The notes under the pieces were generated by a model. It searched no databases and was not told the origin of the DNA. It was given only the letters and a program-made list of their open reading frames with translations. Source: an uncultured Clostridia bacterium (GTDB taxonomy: Bacteria > Bacillota > Clostridia > Christensenellales > Borkfalkiaceae). Taken from it: DNA of 55,699 bases. Below, piece after piece: positions 1 through 55,699 of this stretch. The first letter of the stretch is position 1. Each line of letters begins with the position of its first letter. A program made the position numbers and the translations under genes. The stretch is from the NCBI GenBank assembly GCA_947175485.1, contig CAMWMZ010000004.1, positions 1-55,699 on the forward strand, read 5' to 3'.

Positions 1-1051
1 TGTCTATACAGTCGTATTCGATTGCGTATGCATAACGGACGAATTCACAGTTTTCAAGACCTTGAACCGAGCGGTACATTTCTTTCTGGACGTCGTGCGG
101 CATTGACGAGGACATGCCCTGAACATAAATTTCGTTCGTGTCCGCGCCCTCCGGTTCGAGGAAAATCTGATGGCGCTCCTTATCCGAAAAACGGACGACC
201 TTAGTTTCTATCGAGGGGCAGTATCTGGGCCCCGCGGAGGTTATGTCGCCGTTGTAAAGGGGTGAGCGGTCGAGATTGCTTAAAATAATTTCGTGCGTAT
301 GAGGGTTTGTGTATGTTATAAAACATTCGCGCGAGTTTTCGGGCTGTGCTTCATGCAGAAATGAAAAGGGGGGAACACCTGTTTCGCCATTCTGTTTAGC
401 GCATCGGGAAAAGTTTACCGTTCTTCCGTCTAACCTTGCCGGAGTGCCCGTTTTGAAACGGCGGACGGAAAAGCCGAGCTTAATAAGATTTTTAGTGAGC
501 TTGTTTGCGGGGGCGAAACCGCTCGGCCCGCTTTTTTGACGGTGTGAGCCGGTAACCGTTTCCGCATTCAGATAAACCCCCGTTGCAAGAATTACCGCCT
601 TTGCGTAAAGAATTCCTCCGTAGGTTGTTTCAACGCCGCAGACCGCGCCGCGCTTTGTGAGAATTTTAGAGCATTCCCCCTGCAATATGCGGAGGTTTTG
701 GGTGTTTTCGAGAGTTTTTTTCATCTCTCTGTGATACGCGTTTTTATCGCATTGGCAACGGAGAGATTGAACTGCTTCGCCTTTGCCCTCGTTTAACATT
801 CTGATTTGCAGGGCGGTTTTGTCTGCGTTAACCGCCATTTCACCGCCGAGCGCGTCGATTTCCCTGACAAGGTGCCCTTTTGCCGTTCCGCCTATGGACG
901 GATTGCACGCCATAAAGGCTATGCTGTCCGGATTGAGGGTAAGCATAGCCGTTTTAAGCCCTAAGCGCGCCGATGCGAGCGCGGCTTCACAGCCCGCGTG
1001 CCCCGCGCCGACGACGATTATATCGAATTGTCCTTCAACGAATTTTTGCAT
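1..1051 (-). CDS. mnmG: MnmG (GidA), tRNA uridine-5-carboxymethylaminomethyl modification enzyme, partial
   Basis: FAD-dependent enzyme that, with the GTPase MnmE, modifies U34 of certain tRNAs in the cytoplasm. The C-terminal part lies beyond the window edge; about 350 residues are visible. Reading the minus strand from the ATG at 1051 gives an N-terminal FAD-binding GAGHAGCEAA motif, then CNPSIGGTAKGHLVREIDAL, KTGTPARLDGR and GPRYCPSIETK, all hallmarks of the family. No good ribosome binding site is visible. An in-frame TTG lies further upstream, but the chosen ATG places the nucleotide-binding loop at the usual distance. It follows dnaA on the same strand after an 85-base gap and may be co-transcribed with it. 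Identification is firm. Confidence 0.95.
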   Translation of the reverse strand, partial: MQKFVEGQFDIIVVGAGHAGCEAALASARLGLKTAMLTLNPDSIAFMACNPSIGGTAKGHLVREIDALGGEMAVNADKTALQIRMLNEGKGEAVQSLRCQCDKNAYHREMKKTLENTQNLRILQGECSKILTKRGAVCGVETTYGGILYAKAVILATGVYLNAETVTGSHRQKSGPSGFAPANKLTKNLIKLGFSVRRFKTGTPARLDGRTVNFSRCAKQNGETGVPPFSFLHEAQPENSRECFITYTNPHTHEIILSNLDRSPLYNGDITSAGPRYCPSIETKVVRFSDKERHQIFLEPEGADTNEIYVQGMSSSMPHDVQKEMYRSVQGLENCEFVRYAYAIEYDCID

Positions 1052-1136
1052 TGTGCGGTTAAAACGTGCCTTTAAGGCTTGGTTTTTTGCGGTTTTTGCG
1101 CGCAACTCATTTGATAAAAGTGTTGGCGCGGAAGAA

Positions 1137-2486
1137 TTATTTTTTTAATATGATGTTTTTTATATCGTCGACGTCTTTGGCGATTTTATCGTTTACGCGG
1201 CACATTTCGTCGACCTTGTCGCGCGAATACAATATTGTTGTATGGTCGCGTCCGCCGAGCTCTTTGCCGATTGAAACGAGTGGTAAGCTTAAAAGCTCGC
1301 ACATTAAATAACAGCAAATCTGGCGGGGGATAACGATTTCCTTTTTCTTGCTTTTGCCGAGCAGGTCGTTTTTGCTTATATGATAGTAACCCGTTAATGC
1401 TGTTATAATGCTCTGCGGGGTGATTTCTTCTTTTCCGCTTTCCGATATCGCTTCGGAAAGGGCGCTTCTTGCAAGCGAAATAGAGATAGGTTCTTCATGC
1501 AGCTTTGACGCGAAAATTACTTTTGTGAGCCTGCCTTCGAGCGTTCTTACGTCGTCGCCAGAATCCTGCGCGAGGAAGGTTAAAACCTCGTCGGGAACGA
1601 GGCATTTCTTTTCCATTGCCTTGCGTTTTAAAATTGCGATTTTAGTTTCGAAGTTGGGGGGGAGGATATCGAAAAGAAGTCCGCCCGAAAATCTTGTTCT
1701 GAGCCTTTCCTCCAGAAGCGTAAGCTCCTTGGGAGGATGGTCGGAGGAAATTACGATTTGTTTGCCCTTTGCGACAAGCTCGTTAAAGGTATGGAAAAAC
1801 TCTTCCTGAACTGCCTTTTTCTTTTCAATAAACTGGATATCGTCGATAATGAGAACGTCGGCACTGCGGTAGTACTGGCGGAGCTTGTTGCCCTTGTCGC
1901 GCGCGTCGGGCCCGCGGTTGGTGAACATGTTGTCTATAATATCGTTGGTGAATTGTTCGCTTGTGACGTAAACGACTTTAAGCTCGGGCTTTTCGGAAAC
2001 GATTTTGTTTGCGATTGCCTGCATTAAGTGGGTTTTGCCCAAACCCGTGCCGCCGTAAATGAACAGGGGGTTGTAGGTGCCCGCCGGGTCTTCGGCAACG
2101 GAAAGCGCGGCGGCGTAAACGAATTCGTTGCTTTTGCCGACGACGAAGCTTTCAAACGTGTATTTTTTATCGAGGTTGGAGGGCGCGGAAAAATATTCTT
2201 CGGTGGGGGCGTTGTAGGCGAAGCCGTCGCTGCCTTCCACTTTGAGGCGGAAATCGGAAATACCGACGTCTGCCTTTATAATCGCGTCGCGCATCTTTTC
2301 CGCAAGGGTGCCCGAAATGTATTTGGCGAAGCTTTCCGTGGGGGTTTCGAGCACGATAAAGCGCCCGTCTATATCAACGGGAATGAGCTTTTCGATATAC
2401 GTTGTGAAATTGATGTACGAGATTGTTTCGCGCATCTTTTCTTTTATGGGGTTATAAATGAAATCGAAGTTCCCTTTTTCTGCCAT
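1137..2486 (-). CDS. dnaA: DnaA, chromosomal replication initiator
   Basis: AAA+ ATPase that binds DnaA boxes and opens the replication origin. The 449-residue length is normal. It has an N-terminal domain I (about 1-85), a Walker A GGTGLGKT at 145-152, a Walker B LIIDDIQF, an arginine-finger region with ERLRTRFSGGL, and the C-terminal DNA-binding signature GGRDHTTILYSRDKVD. The gene diverges from recF. In most Bacillota dnaA, dnaN and recF run in one direction, so dnaN is missing from its usual place. No cluster of TTATNCACA boxes is visible in the 103-base gap upstream, so I cannot place oriC here. Confidence 0.97.
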   Translation of the reverse strand: MAEKGNFDFIYNPIKEKMRETISYINFTTYIEKLIPVDIDGRFIVLETPTESFAKYISGTLAEKMRDAIIKADVGISDFRLKVEGSDGFAYNAPTEEYFSAPSNLDKKYTFESFVVGKSNEFVYAAALSVAEDPAGTYNPLFIYGGTGLGKTHLMQAIANKIVSEKPELKVVYVTSEQFTNDIIDNMFTNRGPDARDKGNKLRQYYRSADVLIIDDIQFIEKKKAVQEEFFHTFNELVAKGKQIVISSDHPPKELTLLEERLRTRFSGGLLFDILPPNFETKIAILKRKAMEKKCLVPDEVLTFLAQDSGDDVRTLEGRLTKVIFASKLHEEPISISLARSALSEAISESGKEEITPQSIITALTGYYHISKNDLLGKSKKKEIVIPRQICCYLMCELLSLPLVSIGKELGGRDHTTILYSRDKVDEMCRVNDKIAKDVDDIKNIILKK

Positions 2487-2589
2487 TTCGAGTGTTTAAT
2501 CCTTTGAGTTTTTCCGAAAATTTTGTTATAATAATATTGAAATCAATTATACAATAAAATCCCGTTAAAATAAAGTAATTTGACTTAAA
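2487..2589. promoter_or_regulatory. Divergent dnaA/recF intergenic region
   Basis: This 103-base AT-rich gap must hold the promoters of both divergent genes. On the minus strand a TTGATT about 17 bases before TTATAA is a plausible dnaA promoter. On the plus strand TAAAAT at 2566-2571 could be the recF -10, giving a very short leader. recF has no visible Shine-Dalgarno sequence. No consensus DnaA box is present. Confidence 0.35.
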
Positions 2590-3675
2590 ATGCGCATAAA
2601 AAATTTGAATTTGAAAAATTTCAGAAACTACGCCGAAGAAAGCATTGAATTTTCGGAGGGGCTGAACGTGGTGTTCGGCAGAAACGCACAGGGCAAAACA
2701 AACTGCGCCGAGGCTGTTTTTTACCTTTGCACGGGAGTTTCGCCGCGCTGTAAGAGGGATAAGCAGTTAATCCGTTCGGGCGAGACGTGCGCGGAAATTT
2801 CCGCAACGGCGGAGGGGCGGTACGGAAATATGGAAATTTCCGCAAAAATTACCGAAAGCGGAAGAGAATTTAAGCTTAACGGCAACAAAATAACCAAAAA
2901 CGCGGAAATTATGGGCAATTTGTTTTCCGTATTCTTTTCCCCGCAGGAGCTGAGGCTTATTCAGGACGGACCCGACGAAAGACGGAGATTTTTAAACGTA
3001 TCCATTTCCCAGCTTTCGCGCCCGTATTATACGGCGCTTTCCCGCTATAACAAAATATTGGAGCAACGCAACAATCTTTTGAAAAGCAGAGATCTGGATA
3101 CCGTTTACGACAGCCTGCCTATATGGGACGAGCAGCTTTGCAGGTACGCCGCAACCGTGGCGAGAAAGAGGGCGGAATACGTGGAGATGCTTGCGCCGCT
3201 TGCCGCAAAAGCCCATTCGCATTTGACGGACGGGGCGGAAGAGTTGAAAATTTCACCCGAAAAGAAATATAAAGGAAGCGAGGCGGAGCTTGAAAAAAGG
3301 CTGTTCGACGAGCTTTCGAATAACTATGACAGGGATATACGGCTGGGGTTTACCGCGTCGGGCCCGCACCGTGACGATATCGATATAGAAATAAACGGCA
3401 CGGACGCAAAGGCTTATGCTTCGCAGGGGCAGACGAGGACGGCGGCGCTTTCCATAAAGCTTGCGGAGGTGGAGATTTTCAAAAATCTTTCTGGTGAGTA
3501 TCCCGTGCTGATTTTGGACGACGTTATGAGCGAGCTCGATTTGCCGCGCAGAAAAAAGCTTGTGGAGAGGACTTCGGGATTGCAGACTATTTTGACCTGT
3601 ACGCATGCGGAAAGAGTGCTTTACGGCAAAGAGGCGAAAAAAATAAAAATCGAAGGGGGCGCTGTGAAAAGGTGA
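2590..3675 (+). CDS. recF: RecF, DNA replication and repair ATPase
   Basis: SMC-like ABC ATPase that loads RecA at single-strand gaps together with RecO and RecR. The 361-residue length fits the family. The P-loop GRNAQGKT lies at 30-37. The C-terminal part contains ASQGQTRTAALSIKLAE (signature region) and VLILDDVMSELD (Walker B and D-loop), the classic RecF arrangement. The stop overlaps the GTG start of the next gene, so the two are probably translationally coupled. No clear Shine-Dalgarno precedes the ATG. Confidence 0.96.
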   Translation: MRIKNLNLKNFRNYAEESIEFSEGLNVVFGRNAQGKTNCAEAVFYLCTGVSPRCKRDKQLIRSGETCAEISATAEGRYGNMEISAKITESGREFKLNGNKITKNAEIMGNLFSVFFSPQELRLIQDGPDERRRFLNVSISQLSRPYYTALSRYNKILEQRNNLLKSRDLDTVYDSLPIWDEQLCRYAATVARKRAEYVEMLAPLAAKAHSHLTDGAEELKISPEKKYKGSEAELEKRLFDELSNNYDRDIRLGFTASGPHRDDIDIEINGTDAKAYASQGQTRTAALSIKLAEVEIFKNLSGEYPVLILDDVMSELDLPRRKKLVERTSGLQTILTCTHAERVLYGKEAKKIKIEGGAVKR

Positions 3676-4511
3676 CGGACGGCGGACTGCGCGCGGATTT
3701 GCATACGCACACCGTTTGTTCGGACGGCAAACTTACTCCGCAAAGGATTGTTGAATTGGCTTGCGGCGCGGGCGTTCGTCTTGTTGCGGTTACAGACCAT
3801 GACGCCATGCAGGCTTGCGCGGAGCTTGGCAGACTTGCAAAAGAGAGAGGTTTGCTCTCCGTAAACGGTATAGAAATATCCGCATATACACAAAGGATTA
3901 AGTTTCATACGCTCGGTTACAATGTGAATGAAAAGCTGTTTGAGCCGTTTCAGAAAAAGCTGTTTCAAAGCTCTTACGAAAGAGCGGAAGAAATAGTTTT
4001 CAAGCTGAATAAGCTTGGTATGGAAATTACTATGGACGACGTAAACAGACACAGATATTCGCTCACTGCACCCGTTCACAGTATGTACGTCGTATATGCG
4101 GCGGCGGAAAAGGGTTACGTTGAAACCGTGCCGAAGTTTTATAAAAAATACTTAGAGTACAGTAAGCCTGCGTTTACCTGCATACGCCGACCTTCGCCCG
4201 AAGAGGCGGTGGAGGCGATAAAGGCGGCGGGCGGAGTTGCCGTTGTTGCCCACCCCGCGAGAATACGAATGGACCGCGGGCAGCTTGAGGAAAAAATCAA
4301 AAGCCTGATACCTTTGGGGCTTGACGGTATAGAAGTTTATTATACTACGCATACTGAAAGCGAGAAGGCATACTATTCTAAGCTTTGCGACGGGCTGCAT
4401 CTTTTAAAGACGGGCGGCTCGGATACCCACAGCGAGGACGGCGGGCGGGCGATAGGTCAACCGCCGTTTTATGCGGATTTGCGGCTTTTGGAGAAACTTA
4501 AAATTGTTTAA
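3672..4511 (+). CDS. PHP-domain metal-dependent phosphoesterase
   Basis: Putative phosphoesterase of the PHP superfamily, close to the YciV/RNase AM type (known members act on 3',5'-bisnucleotides or short RNA 5' ends). Metal-binding motifs are visible: H11 and H13 in DLHTHTVCSDG, VTDHDA at about 40-45, VAHPARIR, and GGSDTHSED near the C-terminus. The 279-residue length fits a stand-alone PHP enzyme. The GTG start overlaps the recF stop by four bases, and the following VanW gene overlaps its end, so it sits in a tight operon. The substrate cannot be deduced. Confidence 0.85.
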   Translation: MTDGGLRADLHTHTVCSDGKLTPQRIVELACGAGVRLVAVTDHDAMQACAELGRLAKERGLLSVNGIEISAYTQRIKFHTLGYNVNEKLFEPFQKKLFQSSYERAEEIVFKLNKLGMEITMDDVNRHRYSLTAPVHSMYVVYAAAEKGYVETVPKFYKKYLEYSKPAFTCIRRPSPEEAVEAIKAAGGVAVVAHPARIRMDRGQLEEKIKSLIPLGLDGIEVYYTTHTESEKAYYSKLCDGLHLLKTGGSDTHSEDGGRAIGQPPFYADLRLLEKLKIV

Positions 4512-5784
4512 AAATAATTTACGCTTGAAAATTTTAATGATTACGGTTATGCCCGCTCTTGTTGCGGGCTTTATTTTATTTTGCGGTTTTTGTTTTACCG
4601 TGCCTAAAAACGTTACGATAGGCGGTATCGACGTGGGCGGATTGACAATATACGAAGCCGCGGACAAAGCGCGTGAAAGCATTGAAAAAGAACTCAAAAC
4701 AAAAACGCTGACGGTGCGCGGCGATAAAGGAACGTATACTTTCGGCTACCCCGAAATTTATTATAAAGACAATGTGTTTGTGTTGTTGAAGCACGCAAAA
4801 AAAGGAGACGCGCTGACGCCGAGCGTGAGCTATTATCTGCACGGCTTCGAGGAGATTGTGCAAGGGATATGCGAAAGCGAAAGCGTTGCCGCCGCAGAGC
4901 CTTCGGCTAAGTTCAATATTTCCGGTGAGCCGTTCACATACGACGGCGGGCACGACGGAAAGGAAGTTATAAAATCAAAGCTTGCGGAGGATATGCGCGC
5001 CTCGTTGGGCGGGGGATTTGAGACGGTAAACGCGGCATATAAGGGGGTTAACCGCAAAAAAACGCTTGAAGACGTAAAAAAATGCACGCAGTATCTGGCG
5101 GGCTTTACAACATATTACGACGGTTCCAACGTGTGCCGTTCAAGCAATATCCGGCTTGCCGCTAATAAGCTTAACGGAAAAATTCTGGCAAGCGGAAAAA
5201 CGCTTTCGTTCAATGATATAGTGGGGGCAAGGACGAAAGAAAGAGGGTTTTTATCCGCAAAAATTATAGAAAACGGCGAGTTTGTGGAAGGAGTGGGCGG
5301 CGGCGTTTGCCAGGTCAGCACAACGCTTTATAACTGTGCATTGCTTGCGGGGCTTGGAATTGCGGAATATCATCCCCATTCGTTGGCGGTTGGTTACGTG
5401 CCGCCTTCGCGCGATGCTATGGTGAGCGGAACTTCGTGCGATTTGAAAATAACGAATAACTCCGATTGCCCCGTGTATATACGCGGACGAACGGGAAACG
5501 GATACGTTACGTTTGAGATTTACGGCAAAAAAGACGGGGCGCTATATTCGCTTTCTTCCAAGGTTACGGAAACCGTTCCCGCGCCGGAGGAAACCACGGA
5601 CGACCCTGAAAAGGTACGGACGGGAAAGGACGGAATTGCGAGCGAGGGATATCTTACCGTGGTGCGCGGAGGGTACACGAAAACCGTCAGATTGCGCAAG
5701 GATAAATATCAGCCCGTAAAAAGGGTGAAATACGTAGGCGAAGAAGAAAGCTCCGGGCAAATAGCGGAGGAAACGGAGGGTTAG
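4504..5784 (+). CDS. VanW-family cell-envelope protein with G5-like tail
   Basis: Membrane-anchored envelope protein. From a TTG at 4504 the product starts with a short positive stretch and one hydrophobic segment (about residues 8-30), then a YoaR-like putative peptidoglycan-binding region, a VanW domain (LSFNDIVGARTKERGF, GGGVCQVSTTLYNCALLAGL) and a G5-like C-terminal segment ending in an acidic tail. I chose TTG 4504 because a GGAG lies upstream and the signal anchor then begins at once. An ATG at 4471 lies inside the PHP gene and lacks a ribosome site. The role of VanW proteins in the cell wall is poorly defined. Confidence 0.85.
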   Translation: MFKNNLRLKILMITVMPALVAGFILFCGFCFTVPKNVTIGGIDVGGLTIYEAADKARESIEKELKTKTLTVRGDKGTYTFGYPEIYYKDNVFVLLKHAKKGDALTPSVSYYLHGFEEIVQGICESESVAAAEPSAKFNISGEPFTYDGGHDGKEVIKSKLAEDMRASLGGGFETVNAAYKGVNRKKTLEDVKKCTQYLAGFTTYYDGSNVCRSSNIRLAANKLNGKILASGKTLSFNDIVGARTKERGFLSAKIIENGEFVEGVGGGVCQVSTTLYNCALLAGLGIAEYHPHSLAVGYVPPSRDAMVSGTSCDLKITNNSDCPVYIRGRTGNGYVTFEIYGKKDGALYSLSSKVTETVPAPEETTDDPEKVRTGKDGIASEGYLTVVRGGYTKTVRLRKDKYQPVKRVKYVGEEESSGQIAEETEG

Positions 5785-5813
5785 CTCTTTACAAAATTAT
5801 ATAGTTTATTTAT

Positions 5814-5842
5814 TTGTGTTTTCCGACGGTCTGTGTTATAAT
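5814..5842 (+). promoter_or_regulatory. Promoter of plsX-rnc-smc
   Basis: TTGTGT at 5814-5819 and TATAAT at 5837-5842 are 17 bases apart. They precede plsX, whose ribosome site GGGGAGG is a few bases before the ATG at 5877. The open frame running in from 5814 is therefore promoter and leader DNA, not coding sequence. Confidence 0.65.
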
Positions 5843-5876
5843 TGCGTGTGTATTGCTTAACGGCTGGGGAGGTCGT

Positions 5877-6905
5877 ATGATAAAAATTTTGGTGGACGCA
5901 ATGGGCGGCGACAACGCGCCTGCTGCAACGGTAGAGGGCTGCGTTAAGGCGCTGGAGAACGACAAGGAGCTTTATCTTGTTCTTACGGGCAGAAAGCAGG
6001 AGATTGAAAAGGAGCTTTCAAAGCATAAATACGACGCGGCGAGAATCGAGATAGCGGATTGCCCCGACGTGATAGATATGAACGACATACCTACGGAGGC
6101 GGTCAAACGCAGACAGTCTTCTTTGGTGGTTGCGTACCATATGCTTAAACAAAACGAGGATATCTGCGCTTTGGTAACCGCGGGTTCCACCGGCGCCGCC
6201 ATTGTGGGCGGGCAGCTTATTTTAGGCAGAATACGCGGAATAAAGCGCCCTGCGCTTTGCCCTGCGATACCCAATTCCCGCGGGGGAATGACGCTTTTGT
6301 GCGACTGCGGAGCGAACGCGGAATGTAAGCCCGTTATGCTTTGCCAGTTCGCGTTGCTTGCTTCCGCCTATGCGGAGGTAGGGTTCGGGATAAAAAATCC
6401 GAAAGTGGGGCTTTTATCAAACGGAACGGAAGAACATAAGGGCGACCCCCTGCATCAGGAAACGTATAAATATCTGTCGGAAATGCGCGGAATTAATTTC
6501 GTGGGGAATATAGAGGGCAGGGATATAATGTGCGGCGAGTGCGACGTTGCCGTTGCCGACGGGTTTTCCGGCAATATAGCTTTGAAATCCATGGAAGGCT
6601 GCGGCAAGCTTGTTATCGGCGTTATGAAAAAGGAATTTTCCGCGACTCTTTCTTCCAAAATCGGATATTTGTTTATGCGTAAGGCGATTAAGAGAATGCG
6701 CGGTCAGCTCGATTTCGATAAATACGGCGGCGCGCTTTTGCTTGGGCTTAAAAAGGTGGTTGTGAAGAGCCACGGTTCTTCAAAGCCGCAGACGATAGCC
6801 GCTTCGATTGCGAACGCGGCAGCGATTTACCGCGGCGGACTTGTGCCCGCGGTTGAAAAGAAGTTGGAGAGCGCGGATTTTTCTTCGCTTATTCCGGAGC
6901 AGTAA
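5877..6905 (+). CDS. plsX: PlsX, phosphate acyltransferase
   Basis: Converts acyl-ACP to acyl-phosphate for the PlsY step of phospholipid synthesis; a peripheral membrane enzyme. The signature DAMGGDNAP is at 7-15, followed by TAGSTGAAIVGG, RPALCPAIPN and the C-terminal ADGFSGNIALKSMEG. The protein is about 342 residues, a normal length. The ATG at 5877 is chosen because of the strong GGGGAGG just upstream and because the family starts with the MIKILVDAMGG strand. The next gene follows with no gap. acpP, often between plsX and rnc, is absent. Confidence 0.95.
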   Translation: MIKILVDAMGGDNAPAATVEGCVKALENDKELYLVLTGRKQEIEKELSKHKYDAARIEIADCPDVIDMNDIPTEAVKRRQSSLVVAYHMLKQNEDICALVTAGSTGAAIVGGQLILGRIRGIKRPALCPAIPNSRGGMTLLCDCGANAECKPVMLCQFALLASAYAEVGFGIKNPKVGLLSNGTEEHKGDPLHQETYKYLSEMRGINFVGNIEGRDIMCGECDVAVADGFSGNIALKSMEGCGKLVIGVMKKEFSATLSSKIGYLFMRKAIKRMRGQLDFDKYGGALLLGLKKVVVKSHGSSKPQTIAASIANAAAIYRGGLVPAVEKKLESADFSSLIPEQ

Positions 6906-7526
6906 ATGGATTTTTCCGAGGTTGAAAAAAAGTTAAATTACGTTTTTAAAGATAAAGAGCTTTTGCGCAGGGCTTTGACGCTTTCTTCGGCTGATAATAA
7001 TTTCAATAATCAGTCGCTTGAATTTCTCGGCGACGCGGTTTTGGAATTTATCGTATCGGAGCATATTTTCGGATTGGCTTCCGACGAGGGCGCTCTGACA
7101 AAAAAACGCGCAGGGCTTGTTTGCGATAATTCGCTTGAAACAGTTTCCAGAAAGCTTGGGCTTGACGGTAACCTGATAAAAGGCTGCGGCGATACCAAAA
7201 ACAAGAAAGCCGTGCCTTCTGCTTACGAGGCTGTTGTGGCTGCCGTTTATCTGGACGGCGGAATGGCTGCGGTGAAAAATTTCGTAAATTCAACGCTCGA
7301 CTATAACTACAAAGACGTAAATTATAAGGGCGAGCTGCAAGAGCTTTTGGCAAAGCGCGGAGAAGAGGCGCAATATCTGACGCGGGATATCGGCACGGCT
7401 AAACAGCCCGAATTCAAAACGGTTTTAACGGTTGCGGGCAAAACGTTCGAGGGCTTTGCAAAATCAAAACAGCAAGCAGAAAAGCACGCGGCGCAATCCG
7501 CGTTGGCATATCTGAAAAACAATTAA
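6906..7526 (+). CDS. rnc: Ribonuclease III
   Basis: Double-strand-specific endoribonuclease for rRNA and mRNA processing. At 206 residues it is slightly short. The N-terminal RNase III domain shows SLEFLGDAVLEF (E39, D43), and the C-terminal dsRBD shows KGELQELLAKRG and SKQQAEKHAAQSALAYL. Two usually acidic positions differ: Q36 stands where most enzymes have the Glu of NERLEFLGD, and S105 stands where most have the Asp of the D-x-x-E pair (E108 is kept). The ATG directly follows the plsX stop. Function is likely retained, but the active-site changes are notable. Confidence 0.9.
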   Translation: MDFSEVEKKLNYVFKDKELLRRALTLSSADNNFNNQSLEFLGDAVLEFIVSEHIFGLASDEGALTKKRAGLVCDNSLETVSRKLGLDGNLIKGCGDTKNKKAVPSAYEAVVAAVYLDGGMAAVKNFVNSTLDYNYKDVNYKGELQELLAKRGEEAQYLTRDIGTAKQPEFKTVLTVAGKTFEGFAKSKQQAEKHAAQSALAYLKNN

Positions 7527-7578
7527 CTGCGTGTTTTAATTACGCCCACGGCGTTGGGGGCGGCAAATAAGGTTATTT

Positions 7579-10500
7579 ATGATTACTTTTAAACAGATAC
7601 AATTAATCGGTTTTAAATCCTTTGCGGATAAAACTACCGTAAATCTCGGCGAGGGGGTTACCTGTATAGTCGGTCCTAACGGCTGCGGTAAATCCAACGT
7701 TGCCGACGCTATACGCTGGGTTCTCGGCGAACAGTCGGCGAAGATGATGCGCGGTTCGCAGATGCTTGACGTTATTTTCAGCGGAACCCAGTCGCGCAGG
7801 CAGATGTCGATGTGCGAGGTTACGCTTACCTTTGACAATACAAACCGTATTTTCGATATAGACTGCGACGAGGTCGAGATGACGCGCCGCCTTTACCGCG
7901 ACGGTGAAAGCGAATATCTTTTGAACAAACAGCCTTCGCGTATGAAGGTGTTGACGGGGCTTTTGCACGGCGCTGGCGCGGCGAAAGAGGGATATTCGAT
8001 TATCGGTCAGGGACGTATCGAGCAGATAATGAACGCAAAGCCCGAGGACAGACGTTCGATATTCGAGGAAGCCACGGGCATTGTGGTTTTCAAGGACAGA
8101 AAAGCCGACGCGGAAAGAAAGCTTAACGGCGCGAGGGATAATCTGTTTGTGCACGCACAGCGTATGCAGGAAGTGGAAAGGCAGTTAAATCCCCTTAAAA
8201 AAGCTGCGGAGAACGCGATTAAATACCGCGAGCTGTATTCGGAATTAAAAAAGCACGAAACAAACTTATACATAATCCGCCACGACGGAGCAGAGGGCGA
8301 AAAGCAGAAGATAACCGACAAGAAAAATAAAATAGACGAGCGCATCGAATTTTTGGCGGTGCGTATGGACGAGCTGCTTAAAGAATATCACGATTGCCGT
8401 CAGGAGCTTGACGCCGCCGACGTTACGTTACAGGATTTGAACGACAGAATCCGCCGTTACGAAGTAGGCATAGAGCATAAGAGCGGGGAATCGAAGCTAT
8501 ACACCGAGCGTGCGAAATCTGTAAAAATGAAGCTTGCCTCCGCGCAGGAGGATATAGCGTTTTCAACAAAGCGTATAGAAGAGCTGGAGCTCGAAATCCG
8601 CAGAACGCAGGCGCTTAAAGGCAAAAACGAAGAGAGAATTGCAAAAATGCAGGCTCAGACGGAGGCTTTGCAAAAGGTTGCGGACGAGCTTTCAAAAAAG
8701 ATTTCCGATTACGAATACCAGACGGGCGAGCACAGAAAGAAGGTTATGGATACGTTTAAAGACCTTTCCGAAATGCGCAAGAATATGGGCTCGCTCGAGG
8801 CGCAGAAACAGCTTCTTGCCGAGCGTTTGGGCGAGATTGAAGCGGAAATGTTAAAAATCCGCGAACGCAGGGATAAGGCGCGCGCGGCTTATGAAAAGAG
8901 TATCGAAAGGGGAAATTCGCTTGCGAACTTCCTTGGAAACGAGGACGCTCTTTTATCGGAGGCGGAACAGAATTTAAACCAGAGCGAAGAAAAGCTGCAG
9001 CTTTTGATAAAACAGGAATACGATACGCGGGCGCAAATAGGCAGTTTAAACGAAAGCTTACAGACTTACCGCGGACTTCGCGACAGGTTCGACGGATACA
9101 TATACTCTGTAAAAAGGCTTTTAAGCGACGCGAAGTCGAACGTGCGCCTTACGGAAAAGATTAAGGGGCTTATCGCCGACGTAGTAAGCTGTGAAAGGGA
9201 TTACGAGGTGGCGATTGAAACGGCTTTCGGCGGGGCGATGCAGAACGTTATTACGGGAACACGCGACGACGCGAGGGAGCTTATAGAATACTTAAAGGCA
9301 AACCGTGCAGGACAGGTGACGTTTTTGCCTATCGACGCGTTAAAGCCCAGATACGAAAACGATATGATTAAAGCCGCCGTGCGGGATAAAGGTGCGGTGG
9401 GATATGCTATTAATCTCGTAAAATACGATAAGCAGTTTGAAAACGTTATACACAATCTTTTAGGCAATACGCTTATTGTCGATAATATACAAAACGCAAC
9501 GCAGATAGCAAGACGATATCCGCGCGCTTTCAAGATAGTTACGCTCGACGGCGATTTGATTGCGACGAGCGGTTCTATGACTGGCGGTTCGAGAAAGGAC
9601 GCCGCGGGTAACCTGCTTGCTAACGAAAGGCGGATCAAAGAGCTTGAAGAGAGCGTAACAACAAAGAAAGAATTTTTGCTCCGCGCGGAGAGCAAGAAAG
9701 CCGAGCTTGGCAAAATCAAGGCGGAGGCGGCGGGGCAGCTTTCCGAGCTTCGCACCAAGTTGCAGAACGCAAGGCTGGAGCTTGCTTCCGTTACCGAAAA
9801 GCAATCCGCGCTGATGAACAGCGTAACCGACGCGGAAAGCGAATACGCGGCTTACAATCAGTCGCTTGCGGCTTTGAAGCAGAGGCTTGCGGGGCTTGAC
9901 AGCGAGTATTCCGGCGTTACGCAAGGGGCTCACAGCCTGACGCAGCAATCGGATATGGCTTCCAACGCGATGGACGATATGAGCGCGGAATACGATAAGC
10001 TCCGCGACGAGCGCGCCCAAAAGCAGGAAAGCCTGAACGGCTTGCGCGTGGAGATAGCTTCGCTTAATTCCGCTTTGCAGTCGGCAAACGAGAACGTTGC
10101 GCGTTTTGAAAGAGAGAAAGACGAGCATTATAAAAAGATAGAAAGGATTAACGCAAGCATACCGGCAATTCAGCACGAAATCGAAACGCTGAACGCGCAG
10201 GCGGAAAAGACCGCGCTTACCGAAGAGGAGCAGAAGGTTGTTAACGATTTGCGCAGACAGATTGCAGAAGTTACCCAATCCAAAAACACTTTGAACGAGC
10301 GTATCAAACAGACCGACGTGGAGAGGCTTGACAGTATAACCGAGCGCGAGGATTTGGTGACCAAGTCGCACAACCTAGATATGGCTTTGACAAAGATTGA
10401 CAGCGATTTGGAATATCTGCGCCAGCGTATAGAGGAAGAATACGGGCTCGATTACGAGGGTTGCCTTGAATTCAAGGAAGAGGATTACGATATTTCCACC

Positions 10501-11178
10501 TCTAACGCGCAGATAGCCAATTGCAAAAGGCAGCTTACAATGCTCGGCGCGATAAACCACAACGCGGTTGAAGAATACGACGAGCTTTCCGCCCATTATG
10601 AAAAAATGGTGGCCGACCGCGACGACATGGAAAAGGCTATTTCCGATTTAACTACCGCGCTGGACGATATCCGCGCGGAGATGTTGAAGATTTTCGACGA
10701 GGGCTTCAACACCATAAACGAGAACTTCAAGCATACTTTTAAAGAGCTTTTCGGAGGCGGCAAGGCGGAGCTTCAGCTCGATTATACCGACTGCGACGAC
10801 CCTTTAAACGCGGGTGTTGAAATTATAGCGTGCCCTCCCGGTAAAAAGCTTTCAAAAATTTCGCTGTTATCGGGCGGAGAGAGAGCGCTTACGGCTATTG
10901 CGATTTTGTTTGCGATTATAGGCATGCGCCCCATGCCGTTCTGCGTGCTTGACGAAATCGAAGCGGCGCTCGACGAGGCGAACGTTGCGCGTTACGCAAA
11001 GTATCTTAAAAAGTTTGCGACGGACACGCAGTTTATAGTTATTACCCACCGTAAGCCCACCATGGAAAGCGCGGATATTCTCTTTGGCGTAACCATGGAA
11101 GAAAAGGGCGTTTCAAAGGTTGTTTCGGTAAAGCTTTCGGAGGTTGCCGAAAAGCTTGGCGGCGACACCATTATGTAA
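7579..11178 (+). CDS. smc: SMC, chromosome condensation and segregation ATPase
   Basis: Forms the bacterial condensin with ScpA and ScpB. The 1199-residue product has the full SMC plan: N-terminal Walker A GPNGCGKSN at about 33-41, a long coiled coil, a central hinge around residues 510-670, a second coiled coil, and the C-terminal signature LLSGGERALTAIAILF with Walker B FCVLDEIEAALDEAN. An AAGG lies eight bases before the ATG. It follows rnc by about 50 bases, as in many Bacillota. scpA and scpB are not in the window. Confidence 0.97.
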   Translation: MITFKQIQLIGFKSFADKTTVNLGEGVTCIVGPNGCGKSNVADAIRWVLGEQSAKMMRGSQMLDVIFSGTQSRRQMSMCEVTLTFDNTNRIFDIDCDEVEMTRRLYRDGESEYLLNKQPSRMKVLTGLLHGAGAAKEGYSIIGQGRIEQIMNAKPEDRRSIFEEATGIVVFKDRKADAERKLNGARDNLFVHAQRMQEVERQLNPLKKAAENAIKYRELYSELKKHETNLYIIRHDGAEGEKQKITDKKNKIDERIEFLAVRMDELLKEYHDCRQELDAADVTLQDLNDRIRRYEVGIEHKSGESKLYTERAKSVKMKLASAQEDIAFSTKRIEELELEIRRTQALKGKNEERIAKMQAQTEALQKVADELSKKISDYEYQTGEHRKKVMDTFKDLSEMRKNMGSLEAQKQLLAERLGEIEAEMLKIRERRDKARAAYEKSIERGNSLANFLGNEDALLSEAEQNLNQSEEKLQLLIKQEYDTRAQIGSLNESLQTYRGLRDRFDGYIYSVKRLLSDAKSNVRLTEKIKGLIADVVSCERDYEVAIETAFGGAMQNVITGTRDDARELIEYLKANRAGQVTFLPIDALKPRYENDMIKAAVRDKGAVGYAINLVKYDKQFENVIHNLLGNTLIVDNIQNATQIARRYPRAFKIVTLDGDLIATSGSMTGGSRKDAAGNLLANERRIKELEESVTTKKEFLLRAESKKAELGKIKAEAAGQLSELRTKLQNARLELASVTEKQSALMNSVTDAESEYAAYNQSLAALKQRLAGLDSEYSGVTQGAHSLTQQSDMASNAMDDMSAEYDKLRDERAQKQESLNGLRVEIASLNSALQSANENVARFEREKDEHYKKIERINASIPAIQHEIETLNAQAEKTALTEEEQKVVNDLRRQIAEVTQSKNTLNERIKQTDVERLDSITEREDLVTKSHNLDMALTKIDSDLEYLRQRIEEEYGLDYEGCLEFKEEDYDISTSNAQIANCKRQLTMLGAINHNAVEEYDELSAHYEKMVADRDDMEKAISDLTTALDDIRAEMLKIFDEGFNTINENFKHTFKELFGGGKAELQLDYTDCDDPLNAGVEIIACPPGKKLSKISLLSGGERALTAIAILFAIIGMRPMPFCVLDEIEAALDEANVARYAKYLKKFATDTQFIVITHRKPTMESADILFGVTMEEKGVSKVVSVKLSEVAEKLGGDTIM

Positions 11179-11369
11179 TAACGAGGCATATATGCGGGGC
11201 AATTGACTTTTTTTGAAATTTTGCCTGCGTTGTGCGGCGTTTGATTTTGTAAATCGAAAAGATTAAAGATGGCAAACGTAAAGAATAAAATCGTTGCGCG
11301 GTAAATTGTTGTAACAGTGCATTGTCGTGCATGATTAAACTGATATTTGCGGAAAAATGAAGGTGGCTT

Positions 11370-12266
11370 ATGGGGATATTTTCAAAATTAAAAAACGCGC
11401 TCAAAAAGACGAGGGAGGGGCTTTCTTCCGCGCTTTCGGGGTTGTTTTCAAAAAACAAAATAGGCGATGAATTTTACGACGGGCTCGAAGAAATTTTAAT
11501 AGGCGCGGATATATCCGTTACTACCGCCGAGGACGTTGTGGACGAGATACGCGCCGAGGCTAAGCACGATAAAATAAAGGACAAAGAATTCGTTACAGAC
11601 CTTTTAAAGGACGTTTTGGAGGAAAAGCTGACCGAGGCGGATATTCCCGAAATACAATATCCCGCGGTTATTATGCTTGTCGGTGTGAACGGAGTGGGAA
11701 AGACCACCACCGTGGGCAAGCTTGCCAATTACTTTTTGTCGCAGGGGAAAACGGTTACCGTTGCGGCGGCGGATACGTTTCGCGCGGCAGCCGCAGACCA
11801 GCTTACGGTTTGGGCGGAGCGTGCGAAGGTACGCATAGTAAAGCACGAGGAGGGGAGCGACCCTTCGGCTGTGGTGTTCGACGCATTGACCTCTGCAAAA
11901 GCCAAGGGAACGAACGTTGTCATTATAGATACGGCGGGGCGCTTGCACGTTAAAGCGCATCTTATGGAAGAGCTTAAAAAGATGTCGCGCGTGGTGACGA
12001 GGGAATATCCTGCGGCTAACTTTTATAAGCTGCTCATTTTAGACGCAACCACAGGCAATAATGCGATAAGCCAGGCGGCGATTTTCAACGAGGCTGTAGA
12101 GCTTGACGGAATAGTGCTTACAAAGCTTGACAGCTCTGCAAAGGGCGGCTTTGTTATATCGCTTTGCAGTGAATTGCAAATCCCCGTAATCTTTTCCGGC
12201 GTGGGGGAAAAAATCGAGGATCTGGAGCTTTTCGACCCCGAAGAGTTTATTGACGCGATATTATAA
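11370..12266 (+). CDS. ftsY: FtsY, signal recognition particle receptor
   Basis: SRP-type GTPase that docks Ffh-bound ribosomes at the membrane. The short basic N-terminus leads into the NG domain: G1 VGVNGVGKTT, DTFRAAAADQL, G3 IDTAGRLHVK, G4 TKLDSSAKGG and the closing GVGEKIEDLELFDPEEFI. At 298 residues it lacks the long acidic A domain of the E. coli protein, normal for Bacillota. The ribosome site is AAGGTGG just before the ATG. The 191 bases between smc and ftsY hold no convincing gene. A strong terminator follows at 12323. Confidence 0.96.
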   Translation: MGIFSKLKNALKKTREGLSSALSGLFSKNKIGDEFYDGLEEILIGADISVTTAEDVVDEIRAEAKHDKIKDKEFVTDLLKDVLEEKLTEADIPEIQYPAVIMLVGVNGVGKTTTVGKLANYFLSQGKTVTVAAADTFRAAAADQLTVWAERAKVRIVKHEEGSDPSAVVFDALTSAKAKGTNVVIIDTAGRLHVKAHLMEELKKMSRVVTREYPAANFYKLLILDATTGNNAISQAAIFNEAVELDGIVLTKLDSSAKGGFVISLCSELQIPVIFSGVGEKIEDLELFDPEEFIDAIL

Positions 12267-12322
12267 ATAGCGTTTGTTGAAGCATATTTGCGCGGCAATT
12301 GTAATTTTTTAATAAAGAAGAA

Positions 12323-12355
12323 CGCGGAACGAATAATCGTTCCGCGCCTTTTTTT
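12323..12355 (+). terminator. Rho-independent terminator after ftsY
   Basis: A perfect 10-bp stem (12323-12332 with 12337-12346) with an ATAA loop is followed by seven T residues at 12349-12355. On the minus strand the T-run is poor, so it mainly serves ftsY. It also abuts the last codon of the minus-strand small gene at 12354. Confidence 0.9.
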
Positions 12356-12449
12356 ACAGGTCGTCCGCGTCCTGAACGGGTTGACCGCCGTCTATGGGAG
12401 AGCCTGTATAACTACCGTTAGGGTCAAAGCAGTCTTTAAACTTACTTAT
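12354..12449 (-). pseudogene. Out-of-frame tail of the small rubrerythrin-linked gene (DPNGSYTG...QDADDL)
   Basis: On the minus strand, in the +1 frame relative to the small gene that ends at 12442, sits a coherent peptide starting KFKDCFDPNGSYTG and ending PVQDADDL, with its stop at 12354-12356. I recall this DP-x-GSYTG and QDADDL tail from small proteins of gut Bacillota, but could not verify it. Skipping one T at the AAG-TAA end of the upstream frame joins the two parts into one 70-residue protein. Options are a frameshift mutation, an assembly error, programmed shifting, or separate initiation at an internal GTG. Confidence 0.5.
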
Positions 12450-12567
12450 CGGCTTTCGTGTTTTTGCCACAACCCTTACCGCCGCAGTTTTTTACGTTTT
12501 TGCTTTCGCTTTTGTTAGAACAGTTCTTAGTAGAATTGGTCTGCTTGTTTTCGTTGGTCTTTCTCAT
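12442..12567 (-). CDS. Small Lys/Asn-rich protein with three cysteines, coupled to rubrerythrin
   Basis: A 41-residue frame whose ATG overlaps the rubrerythrin stop as ATGA, with GGAG just upstream, so translation is very likely coupled. The product is rich in Lys, Asn and Ser with cysteines at 16, 28 and 33 and a CGGKGCGKN segment. Three cysteines plus one more in the downstream out-of-frame tail would make four, which could suit a metal site; that is inference. No function is recognised. Confidence 0.55.
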   Translation of the reverse strand: MRKTNENKQTNSTKNCSNKSESKNVKNCGGKGCGKNTKADK

Positions 12568-13160
12568 AATTTCTCCTTTTCAAACGGGACGTGCAATTCA
12601 ACGTAGCCTTGGCTTGATTGACAAAGCGGGCAAACGCTCCACGCCTTTGTAGAAGTATGCATATATCCGCACTCGCTGCATACGTAGAGAATGGGGGCCT
12701 CGTTGCTGAACAAAACGCCTTTAGTGAACGCTTCGTGCAGATACTTAAATATCATTTCGTGCCTTACTTCCACCTGCGCTACGAGTTTGAAAAGGTTGGC
12801 AATATCTTTAAAACCTTCTTCTTCGGCATCCTTCTGAAAAGCGGGATAGATTGTTTCGTGTTCGTGCCTTTCGTCGTCTGCGGCAAGCTTTAAGCTTTCT
12901 CCGAGGTCGCCGCTGTGAAAGGGATAACCTGCGTCGAGAACTATATTTTCAAGGTATTCGCCGCGCTTGGAAAGCTCTTCGAAAAATCTTCTCGCGTGTT
13001 CCGTTTCGTTGTGGGCAAGAGCTTTAACGGTATCGGCAAGGGTAACGTATCCCTGAGCCGTAGCCTGTTTTGCAATGAGCTGATATCTCATTCCCGCCTG
13101 GCTTTCGCCGGCAAAGCTTCTTGCAAGATTGTGATAAGTTTTGGTTTTGTCAAATTGCAT
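12564..13160 (-). CDS. Rubrerythrin
   Basis: Non-haem di-iron peroxidase that reduces hydrogen peroxide in anaerobes. The ferritin-like four-helix part (about 1-145) shows GESQAGMRYQLIAKQA and ALAHNETEHARRFFEELS with the metal-binding Glu and His residues. The C-terminal rubredoxin-like domain has CSECGY and CPLCQ, the four Fe ligands. Length 198 is normal. GGAGGAAAG precedes the ATG. The gene converges on ftsY and runs into a small coupled gene. It indicates an anaerobic host. Confidence 0.93.
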   Translation of the reverse strand: MQFDKTKTYHNLARSFAGESQAGMRYQLIAKQATAQGYVTLADTVKALAHNETEHARRFFEELSKRGEYLENIVLDAGYPFHSGDLGESLKLAADDERHEHETIYPAFQKDAEEEGFKDIANLFKLVAQVEVRHEMIFKYLHEAFTKGVLFSNEAPILYVCSECGYMHTSTKAWSVCPLCQSSQGYVELHVPFEKEKL

Positions 13161-13243
13161 AACTTTCCTCCGTCTGATAGTATTTTGCGCGTCGGGGCGG
13201 GGATTATTCCGCGTTTTTTATGCCAGATTTTGTTATTTGCTTA

Positions 13244-13272
13244 TTGACAGTGCGGGAAACTTATTATAAAAT
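13244..13272 (+). promoter_or_regulatory. Promoter reading into a decayed gene
   Basis: TTGACA at 13244-13249 and TAAAAT at 13267-13272 with a 17-base spacer make a near-consensus promoter on the plus strand. The sequence it would transcribe (13285-13506) is not an open gene, which suggests the promoter outlived it. Confidence 0.55.
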
Positions 13273-13284
13273 TTAATTATAAAA

Positions 13285-13506
13285 AGCTTATGCTATAAAA
13301 TTAACGTCGATTTTGGTTTTGCAACAGTTATTTTGCCCGGCTCTGCCTGAGTGTTTGGGGGGGGCAGTATAATGCAATGATTGCCGACAAAGCCGAAAAT
13401 GTTATAGAAGAAGAATATTCGTCTGAGAACGAAACACATTTTTGATTGTAAATTGAAAACAATCAAAAGCAACGACGGAGAAATAACCATAGAAATTTTG
13501 CACTAA
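13285..13506 (+). pseudogene. Decayed gene fragment of unknown family
   Basis: Three protein-like stretches in shifting frames follow each other: KINVDFGFATVILPGSA, then YNAMIADKAENVIEEEYSS after a run of eight G residues, then KTIKSNDGEITIEILH ending at a TAA. Stops and frame changes separate them. The parts look like the debris of one short gene. The family is not recognised. The remaining bases up to 13621 hold nothing I can name. Confidence 0.3.
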
Positions 13507-13621
13507 TCGGAGAAAAAACTTAACGGTTTAACGGCTTCGTTGACGTTGTCTATGACAAAGCGTTGCTTAACAATTAAACTGACCGATTGTAATTATGCCG
13601 ATATAAAAGTTAAATTAAGTT

Positions 13622-14179
13622 ATGGATAACGGGATTGTTTATAAGCATATAAGAAAGATATTTTGTTTATCGGTAGCCGCGTGTGTAGGGATATTCGGTT
13701 TGTTTGTAGTTGCTTGTAACAATGAAGAGCAAAGCGAAAAGCCTCCTTTAATTGTTGATAATTGTGAAGTTGTAGCAGAGGACACTTTGTACGGCGCGGC
13801 GGACGGTGGCAATGATTTTATTGCCGTTTGTAATTCTTTTGGAGAGTTTAAGCGGGAATGCTTGCGGAACGGTTACGATTTTTTTGACAAAAATAACGAA
13901 TATAATTATTACGATACGATTGCCGGAGAAACATTGCGCGGTTATACCGACGTATATTTTGCGGATAAAGCGTTTGTGGTTTGTGCCTTTTACAGAAGTT
14001 CTTGGGGAGGGCAATATCGTATACAAAAAGTTAATGTGACGGAAAATAAACTTACGCTGTATATCCGTTATCCCGAAAGCGAAACGGAGGACGACGTGAT
14101 TAACCGTATGTTTTTGGTTGCGGGCGTGGATAAATCGCTTGTTTACGGAGTTACAGAGGTTATAAAAGAGTTTATCTGA
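13622..14179 (+). CDS. Putative lipoprotein of unknown function
   Basis: A 185-residue protein with a basic N-terminus, a hydrophobic stretch (about 13-30) and a lipobox-like FVVAC, so it is probably lipidated at Cys32 and held on the outer face of the membrane. The mature part is acidic, starts with NNEEQSEK, and has no motif I recognise. A weak ribosome site precedes the ATG. The kinase-like gene follows within about 20 bases, so the two may share a transcript. Confidence 0.6.
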   Translation: MDNGIVYKHIRKIFCLSVAACVGIFGLFVVACNNEEQSEKPPLIVDNCEVVAEDTLYGAADGGNDFIAVCNSFGEFKRECLRNGYDFFDKNNEYNYYDTIAGETLRGYTDVYFADKAFVVCAFYRSSWGGQYRIQKVNVTENKLTLYIRYPESETEDDVINRMFLVAGVDKSLVYGVTEVIKEFI

Positions 14180-14200
14180 TATTTAATGGGGGTTTTTGAT

Positions 14201-14806
14201 ATGGAAAAAAACGGCGGGGTAATAGTTATTTCAAGGCAGTTCGGCAGCGGTGGAAGAACCATTGGAAAGGAAACCGCAAAAAGGCTCGGCATACCTTGTT
14301 ACGATAAAGAGATTATAGAGCAAGTGGCGCAGAACAGCGGATTTGCGGAGGAATATATTGAAAGCCACGGCGAATATGCGGCGCATAAAACGTGGCTGGG
14401 GCGGGCGCTTGAAAGCGCTAACCGCTTCGAAGGCATGAGCAATCAGGATAAAATCTGGGTGGAGCAGCGCAAAATTATTTTGGAGCTTGCGAAAAGTCCA
14501 TGCGTTATAGTGGGCAGGTGTGCGGATTATATTTTAAAAGATATGGACTGCGTTTTGAAAGTGTTTATCCATGCGGACGATAAGTTCAGGGCGGAGCGCA
14601 TTGTGCGGGAATACGGCGAACAGACGGATAAGCCCGAAAAGCGTTTAAAAGACAAGGATAAACGCAGGGTTGCGTATTATAAAAAATACACGGAAACCGA
14701 GTGGGGCGTTGCGGCGAATTATCATATCGCGCTTGACAGCGGAAAGCTCGGGATTGAAAAATGCGTGGATATATTGACCGGCATTTATAAATCGGAACGA
14801 GAATAA
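14201..14806 (+). CDS. Cytidylate-kinase-like family protein
   Basis: P-loop protein of the AAA_17/cytidylate kinase-like group found widely in Clostridia. It opens with VIVISRQFGSGGRTIGKE, the P-loop, then YDKEIIEQVAQNSGF and VIVGRCADYIL, all characteristic. The ATG at 14201 is preferred to the one at 14186, since GGGGG lies eight bases before it. True CMP kinases are more compact and differ in sequence, so the substrate is uncertain. Confidence 0.75.
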   Translation: MEKNGGVIVISRQFGSGGRTIGKETAKRLGIPCYDKEIIEQVAQNSGFAEEYIESHGEYAAHKTWLGRALESANRFEGMSNQDKIWVEQRKIILELAKSPCVIVGRCADYILKDMDCVLKVFIHADDKFRAERIVREYGEQTDKPEKRLKDKDKRRVAYYKKYTETEWGVAANYHIALDSGKLGIEKCVDILTGIYKSERE

Positions 14807-14818
14807 ACGTATAAAATT

Positions 14819-14854
14819 AACAGTTCGGAAATTCTGGCGGACTGTTTATTTTTA
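14819..14854 (+). terminator. Terminator after the cytidylate-kinase-like gene
   Basis: AACAGTTCG at 14819-14827 pairs with CGGACTGTT at 14838-14846 with one G-U pair, followed by a T-rich tail. It separates this unit from the polysaccharide operon. Confidence 0.65.
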
Positions 14855-14911
14855 TATAATTGCCGATGGTTTGAATCATAATAAAATAAATTGCAAAATA
14901 TTTGAATTCAA

Positions 14912-14940
14912 TTGATTTTCTTACACTATTATAGTATAAT
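14912..14940 (+). promoter_or_regulatory. Promoter of the surface-polysaccharide operon
   Basis: TTGATT at 14912-14917, a 17-base spacer and TATAAT at 14935-14940 form a near-ideal vegetative promoter. It is the only strong one seen before the terminator at 29314, so it probably drives all fifteen genes of the locus. Confidence 0.75.
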
Positions 14941-14975
14941 TTAAATTAAAGTAGATTAACAGAGAATTGTTTAAT

Positions 14976-15815
14976 ATGCCGCTGAAATTAATGTATATAA
15001 CGAACAATCCGCAGGTTGCTTTGATTGCTGAGAAATATGGGGTTGACCGTATTTGGATAGATCTTGAAACTTTGGGCAAAGAAGAAAGACAGAAAAATAT
15101 TAATTCCGTAAAATCGCATCACAGCATTAGCGATATAAAAAATATCGCACCCCTTTTGAGCACTGCCGAAATGTTGGTCAGAGTTAACCCGTGGAATGAG
15201 AATTCGGAGGAAGAAATTTATCGGGTAATAAACTCCGGAGCCCGGCTCGTTATGTTGCCGATGTGGAAAACCGTTGGGGAAGTCGAAAAATTTATCCGTG
15301 CTGTCGGCTGCCGTGCAAAAACGGTGCTTTTGCTTGAAACAAAAGAGGCGGTATCTTGCCTTGACGATGTTTTGAAAATAAAAGGGATAGATGAAATCCA
15401 TATAGGGTTAAACGATTTGCATCTGAGCTACGGCTTAACTTTTATGTTCGAACTGTTAACCGACGGTACTGTGGAAAGTATTTGCAAAAAAATAAAGCAA
15501 GCGGGAATTTTGTACGGATTCGGAGGTATTGCAAAGATAGGACAAGGGCTATTACCTGCCGAAAAGATAATTTTAGAACACTACCGCTTAGGTTCTACGC
15601 GTGCGATTTTATCAAGAAGCTTTTGCAATACGGAATTAACAGAAACAATAGAAGAAGTTGAAAGCACATTCAAAGAGAATATGAAAAAATTGAGGGATTT
15701 TGAAAATATTGCAGATAAAGCCGCTTTACATGAGCTTGAAGAAAACAGAAAAGCGGTGCAGGACTGTGTTAATACCATCGTTGAAAACATAAGGACGGGT
15801 AATCGGAATGGATAA
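14976..15815 (+). CDS. HpcH/HpaI-family aldolase
   Basis: Class II metal-dependent aldolase fold. Known relatives join or split pyruvate and an aldehyde, or act as citramalyl-CoA lyases. Visible family features are the start MPLKLMYITNNPQVALIAEK, VDRIWIDLE, MLVRVNP, GARLVMLPM (normally GAxGVxxP), VLLLETKEA and the glycine-rich GFGGIAKI. A TTG nine bases upstream could also start it. It is the first gene of the polysaccharide operon and overlaps the PLP decarboxylase by eight bases, which suggests a joint role in making an unusual building block. Confidence 0.75.
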   Translation: MPLKLMYITNNPQVALIAEKYGVDRIWIDLETLGKEERQKNINSVKSHHSISDIKNIAPLLSTAEMLVRVNPWNENSEEEIYRVINSGARLVMLPMWKTVGEVEKFIRAVGCRAKTVLLLETKEAVSCLDDVLKIKGIDEIHIGLNDLHLSYGLTFMFELLTDGTVESICKKIKQAGILYGFGGIAKIGQGLLPAEKIILEHYRLGSTRAILSRSFCNTELTETIEEVESTFKENMKKLRDFENIADKAALHELEENRKAVQDCVNTIVENIRTGNRNG

Positions 15816-17022
15816 GAAATTATTAAGTGATTTAACAAACAGATTCGGCGACGCGTTTTATTTGTTGGACAGCTTTCAATTTGAAAAAAACTATATTGAG
15901 CTGAAAAAAGCTTTCACGGATATTTATCCGTGTTTCAATATTGCGTATTCGTATAAAACTAATTATACCCCCGAGTTGTGTAAAATCGTTGACCGTTTGG
16001 GCGGTTATGCCGAAGTCGTTTCCGACATGGAGGCGGAAATTGCTTTGCGTATAGGTGTGGCTCCGAATAAAATCATTTGGAACGGCCCTTATAAAAATTA
16101 TAAAAAAGCGGAAGAGCTTTTATTGCTTGGCGGAACGGTTAATCTGGATTCTGTTTATGAGGCGGAAAAAATAAAAGAAATAGCGGCACGGCATCCCGAA
16201 CACGTTTTGAATTTAGGGATAAGAGTTAATTTCGACGTTAACGACGGCGTTGTATCGCGTTTTGGTTTTGATATAGATGACGACAATTTTGCCGATATTT
16301 TGAAGCTTGTGCGGCAAACGGAAAATATCAATCTTATAGGGATACAGTGCCACTTTGCCACCCGCAGCCTTGAAACTTGGCGTCCGCGTGCGAAAAAGAT
16401 GCTTGATTTGCTTGATAAGCTGAAGCTTATTCCCGAGCATATAGATTTGGGCGGCGGGCTTTTCGGCAAAATGGACGACAGCTTAAAAAGCCAGTTTGAT
16501 TCTTATATTCCCTCTTATGAGGAATATGCAAAAGAAGTTGCTCCGCTGTTTGCCGAACGCTTTAAAAATTGTGAAAACAAGCCGTTGCTTTTAATCGAGC
16601 CGGGAAGCGCGCTTGTAGGCGACTGTATGAAGTTTGCTTCTAAAGTTGTAAATATTAAAAATGTAAGGGGGAAAGCAATTGCGACCTTGTTGGGAAGCAT
16701 TTACAATATTAACCCGACATTGAACAAAAAAAATCCGCCGATAACGGTTATCGCAACGGGTGAGAATAAACCCGAAGAATACAGCGATTTGGATTTCGGG
16801 GGTTTTACTTGTATAGAATCGGATTATCTTTACCGCCATTACGACGGCAAGCTTGCACAAGGAGATTTTGTTGTATTCGGAAACGTCGGGTCGTATTCGG
16901 TGGTGTTAAAGCCTCCGTTCATTCTTCCTAATTTTCCTGTAATAGATATCAGCCGCGGCGAAGTTAAATTAATAAAGCGCGGCGAAGTGTTCGACGATTT
17001 GTTTCATACGTTTGCGTTTTGA
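15808..17022 (+). CDS. PLP-dependent decarboxylase, LysA/ornithine (fold III) family
   Basis: Alanine-racemase-fold enzyme related to diaminopimelate decarboxylase. The PLP lysine is in AYSYKTNYTP (about Lys49). Further family sites are GIRVNFDVNDGVVSRFGFD, the glycine-rich DLGGGLFG, IEPGSALVGD and FTCIESDYLY, which holds the catalytic Cys. Length 404 is normal. Its place between an aldolase and an aminotransferase argues that it makes an amine for the polysaccharide rather than lysine; that is inference. Confidence 0.8.
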   Translation: MDKKLLSDLTNRFGDAFYLLDSFQFEKNYIELKKAFTDIYPCFNIAYSYKTNYTPELCKIVDRLGGYAEVVSDMEAEIALRIGVAPNKIIWNGPYKNYKKAEELLLLGGTVNLDSVYEAEKIKEIAARHPEHVLNLGIRVNFDVNDGVVSRFGFDIDDDNFADILKLVRQTENINLIGIQCHFATRSLETWRPRAKKMLDLLDKLKLIPEHIDLGGGLFGKMDDSLKSQFDSYIPSYEEYAKEVAPLFAERFKNCENKPLLLIEPGSALVGDCMKFASKVVNIKNVRGKAIATLLGSIYNINPTLNKKNPPITVIATGENKPEEYSDLDFGGFTCIESDYLYRHYDGKLAQGDFVVFGNVGSYSVVLKPPFILPNFPVIDISRGEVKLIKRGEVFDDLFHTFAF

Positions 17023-17025
17023 TTT

Positions 17026-17766
17026 ATGTTTATAATTGCAAAGTTTTTTAAAAGATTATTTGATATTTTTTCTTCTTTGTTCGCGGTTTTATTGCTTACG
17101 CCGCTTTGGTTGATTGTTGCGCTAGCGATTAAATGCGATTCAAAGGGCCCCGTTTTTTTTAAGCAGGAGCGCAGAACCAAAAACGGTAAAGTGTTCAAAA
17201 TGCTTAAATTCAGGTCAATGGTAGTTGACGCCGAAAAATCAGGCGCAGGGCTATTTAACTATAAAGATGACCCGAGAGTAACAAAGGTGGGCAGATTTTT
17301 GCGTAACAGCAGTATTGACGAGCTGCCGCAGTTGTTTAACATATTGAAAGGCGATATGTCGGTTGTGGGACCCAGACCTTGTGTAGTATATGAATTGGGT
17401 GATTTCGATACCTTGAATAAAAGGTATAAAAAACGCTTTGAAATGAAGGCCGGCTTGACTGGGCTTGCACAGGTTAAAGGACGTAACGATATAAGCTGGG
17501 ATGAAAAAGTAAATTTCGATAACGAATATATAGATAATTTTAAAAAACACGGTATTTTTACCGATATAAGAATATTGTGGCTTTCTGTAATTAAGGTTTT
17601 CAAGAAAGAAGATATTTATGAAAGTAAAGCAGACGAAACGCTTGACGATGCGGAGGCGGCAAAGCGTGCGGAAGAAGAAATAATCCGCATAGCTCATTTG
17701 CCCGACGACGGAGAAGCGGATACCGTTGAATACAAGGAAGCGGGAGAAAAAGAAAATGAAGTATGA
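17026..17766 (+). CDS. Phosphoglycosyl transferase (bacterial sugar transferase), initiating enzyme
   Basis: Monotopic membrane enzyme that transfers a sugar phosphate to undecaprenyl phosphate and starts the repeat unit. The single membrane-inserting helix lies at about 8-32, followed by GPVFFKQERRTKNGKVFKML, KFRSM, the catalytic pair region DDPRVTKVGRFLR, SIDELPQLFNILKGDMS and VGPRPCV. The C-terminal 40 residues are an unusual acidic Lys/Glu-rich extension. It overlaps the aminotransferase gene by 11 bases. Confidence 0.92.
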   Translation: MFIIAKFFKRLFDIFSSLFAVLLLTPLWLIVALAIKCDSKGPVFFKQERRTKNGKVFKMLKFRSMVVDAEKSGAGLFNYKDDPRVTKVGRFLRNSSIDELPQLFNILKGDMSVVGPRPCVVYELGDFDTLNKRYKKRFEMKAGLTGLAQVKGRNDISWDEKVNFDNEYIDNFKKHGIFTDIRILWLSVIKVFKKEDIYESKADETLDDAEAAKRAEEEIIRIAHLPDDGEADTVEYKEAGEKENEV

Positions 17767-18685
17767 TATTGCTAATAGATTAATCTGGTTTAAAGGCGAA
17801 ATTCTTAACGTTAACGACGCAAAGATAAACGTTTTGACGCCGACTTCGCAATTCGGCTTAAACGTTTTTGAAGGAATTCCTTGTTATTGGAACGATGAAC
17901 AAAAACAACTGTACGCTTTCCGCCTTGAAGACCACTATAACCGCCTTGTGAAATCGGCAAGGCTTTTGCAGATTAATTGCCCTTACACAAAGGAACAAAT
18001 GAAAAAGGCGTTGACGGATGTTGTAAAGGCAAACGAATATTATGAAAACATTTCCGTAAGACAAACTCTTTTTGTTGACGGGTTCGGCTCGTGGGGGTCT
18101 GAAGAACCTGTGGAAATGTTTGTGGCGCCTATTCCCAAAGGGAGAATGAGTAAAGAATATAACAAAAAAGGTCTGAATTGTTGTATTACTTCGTGGCGGA
18201 GGATAAGCGACACCACTTTATCGCCGAGAATTAAATGCGGCGCAAATTATATAAACAGCAGAATGGGGCAAAGAGAGGCTTTAAGAAACGGTTATGACAC
18301 CTGTATATTTTTGAACGAGGCGGGTAAAGTTTCCGAAGGCCCCGGGTCTTGCTTTTTTATGGTAAAGAACGGCGTTTTGGTTACTCCTATGCTTACCGAC
18401 AGCGTGTTGGAAAGCATAACTAGGGATACCGTAATTAAAATTGCGAAAGAAATTTTGAAAATTCAGGTTGTTGAAAGAAGTATAGACAGAACCGAATTGT
18501 ATACCTGCGACGAAGCGTTTTTGTGCGGTTCCGCAATGGAGGTTACCCCGGTAATTTCAGTTGACAAATATGTTGTGGGTAATGGCGAAAGCGGAATTAT
18601 TACTGATAAAATCCATAAAAAGTACCTTGATATCGCCAAAGGGAAAGATGAGAAATTCAAGGATTGGATTGAAGCAATTTATTGA
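17756..18685 (+). CDS. Class IV aminotransferase (IlvE/D-amino-acid type)
   Basis: PLP enzyme of fold type IV. Motifs: GLNVFEGIPCYW, SVRQTLFVDGFGSWGS, the PLP lysine region SPRIKCGANYINSRMGQREA, then FLNEAGKVSEGPGSCFFMV and LESITRDTVI. About 309 residues, typical. The ATG at 17756 is preferred because a GGGAG lies just upstream inside the previous gene. In a polysaccharide operon it more likely aminates a keto precursor than branched-chain acids. The next gene starts eight bases after its stop. Confidence 0.85.
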   Translation: MKYDIANRLIWFKGEILNVNDAKINVLTPTSQFGLNVFEGIPCYWNDEQKQLYAFRLEDHYNRLVKSARLLQINCPYTKEQMKKALTDVVKANEYYENISVRQTLFVDGFGSWGSEEPVEMFVAPIPKGRMSKEYNKKGLNCCITSWRRISDTTLSPRIKCGANYINSRMGQREALRNGYDTCIFLNEAGKVSEGPGSCFFMVKNGVLVTPMLTDSVLESITRDTVIKIAKEILKIQVVERSIDRTELYTCDEAFLCGSAMEVTPVISVDKYVVGNGESGIITDKIHKKYLDIAKGKDEKFKDWIEAIY

Positions 18686-18693
18686 GGAGCGAA

Positions 18694-19536
18694 ATGGAAA
18701 AATTTTCTGTATTGATGACAACTTACCGCGGAGAAACGCCTGAATATTTGGATGCGTCTTTACAGAGCATTTTGATAAACCAGTCGTGTAAGCCAAATCA
18801 ATTCGTGCTTGTCGTTGACGGGCCTATCCCTGAAAATCTGGATAACGTTATAAAAAAGTACAAGCTTTTGTTTGAGGATATCGTCGAAGTTATTTATTCC
18901 CCCGTTAATCAAGGGCAAAGCAAGGCTTCTGCAATAGGCTTTGAGTATATAAATAATGAGCTTTTTGCCAGAATGGATTCCGATGATATATGTATTCCAA
19001 ACAGATTTGAAAGGCAGCTTGAAATATTTGAAACATATAAAGACGTCAGCGTTGTAGGGGGGTGGATAGCGGAATTCGATTCCGACCCGTCCTCTCCGCA
19101 TTCTTTAAGGATTGTGCCTGAAAAGCACGATGAAATAATTAAGACGTTCCGCAAAAAAAATCCTATAAACAATATGACGGTAATGATGAAGAAATCCGAA
19201 GTTATTAAGGCAGGCGGATACGGCAGAGATACGGTTAACGAGGATTATTCTTTATATGCCCATATGTGGGTGCAAGGGGCTGTTTTCTATAATATACAAG
19301 ACGTTTTGTGCAATGCCCGCGTCGGGAATAATATGGTGGGCAGAAGAAATGATTTCAGAATTTATAAAGACTGGACAAAAGACCAGAAATATTTAGTAAA
19401 AAATCATAAACATTCGCGTTTTACGGCGTTTATCAGCAATTGCAGATGTTTCTTTTTTGTAATAACTCCTGTATGGGTAAAGAAAATTTTATATAAAACC
19501 GTGTTAAGAAAGAAGAATAAAAACGGTAAAAAATGA
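18694..19536 (+). CDS. Glycosyltransferase family 2
   Basis: GT-A fold transferase that adds a sugar to the lipid-linked repeat unit at the inner membrane face. The start FSVLMTTYRGETPEYLDASL, NQGQSKASAIGF and the metal-binding ARMDSDDICIPNRFE are typical of the AmsE-like branch. A GAGGAG before the ATG at 18694 fixes the start. The C-terminus has a hydrophobic stretch and a basic end that may touch the membrane. It overlaps licD by four bases. Confidence 0.88.
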   Translation: MEKFSVLMTTYRGETPEYLDASLQSILINQSCKPNQFVLVVDGPIPENLDNVIKKYKLLFEDIVEVIYSPVNQGQSKASAIGFEYINNELFARMDSDDICIPNRFERQLEIFETYKDVSVVGGWIAEFDSDPSSPHSLRIVPEKHDEIIKTFRKKNPINNMTVMMKKSEVIKAGGYGRDTVNEDYSLYAHMWVQGAVFYNIQDVLCNARVGNNMVGRRNDFRIYKDWTKDQKYLVKNHKHSRFTAFISNCRCFFFVITPVWVKKILYKTVLRKKNKNGKK

Positions 19537-20360
19537 AAACAGAAATAAATTTAGAACAACTAAAGAAGCTTGAAGTTGAATTATTATCGGATGTTCATAA
19601 AATTTGCTTGCAGGAAAATCTGAGATATTCTTTGGGCGGGGGCACGCTGTTGGGTGCTGTGCGCCATAAAGGTTTTATTCCTTGGGACGACGATATAGAT
19701 ATTATGATGCCGCGCCCCGATTATGAAGCATTTTTATCGTATTGCGAGACACATGACGTGCCTTTTGCGGTACAGTATTTCGGCAATGACAAAACTTATG
19801 TGGATTTATCTGCAAAGGTTTACAATCCCGATACGGTTTTGGAAAACGATAATATTGCCGATAACGAAAAACAAACGGGAGTATTTATCGATATTTTCCC
19901 GATAGACGGCTTGGGTAATACGTTTAAATCTGCTAAAAAAGCTTTTAATTCAACTTCTTTCAAGCGCAATCTGTTGGTTGCGGCTCAATGGAAAAAGTTT
20001 TTCAAATCCAAAACCCACGCTTGGTATTACGAGCCTTTCCGTTTTGCTTTTTTTGTGTTGAGCAGATTCGTAAATAAAGCCCGTCTGTTTAACAAAATAC
20101 AAAAAAAATATAAAAAGATAGATTTTAATTCTGTAAAATATGCCGCGGCGGTAGGCGGAGCGTATCGTGAAAAAGAGATTTTACCGCAAAAAGTTTTTAC
20201 GGAATATATAGATTTGCCGTTTGAAGGCAATAATTTTAAGGCGATATCCTCATACGATACTTATCTTTCAAGCATATACGGCGATTATATGAAATTGCCA
20301 CCCGAAGAAAAGAGGGTTTCCCACCATATGTTTAAAGCGTATTACAAGGAAGAAAAATGA
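19533..20360 (+). CDS. LicD-family phosphotransferase
   Basis: LicD proteins transfer phosphocholine or other alcohol phosphates from CDP carriers onto surface glycans. The diagnostic block LGGGTLLGAVRHKGFIPWDD and DIDIMMPRPDYEAF is at about 36-66, with a second acidic patch GVFIDIFPIDGL. Length 275 is typical. ATGA overlaps link it to both neighbouring glycosyltransferases. The cytidylyltransferase downstream in the operon would supply its CDP substrate. Confidence 0.9.
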   Translation: MKTEINLEQLKKLEVELLSDVHKICLQENLRYSLGGGTLLGAVRHKGFIPWDDDIDIMMPRPDYEAFLSYCETHDVPFAVQYFGNDKTYVDLSAKVYNPDTVLENDNIADNEKQTGVFIDIFPIDGLGNTFKSAKKAFNSTSFKRNLLVAAQWKKFFKSKTHAWYYEPFRFAFFVLSRFVNKARLFNKIQKKYKKIDFNSVKYAAAVGGAYREKEILPQKVFTEYIDLPFEGNNFKAISSYDTYLSSIYGDYMKLPPEEKRVSHHMFKAYYKEEK

Positions 20361-21280
20361 AAACTGTTGCAGTCTTAATGAGCACATATAACGGTGAAAA
20401 ATATTTGCGTGAGCAAATTGACAGCATTTTAAATCAGTCAAACGTTGATGTCCGATTATTTGTTCGCGACGACGGTTCTTCTGATAATACGAAGGAAATA
20501 TTAACCGAATATGCGGAAAAATATGACGTAATTAATTTGGATTTTGCCGAAAACGCAGGCGTTGGCAACAGCTTTATGAATTTGCTGTATTCAGCCCCGG
20601 ATACGTTCGATTATTATGCTTTCGCCGACCAGGACGATATTTGGGAAAGTAAAAAGCTTTTTGAGGCAACAGAGCTTCTTCAAAAAAGCGGGAAGTTTTT
20701 ATATGCGTCTAATCAGGAAAACGTGGATAAAAACGGAAATTCTTTGGGTTTGAGATATGATGAAAATTGTAAAATTCATATGACGCCCGTCAGTATTTTG
20801 GAGAAAAATATGATAGCGGGTTGCACTATGGTTGTAACTAACGATTTTTATAGGATACTGATTGAAGAAAGCCGTCGTCCGTCTGAAGAATTGCTTAATA
20901 ATCGTATTCATGACGTGTGGCTTGCAATGGTTGCCTCAGTATATGACGGAATTGTCTATGATAAAAGGTCGTTTATTAAATACAGACAACATGAAAACAA
21001 CGTTGTCGGGGCCGGTAAAAGCAGTTTAAGCAAAAGAATAAAAGAAAGAACAAAAAAGTTATCAAATAAAAAATTAAGGAACGGGCGCAGTAAATTAGCT
21101 CAGGAAATTTGCTTAAAATTCCCTGAGCAGGTTGAAAAATATCCGTTTTTAAAAGTTTGTGCAAATGCAAAGAAATTAAGGAACAAGAGAAAATTAATAA
21201 AAGCACATAAAGAATTAAGGTCTTACACCGGAGAAAGTTATTTAGGGTTTGTTTGTAAAGTTACTTTGGGATTGTTTTAG
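20357..21280 (+). CDS. Glycosyltransferase family 2, rhamnosyltransferase-like
   Basis: GT-A transferase with VAVLMSTYNGEKYLREQIDS, VRDDGSSDNT, and FADQDDIWESKKL in place of the usual DxD. This set is common in rhamnosyl and related transferases of Gram-positive polysaccharide loci. A rhamnosyl donor would be made by rmlA, rmlB, rmlD and rmlC downstream. The end is very basic. It overlaps licD by four bases. Confidence 0.88.
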   Translation: MKTVAVLMSTYNGEKYLREQIDSILNQSNVDVRLFVRDDGSSDNTKEILTEYAEKYDVINLDFAENAGVGNSFMNLLYSAPDTFDYYAFADQDDIWESKKLFEATELLQKSGKFLYASNQENVDKNGNSLGLRYDENCKIHMTPVSILEKNMIAGCTMVVTNDFYRILIEESRRPSEELLNNRIHDVWLAMVASVYDGIVYDKRSFIKYRQHENNVVGAGKSSLSKRIKERTKKLSNKKLRNGRSKLAQEICLKFPEQVEKYPFLKVCANAKKLRNKRKLIKAHKELRSYTGESYLGFVCKVTLGLF

Positions 21281-21298
21281 ATAGCGGGCAATAAATTC

Positions 21299-22627
21299 AT
21301 GGCGATTTTAATGTTAGCCGTTTTGGCGGTATTTGTTTTTATAGCTTATATAACCGGGAGAAAGATGTTTCTTTCTCCATGGTTTTTGCTATGCGCAATG
21401 ACGTTCGCCACTTTTATAATCGTTTTATTAAATTATCAAAACTGGGAAGTAGATATAAGCGGTAAGTTTATTTTATATTTAACCACTGCGCTGGGGGCTT
21501 TTGGCGTTGGCACTGCAATGATAAATTTAACCCAAAAAAGAGAAGTAAAACATTCTGCAGTTTTGGCTTTGAAAGACGTGCAATATAAAAAAAGTTATCC
21601 TGCGAATTTGTTTCTGATTTTATCTCTTTTGTTGGCGGTTTTTTATATTGTGAAATTGATTGCCGATTCAACCGGTAATTCTTTTGGCGAGATGTTGCGC
21701 GATATTTATAATAAAACGGCTAACGAAGATTATTCCCCGGGGTTAATATTCAATCAGTTTTTCCAGGTAGTACGCGCAATAGCATATATAAATACTTTCA
21801 GATTATTTTTGAAATTTTTCTCTAAATCGGACAAAATCAGTTTTATTAAAATTATTATTCCTATAATTATATTTTTTGTTGCCGCTTTAATTACGACGGA
21901 CAGAAATATATTTTTAAGATACGGAATTTATTTCGTTTGTTTGTGGATGTTTTTTTATTACAACAATTTCGACTATAAAAAAGGCAAAAAGATAAACGTC
22001 CGTATTATTTTTGGCTTAGTCGTAATGGCGGCAGTGATATTTTTACTGTTTTTCATTATGGGAAAAATGAAGCAATATACTTCTGATTTTACTGTTTCGC
22101 TAAGTATTTACGGCGGTTCGGGTTTAAATAATTTCAATATCTGGATAAATAATTTTGATGGTCAGCTTAAGTACGGACAGTCGACCTTTACACAGTTAAT
22201 TACCACAATCGGAGCAATATTAAAGCCTTTCGGCATTAGTTTGCAGGGCTCGGTTAACAGAATAGACCCGTTTATTGAATATACTTCGGCAAACGGATAT
22301 TTCTATTCGTCAAATATTTATACGGCGTTAAAACCTTTTGTTGAAGATTTCGGCTATTTCGGCGTTATAATTTTTCCTTTTTTAATCGGATTGTTTTATC
22401 AATGGCTGTATGTAAAAGCAATTAAAAATAAGTACAGTTTTTCCTGGATAGTATACAGCTTTTTAATTTACCCGATAATATTTTTCCCTATTTTGGAACA
22501 GTTATTTAGAAGATTTCATCTGGGATTTATATATGAATTAGTGTGGCCTCTGATTATATATGTTTTAGTTTTTGGAAGAAATAAAATCAGAGTGCTCAAT
22601 GAGAAGAATTGCATACAAAGGAATTAA
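21299..22627 (+). CDS. Wzy-like oligosaccharide repeat-unit polymerase
   Basis: Polytopic membrane protein of 442 residues with about eleven hydrophobic segments and a large outer loop (roughly 240-330), the plan of O-antigen and capsule polymerases. No short motif proves this; topology and position next to glycosyltransferases and a flippase do. There is no clear ribosome site before the ATG. Confidence 0.7.
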   Translation: MAILMLAVLAVFVFIAYITGRKMFLSPWFLLCAMTFATFIIVLLNYQNWEVDISGKFILYLTTALGAFGVGTAMINLTQKREVKHSAVLALKDVQYKKSYPANLFLILSLLLAVFYIVKLIADSTGNSFGEMLRDIYNKTANEDYSPGLIFNQFFQVVRAIAYINTFRLFLKFFSKSDKISFIKIIIPIIIFFVAALITTDRNIFLRYGIYFVCLWMFFYYNNFDYKKGKKINVRIIFGLVVMAAVIFLLFFIMGKMKQYTSDFTVSLSIYGGSGLNNFNIWINNFDGQLKYGQSTFTQLITTIGAILKPFGISLQGSVNRIDPFIEYTSANGYFYSSNIYTALKPFVEDFGYFGVIIFPFLIGLFYQWLYVKAIKNKYSFSWIVYSFLIYPIIFFPILEQLFRRFHLGFIYELVWPLIIYVLVFGRNKIRVLNEKNCIQRN

Positions 22628-22635
22628 TATTTATA

Positions 22636-23382
22636 ATGAATAAAACAAAAAATATAGGCGTTATATTTGCCGGCGGGGTGGGCAGCAGAATGCGCAGCAA
22701 GGAAATCCCTAAGCAGTTTCTTAAAGTTCACGATAAGCCTATAATAATTCACACGCTGGAACATTTTGAGCAAAACCCGGACATAAGCGACGTAGTAATA
22801 GCCTGTGTGGAAGAATGGATACCGTATTTAAAAAAATTAATTTACAAATACCGCATAGAAAAAGTCAGAAAGATTGTTGCGGGAGGCAAAACGGGTCAGC
22901 TTTCTATTTATAACGGCTTGTGCGCGGCAAATGAAGTTGCCGCAGGGAATGAAGCGGTAGTTTTAATACATGATGGCGTGAGACCGCTTATTAACTCTAA
23001 ATTGCTTTCGGAAAATATCAATTGCGTGGTGAAAAACGGCTCGGCGATAACCGCGGGAATAGTCAAAGAAACAATAGTTGTTGTGGATGGCAAGGGCTGT
23101 ATCGAGCAAGTGCCTTCAAGAGAGCAATCGAGGGTAGCAAAAGCTCCGCAAAGCTTTTGGCTTAAAGATATTTTGTCGGCGCATGAAAAGGCTTTGAGCG
23201 AAAATAAAACCGATTTTATAGATTCCTGCACCTTAATGAAAAATTACGGCTATACTTTGTATATGGTTGACGGACCTTATGAAAATATAAAGATAACCAC
23301 GCCGGACGATTTTTATACTATGCGCGCGATACTCGACGCTAAAGAGGACGCTCAGATTTACGGGTTTGAAGGGGAGAATTAA
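22636..23382 (+). CDS. IspD/TarI-like cytidylyltransferase
   Basis: Transfers CMP from CTP to an alcohol phosphate. The start GVIFAGGVGSRMRSKEIPKQ is the nucleotide-binding loop with the conserved Lys-Gln, followed by VVLIHDGVRPL and VPSREQSRVAKAPQSF. In a surface locus with LicD it is more like TarI (ribitol phosphate) than the isoprenoid enzyme. The ATG at 22636 is chosen; the TTG at 22609 would overlap wzy. The SDR that follows is a frequent partner of such genes. Confidence 0.82.
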   Translation: MNKTKNIGVIFAGGVGSRMRSKEIPKQFLKVHDKPIIIHTLEHFEQNPDISDVVIACVEEWIPYLKKLIYKYRIEKVRKIVAGGKTGQLSIYNGLCAANEVAAGNEAVVLIHDGVRPLINSKLLSENINCVVKNGSAITAGIVKETIVVVDGKGCIEQVPSREQSRVAKAPQSFWLKDILSAHEKALSENKTDFIDSCTLMKNYGYTLYMVDGPYENIKITTPDDFYTMRAILDAKEDAQIYGFEGEN

Positions 23383-23385
23383 CAA

Positions 23386-24375
23386 TTGAATTTGTCTGAA
23401 TTCGATGGCGCAAAGATTTTTATAACAGGCGCAACGGGATTGATAGGGAGTACGCTTGTCCGCTCTCTGTTATTGCATCAAAGCGAAAATCCGGTGCAAG
23501 TGGTTGCGCTTGTCAGAAACGAAGCAAAAGCGCGGAAATTATTTTGGGATTTGCCGCAGGAGTGTTTAAGCTATATTGTTTGCGACGTTTGCGATTTGAT
23601 AGCGGAAGATATTTCTGCGGATTATGTTATTCATTGTGCAAACCAGACTGCAAGCAAAGCGTTTGTTACGCAACCTGTAGAGGTTATTTTAAGCGCTGTT
23701 GAGGGCACAAAAAAAGTATTGGATTTTGCTTTAAAAAATAAAGTTAAAGGTTTTGTATATCTTTCCACTATGGAGGTATACGGTTCTCCTGCGACAAGAG
23801 AAAAAATCACCGAAATTTCGCCGACAAATATAGATACGATGCAAGTGCGCTCCAGCTATCCTGAAAGCAAAAGACTTTGCGAATGTCTTTGCGCGTCTTA
23901 TGCTCACGAATACGGCGTGCCCGCAAAGGTCGTACGCTTAACACAGACTTTCGGCGAAGGGGTGGATTATAACGACGGCAGGCTGTTTGCAGAACTTGCC
24001 AGATGCGTAATAGAAAAGCGTGATATAGTATTAAATACAAAAGGCGAAACAGAGAGAAATTATCTTTATACAAAAGACGCCGCCGACGCGATATTAACCG
24101 TTCTTTATGAAGGAAAAACCGGTGAAGCTTATAATGCGGCGAACGAAAATACTTATTGTTCGGTATACGATATGGCTTGCATGGTTGCGGATAAATTGGG
24201 AAACGGTATACAGGTGCGCGTTTGCGCAACGGACGATATTAATAAATTCGGATATGCGCCGAGCCTTAAAATGAATCTTTCTGCTCAAAAACTCAATTCT
24301 TTGGGGTTTAAAGCGGAAACGGATCTTTTGTCGTCTTTTGAAAAAATGATTAACGATATGCGGAAAAACAAGTAA
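23386..24375 (+). CDS. NAD-dependent epimerase/dehydratase (extended SDR)
   Basis: Rossmann-fold enzyme with IFITGATGLIGSTLVRSLL at the N-terminus, STMEVYGSP, the YPESKRLCE catalytic Tyr-Lys pair and QTFGEGVDYNDGR. Start is TTG at 23386, with GGGGAG nine bases upstream. It follows the cytidylyltransferase by three bases, so it probably acts on the same CDP-linked or phosphorylated alcohol. The exact substrate is not deducible. Confidence 0.85.
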   Translation: MNLSEFDGAKIFITGATGLIGSTLVRSLLLHQSENPVQVVALVRNEAKARKLFWDLPQECLSYIVCDVCDLIAEDISADYVIHCANQTASKAFVTQPVEVILSAVEGTKKVLDFALKNKVKGFVYLSTMEVYGSPATREKITEISPTNIDTMQVRSSYPESKRLCECLCASYAHEYGVPAKVVRLTQTFGEGVDYNDGRLFAELARCVIEKRDIVLNTKGETERNYLYTKDAADAILTVLYEGKTGEAYNAANENTYCSVYDMACMVADKLGNGIQVRVCATDDINKFGYAPSLKMNLSAQKLNSLGFKAETDLLSSFEKMINDMRKNK

Positions 24376-24384
24376 TATTTACTT

Positions 24385-25902
24385 ATGGCAGAAACTATAA
24401 CCACAAAAAAATTTGCGAAGAACGTAGTTTATTCGATATTGGCGCAAATTATATCGCTGGCGGTAAGCTTTGTTTTAACGCTTATCGTGCCGAGGTTTAT
24501 CGACGAATTTCAATACGCGTATTGGCAGATGTACGTTTTGTATGTGGGGTACGTAGGCGTATTGCATTTCGGCTTGTTGGACGGACTTGTACTAAGGTAC
24601 TCCAAGTACGATTATGAAGAGTTGGAAAAGTCGAAGCTTCGTTCTCAGCTTATAATCCTGCTTGTTTTTACAAGCGTTATTACGGTTTTAATGGCGCTTG
24701 TATGCATGCTGGCTGTAAACGCGCCCGATAACGTAATATTTATTCTTGTAGCCGTTGGGGTAATAACGAAAAATCTGGTTACTTACAGTTCGTATATGTT
24801 CCAGATTACCAACAGAATAAACAAGTATGTTTTTCTGATAATCGCACAAAGGCTGACTTACGGCGTGTTCGTCGCGGTTCTGTTGGCGTTGAAGGTCAAT
24901 GATTTCTATTGGTATTGCATAGCCGATTTGTGCGGCGATTTGGTAGGAATCGTTATAGGTATAATTTTTAATAAAGAGCTGTTTTTCGGAAAACCGACCG
25001 GCTTGAAGAGTTCGTTCGGAGAATTAAAGACGAATATATCGTCGGGCATAATTCTGATGATGGCGAACTGGTCTGCAATGCTAATGATAGGCAGTGCGAA
25101 AATGATAATACAATGGCGCTGGGACGAGCTTTTGTTCGGTAAAGTTTCATTTGCATTCAGCGTTTCTAATATTTTTCTTGTTTTCGTTTCTGCGATAAGC
25201 GTTGTACTGTTTCCTTCTTTACAGCGTATAGAGCCGGAAAAATTGCCGTCGATGTATAAAAGCATAAGAAACATACTTTCTCCGGTATTGTTCTTCTTAA
25301 TGATATTTTATTTCGTCGGGTGCTGGATTTTAAATTTATGGTTGCCGAAGTATTCAAGCAGTCTTGTTTATCTCGGGATTTTGCTTCCGATAATTATATT
25401 TTCGTCAAAAGTAAGTTTGCTGACGAACAATTATTTGAAGGTGTACAGAAAAGAAAAGCTTATGCTGCTTGCGAACTTCATTTCGATTTTGCTCGGCGCG
25501 CTTTTATTTGTTTTATGTGCATATGTGTTCAATAATTTAACGGCGCTACTGTGTTGCGTGGTAGGCGTAATAATGTTCAATTCGGTGCTTTCCGAAATAT
25601 TTGTTTTAAAAACTATAAAAGTAAAGATAATAAAAGAATTTATTTTTGAAGCGGTTATGACCGTCGGCTTTATATTATGCACCTGTTTGCTGAGCTTGTG
25701 GATAGGCATGGCGGTATACAGCGGTTTGTTCTTGCTGTATTGTGCGTTAAATTATAAGTCGATAAAGGCAATATTCAATAGATTATTTAAAAGAAAGCAA
25801 ACAAATGTAACGGAACAACCGTTGACCGAAGTTAAACAGTCTGCCGACGATAAAGAAAATTTAAATACTGAAAGCGACGGCGGCGACGTGGAGGGAACAT
25901 GA
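24385..25902 (+). CDS. Wzx-like polysaccharide flippase
   Basis: Integral membrane transporter of the MOP superfamily that turns the lipid-linked repeat unit to the outer face. The 505 residues form about twelve to fourteen hydrophobic segments and begin [20 protein letters not shown], typical of Wzx proteins. The C-terminal 50 residues are a charged cytoplasmic tail. The stop overlaps the rmlA start. Confidence 0.82.
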
Positions 25903-26777
25903 AAGGTATAATACTTGCGGGAGGCAGCGGGACAAGGCTGTATCCGCTTACAAGGGTGACGAGCAAACAACTGTTGCCCGTATATGATAAACCAATGATA
26001 TATTACCCGCTTTCAGTATTGATGACGGCGGGGATAAAGGAAATACTCATAATTTCCACGCCGCAGGATACTCCGCGCTTTAAAGAGCTTTTGGGCGACG
26101 GAAAATCTATGGGGATAAACCTTAAATATGAAGTTCAGCCGTCTCCCGACGGATTGGCGCAGGCTTTCATTATAGGTGAAAAGTTTGTAGGTAACGATAC
26201 CGTAGCCATGATTTTGGGCGACAACATTTTCTACGGGCACGGCTTTACAAAAATGCTGAAAGAGGCGAAAAACAACGCCGAAAACGGAAAGGCAACGATT
26301 TTCGGATACGGAGTAAAAGACCCGCAGCGTTTCGGTATAGTTGAATTCGATAATGACGGCAACGTTTTGTCGGTTGAAGAAAAACCGAAAAATCCGAAAT
26401 CGAATTATTGCATTACGGGATTATATTTTTATGATAACCGCGTTGTAAAGTTCGCAAAGGAAATAAAGCCTTCCGAACGCGGCGAGCTGGAAATAACAGA
26501 TTTAAACGCTATGTATTTGGCAAACGGTGATTTGACGGTTCAGCTTTTAGACAGAGGGTTTGCGTGGCTGGATACGGGAACAATGGACAGCTTGTTCGAG
26601 GCGGCTGAGTTTGTAAGGGTGCTTTCGCAAAGGCAGGATGTGACGATATCGGCTCCCGAAGAAATAGCCTACCGCAACGGATGGATAGATGGCAAACAGC
26701 TTCTTGCTATTGCGGAAAGCTACGGTAAATCTCCGTACGGCGAACATTTGAAAAAAGTGGCGGGACGCCGCCGTTAA
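25899..26777 (+). CDS. rfbA: RmlA, glucose-1-phosphate thymidylyltransferase
   Basis: First step of dTDP-L-rhamnose synthesis. The activation loop [11 protein letters not shown] and [19 protein letters not shown] are at the N-terminus, with [21 protein letters not shown] and [10 protein letters not shown] later. The 292-residue length is exact for the short RmlA. ATGA overlap with wzx, and the remaining rml genes follow in the order B, D, C. Confidence 0.96.
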
Positions 26778-26789
26778 AAAGGAAAACTT

Positions 26790-27809
26790 ATGACGATAAT
26801 AGTTACAGGCGGAGCCGGATTTATCGGCAGCAATTTTATTTTTCATATGCTTAAAGCATATCCCGAATACAGAATTGTTTGTTTGGACAAGCTGACTTAC
26901 GCGGGCAATCTTTCAACATTGGCACCTGTTGCGGATAATAAAAATTTCCGTTTTGTTAAGGCGGATATTTGCGACAGAACTGCTGTTTTTAAGCTTTTCG
27001 AAGAGGAAAAGCCTGACGTAATCGTAAATTTTGCGGCGGAAAGCCATGTTGACAGGAGTATAGAGGACCCTGAAATTTTTTTGCGCACGAATATTTTAGG
27101 CACGGCGGTTTTGATGGACGCTTGCAGAAAATACGGAATAAAACGCTATCATCAGGTTTCTACGGACGAGGTTTACGGAGATTTGCCGCTTGACAGACCG
27201 GATATGTTTTTTACGGAAACGATGCCGCTTCATACAAGCAGCCCTTATTCAAGCTCTAAAGCCTCAGCTGATTTGTTGGTTTTGGCGTATCATAGGACTT
27301 ACGGATTGCCTGTAACCATAAGCCGCTGTTCCAATAACTACGGACCTTATCATTTTCCCGAAAAGCTCATTCCGCTTATGATTGCAAACGCGCTTAACGA
27401 TAAGCCTTTACCTGTATACGGTAACGGTGAAAACGTGCGGGACTGGCTTTATGTCGAGGACCATTGCAAGGCGATAGATTTGATTATTCATAAAGGCAGA
27501 GAGGGCGAGGTTTACAATGTTGGCGGGCATAACGAAATGCGTAATATCGATATCGTTAAGCTGGTGTGCAAGGAGTTGGGTAAACCGGAAAGCCTTATTA
27601 CTTATGTTGCGGACAGAAAAGGGCATGATATGCGATATGCAATCGATCCTACGAAAATCCATAACGAATTGGGCTGGCTGCCCGAAACGAAGTTTGCCGA
27701 CGGAATTAAAAAAACAGTTAAGTGGTATCTGGAAAACCGCGCATGGTGGGAAACGATAATTTCGGGCGAATATCAGAATTATTATGAAAAGATGTATGGT
27801 AGCAGATAA
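26790..27809 (+). CDS. rfbB: RmlB, dTDP-glucose 4,6-dehydratase
   Basis: NAD-dependent SDR for step two of dTDP-rhamnose synthesis. GGAGFIGSNF binds NAD; VSTDEVYGDL, the YSSSKASADLLV Tyr-Lys pair, RCSNNYGPYHFPEKLIP and VYGNGENVRDWLYVEDHC are family signatures. 339 residues, normal. Confidence 0.96.
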   Translation: MTIIVTGGAGFIGSNFIFHMLKAYPEYRIVCLDKLTYAGNLSTLAPVADNKNFRFVKADICDRTAVFKLFEEEKPDVIVNFAAESHVDRSIEDPEIFLRTNILGTAVLMDACRKYGIKRYHQVSTDEVYGDLPLDRPDMFFTETMPLHTSSPYSSSKASADLLVLAYHRTYGLPVTISRCSNNYGPYHFPEKLIPLMIANALNDKPLPVYGNGENVRDWLYVEDHCKAIDLIIHKGREGEVYNVGGHNEMRNIDIVKLVCKELGKPESLITYVADRKGHDMRYAIDPTKIHNELGWLPETKFADGIKKTVKWYLENRAWWETIISGEYQNYYEKMYGSR

Positions 27810-28664
27810 ATGAAAGTATTGGTTACCGGGGTAAGCGGACAGCTTGGATACGACGTCGTTAACGAATTAAGAAAACGGGGTTGTCAAGCGGTCGGGTTTG
27901 ACGTTTCGGAAATGGATATAACGGACGGCTGTAAAGTTGCGGAAGTAATGGGGCGCGTTAAGCCCGACGCCGTTATTCATTGTGCGGCATGGACCGCCGT
28001 TGACGCTGCCGAAGATAATGAAGAAAAAGTGCGTCTTGTAAATGCGGATGGCACAAAAAATATAGCTGTTGAGTGTAAAAAACTTGGGTGTAAGCTCTTA
28101 TATGTATCGACCGATTACGTCTTTGACGGGCAAGGCGATAAACCTTGGCAGCCCGATTGTAAAGATTACAAACCCTTGAACGTTTACGGACAGACTAAGC
28201 TTGAAGGGGAGCTTGCGGTTTCGGAATTGCTTGAAAAGTATTTCGTTGTGCGTATAGCTTGGGTATTTGGCAAAAACGGCAACAATTTTATCAAAACAAT
28301 GTTGCGTTTGGCTCAAACTCATGCTGCGTTGCGTGTTGTTAACGACCAAATTGGAACGCCTACTTATACTTTTGATTTGGCACGGTTGCTTGTCGATATG
28401 ATTGAAACGGAAAAATACGGTTATTATCACGCTACAAACGAGGGCGGATATATCAGCTGGTGCGATTTTGCGAAAGAAATTTTCAGACAGGCGGGTTATA
28501 CGACGGAAGTAATTCCCGTAACTACGGCGGAATACGGGCTTTCAAAGGCGGCGCGGCCGTTTAATTCCAGGCTTGATAAATCAAAGCTTATTGAAAACGG
28601 ATTTAACCCTTTGCCCGACTGGAAAGACGCATTAACCAGGTATTTAAAGGAGATAGATTATTAA
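27810..28664 (+). CDS. rfbD: RmlD, dTDP-4-dehydrorhamnose reductase
   Basis: NADPH-dependent last step to dTDP-L-rhamnose. GVSGQLGYDV binds the cofactor; HCAAWTAVDAAEDNEE, VSTDYVFDG, KPLNVYGQTKLEGE and NDQIGTPTYTFDLA are typical. The ATG follows the rmlB stop directly and the stop overlaps rmlC. Confidence 0.96.
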   Translation: MKVLVTGVSGQLGYDVVNELRKRGCQAVGFDVSEMDITDGCKVAEVMGRVKPDAVIHCAAWTAVDAAEDNEEKVRLVNADGTKNIAVECKKLGCKLLYVSTDYVFDGQGDKPWQPDCKDYKPLNVYGQTKLEGELAVSELLEKYFVVRIAWVFGKNGNNFIKTMLRLAQTHAALRVVNDQIGTPTYTFDLARLLVDMIETEKYGYYHATNEGGYISWCDFAKEIFRQAGYTTEVIPVTTAEYGLSKAARPFNSRLDKSKLIENGFNPLPDWKDALTRYLKEIDY

Positions 28665-29266
28665 TGGGGCAGATCAAAGTAGAAAAAAACGTTGGCGGAA
28701 TAGAGGGACTGCATATCATTTTGCCGGCGGTTCACGGCGATACCCGCGGATATTTTATGGAAACGTATAATAAGCGCGATATGGAAGAAGCCGGCTTGAA
28801 CATGAACTTTGTTCAGGATAACCAGTCAATGAGCGTAAAAGGGGTTTTGCGGGGTTTGCACTTTCAAAAACAGTATCCGCAGGGCAAGCTTGTACGCGTT
28901 ATCAAGGGTAAGGTTTTCGACGTTGCCGTCGATATGCGTAAAGGAAGCAAAACGTTCGGGAAGTGGTTCGGTGTAGAGCTGTCGGAAGAAAACAAAAAAC
29001 AGTTTTATATCTCTGAAGGATTTGCGCACGGGTTTTTGGTTCTTTCCGACATTGCGGAATTTTGTTATAAAGTAACTGATTTTTATCACCCGAACGATGA
29101 GGGCGGCGTAGCGTGGAATGATCCGGCTATAGGAATAAAATGGCCGGAAGTTATCGGAGAATATAAAGGCAGTGCCGACTGTAAGGGGTATACTCTTTTA
29201 GACGGTACGGCTTTGAATATGAGTGAAAAGGATAAAAATTGGAATTGCCTTGAAAGCTTACTATAA
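28664..29266 (+). CDS. rfbC: RmlC, dTDP-4-dehydrorhamnose 3,5-epimerase
   Basis: Cupin-fold epimerase, step three of the pathway. Visible signatures: DTRGYFMETY, NQSMSVKGVLRGLHFQ (with the catalytic His), GKLVRVIKGKVFDVAVDMRK, YISEGFAHGFLVLSD and YKVTDFYHPNDEGG. 200 residues, full length. It is the last gene of the polysaccharide operon and is followed by a strong terminator. Confidence 0.96.
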   Translation: MGQIKVEKNVGGIEGLHIILPAVHGDTRGYFMETYNKRDMEEAGLNMNFVQDNQSMSVKGVLRGLHFQKQYPQGKLVRVIKGKVFDVAVDMRKGSKTFGKWFGVELSEENKKQFYISEGFAHGFLVLSDIAEFCYKVTDFYHPNDEGGVAWNDPAIGIKWPEVIGEYKGSADCKGYTLLDGTALNMSEKDKNWNCLESLL

Positions 29267-29313
29267 GCGTTGCTCAATAAAAACAGAATATATTTTAAAT
29301 TAATTAGGATTAA

Positions 29314-29345
29314 ATAGCACCCGTATTTTACGGGTGCTATTTTTA
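29314..29345 (+). terminator. Terminator of the polysaccharide operon
   Basis: A perfect 12-bp stem (29314-29325 with 29329-29340) with a TTT loop and a T-rich tail. It isolates spoIIID from the polysaccharide operon. Confidence 0.92.
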
Positions 29346-29429
29346 TATACGGCATATAAACGTATTTTTCCGCATATATCGACAAATTTCCGAATAAATA
29401 TATATTACCTAAATTTCGGGAGAAACGCT

Positions 29430-29561
29430 ATGTGGGATTATATAACCGAAAGAGTAATTAAGGAAGCGCATTATATAATAGAAACGAACGATACTGTGCG
29501 CGCCGCCGCCGTTCATTTCAACATTTCAAAATCAACCGTACATACGGTGGAGACTTATTAG
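29430..29561 (+). pseudogene. spoIIID: spoIIID, 5' part, interrupted by a 25.8-kb element
   Basis: SpoIIID is the small HTH regulator of the mother cell during sporulation. The ATG at 29430 has GGGAG seven bases upstream. The first 38 residues (MWDYITERVIKEAHYI, ETNDTVRAAAVHF, NISKSTVH) match SpoIIID up to the middle of the HTH. The next five codons (TVETY and stop) belong to the inserted element. The missing 45 residues lie at 55339-55476 in the same frame. A weak SigE-like pair, GCATATAT at 29372 and AATAAATA 13 bases later, sits upstream. As it stands the gene makes only a 43-residue fragment. Confidence 0.9.
29540..29544 (+). other. Left attachment-site core
   Basis: ACATA shared with the right junction. 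The probable crossover dinucleotide is CA at 29541-29542. Sequence to the left is spoIIID; to the right is the element, with the arm CTTATTAGAACG at 29554-29565, which starts 11 bases after the central CA. Confidence 0.8.
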
Positions 29562-29595
29562 AACGTTTTGTATATTTGTTGAAGTAAATGATATA

Positions 29596-29630
29596 AAAAG
29601 GGCGATTTTATGCATAAATCGCCCTTTTTT
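29596..29630 (+). terminator. Terminator at the left end of the element
   Basis: A perfect 12-bp stem (29597-29608 with 29616-29627) around a seven-base loop and six T residues. In the integrated state it ends the truncated spoIIID transcript. In the circular form it would lie nine bases after the stop of the lengthened recombinase gene and so serve as its terminator. Confidence 0.9.
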
Positions 29631-29693
29631 AATGTATAAAATTCCCCGACCGTTCCAATAAATAATGACTCGTTTTTATGGTTTGCAAAAAAC

Positions 29694-29747
29694 TGCTCAC
29701 TTTTTGTCGAAAATATTGCTCACTTATATATAAAAAAGTTGCTCACT
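29694..29747 (+). repeat. Three TGCTCAC(T) direct repeats with 23-bp period
   Basis: TGCTCACT starts at 29694, 29717 and 29740, exactly 23 bases apart each time, and the last copy ends four bases before the -35 box at 29752. The spacing puts the copies at about 2.2 helical turns. It looks like an activator or repressor array for the ATPase gene that follows. Confidence 0.6.
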
Positions 29748-29751
29748 CGTA

Positions 29752-29780
29752 TTGACAGCAGCGTGTTTCTTTGGTATAAT
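29752..29780 (+). promoter_or_regulatory. Consensus promoter of the AAA_14 ATPase gene
   Basis: Perfect TTGACA at 29752-29757 and TATAAT at 29775-29780 with 17 bases between. The start codon is at 29807, preceded by CGGAG. The 23-bp repeats lie immediately upstream. Confidence 0.85.
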
Positions 29781-29806
29781 AATTAAAAAAGATTCGGAGA
29801 TGCGGT

Positions 29807-31096
29807 ATGGGTGTATTAGAGGATAAAAACCAATACAAAAGAAGAGTTATCGATGAAACCATTGAAACCTATTTGGAGGTTAGCGGAGCTATCTGTATAG
29901 AGGGACCGAAATGGTGCGGTAAGACTTGGACTTCGGCATTTCATTCTAACAGCGAGTTTTTGGTTGGAGATCCTTCAAACAATTTTTCAAACAGGCAACT
30001 TGCCGAATTAAATCCTTCTATGATTTTGCAAGGCAATACGCCAAGAATGATTGACGAATGGCAGGAAGTTCCGTCAATATGGGATGCAACAAGAGCCGAA
30101 GTAGATAAAAGGCACAAAAAAGGGCAGATTATATTAACGGGATCGTCCACTCCAAAAACAAAAGGTATTATGCATAGCGGGGCTGGTAGAATCGTAAGAC
30201 TCAGAATGAACACAATGTCTTTATATGAATCCGGCGATTCTTCAGGTAATATCAGCTTAAAAAAATTATGCAACGGCAATCTTGGTATGCAAATGGTGGA
30301 AGAAGCGTCTCTTGTTAAAATAGCGGAATTGATTGTGCGCGGCGGCTTCCCGGAGAATATTGCCGTTGACAGTCAAAAAGCTCATTTAATGCCGAGAGCC
30401 TATATGGACAGTGTTATTGAGGAAAATCTGAATAACCTTGATGACGGAGTTGAATATAACAAGCATAAAGTACAGTTGCTTCTGCGTTCTCTTGCAAGGA
30501 ACGAATCGACAACGGTTTCTGATGCATCATTATTAAAAGACATTATAGACCAAGACAATGAGTCGATGAGTAGAAATACGATTGCGAAATATCTCGAAGC
30601 ATTAAACCGTTTATTCTTGTTTAATAATCAGGCTCCTTTCTCGCCTAATCTGCGTTCGTCTCTTAGAGTTAAGCAAGCAGAAAAAAGACATTTCTTCGAT
30701 CCTGCGATGGCGTGTGCATTATTAAATATTACAGCAGATAAATTGCTTGGAGATTTAAATACTTTCGGTTTCTTATTCGAGGCTTTGGTGGAGCACGACC
30801 TTTCCGTCTATGCGCAGTCATTCGGAGCGAAGCTATTCCATTATCAGGACTATAAAAATAATGAAATAGATGCGGTTATTGAGCTCGAAGACGGCGATTG
30901 GTGTGCATTTGAAATAAAACTCGGTGCAAATAAAATAGATGAGGGTGCGGCAAGCCTTATAAAGACCTGTGCGGATATCGTAGATAATGGAGGTAAAGCA
31001 CCTAAAATTATGTGCGTAATATGCGGTTTATCAAATGCGGCATATCAAAGGCCGGATGGCGTTTATGTCGTTCCTATCACTGCATTAAAAGATTAA
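29807..31096 (+). CDS. AAA_14 / DUF4143 ATP-binding protein
   Basis: A 429-residue P-loop protein. N-terminal AAA_14 domain: Walker A GPKWCGKTWT at about 33-42, Walker B RMIDEWQEVP, sensor region ILTGSSTP. The C-terminal DUF4143 half includes FLFEALVEHDLSVYAQ and the PD-(D/E)xK-like NEIDAVIELEDGDWCAFEIK. The family is common and of unclear role; toxin-antitoxin and defence links have been suggested. It has its own strong promoter and is the first cargo gene of the element. Confidence 0.85.
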   Translation: MGVLEDKNQYKRRVIDETIETYLEVSGAICIEGPKWCGKTWTSAFHSNSEFLVGDPSNNFSNRQLAELNPSMILQGNTPRMIDEWQEVPSIWDATRAEVDKRHKKGQIILTGSSTPKTKGIMHSGAGRIVRLRMNTMSLYESGDSSGNISLKKLCNGNLGMQMVEEASLVKIAELIVRGGFPENIAVDSQKAHLMPRAYMDSVIEENLNNLDDGVEYNKHKVQLLLRSLARNESTTVSDASLLKDIIDQDNESMSRNTIAKYLEALNRLFLFNNQAPFSPNLRSSLRVKQAEKRHFFDPAMACALLNITADKLLGDLNTFGFLFEALVEHDLSVYAQSFGAKLFHYQDYKNNEIDAVIELEDGDWCAFEIKLGANKIDEGAASLIKTCADIVDNGGKAPKIMCVICGLSNAAYQRPDGVYVVPITALKD

Positions 31097-31151
31097 TTAA
31101 TTCGCGCATACTGTATAGATTTAACAAATGAACTTTTAAAGGAGGAATATT

Positions 31152-32273
31152 ATGAGAATTGATATAAATAGTCTTAAAGATATTAAATACATTTCTTTTG
31201 CTCTTGAAAATTGTGAAGGCTTTGATATTGAAGCAAAACATATTCTTGATATACGGTTTGATGAAATCCATAAGGGAGTGGGACCCAACAAAGAAGATGA
31301 AGTTTATGACGGTAGGCTTGTATTGTCGAAGGAGTGCCTTGACTTACTAAGCGATGCTGCTAAGGACGAATTTGAGGACGGGACAACAGGCTTAGACGTT
31401 TACGACATAGATTCTTTGAAACTTCGCAACAGACTCTTAAATTGTTGTGATATCACGCAAGTACATATTTATTTTAATGACGGTTCAAAAGTCTGGTTCT
31501 TTGTGCCTTACGACCCTTTGGAAGAAGAGATGCACGGTTGTGAAATTGACTTATCAAATTGTTCTTCTGCCGAGTTGGATGAGAACGGCAATGTGCTTAT
31601 ATTGTTTGGGAAATCATCGCATTCTTATAAACGAGTAGATAATAACTATGAAGATTTAATATTGGGTTTTACAGATGAAATACCTAATAAAATAACAAAA
31701 CCGTTAAAAGTAAAAATAGAGGAAATTTCAAATACGGAAAGTGATTATCGCTGTCCGAGATTATTTGTTGACGTTCGTGTGCAGGATAAAGCATATCGCA
31801 ATAAATTTTTGAAATTAGTATTTGAAGATATCAAAGATTTATCATTGCAAATAAATCCGGATACGCTACAAGAAACTTTGGAACTAGTGGCTTCGCGAAT
31901 TTCTACGGGTGATATTTTTGTAGAGTTCGGTTTTGAACTGAACTTTTATTGCCAATGTATCAAAACTTATAGCGTTTATTGCAACGAAGAAAACAATGTC
32001 AAAATTAAGAATTGCAGAGATTATAAAAATCTTCTAAATGCGGAATATGAAAAATTAAAAGTCGGAAAAATCACTGTTAAGGATTTTCGTATATGGATAG
32101 AAGGTTGCTCAGAGGACTTGCAATACGACAGGCAAATGCACTTTGTAAAAAATCTGCACGACTGTAATATTGCAAAGCTAATGGACAGTCTTGCAATAAA
32201 GCTTAATTATTACGATGATTATTGTGAATGTAAGGATTTAATAGAAAAAGCAGTTCAAGAAATTTTAATTTAA
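31152..32273 (+). CDS. Protein of unknown function, 373 residues
   Basis: I do not recognise a family. The start is certain, since AAAGGAGG precedes the ATG. The protein is acidic and Cys-containing, has no signal or membrane segments, and looks like a mix of beta-rich (residues about 1-170) and helical (about 260-373) parts. It sits 14 bases before the MATE gene, so the three genes up to the Smr protein form an operon. Confidence 0.7.
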   Translation: MRIDINSLKDIKYISFALENCEGFDIEAKHILDIRFDEIHKGVGPNKEDEVYDGRLVLSKECLDLLSDAAKDEFEDGTTGLDVYDIDSLKLRNRLLNCCDITQVHIYFNDGSKVWFFVPYDPLEEEMHGCEIDLSNCSSAELDENGNVLILFGKSSHSYKRVDNNYEDLILGFTDEIPNKITKPLKVKIEEISNTESDYRCPRLFVDVRVQDKAYRNKFLKLVFEDIKDLSLQINPDTLQETLELVASRISTGDIFVEFGFELNFYCQCIKTYSVYCNEENNVKIKNCRDYKNLLNAEYEKLKVGKITVKDFRIWIEGCSEDLQYDRQMHFVKNLHDCNIAKLMDSLAIKLNYYDDYCECKDLIEKAVQEILI

Positions 32274-32287
32274 ACTAATGGATAAAT

Positions 32288-33607
32288 ATGAAAGACAAGT
32301 TTAAACAACTAAAATATTTTAATTGGCGCCTGTTTGCGTCGCTTTGTGCTCTTGCGCTCATACCCGCAATATACCAGACGGTAAGAACTTTTATTATTTC
32401 ATCCAATGGTGAAAGCGGCGTGTTCGATATCATCGGGCAAATGGAGTGGTTCGATTTAATCGATGAAACATTGAGAGCATTTCTTATAATTCCGCTTTAT
32501 TCGGTTTTAAACAAGTTATTGAAGCACGATGAAGAAAACTTTGCAAAACATACTTTTAAGGTTGGCGTAATCGCATTTGCATTATATACTTTGTTCTCCA
32601 TCGGAGTTCTAATTTACGGCTCTGTATTGGTAGCTGCAATGAATCCTGCGGAAGTTGATCTTGCCGTAACAAATCATTACTTGCAACTAGAAACGGTTGC
32701 TTTTATGATTGGCATTTTACCGAGCTTTTTCAATGTGGTTTTCGTTGTAGTCGGTAAAGATAAAAACGTGTACATATTTTTAGGCGTGCAAACGGTATTG
32801 TCGGTTATTGCAGATTTCTTGTTGATTCCCGCAATGGGAGTTTACGGAATAGCCGCTTCTAATATTATAGTAAACGCATTACTTGCCGTGTCAGGTTTCT
32901 TGGTATTGTTTTTACAAAAGCTTATCAGACCGGCTTGGTATCATAAGAGCGATTTGCAGACATTCAAGGAATGGGGCAAGGTAGGCGTATTTTCCGGAGT
33001 ACAACAATTCATCGACAATTTAATTTATGCCGTAATGATTGGAAAAATGGTAAATATGGTTGCCGAGCAGGGTAACTATTGGATAGCAAACAACTTTATA
33101 TGGGGTTGGATGTTAATTCCTATAACGGCATTGAGTGAAGTTATTCGCCATGACTGTAAAGACGGTTATCTTGCCTTAAAGCAGTTCAATTACTATTTTA
33201 TCGCCGCTTGCGTAGTTTTATTATGGGCAGTCACGATTCCGTTATGGACTCCGTTTTATCGCTATGCGGAAGGGCTTGAAAATGCGCATGAAATATTTCT
33301 TATTACAATTAAGCTTGCACCGTTCTACATCGCCTATGCGGGGTGCGCTATTATTGACAATTATTTCGTCGGTACAGGACACACTATATACAATGCGGTT
33401 AATTCATTGATTATAAATCTTGTCTACTACGGCATTTTCTTTATTCTATATTTGACGAAAGCAATTACCTTTACAATGGACGTTATTATTTTGATGTTCG
33501 GTTTCGGTATGGTAGTGCATTTAGTTGTTTCCATAATAGAAGAACGGCTATTTTTCCGCAAACGTGAATTAATAAGGCTTCAAACGGAGCAAATGAATTT
33601 GGTATGA
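32288..33607 (+). CDS. MATE-family efflux transporter
   Basis: Integral membrane protein, 439 residues, about twelve hydrophobic segments in two halves. It has the MATE pattern of an amphipathic start, then IPLYSVLNKLL, NVVFVVVGKDKNVYIFLGVQTVLSVIADFLL-type helices (fourth to sixth) and GVYGIAASNIIVNALLA. MATE pumps export drugs or organic cations with Na+ or H+ influx. The substrate is unknown. Its stop overlaps the Smr gene. Confidence 0.82.
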   Translation: MKDKFKQLKYFNWRLFASLCALALIPAIYQTVRTFIISSNGESGVFDIIGQMEWFDLIDETLRAFLIIPLYSVLNKLLKHDEENFAKHTFKVGVIAFALYTLFSIGVLIYGSVLVAAMNPAEVDLAVTNHYLQLETVAFMIGILPSFFNVVFVVVGKDKNVYIFLGVQTVLSVIADFLLIPAMGVYGIAASNIIVNALLAVSGFLVLFLQKLIRPAWYHKSDLQTFKEWGKVGVFSGVQQFIDNLIYAVMIGKMVNMVAEQGNYWIANNFIWGWMLIPITALSEVIRHDCKDGYLALKQFNYYFIAACVVLLWAVTIPLWTPFYRYAEGLENAHEIFLITIKLAPFYIAYAGCAIIDNYFVGTGHTIYNAVNSLIINLVYYGIFFILYLTKAITFTMDVIILMFGFGMVVHLVVSIIEERLFFRKRELIRLQTEQMNLV

Positions 33608-33942
33608 AAAGGTTAAAAGAAATCAATTTGGAAGACGGTAAGCCGACAGTTGCTGACGCTCTTATTATATTAAAATCAAGTATTAACAATGCCAAAAGCG
33701 GAAATGTTGGATGTCTTTACATTATCCACGGCTACGGTAGCAGCGGAAAGGGCGGAGCCATCAGAGATAAAGCTCGGCAATGGCTGAATGCGCAGGCAAG
33801 AAACGGCGATGTAAAATGCGTGATAACCGGTGAGGATTTCAATCTCTTCAACTTTAAAGCTTTGGAACTTAAAAATAAGTATAAAGAGTTAGAGCAGCTT
33901 TTAAAAGTCTGCAATCACGGCGTTACAATCGTCGAAATTTAA
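33604..33942 (+). CDS. Smr-domain protein, short stand-alone
   Basis: A 112-residue protein resembling the Smr nuclease domain of MutS2. It has an N-terminal INLEDGKPTVADAL (related to the DLHG region) and the hallmark IHGYGSSGKGGAIRDKARQWL. The start overlaps the MATE stop. Its target in this context is unknown. A strong terminator follows. Confidence 0.75.
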   Translation: MKRLKEINLEDGKPTVADALIILKSSINNAKSGNVGCLYIIHGYGSSGKGGAIRDKARQWLNAQARNGDVKCVITGEDFNLFNFKALELKNKYKELEQLLKVCNHGVTIVEI

Positions 33943-33954
33943 ACATCACATTCA

Positions 33955-34000
33955 AAAAGCGGCTACTTCGGAATCAGTTTCCGGAGTAGCCGCTTTTTTT
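33955..34000 (+). terminator. Terminator after the MATE/Smr operon
   Basis: An 18-bp stem with one G-U pair (33955-33972 with 33980-33997), a short loop and a T-run to 34000. It explains the minus-strand frame ending at 33952. Confidence 0.93.
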
Positions 34001-34229
34001 CGTTCAAGAATTACTAAATGTTTTTCGCCAAGTGTCCAAAAATATGCATAAATTACAATTCTGATGGTCGAAAAATATGCATAAGCCATTAACCGCTGTT
34101 TTTGAGAAGCAAATAACAGTACAAGGAATACAAATAAGATAGTTGACGAAGATGCTGGTTTTGCAGACAACAAGCGCATTTTTCACATTATTGTATGCTG
34201 TTTATTTAACTAAATTACGCAGTAAAATT

Positions 34230-34369
34230 AGGTGTAAAAATTAAAGTTAATTTTCGCTTAAAATTACACCTATTTTTTTACCGTAAAAAATTAGCCCTCT
34301 ATAGCGGCTGGCGTAAAAAATATTTTTTTGGTAAAGAATTGAGCCATTAAGATTAGTTAGCTGGCGCAA
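34230..34369 (+). repeat. Structured element, copy A
   Basis: Stem 1 is AGGTGTAA (34230-34237) with TTACACCT (34264-34271). Stem 2 is AGCC/GGCT at 34293-34309. Stem 3 is TTGAGCCA (34339-34346) with TGGCGCAA (34362-34369), which has one mismatch. Copy B at 34487 aligns along its whole length with the same stem distances. A terminator-like hairpin follows at 34404. The strand is a guess. Confidence 0.6.
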
Positions 34370-34403
34370 TCATTGCTCTAAAATCATTCTTAAACAAGTT
34401 ATC

Positions 34404-34438
34404 GCCACACCCGCTGAATTGAATTCGGCGGGTGTGGC
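34404..34438. repeat. Long hairpin downstream of copy A
   Basis: 17-base arms (34404-34420 and 34422-34438) match at 16 of 17 positions with almost no loop, and the following sequence becomes T-rich only around 34446. It could be a terminator for a transcript of copy A. Confidence 0.6.
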
Positions 34439-34486
34439 ACTTTCATATTTTTAACTGTCTTAAGTGGCTTAAGAAATTCAAAAAAG

Positions 34487-34623
34487 AGGGGTAAAAATGA
34501 TTGTGAATTTTAGTGCAAAATTACCCCTGTTTTTTACTGTAAAAAAAGATCTCCTATAGGGGTTGGCGCAAAAAATAAAATTTAGGCAAAAATTGCGCCA
34601 ATGAGAGCAGTCCGTTGGCGCAA
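34487..34623 (+). repeat. Structured element, copy B
   Basis: Stem 1 is AGGGGTAA (34487-34494) with TTACCCCT (34521-34528), a T-A to G-C change against copy A that keeps pairing. Stem 3 is a perfect TTGCGCCAA (34593-34601) with TTGGCGCAA (34615-34623). Middle hairpin around CCTATAGG. The distance between stem-1 arms is 34 and the stem-3 span is 31 in both copies. Confidence 0.6.
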
Positions 34624-34682
34624 AAATTCTATAAAACAGGGTAAATAATATTGATATCTTTTGTGTAAGTTGAGGACTGCTA

Positions 34683-34723
34683 TTGTACCAGCGATTTTGC
34701 GTTTTGCAAAATCGCTGGTACAA
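34683..34723. repeat. Perfect 18-bp hairpin, five-base loop
   Basis: Arms 34683-34700 and 34706-34723 are perfectly complementary; loop GTTTT. No T-run follows, so it is not an ordinary terminator. It lies between copy B and the HipA-like gene. Confidence 0.75.
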
Positions 34724-34843
34724 TCCATTAATTACTTTAATATTTAATTTGTGTATTCGATTGTTTAATGCTGTTATGTTTAATTCCGCAGTCACATTTA
34801 GGTTTCTTGATTTGTCTATAGAAGAAGAGAGATTTGGAATTAA

Positions 34844-34872
34844 ATGACAAAATGATGTGTTTATGATATAAT
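34844..34872 (+). promoter_or_regulatory. Promoter of the HipA-like gene, probably leaderless
   Basis: ATGACA at 34844-34849 and TATAAT at 34867-34872, 17 bases apart. The ATG of the gene is at 34879, where transcription should begin, and no ribosome site exists, so the mRNA is probably leaderless. Confidence 0.6.
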
Positions 34873-34878
34873 TAAAGT

Positions 34879-35994
34879 ATGGTTTATGAATTAAAACAGT
34901 ATGATAAAACATTAATAGAATTTGAGATTGCGTCTAAACATCTTGAAGGTGTGGAGTGCCGAATTCTTTCGATTAATAAAGACAGTGAATATCTGTTGCC
35001 GTACGGTTTGACCGTTTCCGGAGACGGGATTTTATTATGGCTTAAGCGTAGGGTATTGCCCAGGAACAGAGAGTTTGCCGTACAGATTTGTTTACATTGC
35101 GGTTTATCCGAAAATGATTATCTCGGTATTATAAAGGCGAGTAAGGGTTTATCATTAAATGATTGTTATTGGGTTGTAGAACAGGGTTTTCAAGGCAAGT
35201 TCAAAGAATACAATCTTTACGAAAATTGGTTTGACAGAAATTTATCAGAGATTGCTTTTAACGGAACTGGAAATTGGGCCAATAACGAATTTATACCGTC
35301 GCCTGAATTTACAACAAACGGAACTTTGCGTAAAGTGTGGCGACGGTTAAATAAAAAGATTTATCTATACAAAGGCGGATCGGCAGAACCTTATTCCGAA
35401 TTCTATGCTGCGCAGATAGCAGATAGAATGTGTATACAACATGTATCTTACGGACTTACAAAATGGAAGGATACGCTTTGTTCAACTTGTGAACTGTTTA
35501 CGGATATAAATACTTCATTTGTTCCAATTCATAAATTCGTGAGGAATTGTAATTTATTAACCATAGCAGATTTTCTAAAAAGTCTTGGCAGTCATTTTTA
35601 TGACGACTTTGTGGATATGATTGTCTTTAATGCACTTATCTGTAATACTGACAGGCATTACGGTAATTTCGGTTTACTGGTAGAAAATAAAACGAATAAA
35701 CCAATTAAGTTTGCTCCGATATTTGATAACGGGCAGTCACTTTTTAATTGCGCAACTGAAAAAGATTTATTAAACCTGAATGGATACGCAAATACAAGAT
35801 TTCCTGCTTGTTGCAATGTTACGTTTGGCGATTTGGTAAAAGATTTTATATCAGAACGTCAAATTGAAAAATTACGTAAAATGCAAAACTTTAAATTCAT
35901 AAAACATTCAAAATATAACTTGCAGGTAGATCGACTTGAAAAAATAGAAGAGTATTTGCTGAGTAGAGTGGAAAATCTTTTGAAATTAAGGTAA
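34879..35994 (+). CDS. HipA/CtkA-like serine/threonine kinase
   Basis: A 371-residue protein with the HipA C-terminal fold. ATP-site features are KIYLYKGGS (about 153-161), the catalytic loop VFNALICNTDRHYGNFGLL (about 252-270) and the metal-binding IFDNGQSLF. HipA kinases phosphorylate tRNA synthetases or other targets in toxin-antitoxin pairs; CtkA-type proteins lack a HipB partner. No antitoxin gene is next to this one. It may be a stand-alone defence or dormancy kinase. Confidence 0.7.
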   Translation: MVYELKQYDKTLIEFEIASKHLEGVECRILSINKDSEYLLPYGLTVSGDGILLWLKRRVLPRNREFAVQICLHCGLSENDYLGIIKASKGLSLNDCYWVVEQGFQGKFKEYNLYENWFDRNLSEIAFNGTGNWANNEFIPSPEFTTNGTLRKVWRRLNKKIYLYKGGSAEPYSEFYAAQIADRMCIQHVSYGLTKWKDTLCSTCELFTDINTSFVPIHKFVRNCNLLTIADFLKSLGSHFYDDFVDMIVFNALICNTDRHYGNFGLLVENKTNKPIKFAPIFDNGQSLFNCATEKDLLNLNGYANTRFPACCNVTFGDLVKDFISERQIEKLRKMQNFKFIKHSKYNLQVDRLEKIEEYLLSRVENLLKLR

Positions 35995-36040
35995 ATGTAA
36001 TTATTGTTGCAGTATATTTATAGTTAAATAAATTTTAATG

Positions 36041-36069
36041 TTGATTTAGTTTTAATTTTATGGTATAAT
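36041..36069 (+). promoter_or_regulatory. Promoter of the restriction-type operon
   Basis: TTGATT at 36041-36046 and TATAAT at 36064-36069 with 17 bases between. It precedes the DUF262 gene (ATG 36154, ribosome site AGAGGA). Confidence 0.65.
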
Positions 36070-36153
36070 TAATTATATGGAAAAAATTGGTAAATATTTT
36101 TATTCATATTTATACTTAATTGCCTTTATATGAAATGCTAAAGAGGAATACAA

Positions 36154-38007
36154 ATGAAATCATTTACGACAAAGCTTAAAAATTTTTTTAAAATGGATAC
36201 AGATATTACTGCGTGTAATTTTGAAGCAGACAAGAGGGAAATGCTCATTCCGTTATATCAAAGAGAGTATAAATGGGAAACGGAAAAAGTTAATACACTC
36301 ATTCACGATATAGCGTCTCGAGATAAATTTTTGGGGATAGTTATATTTGATGAAAAAGAACATAATTACGAAATAGTGGATGGACAACAACGTGCCACCA
36401 CTTGCTTTTTGGTTTTGGTTGCTCTATATAATTATTTTAGAGGTTCTACTATGGAACAGAGGAGTATTTTGCGACTTCTTAAACCTTACCAAAATTTTGT
36501 TTTAGTAAATGATTCTGTTGGGGATTTTATACAGGAGAATGGTGATTCTTTAATATTGCAAATAGATGATGATAGGGATGTCTATTATCAAAAATCAACA
36601 TTTTTTGACGCTTATAAAACAATTGAAGCGTTTTTAGGGACACTGGATGCTGCCAGTGTTATCGAGTTTAGGAATAAGATGTTGGATTGCGAATTTTTAA
36701 TTTTGATTAAAGATACGCATTCAAATACTAGCCCTACAGAGCAAATTTTTTTGGATATAAATGAAAAATCCCAATTGCTTGAAGTGGAAGATATTTTTAA
36801 GGGGCATTGCTTTGAAAATTTTTATGAAGAATTTTATGATGAACTAAGAGCTTTGTGGATCAAATTAAAAAAATGTGGTATGGAGTTTAAGAATAAGTTT
36901 AATTATGATAATCTAAGCCATTATCTTTATTTGTATCTTTTGGAAAATGATAATATTTATTTACCAGAAAAGTTAGTGGTTAATGGTAAACATTATCTTG
37001 ATGGCAAAACAATGGACGAGACGAAAAATTGTTTAGACGAATTAATTAACTATGGGGATTGCATTTTAAATTTTTATGAAAATATAAAAAAGAGTGAGTA
37101 TAGATTTGTAGATTTATGTAGTAATAGTCACGAATATAGAAATACTGACGACCATAAAGTTTTAAAAATTATGGCTGAATTAATGCTGGGTTTTAAATCT
37201 GCGCAGTATCAAAAGTTGCCTTTTATGCAGTTAATTGTAGTGCTAATGTCTGATGAAAGCTTGAGAAACGGAATTACTCATAAAGATTTCAGGGCAATAG
37301 TTAGTAACCTTTTTATCTATACTCATTTTTTTATTACTGTTGTAGGTAAAAAATCAAAACATGATATCGATTTAACAGTGCGAGATGCTTTACAAACTGC
37401 TACTAGATCGGAGATTTTAACGGCCGCAAAAAATCTACGAATTAATAAAATTGTGAACTATACTTTAAAAACTAATGAAAAATTTGAAAACTTAAGCATT
37501 TTGTACTCTATAACTGATAATTACATTGCTAATGAGAATTGGTTGAGTAATATATATACGAGAGAAAATGGGTATAATCTAGAACATTTTATTGTTCCAG
37601 ACAAAAGAAATCTTTCTATTCAATGGCGTCAAAATCAAATCACAAGAGAATTGAGACTTAATGATGTAGATAGAAACTATAAAAAACGGACTATAAATTT
37701 TCTTGTCATGGATAGTGAACTTAATGAAAGATTAGAACGGTTTGATATAGTAACCAGAATTGAAATGATACGGGACTGGTATAGTGGGCGAGAGCAGCCA
37801 ATACCAACTCATATCAATTGGATTATTCAAAAAATTGAATTAATGGATTCATATACGGCGCTTTGCAATTGTAAACAAAATGACTATGACGAAGATACTG
37901 TAGCAGATAAATATAAAAATTTTTTAAATGAATACTTTGATGAAAATCATGAAATTACAATGATGAGCGGACTGATAGATTTGCTAAAAGCGAGTTTCGC
38001 AAACTAA
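36154..38007 (+). CDS. DUF262-domain protein, SspE/GmrSD-like
   Basis: A 617-residue protein with the N-terminal DUF262 signature: IPLYQREYKWE at about 30-40 and EIVDGQQRATTC at about 70-82. Near the C-terminus NLEHFIVPDK resembles the degenerate HNH (DUF1524) site of GmrD-type enzymes, but the nuclease residues are incomplete. SspE, the restriction effector of single-strand phosphorothioation systems, has the same two domains and senses the sulfur modification through the DGQQR region. The gene heads an operon just before dndBCDE, so a phosphorothioate-sensing or restriction role is likely. Confidence 0.78.
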   Translation: MKSFTTKLKNFFKMDTDITACNFEADKREMLIPLYQREYKWETEKVNTLIHDIASRDKFLGIVIFDEKEHNYEIVDGQQRATTCFLVLVALYNYFRGSTMEQRSILRLLKPYQNFVLVNDSVGDFIQENGDSLILQIDDDRDVYYQKSTFFDAYKTIEAFLGTLDAASVIEFRNKMLDCEFLILIKDTHSNTSPTEQIFLDINEKSQLLEVEDIFKGHCFENFYEEFYDELRALWIKLKKCGMEFKNKFNYDNLSHYLYLYLLENDNIYLPEKLVVNGKHYLDGKTMDETKNCLDELINYGDCILNFYENIKKSEYRFVDLCSNSHEYRNTDDHKVLKIMAELMLGFKSAQYQKLPFMQLIVVLMSDESLRNGITHKDFRAIVSNLFIYTHFFITVVGKKSKHDIDLTVRDALQTATRSEILTAAKNLRINKIVNYTLKTNEKFENLSILYSITDNYIANENWLSNIYTRENGYNLEHFIVPDKRNLSIQWRQNQITRELRLNDVDRNYKKRTINFLVMDSELNERLERFDIVTRIEMIRDWYSGREQPIPTHINWIIQKIELMDSYTALCNCKQNDYDEDTVADKYKNFLNEYFDENHEITMMSGLIDLLKASFAN

Positions 38008-38019
38008 TTAGGAGATTTA

Positions 38020-40089
38020 ATGACTTTTAAAGACATACCTTTAGAAATTTCTTATAAAAGTGTTGGTGAGGATTCATTCTCGGAAATATTGAATCCACTT
38101 TTAGCGTGTACAAAAATCTATAAAAGGAGTGTGGGGTTCTTTAGTTCTTCTGCGTTGAACTTTATAGGAGAAGGTTTATTGGAGATGGCGCGTAAAGGCG
38201 GCAAAATATTTTTAGCTACTTCTCCTAAATTATCTGATGAAGATATTTTTGCGATTGAATCTGGTTATATTGATAGAAGTTTATTAGAAAAAAAGTTTAT
38301 TAGCGAAGTTCAAGATACTCTTAACCTAATTTCTGACGCAAACGCAAAAATTCTGTATATGCTTGTTAAAGAAAGCATAGTAGATATAAAAATTGTTATA
38401 CGCAAGAATGGTATGTATCATGATAAACTAGCTTTGTTGGAAGACTATGACGGCAATATTGTTGCTTGTGTTGGTTCAAATAATGAAACTGGTTCAGGAT
38501 ATAATTACAACTATGAAAAAACTCGTGTTTATAAAAGTTGGTACGATACGGAAGGACGTATTGCGGATGAGATGTCCGAATTCGAATGTATATGGAATAA
38601 TGAGAATTCGGAATTAAATGTTTATGACTTTATGTCGGCTTTCGAAAAAGAGCTTTTAGATAGAGTAGAAAAGAAAGGCGTTTATAAAAACGATGCTACA
38701 AAATATGAAATGCGTCCTTATCAGATAGATGCTAAAGAAAAATGGAATGCTAATGACCATAATGGCTTTTTTGTCATGGCAACGGGTACCGGAAAAACTA
38801 TAACAGCGTTGTATTCCATTAGGGATTTTGTAAGAAGTAATAAAATATTTACAGTTATCGCTGTACCTTATAAGCATTTGGCGTCTCAATGGGCAGAGGA
38901 TGTTAGAGAGTTTTTCCCTGAAGCTGTTGTGCAAATTATACATGGCGAAATTACGGATGGCGAAACTAAAATATATGCGAGTTATTTGCAGGCAGTAAAA
39001 CAGTATAAACCGATAATCGTAATTACAACCATTAAAAGTTTTTTCCTGGATAGATATGTTAAGCTTTATGATAAAATTGAATTTGCTAAACTTTTAATTG
39101 TAGATGAAGCGCATAACTTCGCTAATAGAATCAATGAAGAACTATATGATAAATATCCATATAAATTAGGTTTGTCGGCAACGCCTGTGTTTGGCAGTGA
39201 TGAGAATAAAACGCAATTGTTATTAGATTGGTTTGGCGGACAAGTTATTGATTTACCTATCGAAAAAGCATTGGGGAAATACTTGGTAAATTATGAATAT
39301 CATCCTATTTTTGTAGATGCGACTAATGAGGATGAGCTTAAATTTGCCCAAGCCACTAAGTTAATGATTTCTGGTATGGATTTGAATCTGCAGAAAATTA
39401 TTGATGAAGAAAAGTTTACAAAAGGATATAGAGGGCGTTTGCGTGCCATTTCTATGGCAACGGAAAAACATAATCGTATTGCAGAGATATTTGCAAACAT
39501 CGAAGATAAAGATCACACAATTATTTACTGTAGTGATGGCAAGCTATGGTATGAGAACGATAAGAAAAATCACGAGTATCAAGAAGTCCGCCATTTAGAG
39601 CATATTTTGAGACTTATTAATAATTCTTGCCTGAGTTCTACTGGAAACGGCAAAGCTTCTAAGTTTACTGCGTCAGAAGCTGTTGAAGAAAGAATGCAGC
39701 TAATTGATTCTTTTAACAAAGGCTATCTCGAATATCTCGTTGCGATTAGATGTTTGGATGAGGGTATTAATATCCCTTCAATTAAGAGTGCGCTAATTCT
39801 ATCAAGTAATGATAATTATAGAGAATTTGTGCAACGCAGAGGACGCATTTTGAGATTATATAAGGGTAAAACAGTTGCGCATATTTATGACGTAATTGTT
39901 CGACCTTCGGTTTCAAATGATGCGTTCGCAAAAATTGAGTTCAGACGTTATTATGAGTATAGCAGGTTGGCATTGAATAAAGACTATTTGCTTGACCAGC
40001 TTGATCACTATTTGGCAATATACAATCTAACCTATGATGATATTAAATTTAACAATGATTTTGTTTACGGAGGAGATTTAGATGACTGA
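38020..40089 (+). CDS. PLD-helicase, putative phosphorothioation-dependent restriction enzyme
   Basis: A 689-residue fusion. The N-terminal phospholipase-D nuclease-like domain has H134-x-K136 in YHDKLALLED and GSNNET. The superfamily 2 helicase follows: MATGTGKT (Walker A, about 254), LLIVDEAHN (DEAH), LSATP and FVQRRGRILR (motif VI). PLD-helicases of this build are known next to dnd genes and are named as a phosphorothioation restriction enzyme in protein-family collections, as far as I recall. The ribosome site AGGAG is clear, and the end overlaps the following 55-residue gene. Confidence 0.82.
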   Translation: MTFKDIPLEISYKSVGEDSFSEILNPLLACTKIYKRSVGFFSSSALNFIGEGLLEMARKGGKIFLATSPKLSDEDIFAIESGYIDRSLLEKKFISEVQDTLNLISDANAKILYMLVKESIVDIKIVIRKNGMYHDKLALLEDYDGNIVACVGSNNETGSGYNYNYEKTRVYKSWYDTEGRIADEMSEFECIWNNENSELNVYDFMSAFEKELLDRVEKKGVYKNDATKYEMRPYQIDAKEKWNANDHNGFFVMATGTGKTITALYSIRDFVRSNKIFTVIAVPYKHLASQWAEDVREFFPEAVVQIIHGEITDGETKIYASYLQAVKQYKPIIVITTIKSFFLDRYVKLYDKIEFAKLLIVDEAHNFANRINEELYDKYPYKLGLSATPVFGSDENKTQLLLDWFGGQVIDLPIEKALGKYLVNYEYHPIFVDATNEDELKFAQATKLMISGMDLNLQKIIDEEKFTKGYRGRLRAISMATEKHNRIAEIFANIEDKDHTIIYCSDGKLWYENDKKNHEYQEVRHLEHILRLINNSCLSSTGNGKASKFTASEAVEERMQLIDSFNKGYLEYLVAIRCLDEGINIPSIKSALILSSNDNYREFVQRRGRILRLYKGKTVAHIYDVIVRPSVSNDAFAKIEFRRYYEYSRLALNKDYLLDQLDHYLAIYNLTYDDIKFNNDFVYGGDLDD

Positions 40090-40249
40090 TAAATTCAATG
40101 CTTCTGAATTGACGGTGGAAAATTTTAAAGATTTTCTATTAGAAATTGAAAATAACAATCTGAAAAATATAGACAGAGAAGATAAAAAGAGTATGGTTGC
40201 TAAAATCATAAGAAGTTATGAGGAGGCAAAAAAGAATGGTAATAAATAG
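40082..40249 (+). CDS. Small protein, 55 residues, between helicase and ATPase
   Basis: ATG at 40082 overlaps the helicase stop by eight bases, and the end overlaps the ATPase start, so it is tightly coupled to both. It starts MTDKFNASELTVENF, is very acidic and Lys-rich, and reads as one or two helices. The frame is free of stops and sits exactly in the gap that would otherwise be empty. The family is not known to me. It may bridge helicase and ATPase. Confidence 0.65.
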   Translation: MTDKFNASELTVENFKDFLLEIENNNLKNIDREDKKSMVAKIIRSYEEAKKNGNK

Positions 40250-42224
40250 TATTAAAATTACAAATTTTAGATGCTATTATGGCACTAATACGCTCTCTTT
40301 TAATTCAAATGGGAAAATCACACTGATTTACGGCGATTCAGGTTACGGTAAATCTTCTTTGTTGCAATTTTTTAGATGGATGTTCTATGGGGAATGTGAT
40401 TTTGGTAAAGATAATGATAAGCCATTATTCAATATGGAGGCCTATAATGACTGTCAGATGGGTGATACGGTAGAAGTAAGCGGACAGATTGATTTTGAAC
40501 ATTTAGGCGATTCTTATAGACTTAATAAAACGCAGCTTTGGTCCGTTGCATTTAAAATGTCTAATGCCACTATACAGAAAGATGATTATAAACTTCAAAT
40601 TAAGGGAACTGATGACGACGGATACCATCCTTTTAATGGTAATGTAGCTAATCGAATTAATTCCATCTTACCGAAAGAATTGTCGAAGTATTTTTTGCTT
40701 GATGGGGAGCGTTCAAGGGATATTGTTTTAGATTCTAATGAACTTAAAAAAGCGATACATTCACTTTTTGGGTTGGATGTTTATAATGAAACTCTTTCAC
40801 ATATTGGTGTAAGAAGTGCTAAAAATTCTGTATTGGGGCACTATGCATCACAAATGGCATTAAAAACATCTGCGGCAAGTGGTAGGTTGTCTTTAGTAGA
40901 TTTGCAAGACACAGTACAAGATTTGTATGAAAAAATAGAGAGAACCAAAGAGAAGTACAATACTACTAACAATTCCATCAAACAGTTGTCAAGCAAGTGT
41001 GAAGAAATTTTGAAAACTTTGGGTGCGGCGGCATCTAAAGATAATTTAAATGATTTAATTAAAATTAAACAACAAAAAATTAAAGAGAACGAAAAGAAAA
41101 TTGATGAATATCTACACGAGATTGGTGACTTTTTTTATCGTACATATCCTTATTTAATTTTGGCTCAAAAGACTAGTGAATGTGCTAATGTGCTGAGAAG
41201 AAAGAATGTTGAATATGCTTCTAAATATCAAAATATTTTTGACAATTTAAAAAAAGAGTTATTGGAAGAGATAATTCAAAAGGGCACGTGTGTTTGTGGT
41301 CGTGAACTTGATGAATCAACAATTGAACATATTGAAGGTATAATTTCTACTATGCCGCCAGATTCTTATCTCTATTATTTTGGTCAATATATTTCTAATG
41401 CAAAACGTAACATAAAGACTGCGGAAGGGAATTGTTTTACATATGAAGATTTAACGAGCAAGATAGCTACATTGGAAGAGGATAATGGCAAGCTTGAGGA
41501 GGAAATACAAGAAGAAATAAACGATTTAAATCGTTTAAGTAATGTTAAAGATATTGTCGAGGAGCTTGATCGACTTAAAAGTCAGATAAAGCAATTGGAA
41601 CAAGCCAAAGAGAGTTATTGGCGTGATATTTCTCAAGACGAAAAAATGTACGATATTGCTAATCGTAAACTTTCTGAGGCTATAAAGAACTCACAAATTT
41701 CAGCTAAATTTAAGGGTGACTTGGATTTCTTTGAACAAATAGCACAATTATTAAAGGAAGAAAAAGACAAAAGAGAGGAACAGGTTAAAGATACCTTAAA
41801 TAAATGCGTGAGAGAAATCTTCAAAAAACTTACTACCCAGACAGAATTGGATGCAGATAAAATTCAGTTTGTGAATGATGATTTTTCTTTGAGAACTACG
41901 TATTTAACTGGTGGACAATTGGCAGTAGATGTTTACTCTTATGTGATTGGTATTATCAAAGCATTACAAGAATGCAAAATGGCTAATAATGAAAATCCTA
42001 TTATTATTGATGCGCCGTTTGCTTTTACCGGGAATATCCAGTCTGAACATATCTTTAAAACGTTACCAGCAGTTTCTCGTCAGACTATTTTGTTGACACT
42101 GGATTTAAATAAAATAAAGAATTTGCTTTTAGATACTAATTTTTATGACTTTTATGTGATAAAAAATGATACGCAAGAAAAAGCGACAATTGAGAGAGGT
42201 GATATAAATGATATTAACTTCTGA
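40236..42224 (+). CDS. SbcC/RecF-like AAA ATPase of the restriction operon
   Basis: A coiled-coil ATPase of about 662 residues. Walker A is GDSGYGKSSLLQFF near residue 34; a zinc-hook-like CVCGREL interrupts the coiled coil near 360; the C-terminus has LTGGQLAVDVYSYV (signature) and PIIIDAPFAF (Walker B). The ATG at 40236, with AGGAGG nine bases before it, is the true start. It resembles DndD but is distinct from the dndD gene downstream, so the island has two such ATPases, one in each operon. Confidence 0.8.
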   Translation: MVINSIKITNFRCYYGTNTLSFNSNGKITLIYGDSGYGKSSLLQFFRWMFYGECDFGKDNDKPLFNMEAYNDCQMGDTVEVSGQIDFEHLGDSYRLNKTQLWSVAFKMSNATIQKDDYKLQIKGTDDDGYHPFNGNVANRINSILPKELSKYFLLDGERSRDIVLDSNELKKAIHSLFGLDVYNETLSHIGVRSAKNSVLGHYASQMALKTSAASGRLSLVDLQDTVQDLYEKIERTKEKYNTTNNSIKQLSSKCEEILKTLGAAASKDNLNDLIKIKQQKIKENEKKIDEYLHEIGDFFYRTYPYLILAQKTSECANVLRRKNVEYASKYQNIFDNLKKELLEEIIQKGTCVCGRELDESTIEHIEGIISTMPPDSYLYYFGQYISNAKRNIKTAEGNCFTYEDLTSKIATLEEDNGKLEEEIQEEINDLNRLSNVKDIVEELDRLKSQIKQLEQAKESYWRDISQDEKMYDIANRKLSEAIKNSQISAKFKGDLDFFEQIAQLLKEEKDKREEQVKDTLNKCVREIFKKLTTQTELDADKIQFVNDDFSLRTTYLTGGQLAVDVYSYVIGIIKALQECKMANNENPIIIDAPFAFTGNIQSEHIFKTLPAVSRQTILLTLDLNKIKNLLLDTNFYDFYVIKNDTQEKATIERGDINDINF

Positions 42225-42738
42225 TATTGAATTACGTCATCCATTGTGGGAACGTGCAGACAATGAATTGCATTTACAGAAGGGAACTAGTATTTTTAAC
42301 CGGTTGGTTGATATATATGTTTTAGCATGTGCGATAGGTATAAGAGATGACAAGATTATTGCTGATAGTGAAATTCAAAATCCCTTAGTAACCGTTAAAA
42401 CAATTGGTCGAAATACCCATAGAGAGAATTCTGATATAAGAGCTATGTTGGAATTTATGTTGCAAAATATTTTGTTAAATTCTAAGACATTAAATATAGA
42501 TGAGGACGAAAGAATAAAATTAGCATTTAATCCCGATTATGATAATAAAAAAATTAAAGCCGCCGATCTTTTAACCGGGTTTGCTAATTATGGAATAACC
42601 AAGATTTTTGAAAATATTTCTTCTAGTTCCGCACTTGTTGCTACGGCTGAATTATATAAATATTTTGAATCGATGGCAAATGCGCGATATGATGAAATAC
42701 TTGAGACGATTACTTTGGAAGACTTGGGTAAATTTTAA
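42208..42738 (+). CDS. Protein of 176 residues, possibly dnd-associated protein 4-like
   Basis: Last gene of the restriction-type operon, overlapping the ATPase by 17 bases, with GAGAGGTG before its ATG. The segment RHPLWERADNELHLQKG followed by IFNRLVDIYVLACAIGIRDD resembles the pattern of a small protein family linked to dnd clusters, but I cannot confirm it. The second half is helical and has no nuclease motif. A palindromic promoter for dndB follows. Confidence 0.55.
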   Translation: MILTSDIELRHPLWERADNELHLQKGTSIFNRLVDIYVLACAIGIRDDKIIADSEIQNPLVTVKTIGRNTHRENSDIRAMLEFMLQNILLNSKTLNIDEDERIKLAFNPDYDNKKIKAADLLTGFANYGITKIFENISSSSALVATAELYKYFESMANARYDEILETITLEDLGKF

Positions 42739-42755
42739 TAGTTTTCAATAACTTG

Positions 42756-42812
42756 TTGACAATCATAATTAAAAATGCTATACTTACGTATATACGTAAG
42801 TATAGCATTTTT
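42756..42812 (+). promoter_or_regulatory. dndB promoter embedded in a perfect 42-bp palindrome
   Basis: TTGACA at 42756-42761 and TATACT at 42779-42784, 17 bases apart. The palindrome covers 42771-42812: 20-base arms, perfect, around a central TA. It contains the -10 box and the expected start of transcription and is followed by one extra T and the ribosome site GGAG. DndB proteins have been reported to repress dnd transcription in Salmonella, so this is a good candidate operator. Confidence 0.8.
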
Positions 42813-42825
42813 TGGAGTATTAATA

Positions 42826-43872
42826 ATGTTCACATTTAATTTCCCAGCAGTTAAAGGGCTACAAGCCGGAAAAGATTATTTTATTGCAATGGTGCCTCTT
42901 GGGCTGGTATCAAAACTATTTCATAATGAAGAGGAATTCATATCGCCTGAATATCGAGCCCAAAGAAGAATCAACGAGGCAAGAATTCCTGAAATGAGAG
43001 ATTATATTCTTTCAAATCGTAGTTCTTATGTGTTTTCTGCCTTATCTGCTTCAATTGATGGTGAGTTTGAGTTTATACCTCAAGGTGGCGATACTAATCT
43101 TGGAATATTAAAAGTTAATATGGATGCTGTATTCGTAATTAATGATGGGCAGCATCGTAAAGCGGCAATAGCTGCGGCAATTAGTGAAGACGCTTCATTG
43201 CGAGATGAAACAATTTCTATTGTATTTTTTAAGGATGAAGGTTTACATAGAAGTCAGCAAATGTTTGCAGATTTAAATAAACATGCGGTTAAATCTACTA
43301 AATCGTTATCAACGTTGTATGATAATAGAGACGGCTTTTCCAATGCTGTAAAAAGTGTTATTGCGTCAGTTCCGTTTTTAAATAAATATGTGGATAAAGA
43401 GAATGATAATTTGGGCAAAAATGCATTTAAATTATTTACTCTTGCGAATTTTTCTAAAGCAAGTAAGCGTATTGTTAAAGAAGAACCTATATCTGAAAAT
43501 ACCATAACTTTTTTGTCGGATTATTGGAATTTGATATTTTCAAAAATAGTTGAATGGGAAATGTTGGAGAATAAAGAACTACCTAAGTGTTCTCTTAGAG
43601 AAGATTATATTTTAACTTTAGCCGTTACGCTAAATGCTTTTGGTCGCTTGGGGAGACATATTTTTGAACATAGAGAGACGATTACTTCTTTAAATAGATT
43701 AAAAGATGTTGATTGGTCTCGTGCAAACATGGATTGGAAAAATAGGGCAATTGATGAGCGCGGTAAGATAATTAATACAGAAGCTGCAGTTATTAAGATT
43801 TGTAATTACATTAAATTGAAGCTTGGATTGGAGCTTAATAGAGAAGAACTTATAAAGGAAAAAGAGGTTTAA
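42826..43872 (+). CDS. dndB: DndB, DGQHR-domain protein of the phosphorothioation system
   Basis: About 348 residues. The hallmark VINDGQHRKAAIAAA lies near residue 105, with FADLNKHAVKSTKSLS after it, the core of the DndB/DGQHR family related to ParB-like NTPases. DndB modulates, and in some bacteria represses, the modification genes. The ATG at 42826, with GGAG eight bases upstream, is preferred to the frame start at 42775, which lies in the palindrome. First gene of the dnd operon; dndC follows after eight bases. Confidence 0.92.
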   Translation: MFTFNFPAVKGLQAGKDYFIAMVPLGLVSKLFHNEEEFISPEYRAQRRINEARIPEMRDYILSNRSSYVFSALSASIDGEFEFIPQGGDTNLGILKVNMDAVFVINDGQHRKAAIAAAISEDASLRDETISIVFFKDEGLHRSQQMFADLNKHAVKSTKSLSTLYDNRDGFSNAVKSVIASVPFLNKYVDKENDNLGKNAFKLFTLANFSKASKRIVKEEPISENTITFLSDYWNLIFSKIVEWEMLENKELPKCSLREDYILTLAVTLNAFGRLGRHIFEHRETITSLNRLKDVDWSRANMDWKNRAIDERGKIINTEAAVIKICNYIKLKLGLELNREELIKEKEV

Positions 43873-43880
43873 ATTAACTA

Positions 43881-45488
43881 ATGGGTTTACTCGATAATAT
43901 AAATGTTGATACGCTGGTTACAGAAACTAAAGAGAGAATTAAGCGTGTTTATTTACAAGATAAATTGCCGTGGATTATAGGATATAGTGGCGGTAAAGAT
44001 TCTACATGCACTACGCAAATTATTATTGACTCTCTATTAGATTTAAACGATTCCAATATCCCTTTACATAAAAAAGTTTATGTTATTTCGTCAGATACTA
44101 TGGTGGAAACGCCAATGATAATTGATACCATAGTAGATACCATAAGTAAAATAAACATTTTAGCTCAAAAGTACAATCTACCTATTGAAGCAAGAATTAT
44201 CCAACCAGAAATATCTAAAAGTTTTTGGGCAAATTTGATTGGACGAGGGTATCCGTGTCCCAATCAAACTTTTCGTTGGTGTACTGATAGATTAAAAATT
44301 GAACCTGCAAATAAATTTATAGAATCCTTGATTAATAAATATGGCGAAGCTGTAATGATTTTGGGCGTTCGAGAAGGCGAGAGTAATTCTCGAGATAGAG
44401 TATTGGACAACCATACAATTGAAGGCAAGGATTTAATGCGTCATACAACACAGGCAAACTCTTTTGTTTTTGCACCTATTCGCAACTTTACTAAAGATGA
44501 CGTGTGGAATTATTTGCTTACAACAAAATCGCCTTGGGGTTCTGATAATACTAAATTATTTAAATTATATCAAGATTCTCTGACGGGTGAAGAATGCCCG
44601 ATAATGATGTCGGAAGACGATAAAAAGAAGACAACTTGTGGAAATAGTAGATTTGGTTGTTGGGTTTGTACCGTTGTTAATGAAGATAAATCATTGTCTG
44701 GATTTATAAAGAGCGGCGTTAAATGGTTAAAGTCTCTTCTTGATTATCGTAATTGGCTTTATTCTATTAGAGATGAACAAAGTCGCAGGACGCATTGTCG
44801 TCGCAACGGAAGTTTGTATTTTTCTAAACTAAACACCGATATGGATGGCAATATCGTTATACCGTCAAAAGGTGACCGTAAACGTAATGTAATTCGTTGC
44901 AACGGGAATCAATGGCTTGACGAAAATAATGAAGAGTGGCAGGTTTTTGAATTAGGTGACGTTGAGCAGGCGGCAAAAAACTATATTGTACAGAATGGTA
45001 TTGATTTGCGTTCCGGCGATGAACCAAGACTTATTATAAAAAAAGTTGATGATAATTATTATCGCTTGGGTGTTGGCCCTTTTACTATGGAGACGCGCAA
45101 AGAAATGTTGGAACGTCTTTTAAAATTACAACAGAGTTTAGCGAATGGATATTCCTTGATAAAAATGGAAGAACTCAAGATGATTCAAAAACTCTGGTAT
45201 GAAGAAGGGGATCTCAACAATTCAGTATTCTCGATTTATAAACAGTATTATGATGATTATGAGCTTGTCAATGATGATATCCAGCTTTTAAGTCAAGATG
45301 ATTATGCTTATTTAATGCAAGTATGTGAAAGCAAAGAAATAGATTTTTCTATGTTTAAAGAATTACTTGATTTAGAAAAGACAAATATAGGTTATCGCAG
45401 ACGTACTGAGGTTATTAAGCAAATAAAAGAACGATTAAGTCAGGAATATCTTTCTTTAGGACATAAGGAGGACACGGATGAAAATTAA
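43881..45488 (+). CDS. dndC: DndC, phosphorothioation sulfurtransferase
   Basis: PAPS-reductase-fold ATP pyrophosphatase with an iron-sulfur cluster that prepares the DNA backbone for sulfur insertion. The PP-loop GYSGGKDSTC is at about 33-43. Cysteine sites include CPNQTFRWC and CGNSRFGCWVC. The C-terminal third carries an extension ending in a region that overlaps dndD by 11 bases. 535 residues, normal for DndC. Confidence 0.95.
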   Translation: MGLLDNINVDTLVTETKERIKRVYLQDKLPWIIGYSGGKDSTCTTQIIIDSLLDLNDSNIPLHKKVYVISSDTMVETPMIIDTIVDTISKINILAQKYNLPIEARIIQPEISKSFWANLIGRGYPCPNQTFRWCTDRLKIEPANKFIESLINKYGEAVMILGVREGESNSRDRVLDNHTIEGKDLMRHTTQANSFVFAPIRNFTKDDVWNYLLTTKSPWGSDNTKLFKLYQDSLTGEECPIMMSEDDKKKTTCGNSRFGCWVCTVVNEDKSLSGFIKSGVKWLKSLLDYRNWLYSIRDEQSRRTHCRRNGSLYFSKLNTDMDGNIVIPSKGDRKRNVIRCNGNQWLDENNEEWQVFELGDVEQAAKNYIVQNGIDLRSGDEPRLIIKKVDDNYYRLGVGPFTMETRKEMLERLLKLQQSLANGYSLIKMEELKMIQKLWYEEGDLNNSVFSIYKQYYDDYELVNDDIQLLSQDDYAYLMQVCESKEIDFSMFKELLDLEKTNIGYRRRTEVIKQIKERLSQEYLSLGHKEDTDEN

Positions 45489-47358
45489 AGAATTACGTCT
45501 GCAGAACATCGGTCCTTATGTTGGACAACATAAAATTGATTTTAGTACAATAAGCGAAAAAAATATAATTTTAATTGGTGGGCAAAACGGTGCGGGTAAA
45601 ACGACAATTCTAAAAGCCATAAAGATTGGGCTTTATGGTTGTTTTGCGTATGGATATAAGACTGAAAATATGTCTTATATGAAAGAGGTGGAAGGAATTT
45701 TATCGTACTATTCAGATGTGAACGAATATTCAATAAGAATCACGGTAGAGTTTGTTGAGAAATTAGAAAAAAATGAATATATTATTTTACGAAAATGGAA
45801 AAAGCAAAATAATACCATTATTGAAAGTGTCAATGTTATTAAAGATTGTGTTGCGTTGAATGAAGCAGATAGCTTGGAATTTATTAGCAAATTACGTGCT
45901 GTAGCTTCTCCGGAATTAATTAACTCGTTTATTTTTGATGGCGAGACAATTGGGAATATAATCGATTCCAATAAGACAAATAGCTATATTCGTAATATGT
46001 TTAACAGCGTATTCAATATTGATATATTAAACCAGTTTCGTGAAGATTTGACTACATATCTAAATTCCGAAAAAGATAGACTGAATGCAAGTGTAGAATT
46101 TGATTTAACAACATTGTTAATGGATATTAGTAATAAAAAATCCACATTAGCTTTGTCGCAAGAGCGAAGAAGCAATATTTATGATGAAGTTAAAGATATA
46201 AAAACTCGTATTGATTCACTTCAAAATGAATTCATAAAGCTTGGCGGTATTTCTAAGGAAAGTGCAATTAGATTAAGAGATGAAGTAAAAAATCTTGAAA
46301 AGGCTTCAGAAGAGAATAACAGAATACTTAGAGAATTCTATGAAGACTTTTTGCCATATTGTATTGTGTTAGATGAGTTGAAAACTATCTCTGAGCGTAG
46401 TAAAGAAGAACTGCCGATTATATATGCTTCAATGCTTGAACAAGTGCAGAAATATATGAATGAAGATCTATCTTATTATATTAATAAGTTAAAATCTGGT
46501 TCAGAAGAAATGTTGTTTGGGCTTAAAGAAGATGATATTAAAACATTAGATACTTTAATAAAAATAACGGGCGAGAAAAAAACAGTTGCGGCAACAATAC
46601 TGTCTGGGAAAAATAATATACTAATCAATATGGTTCATATGAGAGAAACATTGGAAAACAATGCTTCCATTGCAAGATTAAATGATATTATTTTTGAAAT
46701 TGAAAATTTGTTAAATTCTCTTTCAATAGCCAATAGTAATGAGCTTGATATTGTTAAACACATTGAAGATTTAGAAAGAGAGATCAATGTGATGATAAAA
46801 AAATATGGAGAAATGCTCGAGGTTAGTAAGAAAGATAGAACAATTAGCAAAAGCTATTTAATATGTACTAATTCTATTGCGGTCGTGGATGAATTGATAG
46901 AGCATATAAAGAATGATAAGTTAAAGGCTTTATCTGTGACAACCTGTGAGAAGTTTAATGAAACCGTAAGGAAGAATGATTATATTTCTGAAATCATCAT
47001 TGATGGTAATTTTAATTTGCATTTATATTCTGGTACTCAACAATATGATGTGGCAGCCTTATCGGCAGGCGAAAGGCAAGTTCTTGTAAGTTGCATTATT
47101 TGGGCTATGTTTAAGGTATCTGGTAGACGTGAAATGTTTGTTTTTGATACGCCGTTAGCAAGACTGGATGGAGAAACGCGTTCGCTGTTTATCAATAAAG
47201 TTGTAGCAAATATAAGTGATCAAGTTTTGATTTTATCAACCGATGCGGAATTTACCGGTGCCAATTATAGTTTAATTTCTGATCGAATAGCAAGAACATA
47301 TTTATTAAATTATAATGATTCAACAAATTCAACAGAAATAGAACAAAGGTATTTTTAG
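45478..47358 (+). CDS. dndD: DndD, phosphorothioation ATPase
   Basis: SMC/RecN-like ATPase; DndD is thought to open or nick DNA for sulfur transfer. Walker A GGQNGAGKTT near 36-45, a long coiled-coil middle, and the signature LSAGERQVLVSCIIWAMF with Walker B FVFDTPLARLDGE near the end. 626 residues. AAGGAGG precedes the ATG inside dndC, so translation is coupled. Confidence 0.95.
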   Translation: MKIKELRLQNIGPYVGQHKIDFSTISEKNIILIGGQNGAGKTTILKAIKIGLYGCFAYGYKTENMSYMKEVEGILSYYSDVNEYSIRITVEFVEKLEKNEYIILRKWKKQNNTIIESVNVIKDCVALNEADSLEFISKLRAVASPELINSFIFDGETIGNIIDSNKTNSYIRNMFNSVFNIDILNQFREDLTTYLNSEKDRLNASVEFDLTTLLMDISNKKSTLALSQERRSNIYDEVKDIKTRIDSLQNEFIKLGGISKESAIRLRDEVKNLEKASEENNRILREFYEDFLPYCIVLDELKTISERSKEELPIIYASMLEQVQKYMNEDLSYYINKLKSGSEEMLFGLKEDDIKTLDTLIKITGEKKTVAATILSGKNNILINMVHMRETLENNASIARLNDIIFEIENLLNSLSIANSNELDIVKHIEDLEREINVMIKKYGEMLEVSKKDRTISKSYLICTNSIAVVDELIEHIKNDKLKALSVTTCEKFNETVRKNDYISEIIIDGNFNLHLYSGTQQYDVAALSAGERQVLVSCIIWAMFKVSGRREMFVFDTPLARLDGETRSLFINKVVANISDQVLILSTDAEFTGANYSLISDRIARTYLLNYNDSTNSTEIEQRYF

Positions 47359-47369
47359 AGGCTACAACT

Positions 47370-47771
47370 ATGATAATGAGATTAAGAACATCATCAGACA
47401 CTGAAATGAAATTAATGGAGCTTGATAGAAAAATAAAGCTTTCTTCTAAAGCCGCTATTATGCGTATCGCAATAGCCTGTTCTTTGAAACAAGATAGTGA
47501 TCCGCGTATAGTAAATGGACAAAAAGAATCTTATGATATAAGAGTTCAAGGTGGAATGGATTATCAAAGATTAACGGTTTTTGGGCAAGTAGAAGATTTT
47601 TATCGGTTGTTAATGGTAAATCATCTCGGACATGAGATAACTGAAGATGAATTTTTTCCGGAATTAACTTGCGCACATATAAGACGCGGAGTGGATTATT
47701 TATATTCAGAGTATCGCTATATAGATGATAAGGATAAATTCTTCTCAAAATTAATTAATTTAAGCAGGTAA
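47370..47771 (+). CDS. dndE: DndE, DNA-binding subunit
   Basis: Small basic protein, 133 residues, that binds nicked DNA and joins DndC and DndD. It starts MIMRLRTSSDTEMKLMELD (an alternative start is the Met at position 3), with LSSKAAIMRIAIACSL and AHIRRGVDYLYSEY, the usual DndE pattern. It lies 11 bases after dndD and 4 bases before dndA. Confidence 0.93.
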   Translation: MIMRLRTSSDTEMKLMELDRKIKLSSKAAIMRIAIACSLKQDSDPRIVNGQKESYDIRVQGGMDYQRLTVFGQVEDFYRLLMVNHLGHEITEDEFFPELTCAHIRRGVDYLYSEYRYIDDKDKFFSKLINLSR

Positions 47772-47775
47772 AATT

Positions 47776-48882
47776 ATGCTTTATTTAGACAACGCAGCCA
47801 CAACAAAAGTTAATGAAAAAGTGATGCAGGAAATGCTTGAGGCTAGGTATGCGTATGGAAATTCCGAAGCAAAATTTTATGCTCCGGCAGAAGATGCAAA
47901 AAAATTAATATCATTAGCAAGACAACGTGTCGCCAATATTGTTAATGCTTCACCTGAAGAAGTTATATTTACAAGTGGAGCAACCGAAGCGAATAACTTA
48001 GTATTAAAAGGTTCTTATTGGCAAAACTTTAGGCAAAAAAATAAGATAGTGATTTCTTCAATAGAGCATTCATCTGTTTACGATACATGTAAATTTCTTG
48101 AGAGTATTGGGGCTGAGTTAGCTATTGTTTCAGTTGACAAAACAGGGATGCTTAATCTTGCTGAGTTAGAAGCCTGCTTGGATGAAAAGACTGCACTTGT
48201 TTCTATTATTTATGTCAATAATGAAGTCGGTACAATTCAAAATCTTGATGCAATAGATGAAATATGTAAAAAGCATAAAGTAAAATTACATATTGATGCG
48301 ACTCAAGCAGTAGGTAAAGTAAATATAAATATAAGCAAGTATTCATCATTAAATTATATTACTTTTACAGCGCATAAAATTTATGGGCCCAAAGGAGTGG
48401 GGTGTTTAATTAAACGAAATACAGAAGATAATGATATAATTCCGCTATTGCATGGTGGCGAACAAGAGAATGGTCTTAGAGCAGGAACTCTTGCTAATGA
48501 GCTTATTGTTGGCTTTGGAAAAGCTTGTGAAACTGCGCAATTAGATTTTGATGATAATCATAGAAAGTTAATTGAATATGAAAATATAGTTTTAAAAAAG
48601 CTGCAAAACAAATTTGGTAAACGAATGAAAATTAATAATGATTTTAGCAATCGAATTGCAGGTTTATTAAATATTCAATTGAGCGGTTATAATAATATGG
48701 TTTTACTAAAAGCCATCTCGTCAGATGTTGCTGCTTCAACAGGTAGTGCTTGTGCAGTATCAAGGCCATCACGCGTTTTACAAAATATGGGCTTTGATGA
48801 AACAACTATAAATGAAAGTATACGAATATCAATTTCTCCTTATGAAGAAATATCAAACTTCGATTATTTGGACAAATTGTAA
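47776..48882 (+). CDS. dndA: DndA, cysteine desulfurase
   Basis: PLP enzyme that provides sulfur to DndC. LYLDNAATTKVNEKVM at the start, TSGATEANNLVLKG, EHSSVYDTCKFLES, the PLP lysine in TFTAHKIYGPKGVGC and the active-site loop STGSACAVSRPSRVL. 368 residues, as for the DndA/IscS-like group. Many genomes lack a dedicated dndA or place it apart; here it closes the dnd operon. Confidence 0.94.
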   Translation: MLYLDNAATTKVNEKVMQEMLEARYAYGNSEAKFYAPAEDAKKLISLARQRVANIVNASPEEVIFTSGATEANNLVLKGSYWQNFRQKNKIVISSIEHSSVYDTCKFLESIGAELAIVSVDKTGMLNLAELEACLDEKTALVSIIYVNNEVGTIQNLDAIDEICKKHKVKLHIDATQAVGKVNINISKYSSLNYITFTAHKIYGPKGVGCLIKRNTEDNDIIPLLHGGEQENGLRAGTLANELIVGFGKACETAQLDFDDNHRKLIEYENIVLKKLQNKFGKRMKINNDFSNRIAGLLNIQLSGYNNMVLLKAISSDVAASTGSACAVSRPSRVLQNMGFDETTINESIRISISPYEEISNFDYLDKL

Positions 48883-48909
48883 TTACTTAAGAAATCAAAG
48901 GAACTATTT

Positions 48910-49740
48910 ATGGATTTTACTGATGATAAAAGTGAATTTGACATACGGCAATCAGCATTAGAAGAAATGGCAGCGGAGGCTCTTTTAGTCGAACTATTTA
49001 ATGCTAAGAAAGCTGAAGTATTTGAAAATGTTGTGTTTGAAGGAACGCGCAGGTACTATGTTGAAGATCTTAGTGAGCGTGATTATAGTTTAGAAAACAC
49101 AACTCCATATCAGTTGGATATTCTCGGACATATTATTGAAGAACATGCGTGGGGACTTTTGCTTTGCAGAACAGCAGATTTATTGCTAACGCTTTTTCCA
49201 GATTATAAGGATAAAATCTTATCGTTTCAGTGCCAGTGGACAAAAGCTAAAATGTTCACTCTTGAGCCCAAAACGAATTTTAAGCCGCTACAAAATGGTT
49301 TTTATATTAACTGTAACCATACGGCATTGCACGCTTGTTGGTTTTTGCAGGATATGTTGGACTTCTTTGGAATTGAAAAACCTTTCGTTAGTTTTCTAAT
49401 ACATAGACCTTCAAGTGCTGAGCCAAAGAAAGTAAAAGAGTATGTTGAAAAACGCTTTAAGAGAAACTTTAAAGAGTTTATAAAATCAGAATTTGGTAAG
49501 ACTGATGAGTATGCTGAAAAAGTTGTGAGGATGATCGAAAAATATCTTAATCCGATGCTAATTAAGTTTTCAAAAAGTTATACTAATTTCTTTTTATTCG
49601 ATGATAATGCAATACTGTCAAATTATGTCAAACGAATTCGTGAGATGATGGAATCTGACTTGCGTTACGATGAAAAAGTAAAAAAAGTCTTTAATAAGTA
49701 TTTAGATTACTTAGTTAAATTCTATAAGGAAAATAAATAA
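48910..49740 (+). CDS. Unrecognised protein between dndA and hamA
   Basis: 276 residues, preceded by AAAGGA. It has no motif I can name. The sequence is largely helical, Phe- and Tyr-rich, has CNHTALHACWFLQDML in the middle and a very basic Lys-rich second half, which could bind nucleic acid. No signal or membrane segment. It is 27 bases from dndA and about 50 from hamA, so it may belong to either system or stand alone. Confidence 0.65.
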   Translation: MDFTDDKSEFDIRQSALEEMAAEALLVELFNAKKAEVFENVVFEGTRRYYVEDLSERDYSLENTTPYQLDILGHIIEEHAWGLLLCRTADLLLTLFPDYKDKILSFQCQWTKAKMFTLEPKTNFKPLQNGFYINCNHTALHACWFLQDMLDFFGIEKPFVSFLIHRPSSAEPKKVKEYVEKRFKRNFKEFIKSEFGKTDEYAEKVVRMIEKYLNPMLIKFSKSYTNFFLFDDNAILSNYVKRIREMMESDLRYDEKVKKVFNKYLDYLVKFYKENK

Positions 49741-49793
49741 GAAAGCCAATCATTATACTGATATGAAAAAATTGTAATTTGAAGACGTAACTA

Positions 49794-50753
49794 ATGAAAG
49801 CTACAAATGAATATGGTGTAAGTTCAACTTTAGTTCTAAAAATAAGCGAAGAAGATATTAATACTATTTTTTTGAATACGGATATTACTGAAAATGGAAA
49901 TTTGGAATATTCGTATGGCAATTTTGCTAATGTTTTTTCGGAAAGTATCTTAGAGTATGCGTTTGCTTATTTTGATATACCGAGAAATGAAATTACAAAA
50001 AAACAAAGAGAAGCTGCGCAAAGTCTCATTAAATTACATGAAATTGAAAAATTAAAAAAATATTTTGACGAAAAAATACCTGAAAGCAATTGGGAACCAG
50101 CATTTCTTAATTGGTATCATAAGAAAGGAGTATTTGGAGAAGTAATTTTACATTTAATTTTAAAAGAATTTAAAGATACTATTCCGTTAGTATCAAAGTT
50201 ATATTTTAAAGATTCATTTGCTCTTGAAGCTAAGGGGTTTGATGCGGTTCATGTTAGTAAGGATGGTCAAACCTTATGGTTGGGAGAAATAAAATTTTAC
50301 AAACATTATTCTACAAAAGGTGTTGTAAAAGGCGGTTTGGATGAATTGGTAGCCGACTTGAATAACCATTTTAATATAGATTATCTGCAGGAACAATTTG
50401 TTATTATTTGTCGAGGGTTGGATTCACAATACAATCATCCTCAACGAGAGGAATGGTTGCAAAGATTGAGTAAACCTATTCTTTTGAAAGATGTTTTTCA
50501 ATATATTCGTATACCACTTTTATGTATTTATGAAGATGAAATAGCTAAAGAATATTTAAGTAATTTAGATGAGAGCTTAAAAAATAAAAATATAATAACG
50601 CATACGATAAGTTTACAGGATTATTTTAATAGCAAAAACAAATTTCCGCATAAAGAAAGAGTTCAAACGATTCTAATTTTGATGCCTGTTGAAGCGAAAG
50701 ATAAATTAATAAAATGTATGCTTGAGAAAATATGGCATATGCAAAACATTTAA
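49794..50753 (+). CDS. hamA: HamA (DUF1837), Hachiman nuclease
   Basis: Nuclease subunit of Hachiman anti-phage defence. The PD-(D/E)xK-type core reads FGEVILHLILKE, KLYFKDSFALEAKGFDAVHV and LWLGEIKFY at about 117-180. 319 residues. In Hachiman HamA is held by the helicase HamB and released on DNA damage to cut DNA, from published work as I recall it. The gene is intact, but the hamB next to it is frameshifted, so a free nuclease would need another control. Confidence 0.88.
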   Translation: MKATNEYGVSSTLVLKISEEDINTIFLNTDITENGNLEYSYGNFANVFSESILEYAFAYFDIPRNEITKKQREAAQSLIKLHEIEKLKKYFDEKIPESNWEPAFLNWYHKKGVFGEVILHLILKEFKDTIPLVSKLYFKDSFALEAKGFDAVHVSKDGQTLWLGEIKFYKHYSTKGVVKGGLDELVADLNNHFNIDYLQEQFVIICRGLDSQYNHPQREEWLQRLSKPILLKDVFQYIRIPLLCIYEDEIAKEYLSNLDESLKNKNIITHTISLQDYFNSKNKFPHKERVQTILILMPVEAKDKLIKCMLEKIWHMQNI

Positions 50754-50766
50754 AGGAGGCAGCGGA

Positions 50767-51006
50767 ATGAGCATTTATAAAGCAATTGAAAATATTGATT
50801 TATTAGAGTATTCACAGCAGTTTGCCTTGTTTAGTGATGTGGCTAATGCTATATATTCGAACGAAAAAACTACTCAATTGCAAGGACGAAATTCTTTAAT
50901 TAAAGTTATAGATTTGTGGGGTAAAGTGCCAAATTCAATGAAACTTTTTGGGAAGATCTTATTGAAGCCGTTGGATTTTATCCTTATATTGAAAAATATA
51001 AAATGA
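50767..51006 (+). pseudogene. hamB: hamB fragment 1 (N-terminus), before the first frameshift
   Basis: ATG at 50767 with AAAGGAGG upstream. The first 59 residues (MSIYKAIENIDLLEYSQQ to LWGKVPNSMK) are HamB-like. After 50943 the frame goes astray to a stop at 51006, while the continuation FWEDLIEAVGFYPYIEKYK, typical of HamB, lies in the frame that leads into the helicase. Adding one A to the AAA at 50941 restores the frame, so one base seems lost in a homopolymer. Confidence 0.75.
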
Positions 51007-52499
51007 CCTTAGAGGATTTAGATGCTAGAATTAGATTTAACTATCATAAATCACCTTTTATAGATGGTAAGTTGCTTCATAAGGAGCAAAAAGTTTTATC
51101 GGATTTGCTTTTTGCAAATAGAAACGTTATAGTAAGTGCTCCAACGAGCTTTGGTAAGAGCCTTCTTATAGAAGAAATAGTCGCAAGCAATATTTATAAT
51201 AATATCGTTATAATTCAGCCTACTCTTGCGCTTTTAGACGAAACAAGATTAAAATTAAAAAAATATTCGGATAATTATAGAATTATAGTAAGAACCTCAC
51301 AACAATCTGCAGAAGACAAAGGTAATATATTTTTGTTAACCGCTGAGAGAGTTCTTGAATATCCTAATATGCCTCCCGTACAATTACTCATACTCGATGA
51401 ATTTTATAAATTGAGTAGTAGTAGACAAGATAATAGGGCTAATATTCTTAATATAGCATTTATTCGAATAATGCGAAACAGTAACTGTAAGTTTTATTTG
51501 CTTGGTCCTAATATTGATGAAATTTCAAAAGGGTTCGTGCAAAAGTACAATGCTGTGTTTTATAAAACCGAATATTCACTTGTTTATACTGAAGAAGTAA
51601 ACAAATATAATGATGTAAAGAAAAAGAAAGGGGGTAAAGTTGTACAAGACGATATTTTTAATACTTTAGACGAAATTGATGGTCAGACGCTTATTTTTTG
51701 TTCGTCGCCTACGACTGCAAGAGGTCTAGCGTTTGAATATTGTACATACTTGGAAAAGAAAGGTATATATAAAAATAATAATATTCCGTTGATAGACTGG
51801 ATTACTGAAAATTTAAATGCAGATTGGTCTCTTGTTCATTGCTTAGCAAATGAAATTGGCGTCCATGATGGTTCTATGCCCAAACATATAACAACTTCAA
51901 CTATTAAATATTTCAATGAAAATAAGTTAAAATATTTATTTTGCACGAATACAATTATTGAAGGAGTTAATACTTCAGCAAAAAATGTTATTTATTATGA
52001 CGATCGTATAGGCACAAGGAAGGTTGATTATTTTGACTATGCGAATATACGTGGACGAGCGGGAAGATTAATGGAGCACTGTGTGGGGAAGATAATAAAT
52101 TTGAAGAAACCACCAGAAATCCAAAAAACTGCTGTAGATATTCCTGCCTATGATCAGGATCCGATTTCGGATGAAGTTTTAGTTAATATAGATAGACCAG
52201 ATGTAAAACAAAAAAATTTAAAACGTTATGATAAATTTGAAAGTTTACCAGATGAATTGAAAACGATTCTTAAAAGAAATGCTGTATCCATACAAGATCA
52301 GCTGAAACTTTTGGAAGAGATAAAAGCCAAAATGTTGAATCCGTTTGAGCGAGGAGATATTATTTGGAAAGATTTACATGACAAAAATCTGTATAATCAT
52401 TTGGTGGTGATTTTCAATTTAGTAAAAGATAAATTTATAGAGGGTAACGATAAAAATGTGCTGATTTCAGTTAATTGGATGGCGAAACAAACAAATTGA
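51003..52499 (+). pseudogene. hamB: hamB fragment 2 (helicase core)
   Basis: Superfamily 2 helicase core of Hachiman. Its frame is open from about 50943; the ATG at 51003 is incidental and has no ribosome site. Walker A is SAPTSFGKSLLIEEI, motif II LLILDEFYKL (DEFY in place of DEAH), and motif VI region NIRGRAGRLM. It ends prematurely at MAKQTN because of a CAAA duplication at 52486-52495. With both indels repaired the protein is 748 residues, a sensible HamB length. Confidence 0.8.
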
Positions 52500-53016
52500 T
52501 TATTGCTATGAAAAAAATATCACGAAAACCATAAGAGCAAGAATTGAATATAATTGTAAGGAGTATGCTAAAAAACATGATCCGAGTTATAATGAAGCGA
52601 TATTTTCTTATAGAAAATTTTCATTACTGAATCCAGTAATTGTTAAAGGTTTCGTAGATGAAGCGATTGAAAAATTGTTCAAGTTCCAAAAAAATTGGCT
52701 ACAATATAAAATTCCAAAATGGTTAAATATAGTCGATTCACTTCAAAAGTATTTAGCCAAGCAACTAAAAGTTCCAGCTGGGGATTATTCTTTTGTCTCT
52801 GAATCGATTGAGAATGAATTCATTGAATCAAATATAAGGATTCTGACAGAATATGGAATACCTAGTAGTGCAATATTTAAATTAAAAGAATATTTTGGAA
52901 AACGAATTAAAGATTTATCGGAGGATGAAGTTCTAAATTTTATCAAAATAAATCGTATTGAGGTTAATAAGTATTTGTCTAAATATGAAATTGAATCTCT
53001 AGATAGATGTTTATAA
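52498..53016 (+). pseudogene. hamB: hamB fragment 3 (C-terminus), after the second frameshift
   Basis: The +1 frame continues IDYCYEKNITKTIRARIE through SYRKFSLLNPVIVKGF and LQKYLAKQLKVPAGDYSF to the stop at 53016. There is no start codon with a ribosome site. Removing one of the two tandem CAAA units just upstream joins it exactly to fragment 2 as MAKQIDYCYEK. Confidence 0.75.
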
Positions 53017-53409
53017 GCATATATGGTAGAATATAATTTATGTAATTTCAAAAAGTAACAATGGCACAAAAATGGCATTAAATTGGCGCAAAGATGTCAG
53101 TAAAATGCGTATGAGTTGATAATGAAAATATGATAGACTGATATTGTCGGAAAGTGGGACTTGAAAGAGTTCCGTTTTTTTTTGTTGGCAAAAATCAGTA
53201 TAGGGGAGAGGTGATTAGGGATGTAGATGTAAGCTTGATGATTGAGAAAATTTATGCTTATACCAGACATTGACATTCGGCTTAATGCCGCAGTCATAAC
53301 ATTGGACAACTTTGAAGAGATGCTTTCAGGCTAAAATCAGTATTACAGAGCGGATTTTAAAAATTTTTTTAACTTTTTTCAAAAAAGTTTTGTAAGACTG
53401 ATTCTGCTC
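53017..53409. other. Gene-free stretch between hamB and the recombinase operon
   Basis: No full gene. A short frame at 53254-53333 reads MLIPDIDIRLNAAVITLDNF and could be the relic of a larger gene. An AT-rich imperfect inverted repeat (TTAACTTTTTTC and AAAAAAGTTTTG) is near 53370. Confidence 0.4.
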
Positions 53410-53437
53410 TTGACAGATGAAAATTATGATGTAAAAT
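53410..53437 (+). promoter_or_regulatory. Promoter of the recombinase operon
   Basis: TTGACA at 53410-53415 and TAAAAT at 53432-53437 with a 16-base spacer. It is followed by about 180 bases of leader with stray ribosome-site-like GGGGAGG but no matching open frame, then the small gene and the recombinase. Confidence 0.55.
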
Positions 53438-53618
53438 AACGGGGAGGTTAGAAAATTTTATAGTTGAAGCACACAGGAAATTAAATTTTTCACAGTATCA
53501 GACAAATGAAGAAACGTAAAATGTCGTAAATTAAGAGGTGAAAAAACAAAATGAAATAACTTGTAAAAATAATGAGAAAGAGAGTGCTATTTGTCGAAAC
53601 GAGGGCGTAAGTTATTGT

Positions 53619-53798
53619 ATGGACAAGCCCAAACTTAACTTTCGTTTTCACAACCCGAATAGCGAAGAGAACTTTGTACGTTTGCTCATATCGGTATGTA
53701 TGGAAACGTGCAGAGTGAAAGCGGACGAGGCAATCTCGGCAGATTTATTAAATAAACAGGAAGAAATGGCGGCAACCGACGCCGATAAAAAGGAGTAA
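53619..53798 (+). CDS. Small protein upstream of the serine recombinase
   Basis: About 59 residues from the ATG at 53619 (the frame is open from a GTG at 53538, with poor ribosome sites for both). KPKLNFRFHNPNSEENFVRL at the start is a motif I have seen in small genes beside recombinases of Bacillota elements. The stop lies six bases before the recombinase start. A recombination directionality factor is one possible role; there is no direct evidence. Confidence 0.6.
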   Translation: MDKPKLNFRFHNPNSEENFVRLLISVCMETCRVKADEAISADLLNKQEEMAATDADKKE

Positions 53799-53804
53799 CA
53801 TAGG

Positions 53805-55340
53805 ATGAGGATAGCAGCTTACTGTCGTGTATCAACGGACAAAGCGGACCAGCTCAACAGCTTGGAAGCGCAGAAAAAATTCTTTATGGAATATGTAAAG
53901 CGCACGGGGAACACACTCGTGCGCTTATATGCCGATGAGGGAATTTCGGGGACGAAGGTTAAAAAACGCAAACAGTTCCTGCAGATGATGGCTGATGCGG
54001 AGACGGGGCTCTTCGAGCACGTTGTGGTAAAGGACATTTCTCGGTTTGCCCGCAACACCGTCGATTTATTGCAGAATATCAGAACGCTGAAACAGTTGGG
54101 TATCGAAACAGAATTCTTGACCGCCAACATGACGAGTATGGGCAACAGCGAATTCGTCCTGACTATCTTCGGCGCGCTTGCGCAGGAAGAGAGCGCAAAT
54201 ACCTCAAAGCGCATTAAGTTCGGCAAAAAGATTAATGCTGAAAAGGGCAGAATACCCAATTTTGTTTACGGTTACGACAAAACTCCCGGCGACGTTTTTA
54301 ACCTTAATATCAACGAGAAAGAAGCCCAAGTTGTCCGCCGCATATTTCGTATGTACACGGAAGAGAGCTACGGCGCCGCAAAGATAGGACAGATCCTAAA
54401 CGGTGAAAATATCAAGACAAAGTTCGGAAACAACTGGACGCAGGAGGCAGTCTGCCGTATTCTCACGAACGAAATTTATATGGGCAAGGTTATCAACGGC
54501 AAAGTGGAGGTTGCGGACTTTCTTACCGGTATTCGCAGAAACAAAAGCGAAGAGGAATGGTGCGTTGTAGAGAAACCCGAGCTCGCTCTCATATCTAAGG
54601 AACTGTTTGAACACACGCAGGAGATAATGGCAAGCCGAAGCGAAAAATATAAGACGTCCCAAAAGCGGACAAGTAACAGGCATTTATTCTCAACGCTCAT
54701 CGTCTGTAAAGATTGCGGCTGGTCGTTCCGCCAGATTACAAGGACTTATCAGAACACTTACGTTCGCTGGGTTTGCTCTGGTAGGAACGGGCGGGGAGCC
54801 AAGACCTGCTGTAATGCTACAAGCATTGGCGAAGACGTTTTAATCAAGAAGTTGAACGAGTACTTCCGCAACTACATAAAAAACAAAGATAAGATAATTG
54901 AGTATGTCGTCGAACAATTCCATAAAGAATATAAGGAAGAGGACGTCAACTTACAACAGGAAAAAGAGCTGACAGCCGAATACGAGAAGCTGAAAGCGTT
55001 CCGTGTAAAATATATGGATATGTTTGCAGCCGAGATGATAAGCAAGGAAGAATTTAACCAACATGTCGGCGACAGCAAACAGAGAATGGAAAAGATTGAG
55101 AGCGAATTAAAACTCGTCAAGCACAGGATTTCCAAAACCGGAGAGCTGAAAAGCATTCTTGAAAAAACATTTAAAACGATAGAAGATATTATAGACACGG
55201 GCGAAATGACAAACGGTCAGCTTCGGAAAATCATAGAGAAAATCGAGGTTGATCACGAGGGGAACGTAGATATTTATATGAAATTGACCGAGAGGCTAAA
55301 CCTTGCCCGTACCGTTCCAATAAGCGGGTGTCTGACATAA
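53805..55340 (+). CDS. Large serine recombinase (integrase/excisionase of the element)
   Basis: A 511-residue recombinase. Resolvase domain with RIAAYCRVSTD (nucleophile Ser10), VKDISRFARNTVDLL and GALAQEESANTSKRI; Recombinase domain with FVYGYDKTPG, ILNGENIKTKFGNNWT and RILTNEIYMGK; a zinc ribbon with CKDCGWSF and KTCCNA; then a long coiled coil (about 370-460). AAGGAG precedes the ATG. The stop codon itself spans the attachment core and one chromosomal base. In the excised circle the frame would read on for 14 more codons (YGGDLLERFVYLLK) to a stop at 29585-29587. Confidence 0.95.
   Translation: MRIAAYCRVSTDKADQLNSLEAQKKFFMEYVKRTGNTLVRLYADEGISGTKVKKRKQFLQMMADAETGLFEHVVVKDISRFARNTVDLLQNIRTLKQLGIETEFLTANMTSMGNSEFVLTIFGALAQEESANTSKRIKFGKKINAEKGRIPNFVYGYDKTPGDVFNLNINEKEAQVVRRIFRMYTEESYGAAKIGQILNGENIKTKFGNNWTQEAVCRILTNEIYMGKVINGKVEVADFLTGIRRNKSEEEWCVVEKPELALISKELFEHTQEIMASRSEKYKTSQKRTSNRHLFSTLIVCKDCGWSFRQITRTYQNTYVRWVCSGRNGRGAKTCCNATSIGEDVLIKKLNEYFRNYIKNKDKIIEYVVEQFHKEYKEEDVNLQQEKELTAEYEKLKAFRVKYMDMFAAEMISKEEFNQHVGDSKQRMEKIESELKLVKHRISKTGELKSILEKTFKTIEDIIDTGEMTNGQLRKIIEKIEVDHEGNVDIYMKLTERLNLARTVPISGCLT
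55335..55339 (+). other. Right attachment-site core
   Basis: ACATA, identical to 29540-29544. Central CA at 55336-55337. On the element side the arm CGTTCCAATAAG (55313-55324) ends 11 bases before the CA. On the host side spoIIID resumes. Confidence 0.8.
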
Positions 55341-55476
55341 AGACGTTACGGAAAGGCTTAAGAGTATAGATAAGGAGCTTTTCGAGATGGTGCGTAAAGT
55401 GTTGGATACTAATCTTTCGGAAAGACATATCCGCGGAGGAATGGCGACGAAGAAGAAGTATCAGCACGGCGAATGA
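55336..55476 (+). pseudogene. spoIIID: spoIIID, 3' part, separated from its start by the element
   Basis: From the CAT (His38) at 55336 the frame gives KDVTERLKSIDKELFEMV, then RKVLDTNLSERHIRGGMATK and ends KKYQHGE. This is the second half of SpoIIID, with the very characteristic RH(I/L)RGG-ATK ending. It has no start codon of its own. It is in the correct phase with the fragment at 29430 when the element is removed, giving 83 residues. Confidence 0.92.
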
Positions 55477-55532
55477 CCGTAAATTTCGCGTGAATTTCAT
55501 AAGATTTTAACAAAAATTGTATGCGTTAAAAA

Positions 55533-55562
55533 TTGAATTGTTTCATAATTTTATGTTATAAT
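55533..55562 (+). promoter_or_regulatory. Promoter of the activase gene
   Basis: TTGAAT at 55533-55538 and TATAAT at 55557-55562, spacer 18. The gene starts at 55604. Confidence 0.55.
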
Positions 55563-55603
55563 TTTTTTGAATAACTATTTACGGAAAATTTACGGGAAAC
55601 ACA

Positions 55604-55699
55604 TTGAAATTTTTGGGAATAGACGTCGGTTCGACAACCGTAAAAGCGGCGGTCGTCGACGGAAATAACAACGTTTTATATTCGTCCTATGTAAGGCAC
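55604..55699 (+). CDS. BadF/HgdC-type ATPase (2-hydroxyacyl-CoA dehydratase activase-like), partial
   Basis: Only the first 32 residues are in the window. TTG start followed by KFLGIDVGSTTVKAAVVDG, the phosphate-1 motif of the ASKHA fold as seen in activases of 2-hydroxyacyl-CoA dehydratases and related BcrA/BadF proteins. In anaerobes these use ATP to inject an electron into a dehydratase or reductase. The rest lies outside. Confidence 0.75.
   Translation, partial: MKFLGIDVGSTTVKAAVVDGNNNVLYSSYVRH

Follow-up and report, generated by a model that had tools for sequence, protein, structure and literature searches.

A 25.8-kb element with phage-defence genes splits spoIIID of an uncultured Clostridia bacterium at a repeatedly interrupted codon

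The window, meaning the whole stretch of 55,699 nucleotides that was analysed, contains a spoIIID gene cut in two by an element of 25,795 bp (core to core), with the joint at a shared ACATA (29540-29544 and 55335-55339). A site-specific insertion that excision would repair exactly had been proposed in the preliminary description, and the flanks bear this out: when joined, they encode an in-frame SpoIIID of 83 amino acids that scores 113.4 bits against the curated TIGR02844 cut-off of 111.5, the separate halves scoring 42.5 and 59.4 bits. These five bases are the only ones common to both junctions, and the crossover dinucleotide within them is probably CA. The split is confirmed as a real observation. 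We regard it as probable that the element is a defence island with spoIIID as its attB site, which is excised in the sporulating mother cell with rebuilding of the gene.

The element and its host

The features of the interrupted region are listed in Table 1. The element has a GC content of 33.5% compared with 43.5% in the left flank, and the annotated ORFs of the window fall into defence, transport or unknown functions. The phage-defence cargo noticed earlier was recognised by TIGRFAM and PADLOC profiles as Dnd/Pbe and Hachiman-like genes, and the GmrSD_N-domain protein is perhaps part of the restriction arm. The element is described here as a probable integrated mobile defence island.

Table 1. 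Coordinates of the split gene, the element and its encoded proteins in the window.
Feature	Position	Strand	Evidence or remark
spoIIID 5' part with core, attL	29430..29544	+	residues 1-38, codons 29430-29543; ATG at 29430; TIGR02844 positions 2-38
attL core ACATA	29540..29544	+	
Element	29540..55334	+	25,795 bp
Left element arm	29545..29587	+	across the circle joint, 14 more recombinase residues (YGGDLLERFVYLLK), then stop
AAA_14/DUF4143 ATPase	29807..31096	+	Pfam
MATE family transporter	32288..33607	+	NCBIfam NF045539, 353.2 bits, cut-off 350
Smr-domain protein	33604..33942	+	Pfam
HipA_C-domain protein	34879..35994	+	Pfam, 30.8 bits, cut-off 30.5
GmrSD_N-domain protein	36154..38007	+	
PbeA-like / Dnd restriction helicase	38020..40089	+	PADLOC E 6.3e-173; TIGR04095 below cut-off
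PbeC-like SMC-type ATPase	40218..42224	+	PADLOC E 7.5e-61
DndB	42775..43872	+	TIGR03233 over cut-off
DndC	43881..45488	+	TIGR03183 over cut-off
DndD	45478..47358	+	TIGR03185 over cut-off
DndE-like	47370..47771	+	TIGR03184 E 1.1e-9, below cut-off
DndA-like cysteine desulfurase	47776..48882	+	TIGR03235 best match, below cut-off
HamA-like (Hachiman)	49794..50753	+	PADLOC E 1.5e-75
HamB-like helicase, two pieces	51003..53016 (51003-52499, 52675-53016)	+	PADLOC, one family, pieces in order
Small ORF, candidate recombination directionality factor	53538..53798	+	profile family; MDKPKLNFRFHNPN... from 53619
Large serine recombinase, integrated form	53805..55340	+	511 aa; Resolvase + Recombinase + Zn_ribbon_recom
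attR core with spoIIID 3' part	55335..55476	+	residues 39-83; stop at 55476; TIGR02844 36-79
Gene start downstream of spoIIID	55604..55699	+	GIDVGSTTVKA...

An intact second spoIIID, which the preliminary description had named as a possible objection, was not found: a TIGR02844 search of the 1.6-Mb genome (88 contigs, 96.9% complete) returned only the two halves. Given this completeness, a further copy could lie in the missing part. The host retains genes for Spo0A (235.6 bits, cut-off 200) and SpoIVA (582.5 bits, cut-off 459.9), together with a full-length sigK-like gene at 298.0 bits, just below the cut-off of 298.65; the insertion is not in sigK, the target by which skin elements are defined. 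Spo0A, SpoIVA, the sigK-like gene and the open state of both spoIIID halves and of the recombinase argue against a host lineage that is losing sporulation, with the split as a permanent inactivation, and this possibility is considered very unlikely even though the genome is small and 31 of 301 genomes of the host family, many of them incomplete, lack a spoIIID match. Between the two outcomes first envisaged, sporulation that depends on excision is thus better supported than loss of sporulation. In agreement, no stop codons were found in the spoIIID C-halves examined. The median dN/dS of split halves (0.16-0.19) was similar to that of intact genes (0.18), in a weak test with most pairs saturated; it mostly mirrors the time before insertion and was discarded as proof of selection after insertion, being kept as consistent only.

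Recurrence of the split in Clostridia

Further cases were not foreseen in the preliminary description. That the interruption is present in this genome holds, and genome comparisons show its scope to be larger: in Clostridia, spoIIID serves repeatedly as an integration site, and the elements that enter it are of phage-like, conjugative and defence types. In the host family, 16 of 301 genomes carry a split at the same codon accompanied by an attL arm or a recombinase. This count comprises 15 of 21 genomes with partial matches plus the genome studied here, already among the 301. The six partial matches left out were G099, G261 and G151 (contig ends), G180 (full length, divergent), and G159 and G004 (halves ending at the core, no arm). 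The distribution is patchy within genera.

In the class sample, the best E value exceeded 1e-22 for 19 genomes, of which 15 were re-searched; the others were G000, G009 and G042, already in the family set, and G430 (5.9e-22). A C-half was identified in 14 of the 15, and G402 showed the N-part only, with an unclear arm. The recombinase was present in 11 of the 15, that is, in all 11 whose contig allowed a look: directly upstream of the C-half in nine (as a fragment at the contig end in G531), 2.2 kb upstream in one, and at the element's opposite end in one. Searching from the recombinase instead, 76 of the best 80 homologues lay directly upstream of a spoIIID C-half, isolates included; one of the 80 (L102) comes from a genome from which a query sequence had been taken as well.

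Both halves were also found in 19 of 21 named genomes picked for carrying the recombinase, and a full-length spoIIID in none of the 21. The class and named sets overlap by one genome, since the match coordinates of G686 are those of Blautia schinkii (G303). Two named genomes count against the preferred reading, namely R. torques, with the C-half only, and Christensenella, which has the recombinase and no spoIIID at all.

Twenty-one elements could be parsed; G321 (both halves) and the C-halves L128, L156 and L157 fall outside this set, their cores being unrecognised by the script. In every one of the 21, the dyad of the circle joint is best centred on the core CA. In the window itself, dyad pairing is 15/29, not above the best of 40 shuffles, which counts against our explanation. 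A function common to the cargo of the parsed elements was rejected, as blastp clusters held at most 5 of the 21 (reverse-strand frames of the recombinase and small ORF were set aside as exceptions).

The host genome is a draft MAG of 88 contigs, and misassembly of the flanks had been raised at the outset. Chance or misassembly is made very unlikely by the many other genomes, isolates included, that are split at the same codon with similar arms, and by a dyad centre that is constant across the parsed elements. Isolate genomes agree with the element in att arms, dyad centre and recombinase orientation, and an assembly or binning artefact is hardly credible.

Recombinase, small ORF and a proposed route of excision

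The right end of the element encodes, adjoining the att site, a large serine recombinase with Resolvase, Recombinase and zinc-ribbon domains, in line with the serine recombinase predicted earlier. When integrated, the recombinase gene ends in a stop codon completed by spoIIID bases. The attP site is located within this gene, so that integration shortens the protein, and crossover would restore a tail of 13-18 residues. A joined attP was observed in 4 of the 6 loci recovered from IMG/VR, on phage-like contigs with related recombinases; around the joint, these amount to two distinct sequences. The MAG holds the element in its integrated state only, without an excision product, which counts against the preferred reading.

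The small ORF upstream of the recombinase is a candidate recombination directionality factor (RDF). By an initial pattern search, 17 of 70 loci had it no more than 900 bp from the recombinase, and a profile built from these 17 loci raised this to 53 of 70 within 6 kb, so that strict adjacency was rejected; the ORF was often missed at 900 bp because cargo often sits between the two genes. Each of the 21 parsed elements has a member of this family (five of these elements were sources of profile seeds), and the members scanned gave no family match. In G168, the ORF was not found within about 1.9 kb upstream of the recombinase.

With at most one mismatch, a sigma-E-like promoter precedes 19 of the 39 small ORFs in the non-redundant set, whereas shuffling gave a mean of 0.4 and no more than 2. 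Comparison sets gave 9/20 for spoIVA, 27/76 for spoIIID and 0/51 for the recombinase, leaving sigma-E control of the recombinase itself unsupported; at up to two mismatches, it reached 7/51 against a shuffled mean of 5.4. The 20 small ORFs without a site count against our explanation. By the same test, no site was found within 260 bp of the small ORF in the window and its relative G158, and the family members G224, G009 and G292 have a site with two mismatches.

Vertical inheritance of the elements is not favoured, as the recombinases of Pseudoflavonifractor P3106 and Angelakisella are 97% identical and their SpoIIID proteins 64%. This horizontal spread would also fit an ordinary mobile element that uses spoIIID as attB and excises rarely or under stress, its carriers being non-sporulating until it is lost. 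The patchy distribution, the joined attP on phage-like contigs, a sigma-A-like pattern before 17 of 51 recombinases (shuffled mean 1.3) and the window's lack of a recognised sigma-E-like site point the same way. We nevertheless judge it unlikely, given that a sigma-E-like promoter precedes the small ORF in many relatives, the two distinct phage-like contigs among them, and that spo0A and spoIVA are retained in most split hosts tested. Moreover, in G064, the recombinase is reduced to a 24-residue remnant abutted by a second spoIIID 5' part, and spoIIID there is complete. In nine genomes, scars hint that lineages losing the recombinase would have to remake the spoIIID 5' end.

For the preferred excision by the mother cell, the recombinase would use spoIIID as attB around the codons for His38-Lys39, and no SpoIIID would be made while the element is integrated. 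During sporulation, the recombinase, aided by the product of the small ORF, would recombine attL with attR in the mother cell, freeing the island as a circle and restoring spoIIID exactly, and the forespore would keep the island; the preliminary description had supposed that immunity would accordingly be shed in the one cell and kept in the other. The occurrence, timing and cell type of this excision are inferred, as is the RDF role of the small ORF. As SpoIIID would be absent until excision, the trigger must act before it, most simply through sigma E.

The chances are somewhat better than even, in our judgement, for a broader scheme in which spoIIID is a docking site common to gut Clostridia for one module, a recombinase with a sigma-E-driven small RDF, shared by phages, conjugative-type elements and defence islands. 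Both SpoIIID and the recombinase tail would be toggled by a single crossover, a signal preceding SpoIIID would start the rearrangement, each mother cell would discard the island, and loss of the recombinase would force remaking of the 5' end.

Relation to known interrupted sporulation genes

As in elements of the skin, SP-beta and gin kind, a sporulation gene is split with a frame-restoring join and the element has its own recombinase beside the att site. According to the published description of the C. difficile skin element, the recombinase CD1231 is expressed from a sigma-A promoter and the 72-aa RDF CD1234 is under sigma E and SpoIIID (PMC5025042). Both elements place a serine recombinase inside a mother-cell regulatory gene with exact repair (predicted here), but the skin target is sigK and the cargo differs. 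CD1234 requires SpoIIID, which is impossible for an element within spoIIID. The promoter pattern of the small ORF and recombinase resembles the split roles in skin in its layout.

The gin element (28.6 kb, in gerE of Bacillus cereus ATCC10987, with GirC and GirX) likewise interrupts the gene of a small DNA-binding regulator and is described as a comparably sized island that is not a phage, with a serine recombinase, a small RDF (a candidate here) and a short core with inverted repeats (PMC5595907). It differs in its gene, in its 9-bp core CATCTCAAA, in being named in that source in a few Bacillus strains only, and in that girC itself is expressed in sporulation. SP-beta in spsM, with SprA/SprB and demonstrated mother-cell expression of sprB (PMC4191935), and yin in yabG, with a proposed SigK-type promoter (PMC10747680), are phage or phage-like elements whose RDF has a sigma-E/K-like promoter. 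Their target genes are different, and unlike them, the spoIIID splits cover phage-like contigs, conjugative-type elements and defence islands in several Clostridia families.

The literature searched, which took in a minority of subscription papers and no bioRxiv preprints, yielded no report of an interrupted spoIIID. If the proposed reading is true, SpoIIID, an early mother-cell regulator, joins the short list of sporulation genes restored by DNA excision, and such switches are common in gut Clostridia, beyond a few Bacillus and Clostridium strains. The same cut made by related recombinases in many gut Clostridia suggests a widespread DNA switch in spore formation, and a way for defence islands and phages to occupy a sporulation gene without much burden. 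Where sporulation is predicted from genomes, such hosts might be taken to lack spoIIID. Cultured carriers exist, Extibacter muris DSM 28560 and Blautia schinkii among them, in which the whole scheme would be testable if they sporulate. Downstream of spoIIID, the window ends within a gene that we take to be activase-like, and several relatives have a similar gene start in this position.

The divided spoIIID and its element

As the preliminary description had proposed, spoIIID was found in two parts that share ACATA, with the frame open across the seam. The joined SpoIIID reached 113.4 bits against TIGR02844 (cut-off 111.5), while the separate halves scored 42.5 and 59.4. A check for a further spoIIID agreed with that description, as no other TIGR02844 match was detected in the same genome (1.6 Mb, 88 contigs, 96.9% complete). 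The element spans 25,795 bp and has a GC content of 33.5% against 43.5% in the left flank. Its right end carries a 511-aa large serine recombinase with Resolvase, Recombinase and Zn_ribbon_recom domains, which terminates in the att core; a small ORF, a candidate recombination directionality factor (RDF) gene, lies directly upstream. The cargo includes DndB, DndC and DndD genes, all over their family cut-offs, DndE-like and DndA-like genes below them, PbeA-like and PbeC-like genes, a DUF4143 ATPase, an Smr protein, a HipA_C protein, a MATE transporter, and Hachiman HamA-like and HamB-like genes. With its HamB-like helicase in two pieces, this copy of the Hachiman-like pair may not be functional.

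Known split targets, as given in the available portions of the sources, are sigK, spsM, spoVFB, spoVR, gerE and yabG (PMC5025042, PMC4191935, PMC5595907, PMC10747680). In those portions spoIIID is absent from the target lists, and no report of an interrupted spoIIID was found in the literature searched.

Coordinates of features in the window and in other genomes
Feature	Source	Positions
Left att core, ACATA	window	29540-29544
Right att core, ACATA	window	55335-55339
HamB-like helicase region	window	51003-53016
HamB-like helicase, first piece	window	51003-52499
HamB-like helicase, second piece	window	52675-53016
Locus L224, contig with three spoIIID 5' halves	G314, C52	72300-86300
Loci L286-L288, 65-kb element in spoIIID	G441, C1	3646002-3711005
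spoIVA, two overlapping parts on one contig	G306, C20	236830-237279 and 489488-490534
sigK-like gene, two parts	G310, C1	242257-242397 and 259716-260159

Recurrence, probable repair and mobility

In the host's family, SpoIIID matches were present in 270 of 301 genomes, the window's own included. Twenty-one genomes with weak matches were inspected more closely, and 16 with at least two matches were re-searched. Evidence of a split was observed in 16 of the 301, again including the window's own: 12 have a half that stops at the core next to an element arm and 9 a recombinase beside the C-half, five of them showing both. Nine of the 16 re-searched multi-match genomes contained a full-length spoIIID plus an extra 5' half bearing the same left-arm type, 92-99% identical to the 5' part of the full gene in the same genome. 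Both copies lie on one contig in G064, G122, G240, G130 and G075 (the last outside the nine with a readable arm), with no recombinase between them except for a remnant in G064, where 24 residues abut a 359-bp, 93% identical copy of the spoIIID 5' region. The simplest reading of the extra halves is repair of spoIIID after recombinase loss. Loci L079 to L083, from these five genomes in that order, each place a full-length spoIIID behind the island and a second 5' copy at its left end, apparently the scar of a repaired split. The three 5' halves of locus L224 give the impression of successive insertions by several elements.

Within the class, 285 of 393 genomes, each at least 90% complete, had a spoIIID match, with a best E above 1e-22 in 19. 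Three of these were already in the family set, G430 was left out, and 15 were re-searched. The C-half was identified in 14. Eleven of these also yielded the recombinase (33-64% identity): in 9 it adjoins the C-half on the upstream side (in G531 as a fragment where the contig ends), G372 has it 2.2 kb upstream, and in G441 it occupies the element's left end, on the other strand. In the other three C-half genomes, the contig runs out no more than about 100 bases from the core. The G441 element, in a one-contig genome, we take from sequence motifs in all but about 5.5 kb of it to be of the conjugative type with a Cas9-like gene, the start of whose protein is recognisable.

Among the best 80 of 370 confirmed recombinase homologues in the genome collection, a profile placed the spoIIID C-half directly downstream in 75, and reading the contig end added L154. 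L167 ends at the core, and something other than the C-half follows in L110, L124 and L142; L102, also in this set, is a contig of G158, which supplied a query sequence as well. Nineteen of 21 named genomes, chosen as recombinase carriers, possess both halves and no full-length copy (16 on a single contig); R. torques has only the C-half, and Christensenella no spoIIID. Locus L110, from Christensenella sp. Marseille-P2438 (G317), encodes a recombinase of this family, and neither spoIIID nor spoIVA gave a match in that genome; the recombinase probably uses another site, and the host is probably a non-sporulator. Pseudoflavonifractor P3106 and Angelakisella share 97% recombinase identity and 64% SpoIIID identity, the overall rank correlation being weak (0.38).

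Attachment sites and proposed control of excision

Core-to-core parsing yielded 21 distinct elements of 4.1-34.9 kb, including that of the window. The best dyad centre of the circle joint was the same CA of ACATA in all 21, and pairing exceeded the best of 40 shuffles in 17; it did not in four, among them the window element (15 of 29 pairs). Because the elements have common ancestry, this constant centre is one conserved design and not 21 independent proofs. When the circle joint is read through, the frame of the recombinase continues into the left arm in 20 of 21 elements, gaining 13-18 codons over the integrated form, which ends at a TAA to which the core and spoIIID both contribute. Only Pseudoflavonifractor phocaeensis departs from this: its spoIIID has CACAAG, and its integrated frame runs 41 codons further.

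Six IMG/VR loci encode a recombinase relative. In L228-L231 the recombinase (58-61% identical) is followed by a joined attP without spoIIID, L229-L231 being identical around the joint, which shows the non-integrated form of relatives, not of the window element. Among the PHROGs matches are DNA polymerase, DNA ligase and tail fibre for L228, and DNA polymerase and NrdD for L231. The three loci scanned (L228, L229 and L231) each encode the long, 525-aa recombinase and the small ORF, preceded by a sigma-E-like site with one mismatch.

In all 21 parsed elements, five of which supplied profile seeds, the small ORF precedes the recombinase and has the same orientation. Its promoter was assessed with the sigma-E consensus, a KMATATT-type -35 (one mismatch allowed) followed by CATA after 13-15 bases, using spoIVA and spoIIID upstream regions as controls. 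The set held 39 non-redundant small ORFs, all but the window's from loci of the 370-homologue search. Such sites preceded 19 of them, where shuffled sequences gave a mean of 0.4 and a maximum of 2, compared with 9 of 20 spoIVA and 27 of 76 spoIIID regions; both genes are sigma-E targets in C. difficile according to the available text of PMC5025042. None of 51 recombinase upstream regions had the site, 17 had a sigma-A-like pattern, and 33 contained a motif like the att arm, which suggests that the recombinase may control itself. The arm-like motif GTAAC(A/G)GAA precedes the recombinase gene at many of the loci L099-L177, often right after a TATAAT-like -10, and is a possible operator for that gene.

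In C. difficile, the same portions of text describe a recombinase expressed from a sigma-A promoter and an RDF under sigma E and SpoIIID (PMC5025042). To that extent the spoIIID elements resemble the skin system in control logic. Unlike there, SpoIIID would be unable to aid its own excision, so the trigger would have to act earlier than SpoIIID. Sites with two mismatches occur in G224, G009 and G292, and the small ORF was not found in the stretch examined of G168. Neither the window nor G158 has a sigma-E-like site within 260 bp upstream of the small ORF, and this is the main weakness of the control scheme for the window element.

Sporulation genes of the hosts

Thirty-one genomes were tested: 11 split family members including the window's own, 4 restored, 2 intact, 13 named split genomes and Christensenella. 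Thirty contained SpoIVA, which scored over the cut-off in 27; it is partial in G224 and G130, in pieces 252 kb apart in G306 (Pseudoflavonifractor sp. Marseille-P3106), and absent from G317. All 31 gave Spo0A-type matches, 28 over the cut-off (not G268, with intact spoIIID, G320 or G317), and SigK-type matches, 10 over it. Since most of 14 control genomes also matched (Spo0A family 12, SigK family 11, at most one over cut-off), these matches count only near or over the cut-off. The window's own genome scored 235.6 bits for Spo0A (cut-off 200), 582.5 for SpoIVA (459.9) and 298.0 for a sigK-like gene (298.65). No stop codon interrupts any of the 33 C-halves, a set in which the window appears twice. 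Median dN/dS, with most pairs saturated, was 0.19 for C-halves, 0.16 for N-halves and 0.18 for intact genes over the codons of the C-half. In Flavonifractor sp. An82 (G310), where spoIIID is split too, the two parts of the sigK-like gene lie 17 kb apart; the two split genes perhaps represent two rearrangements in one mother-cell cascade.
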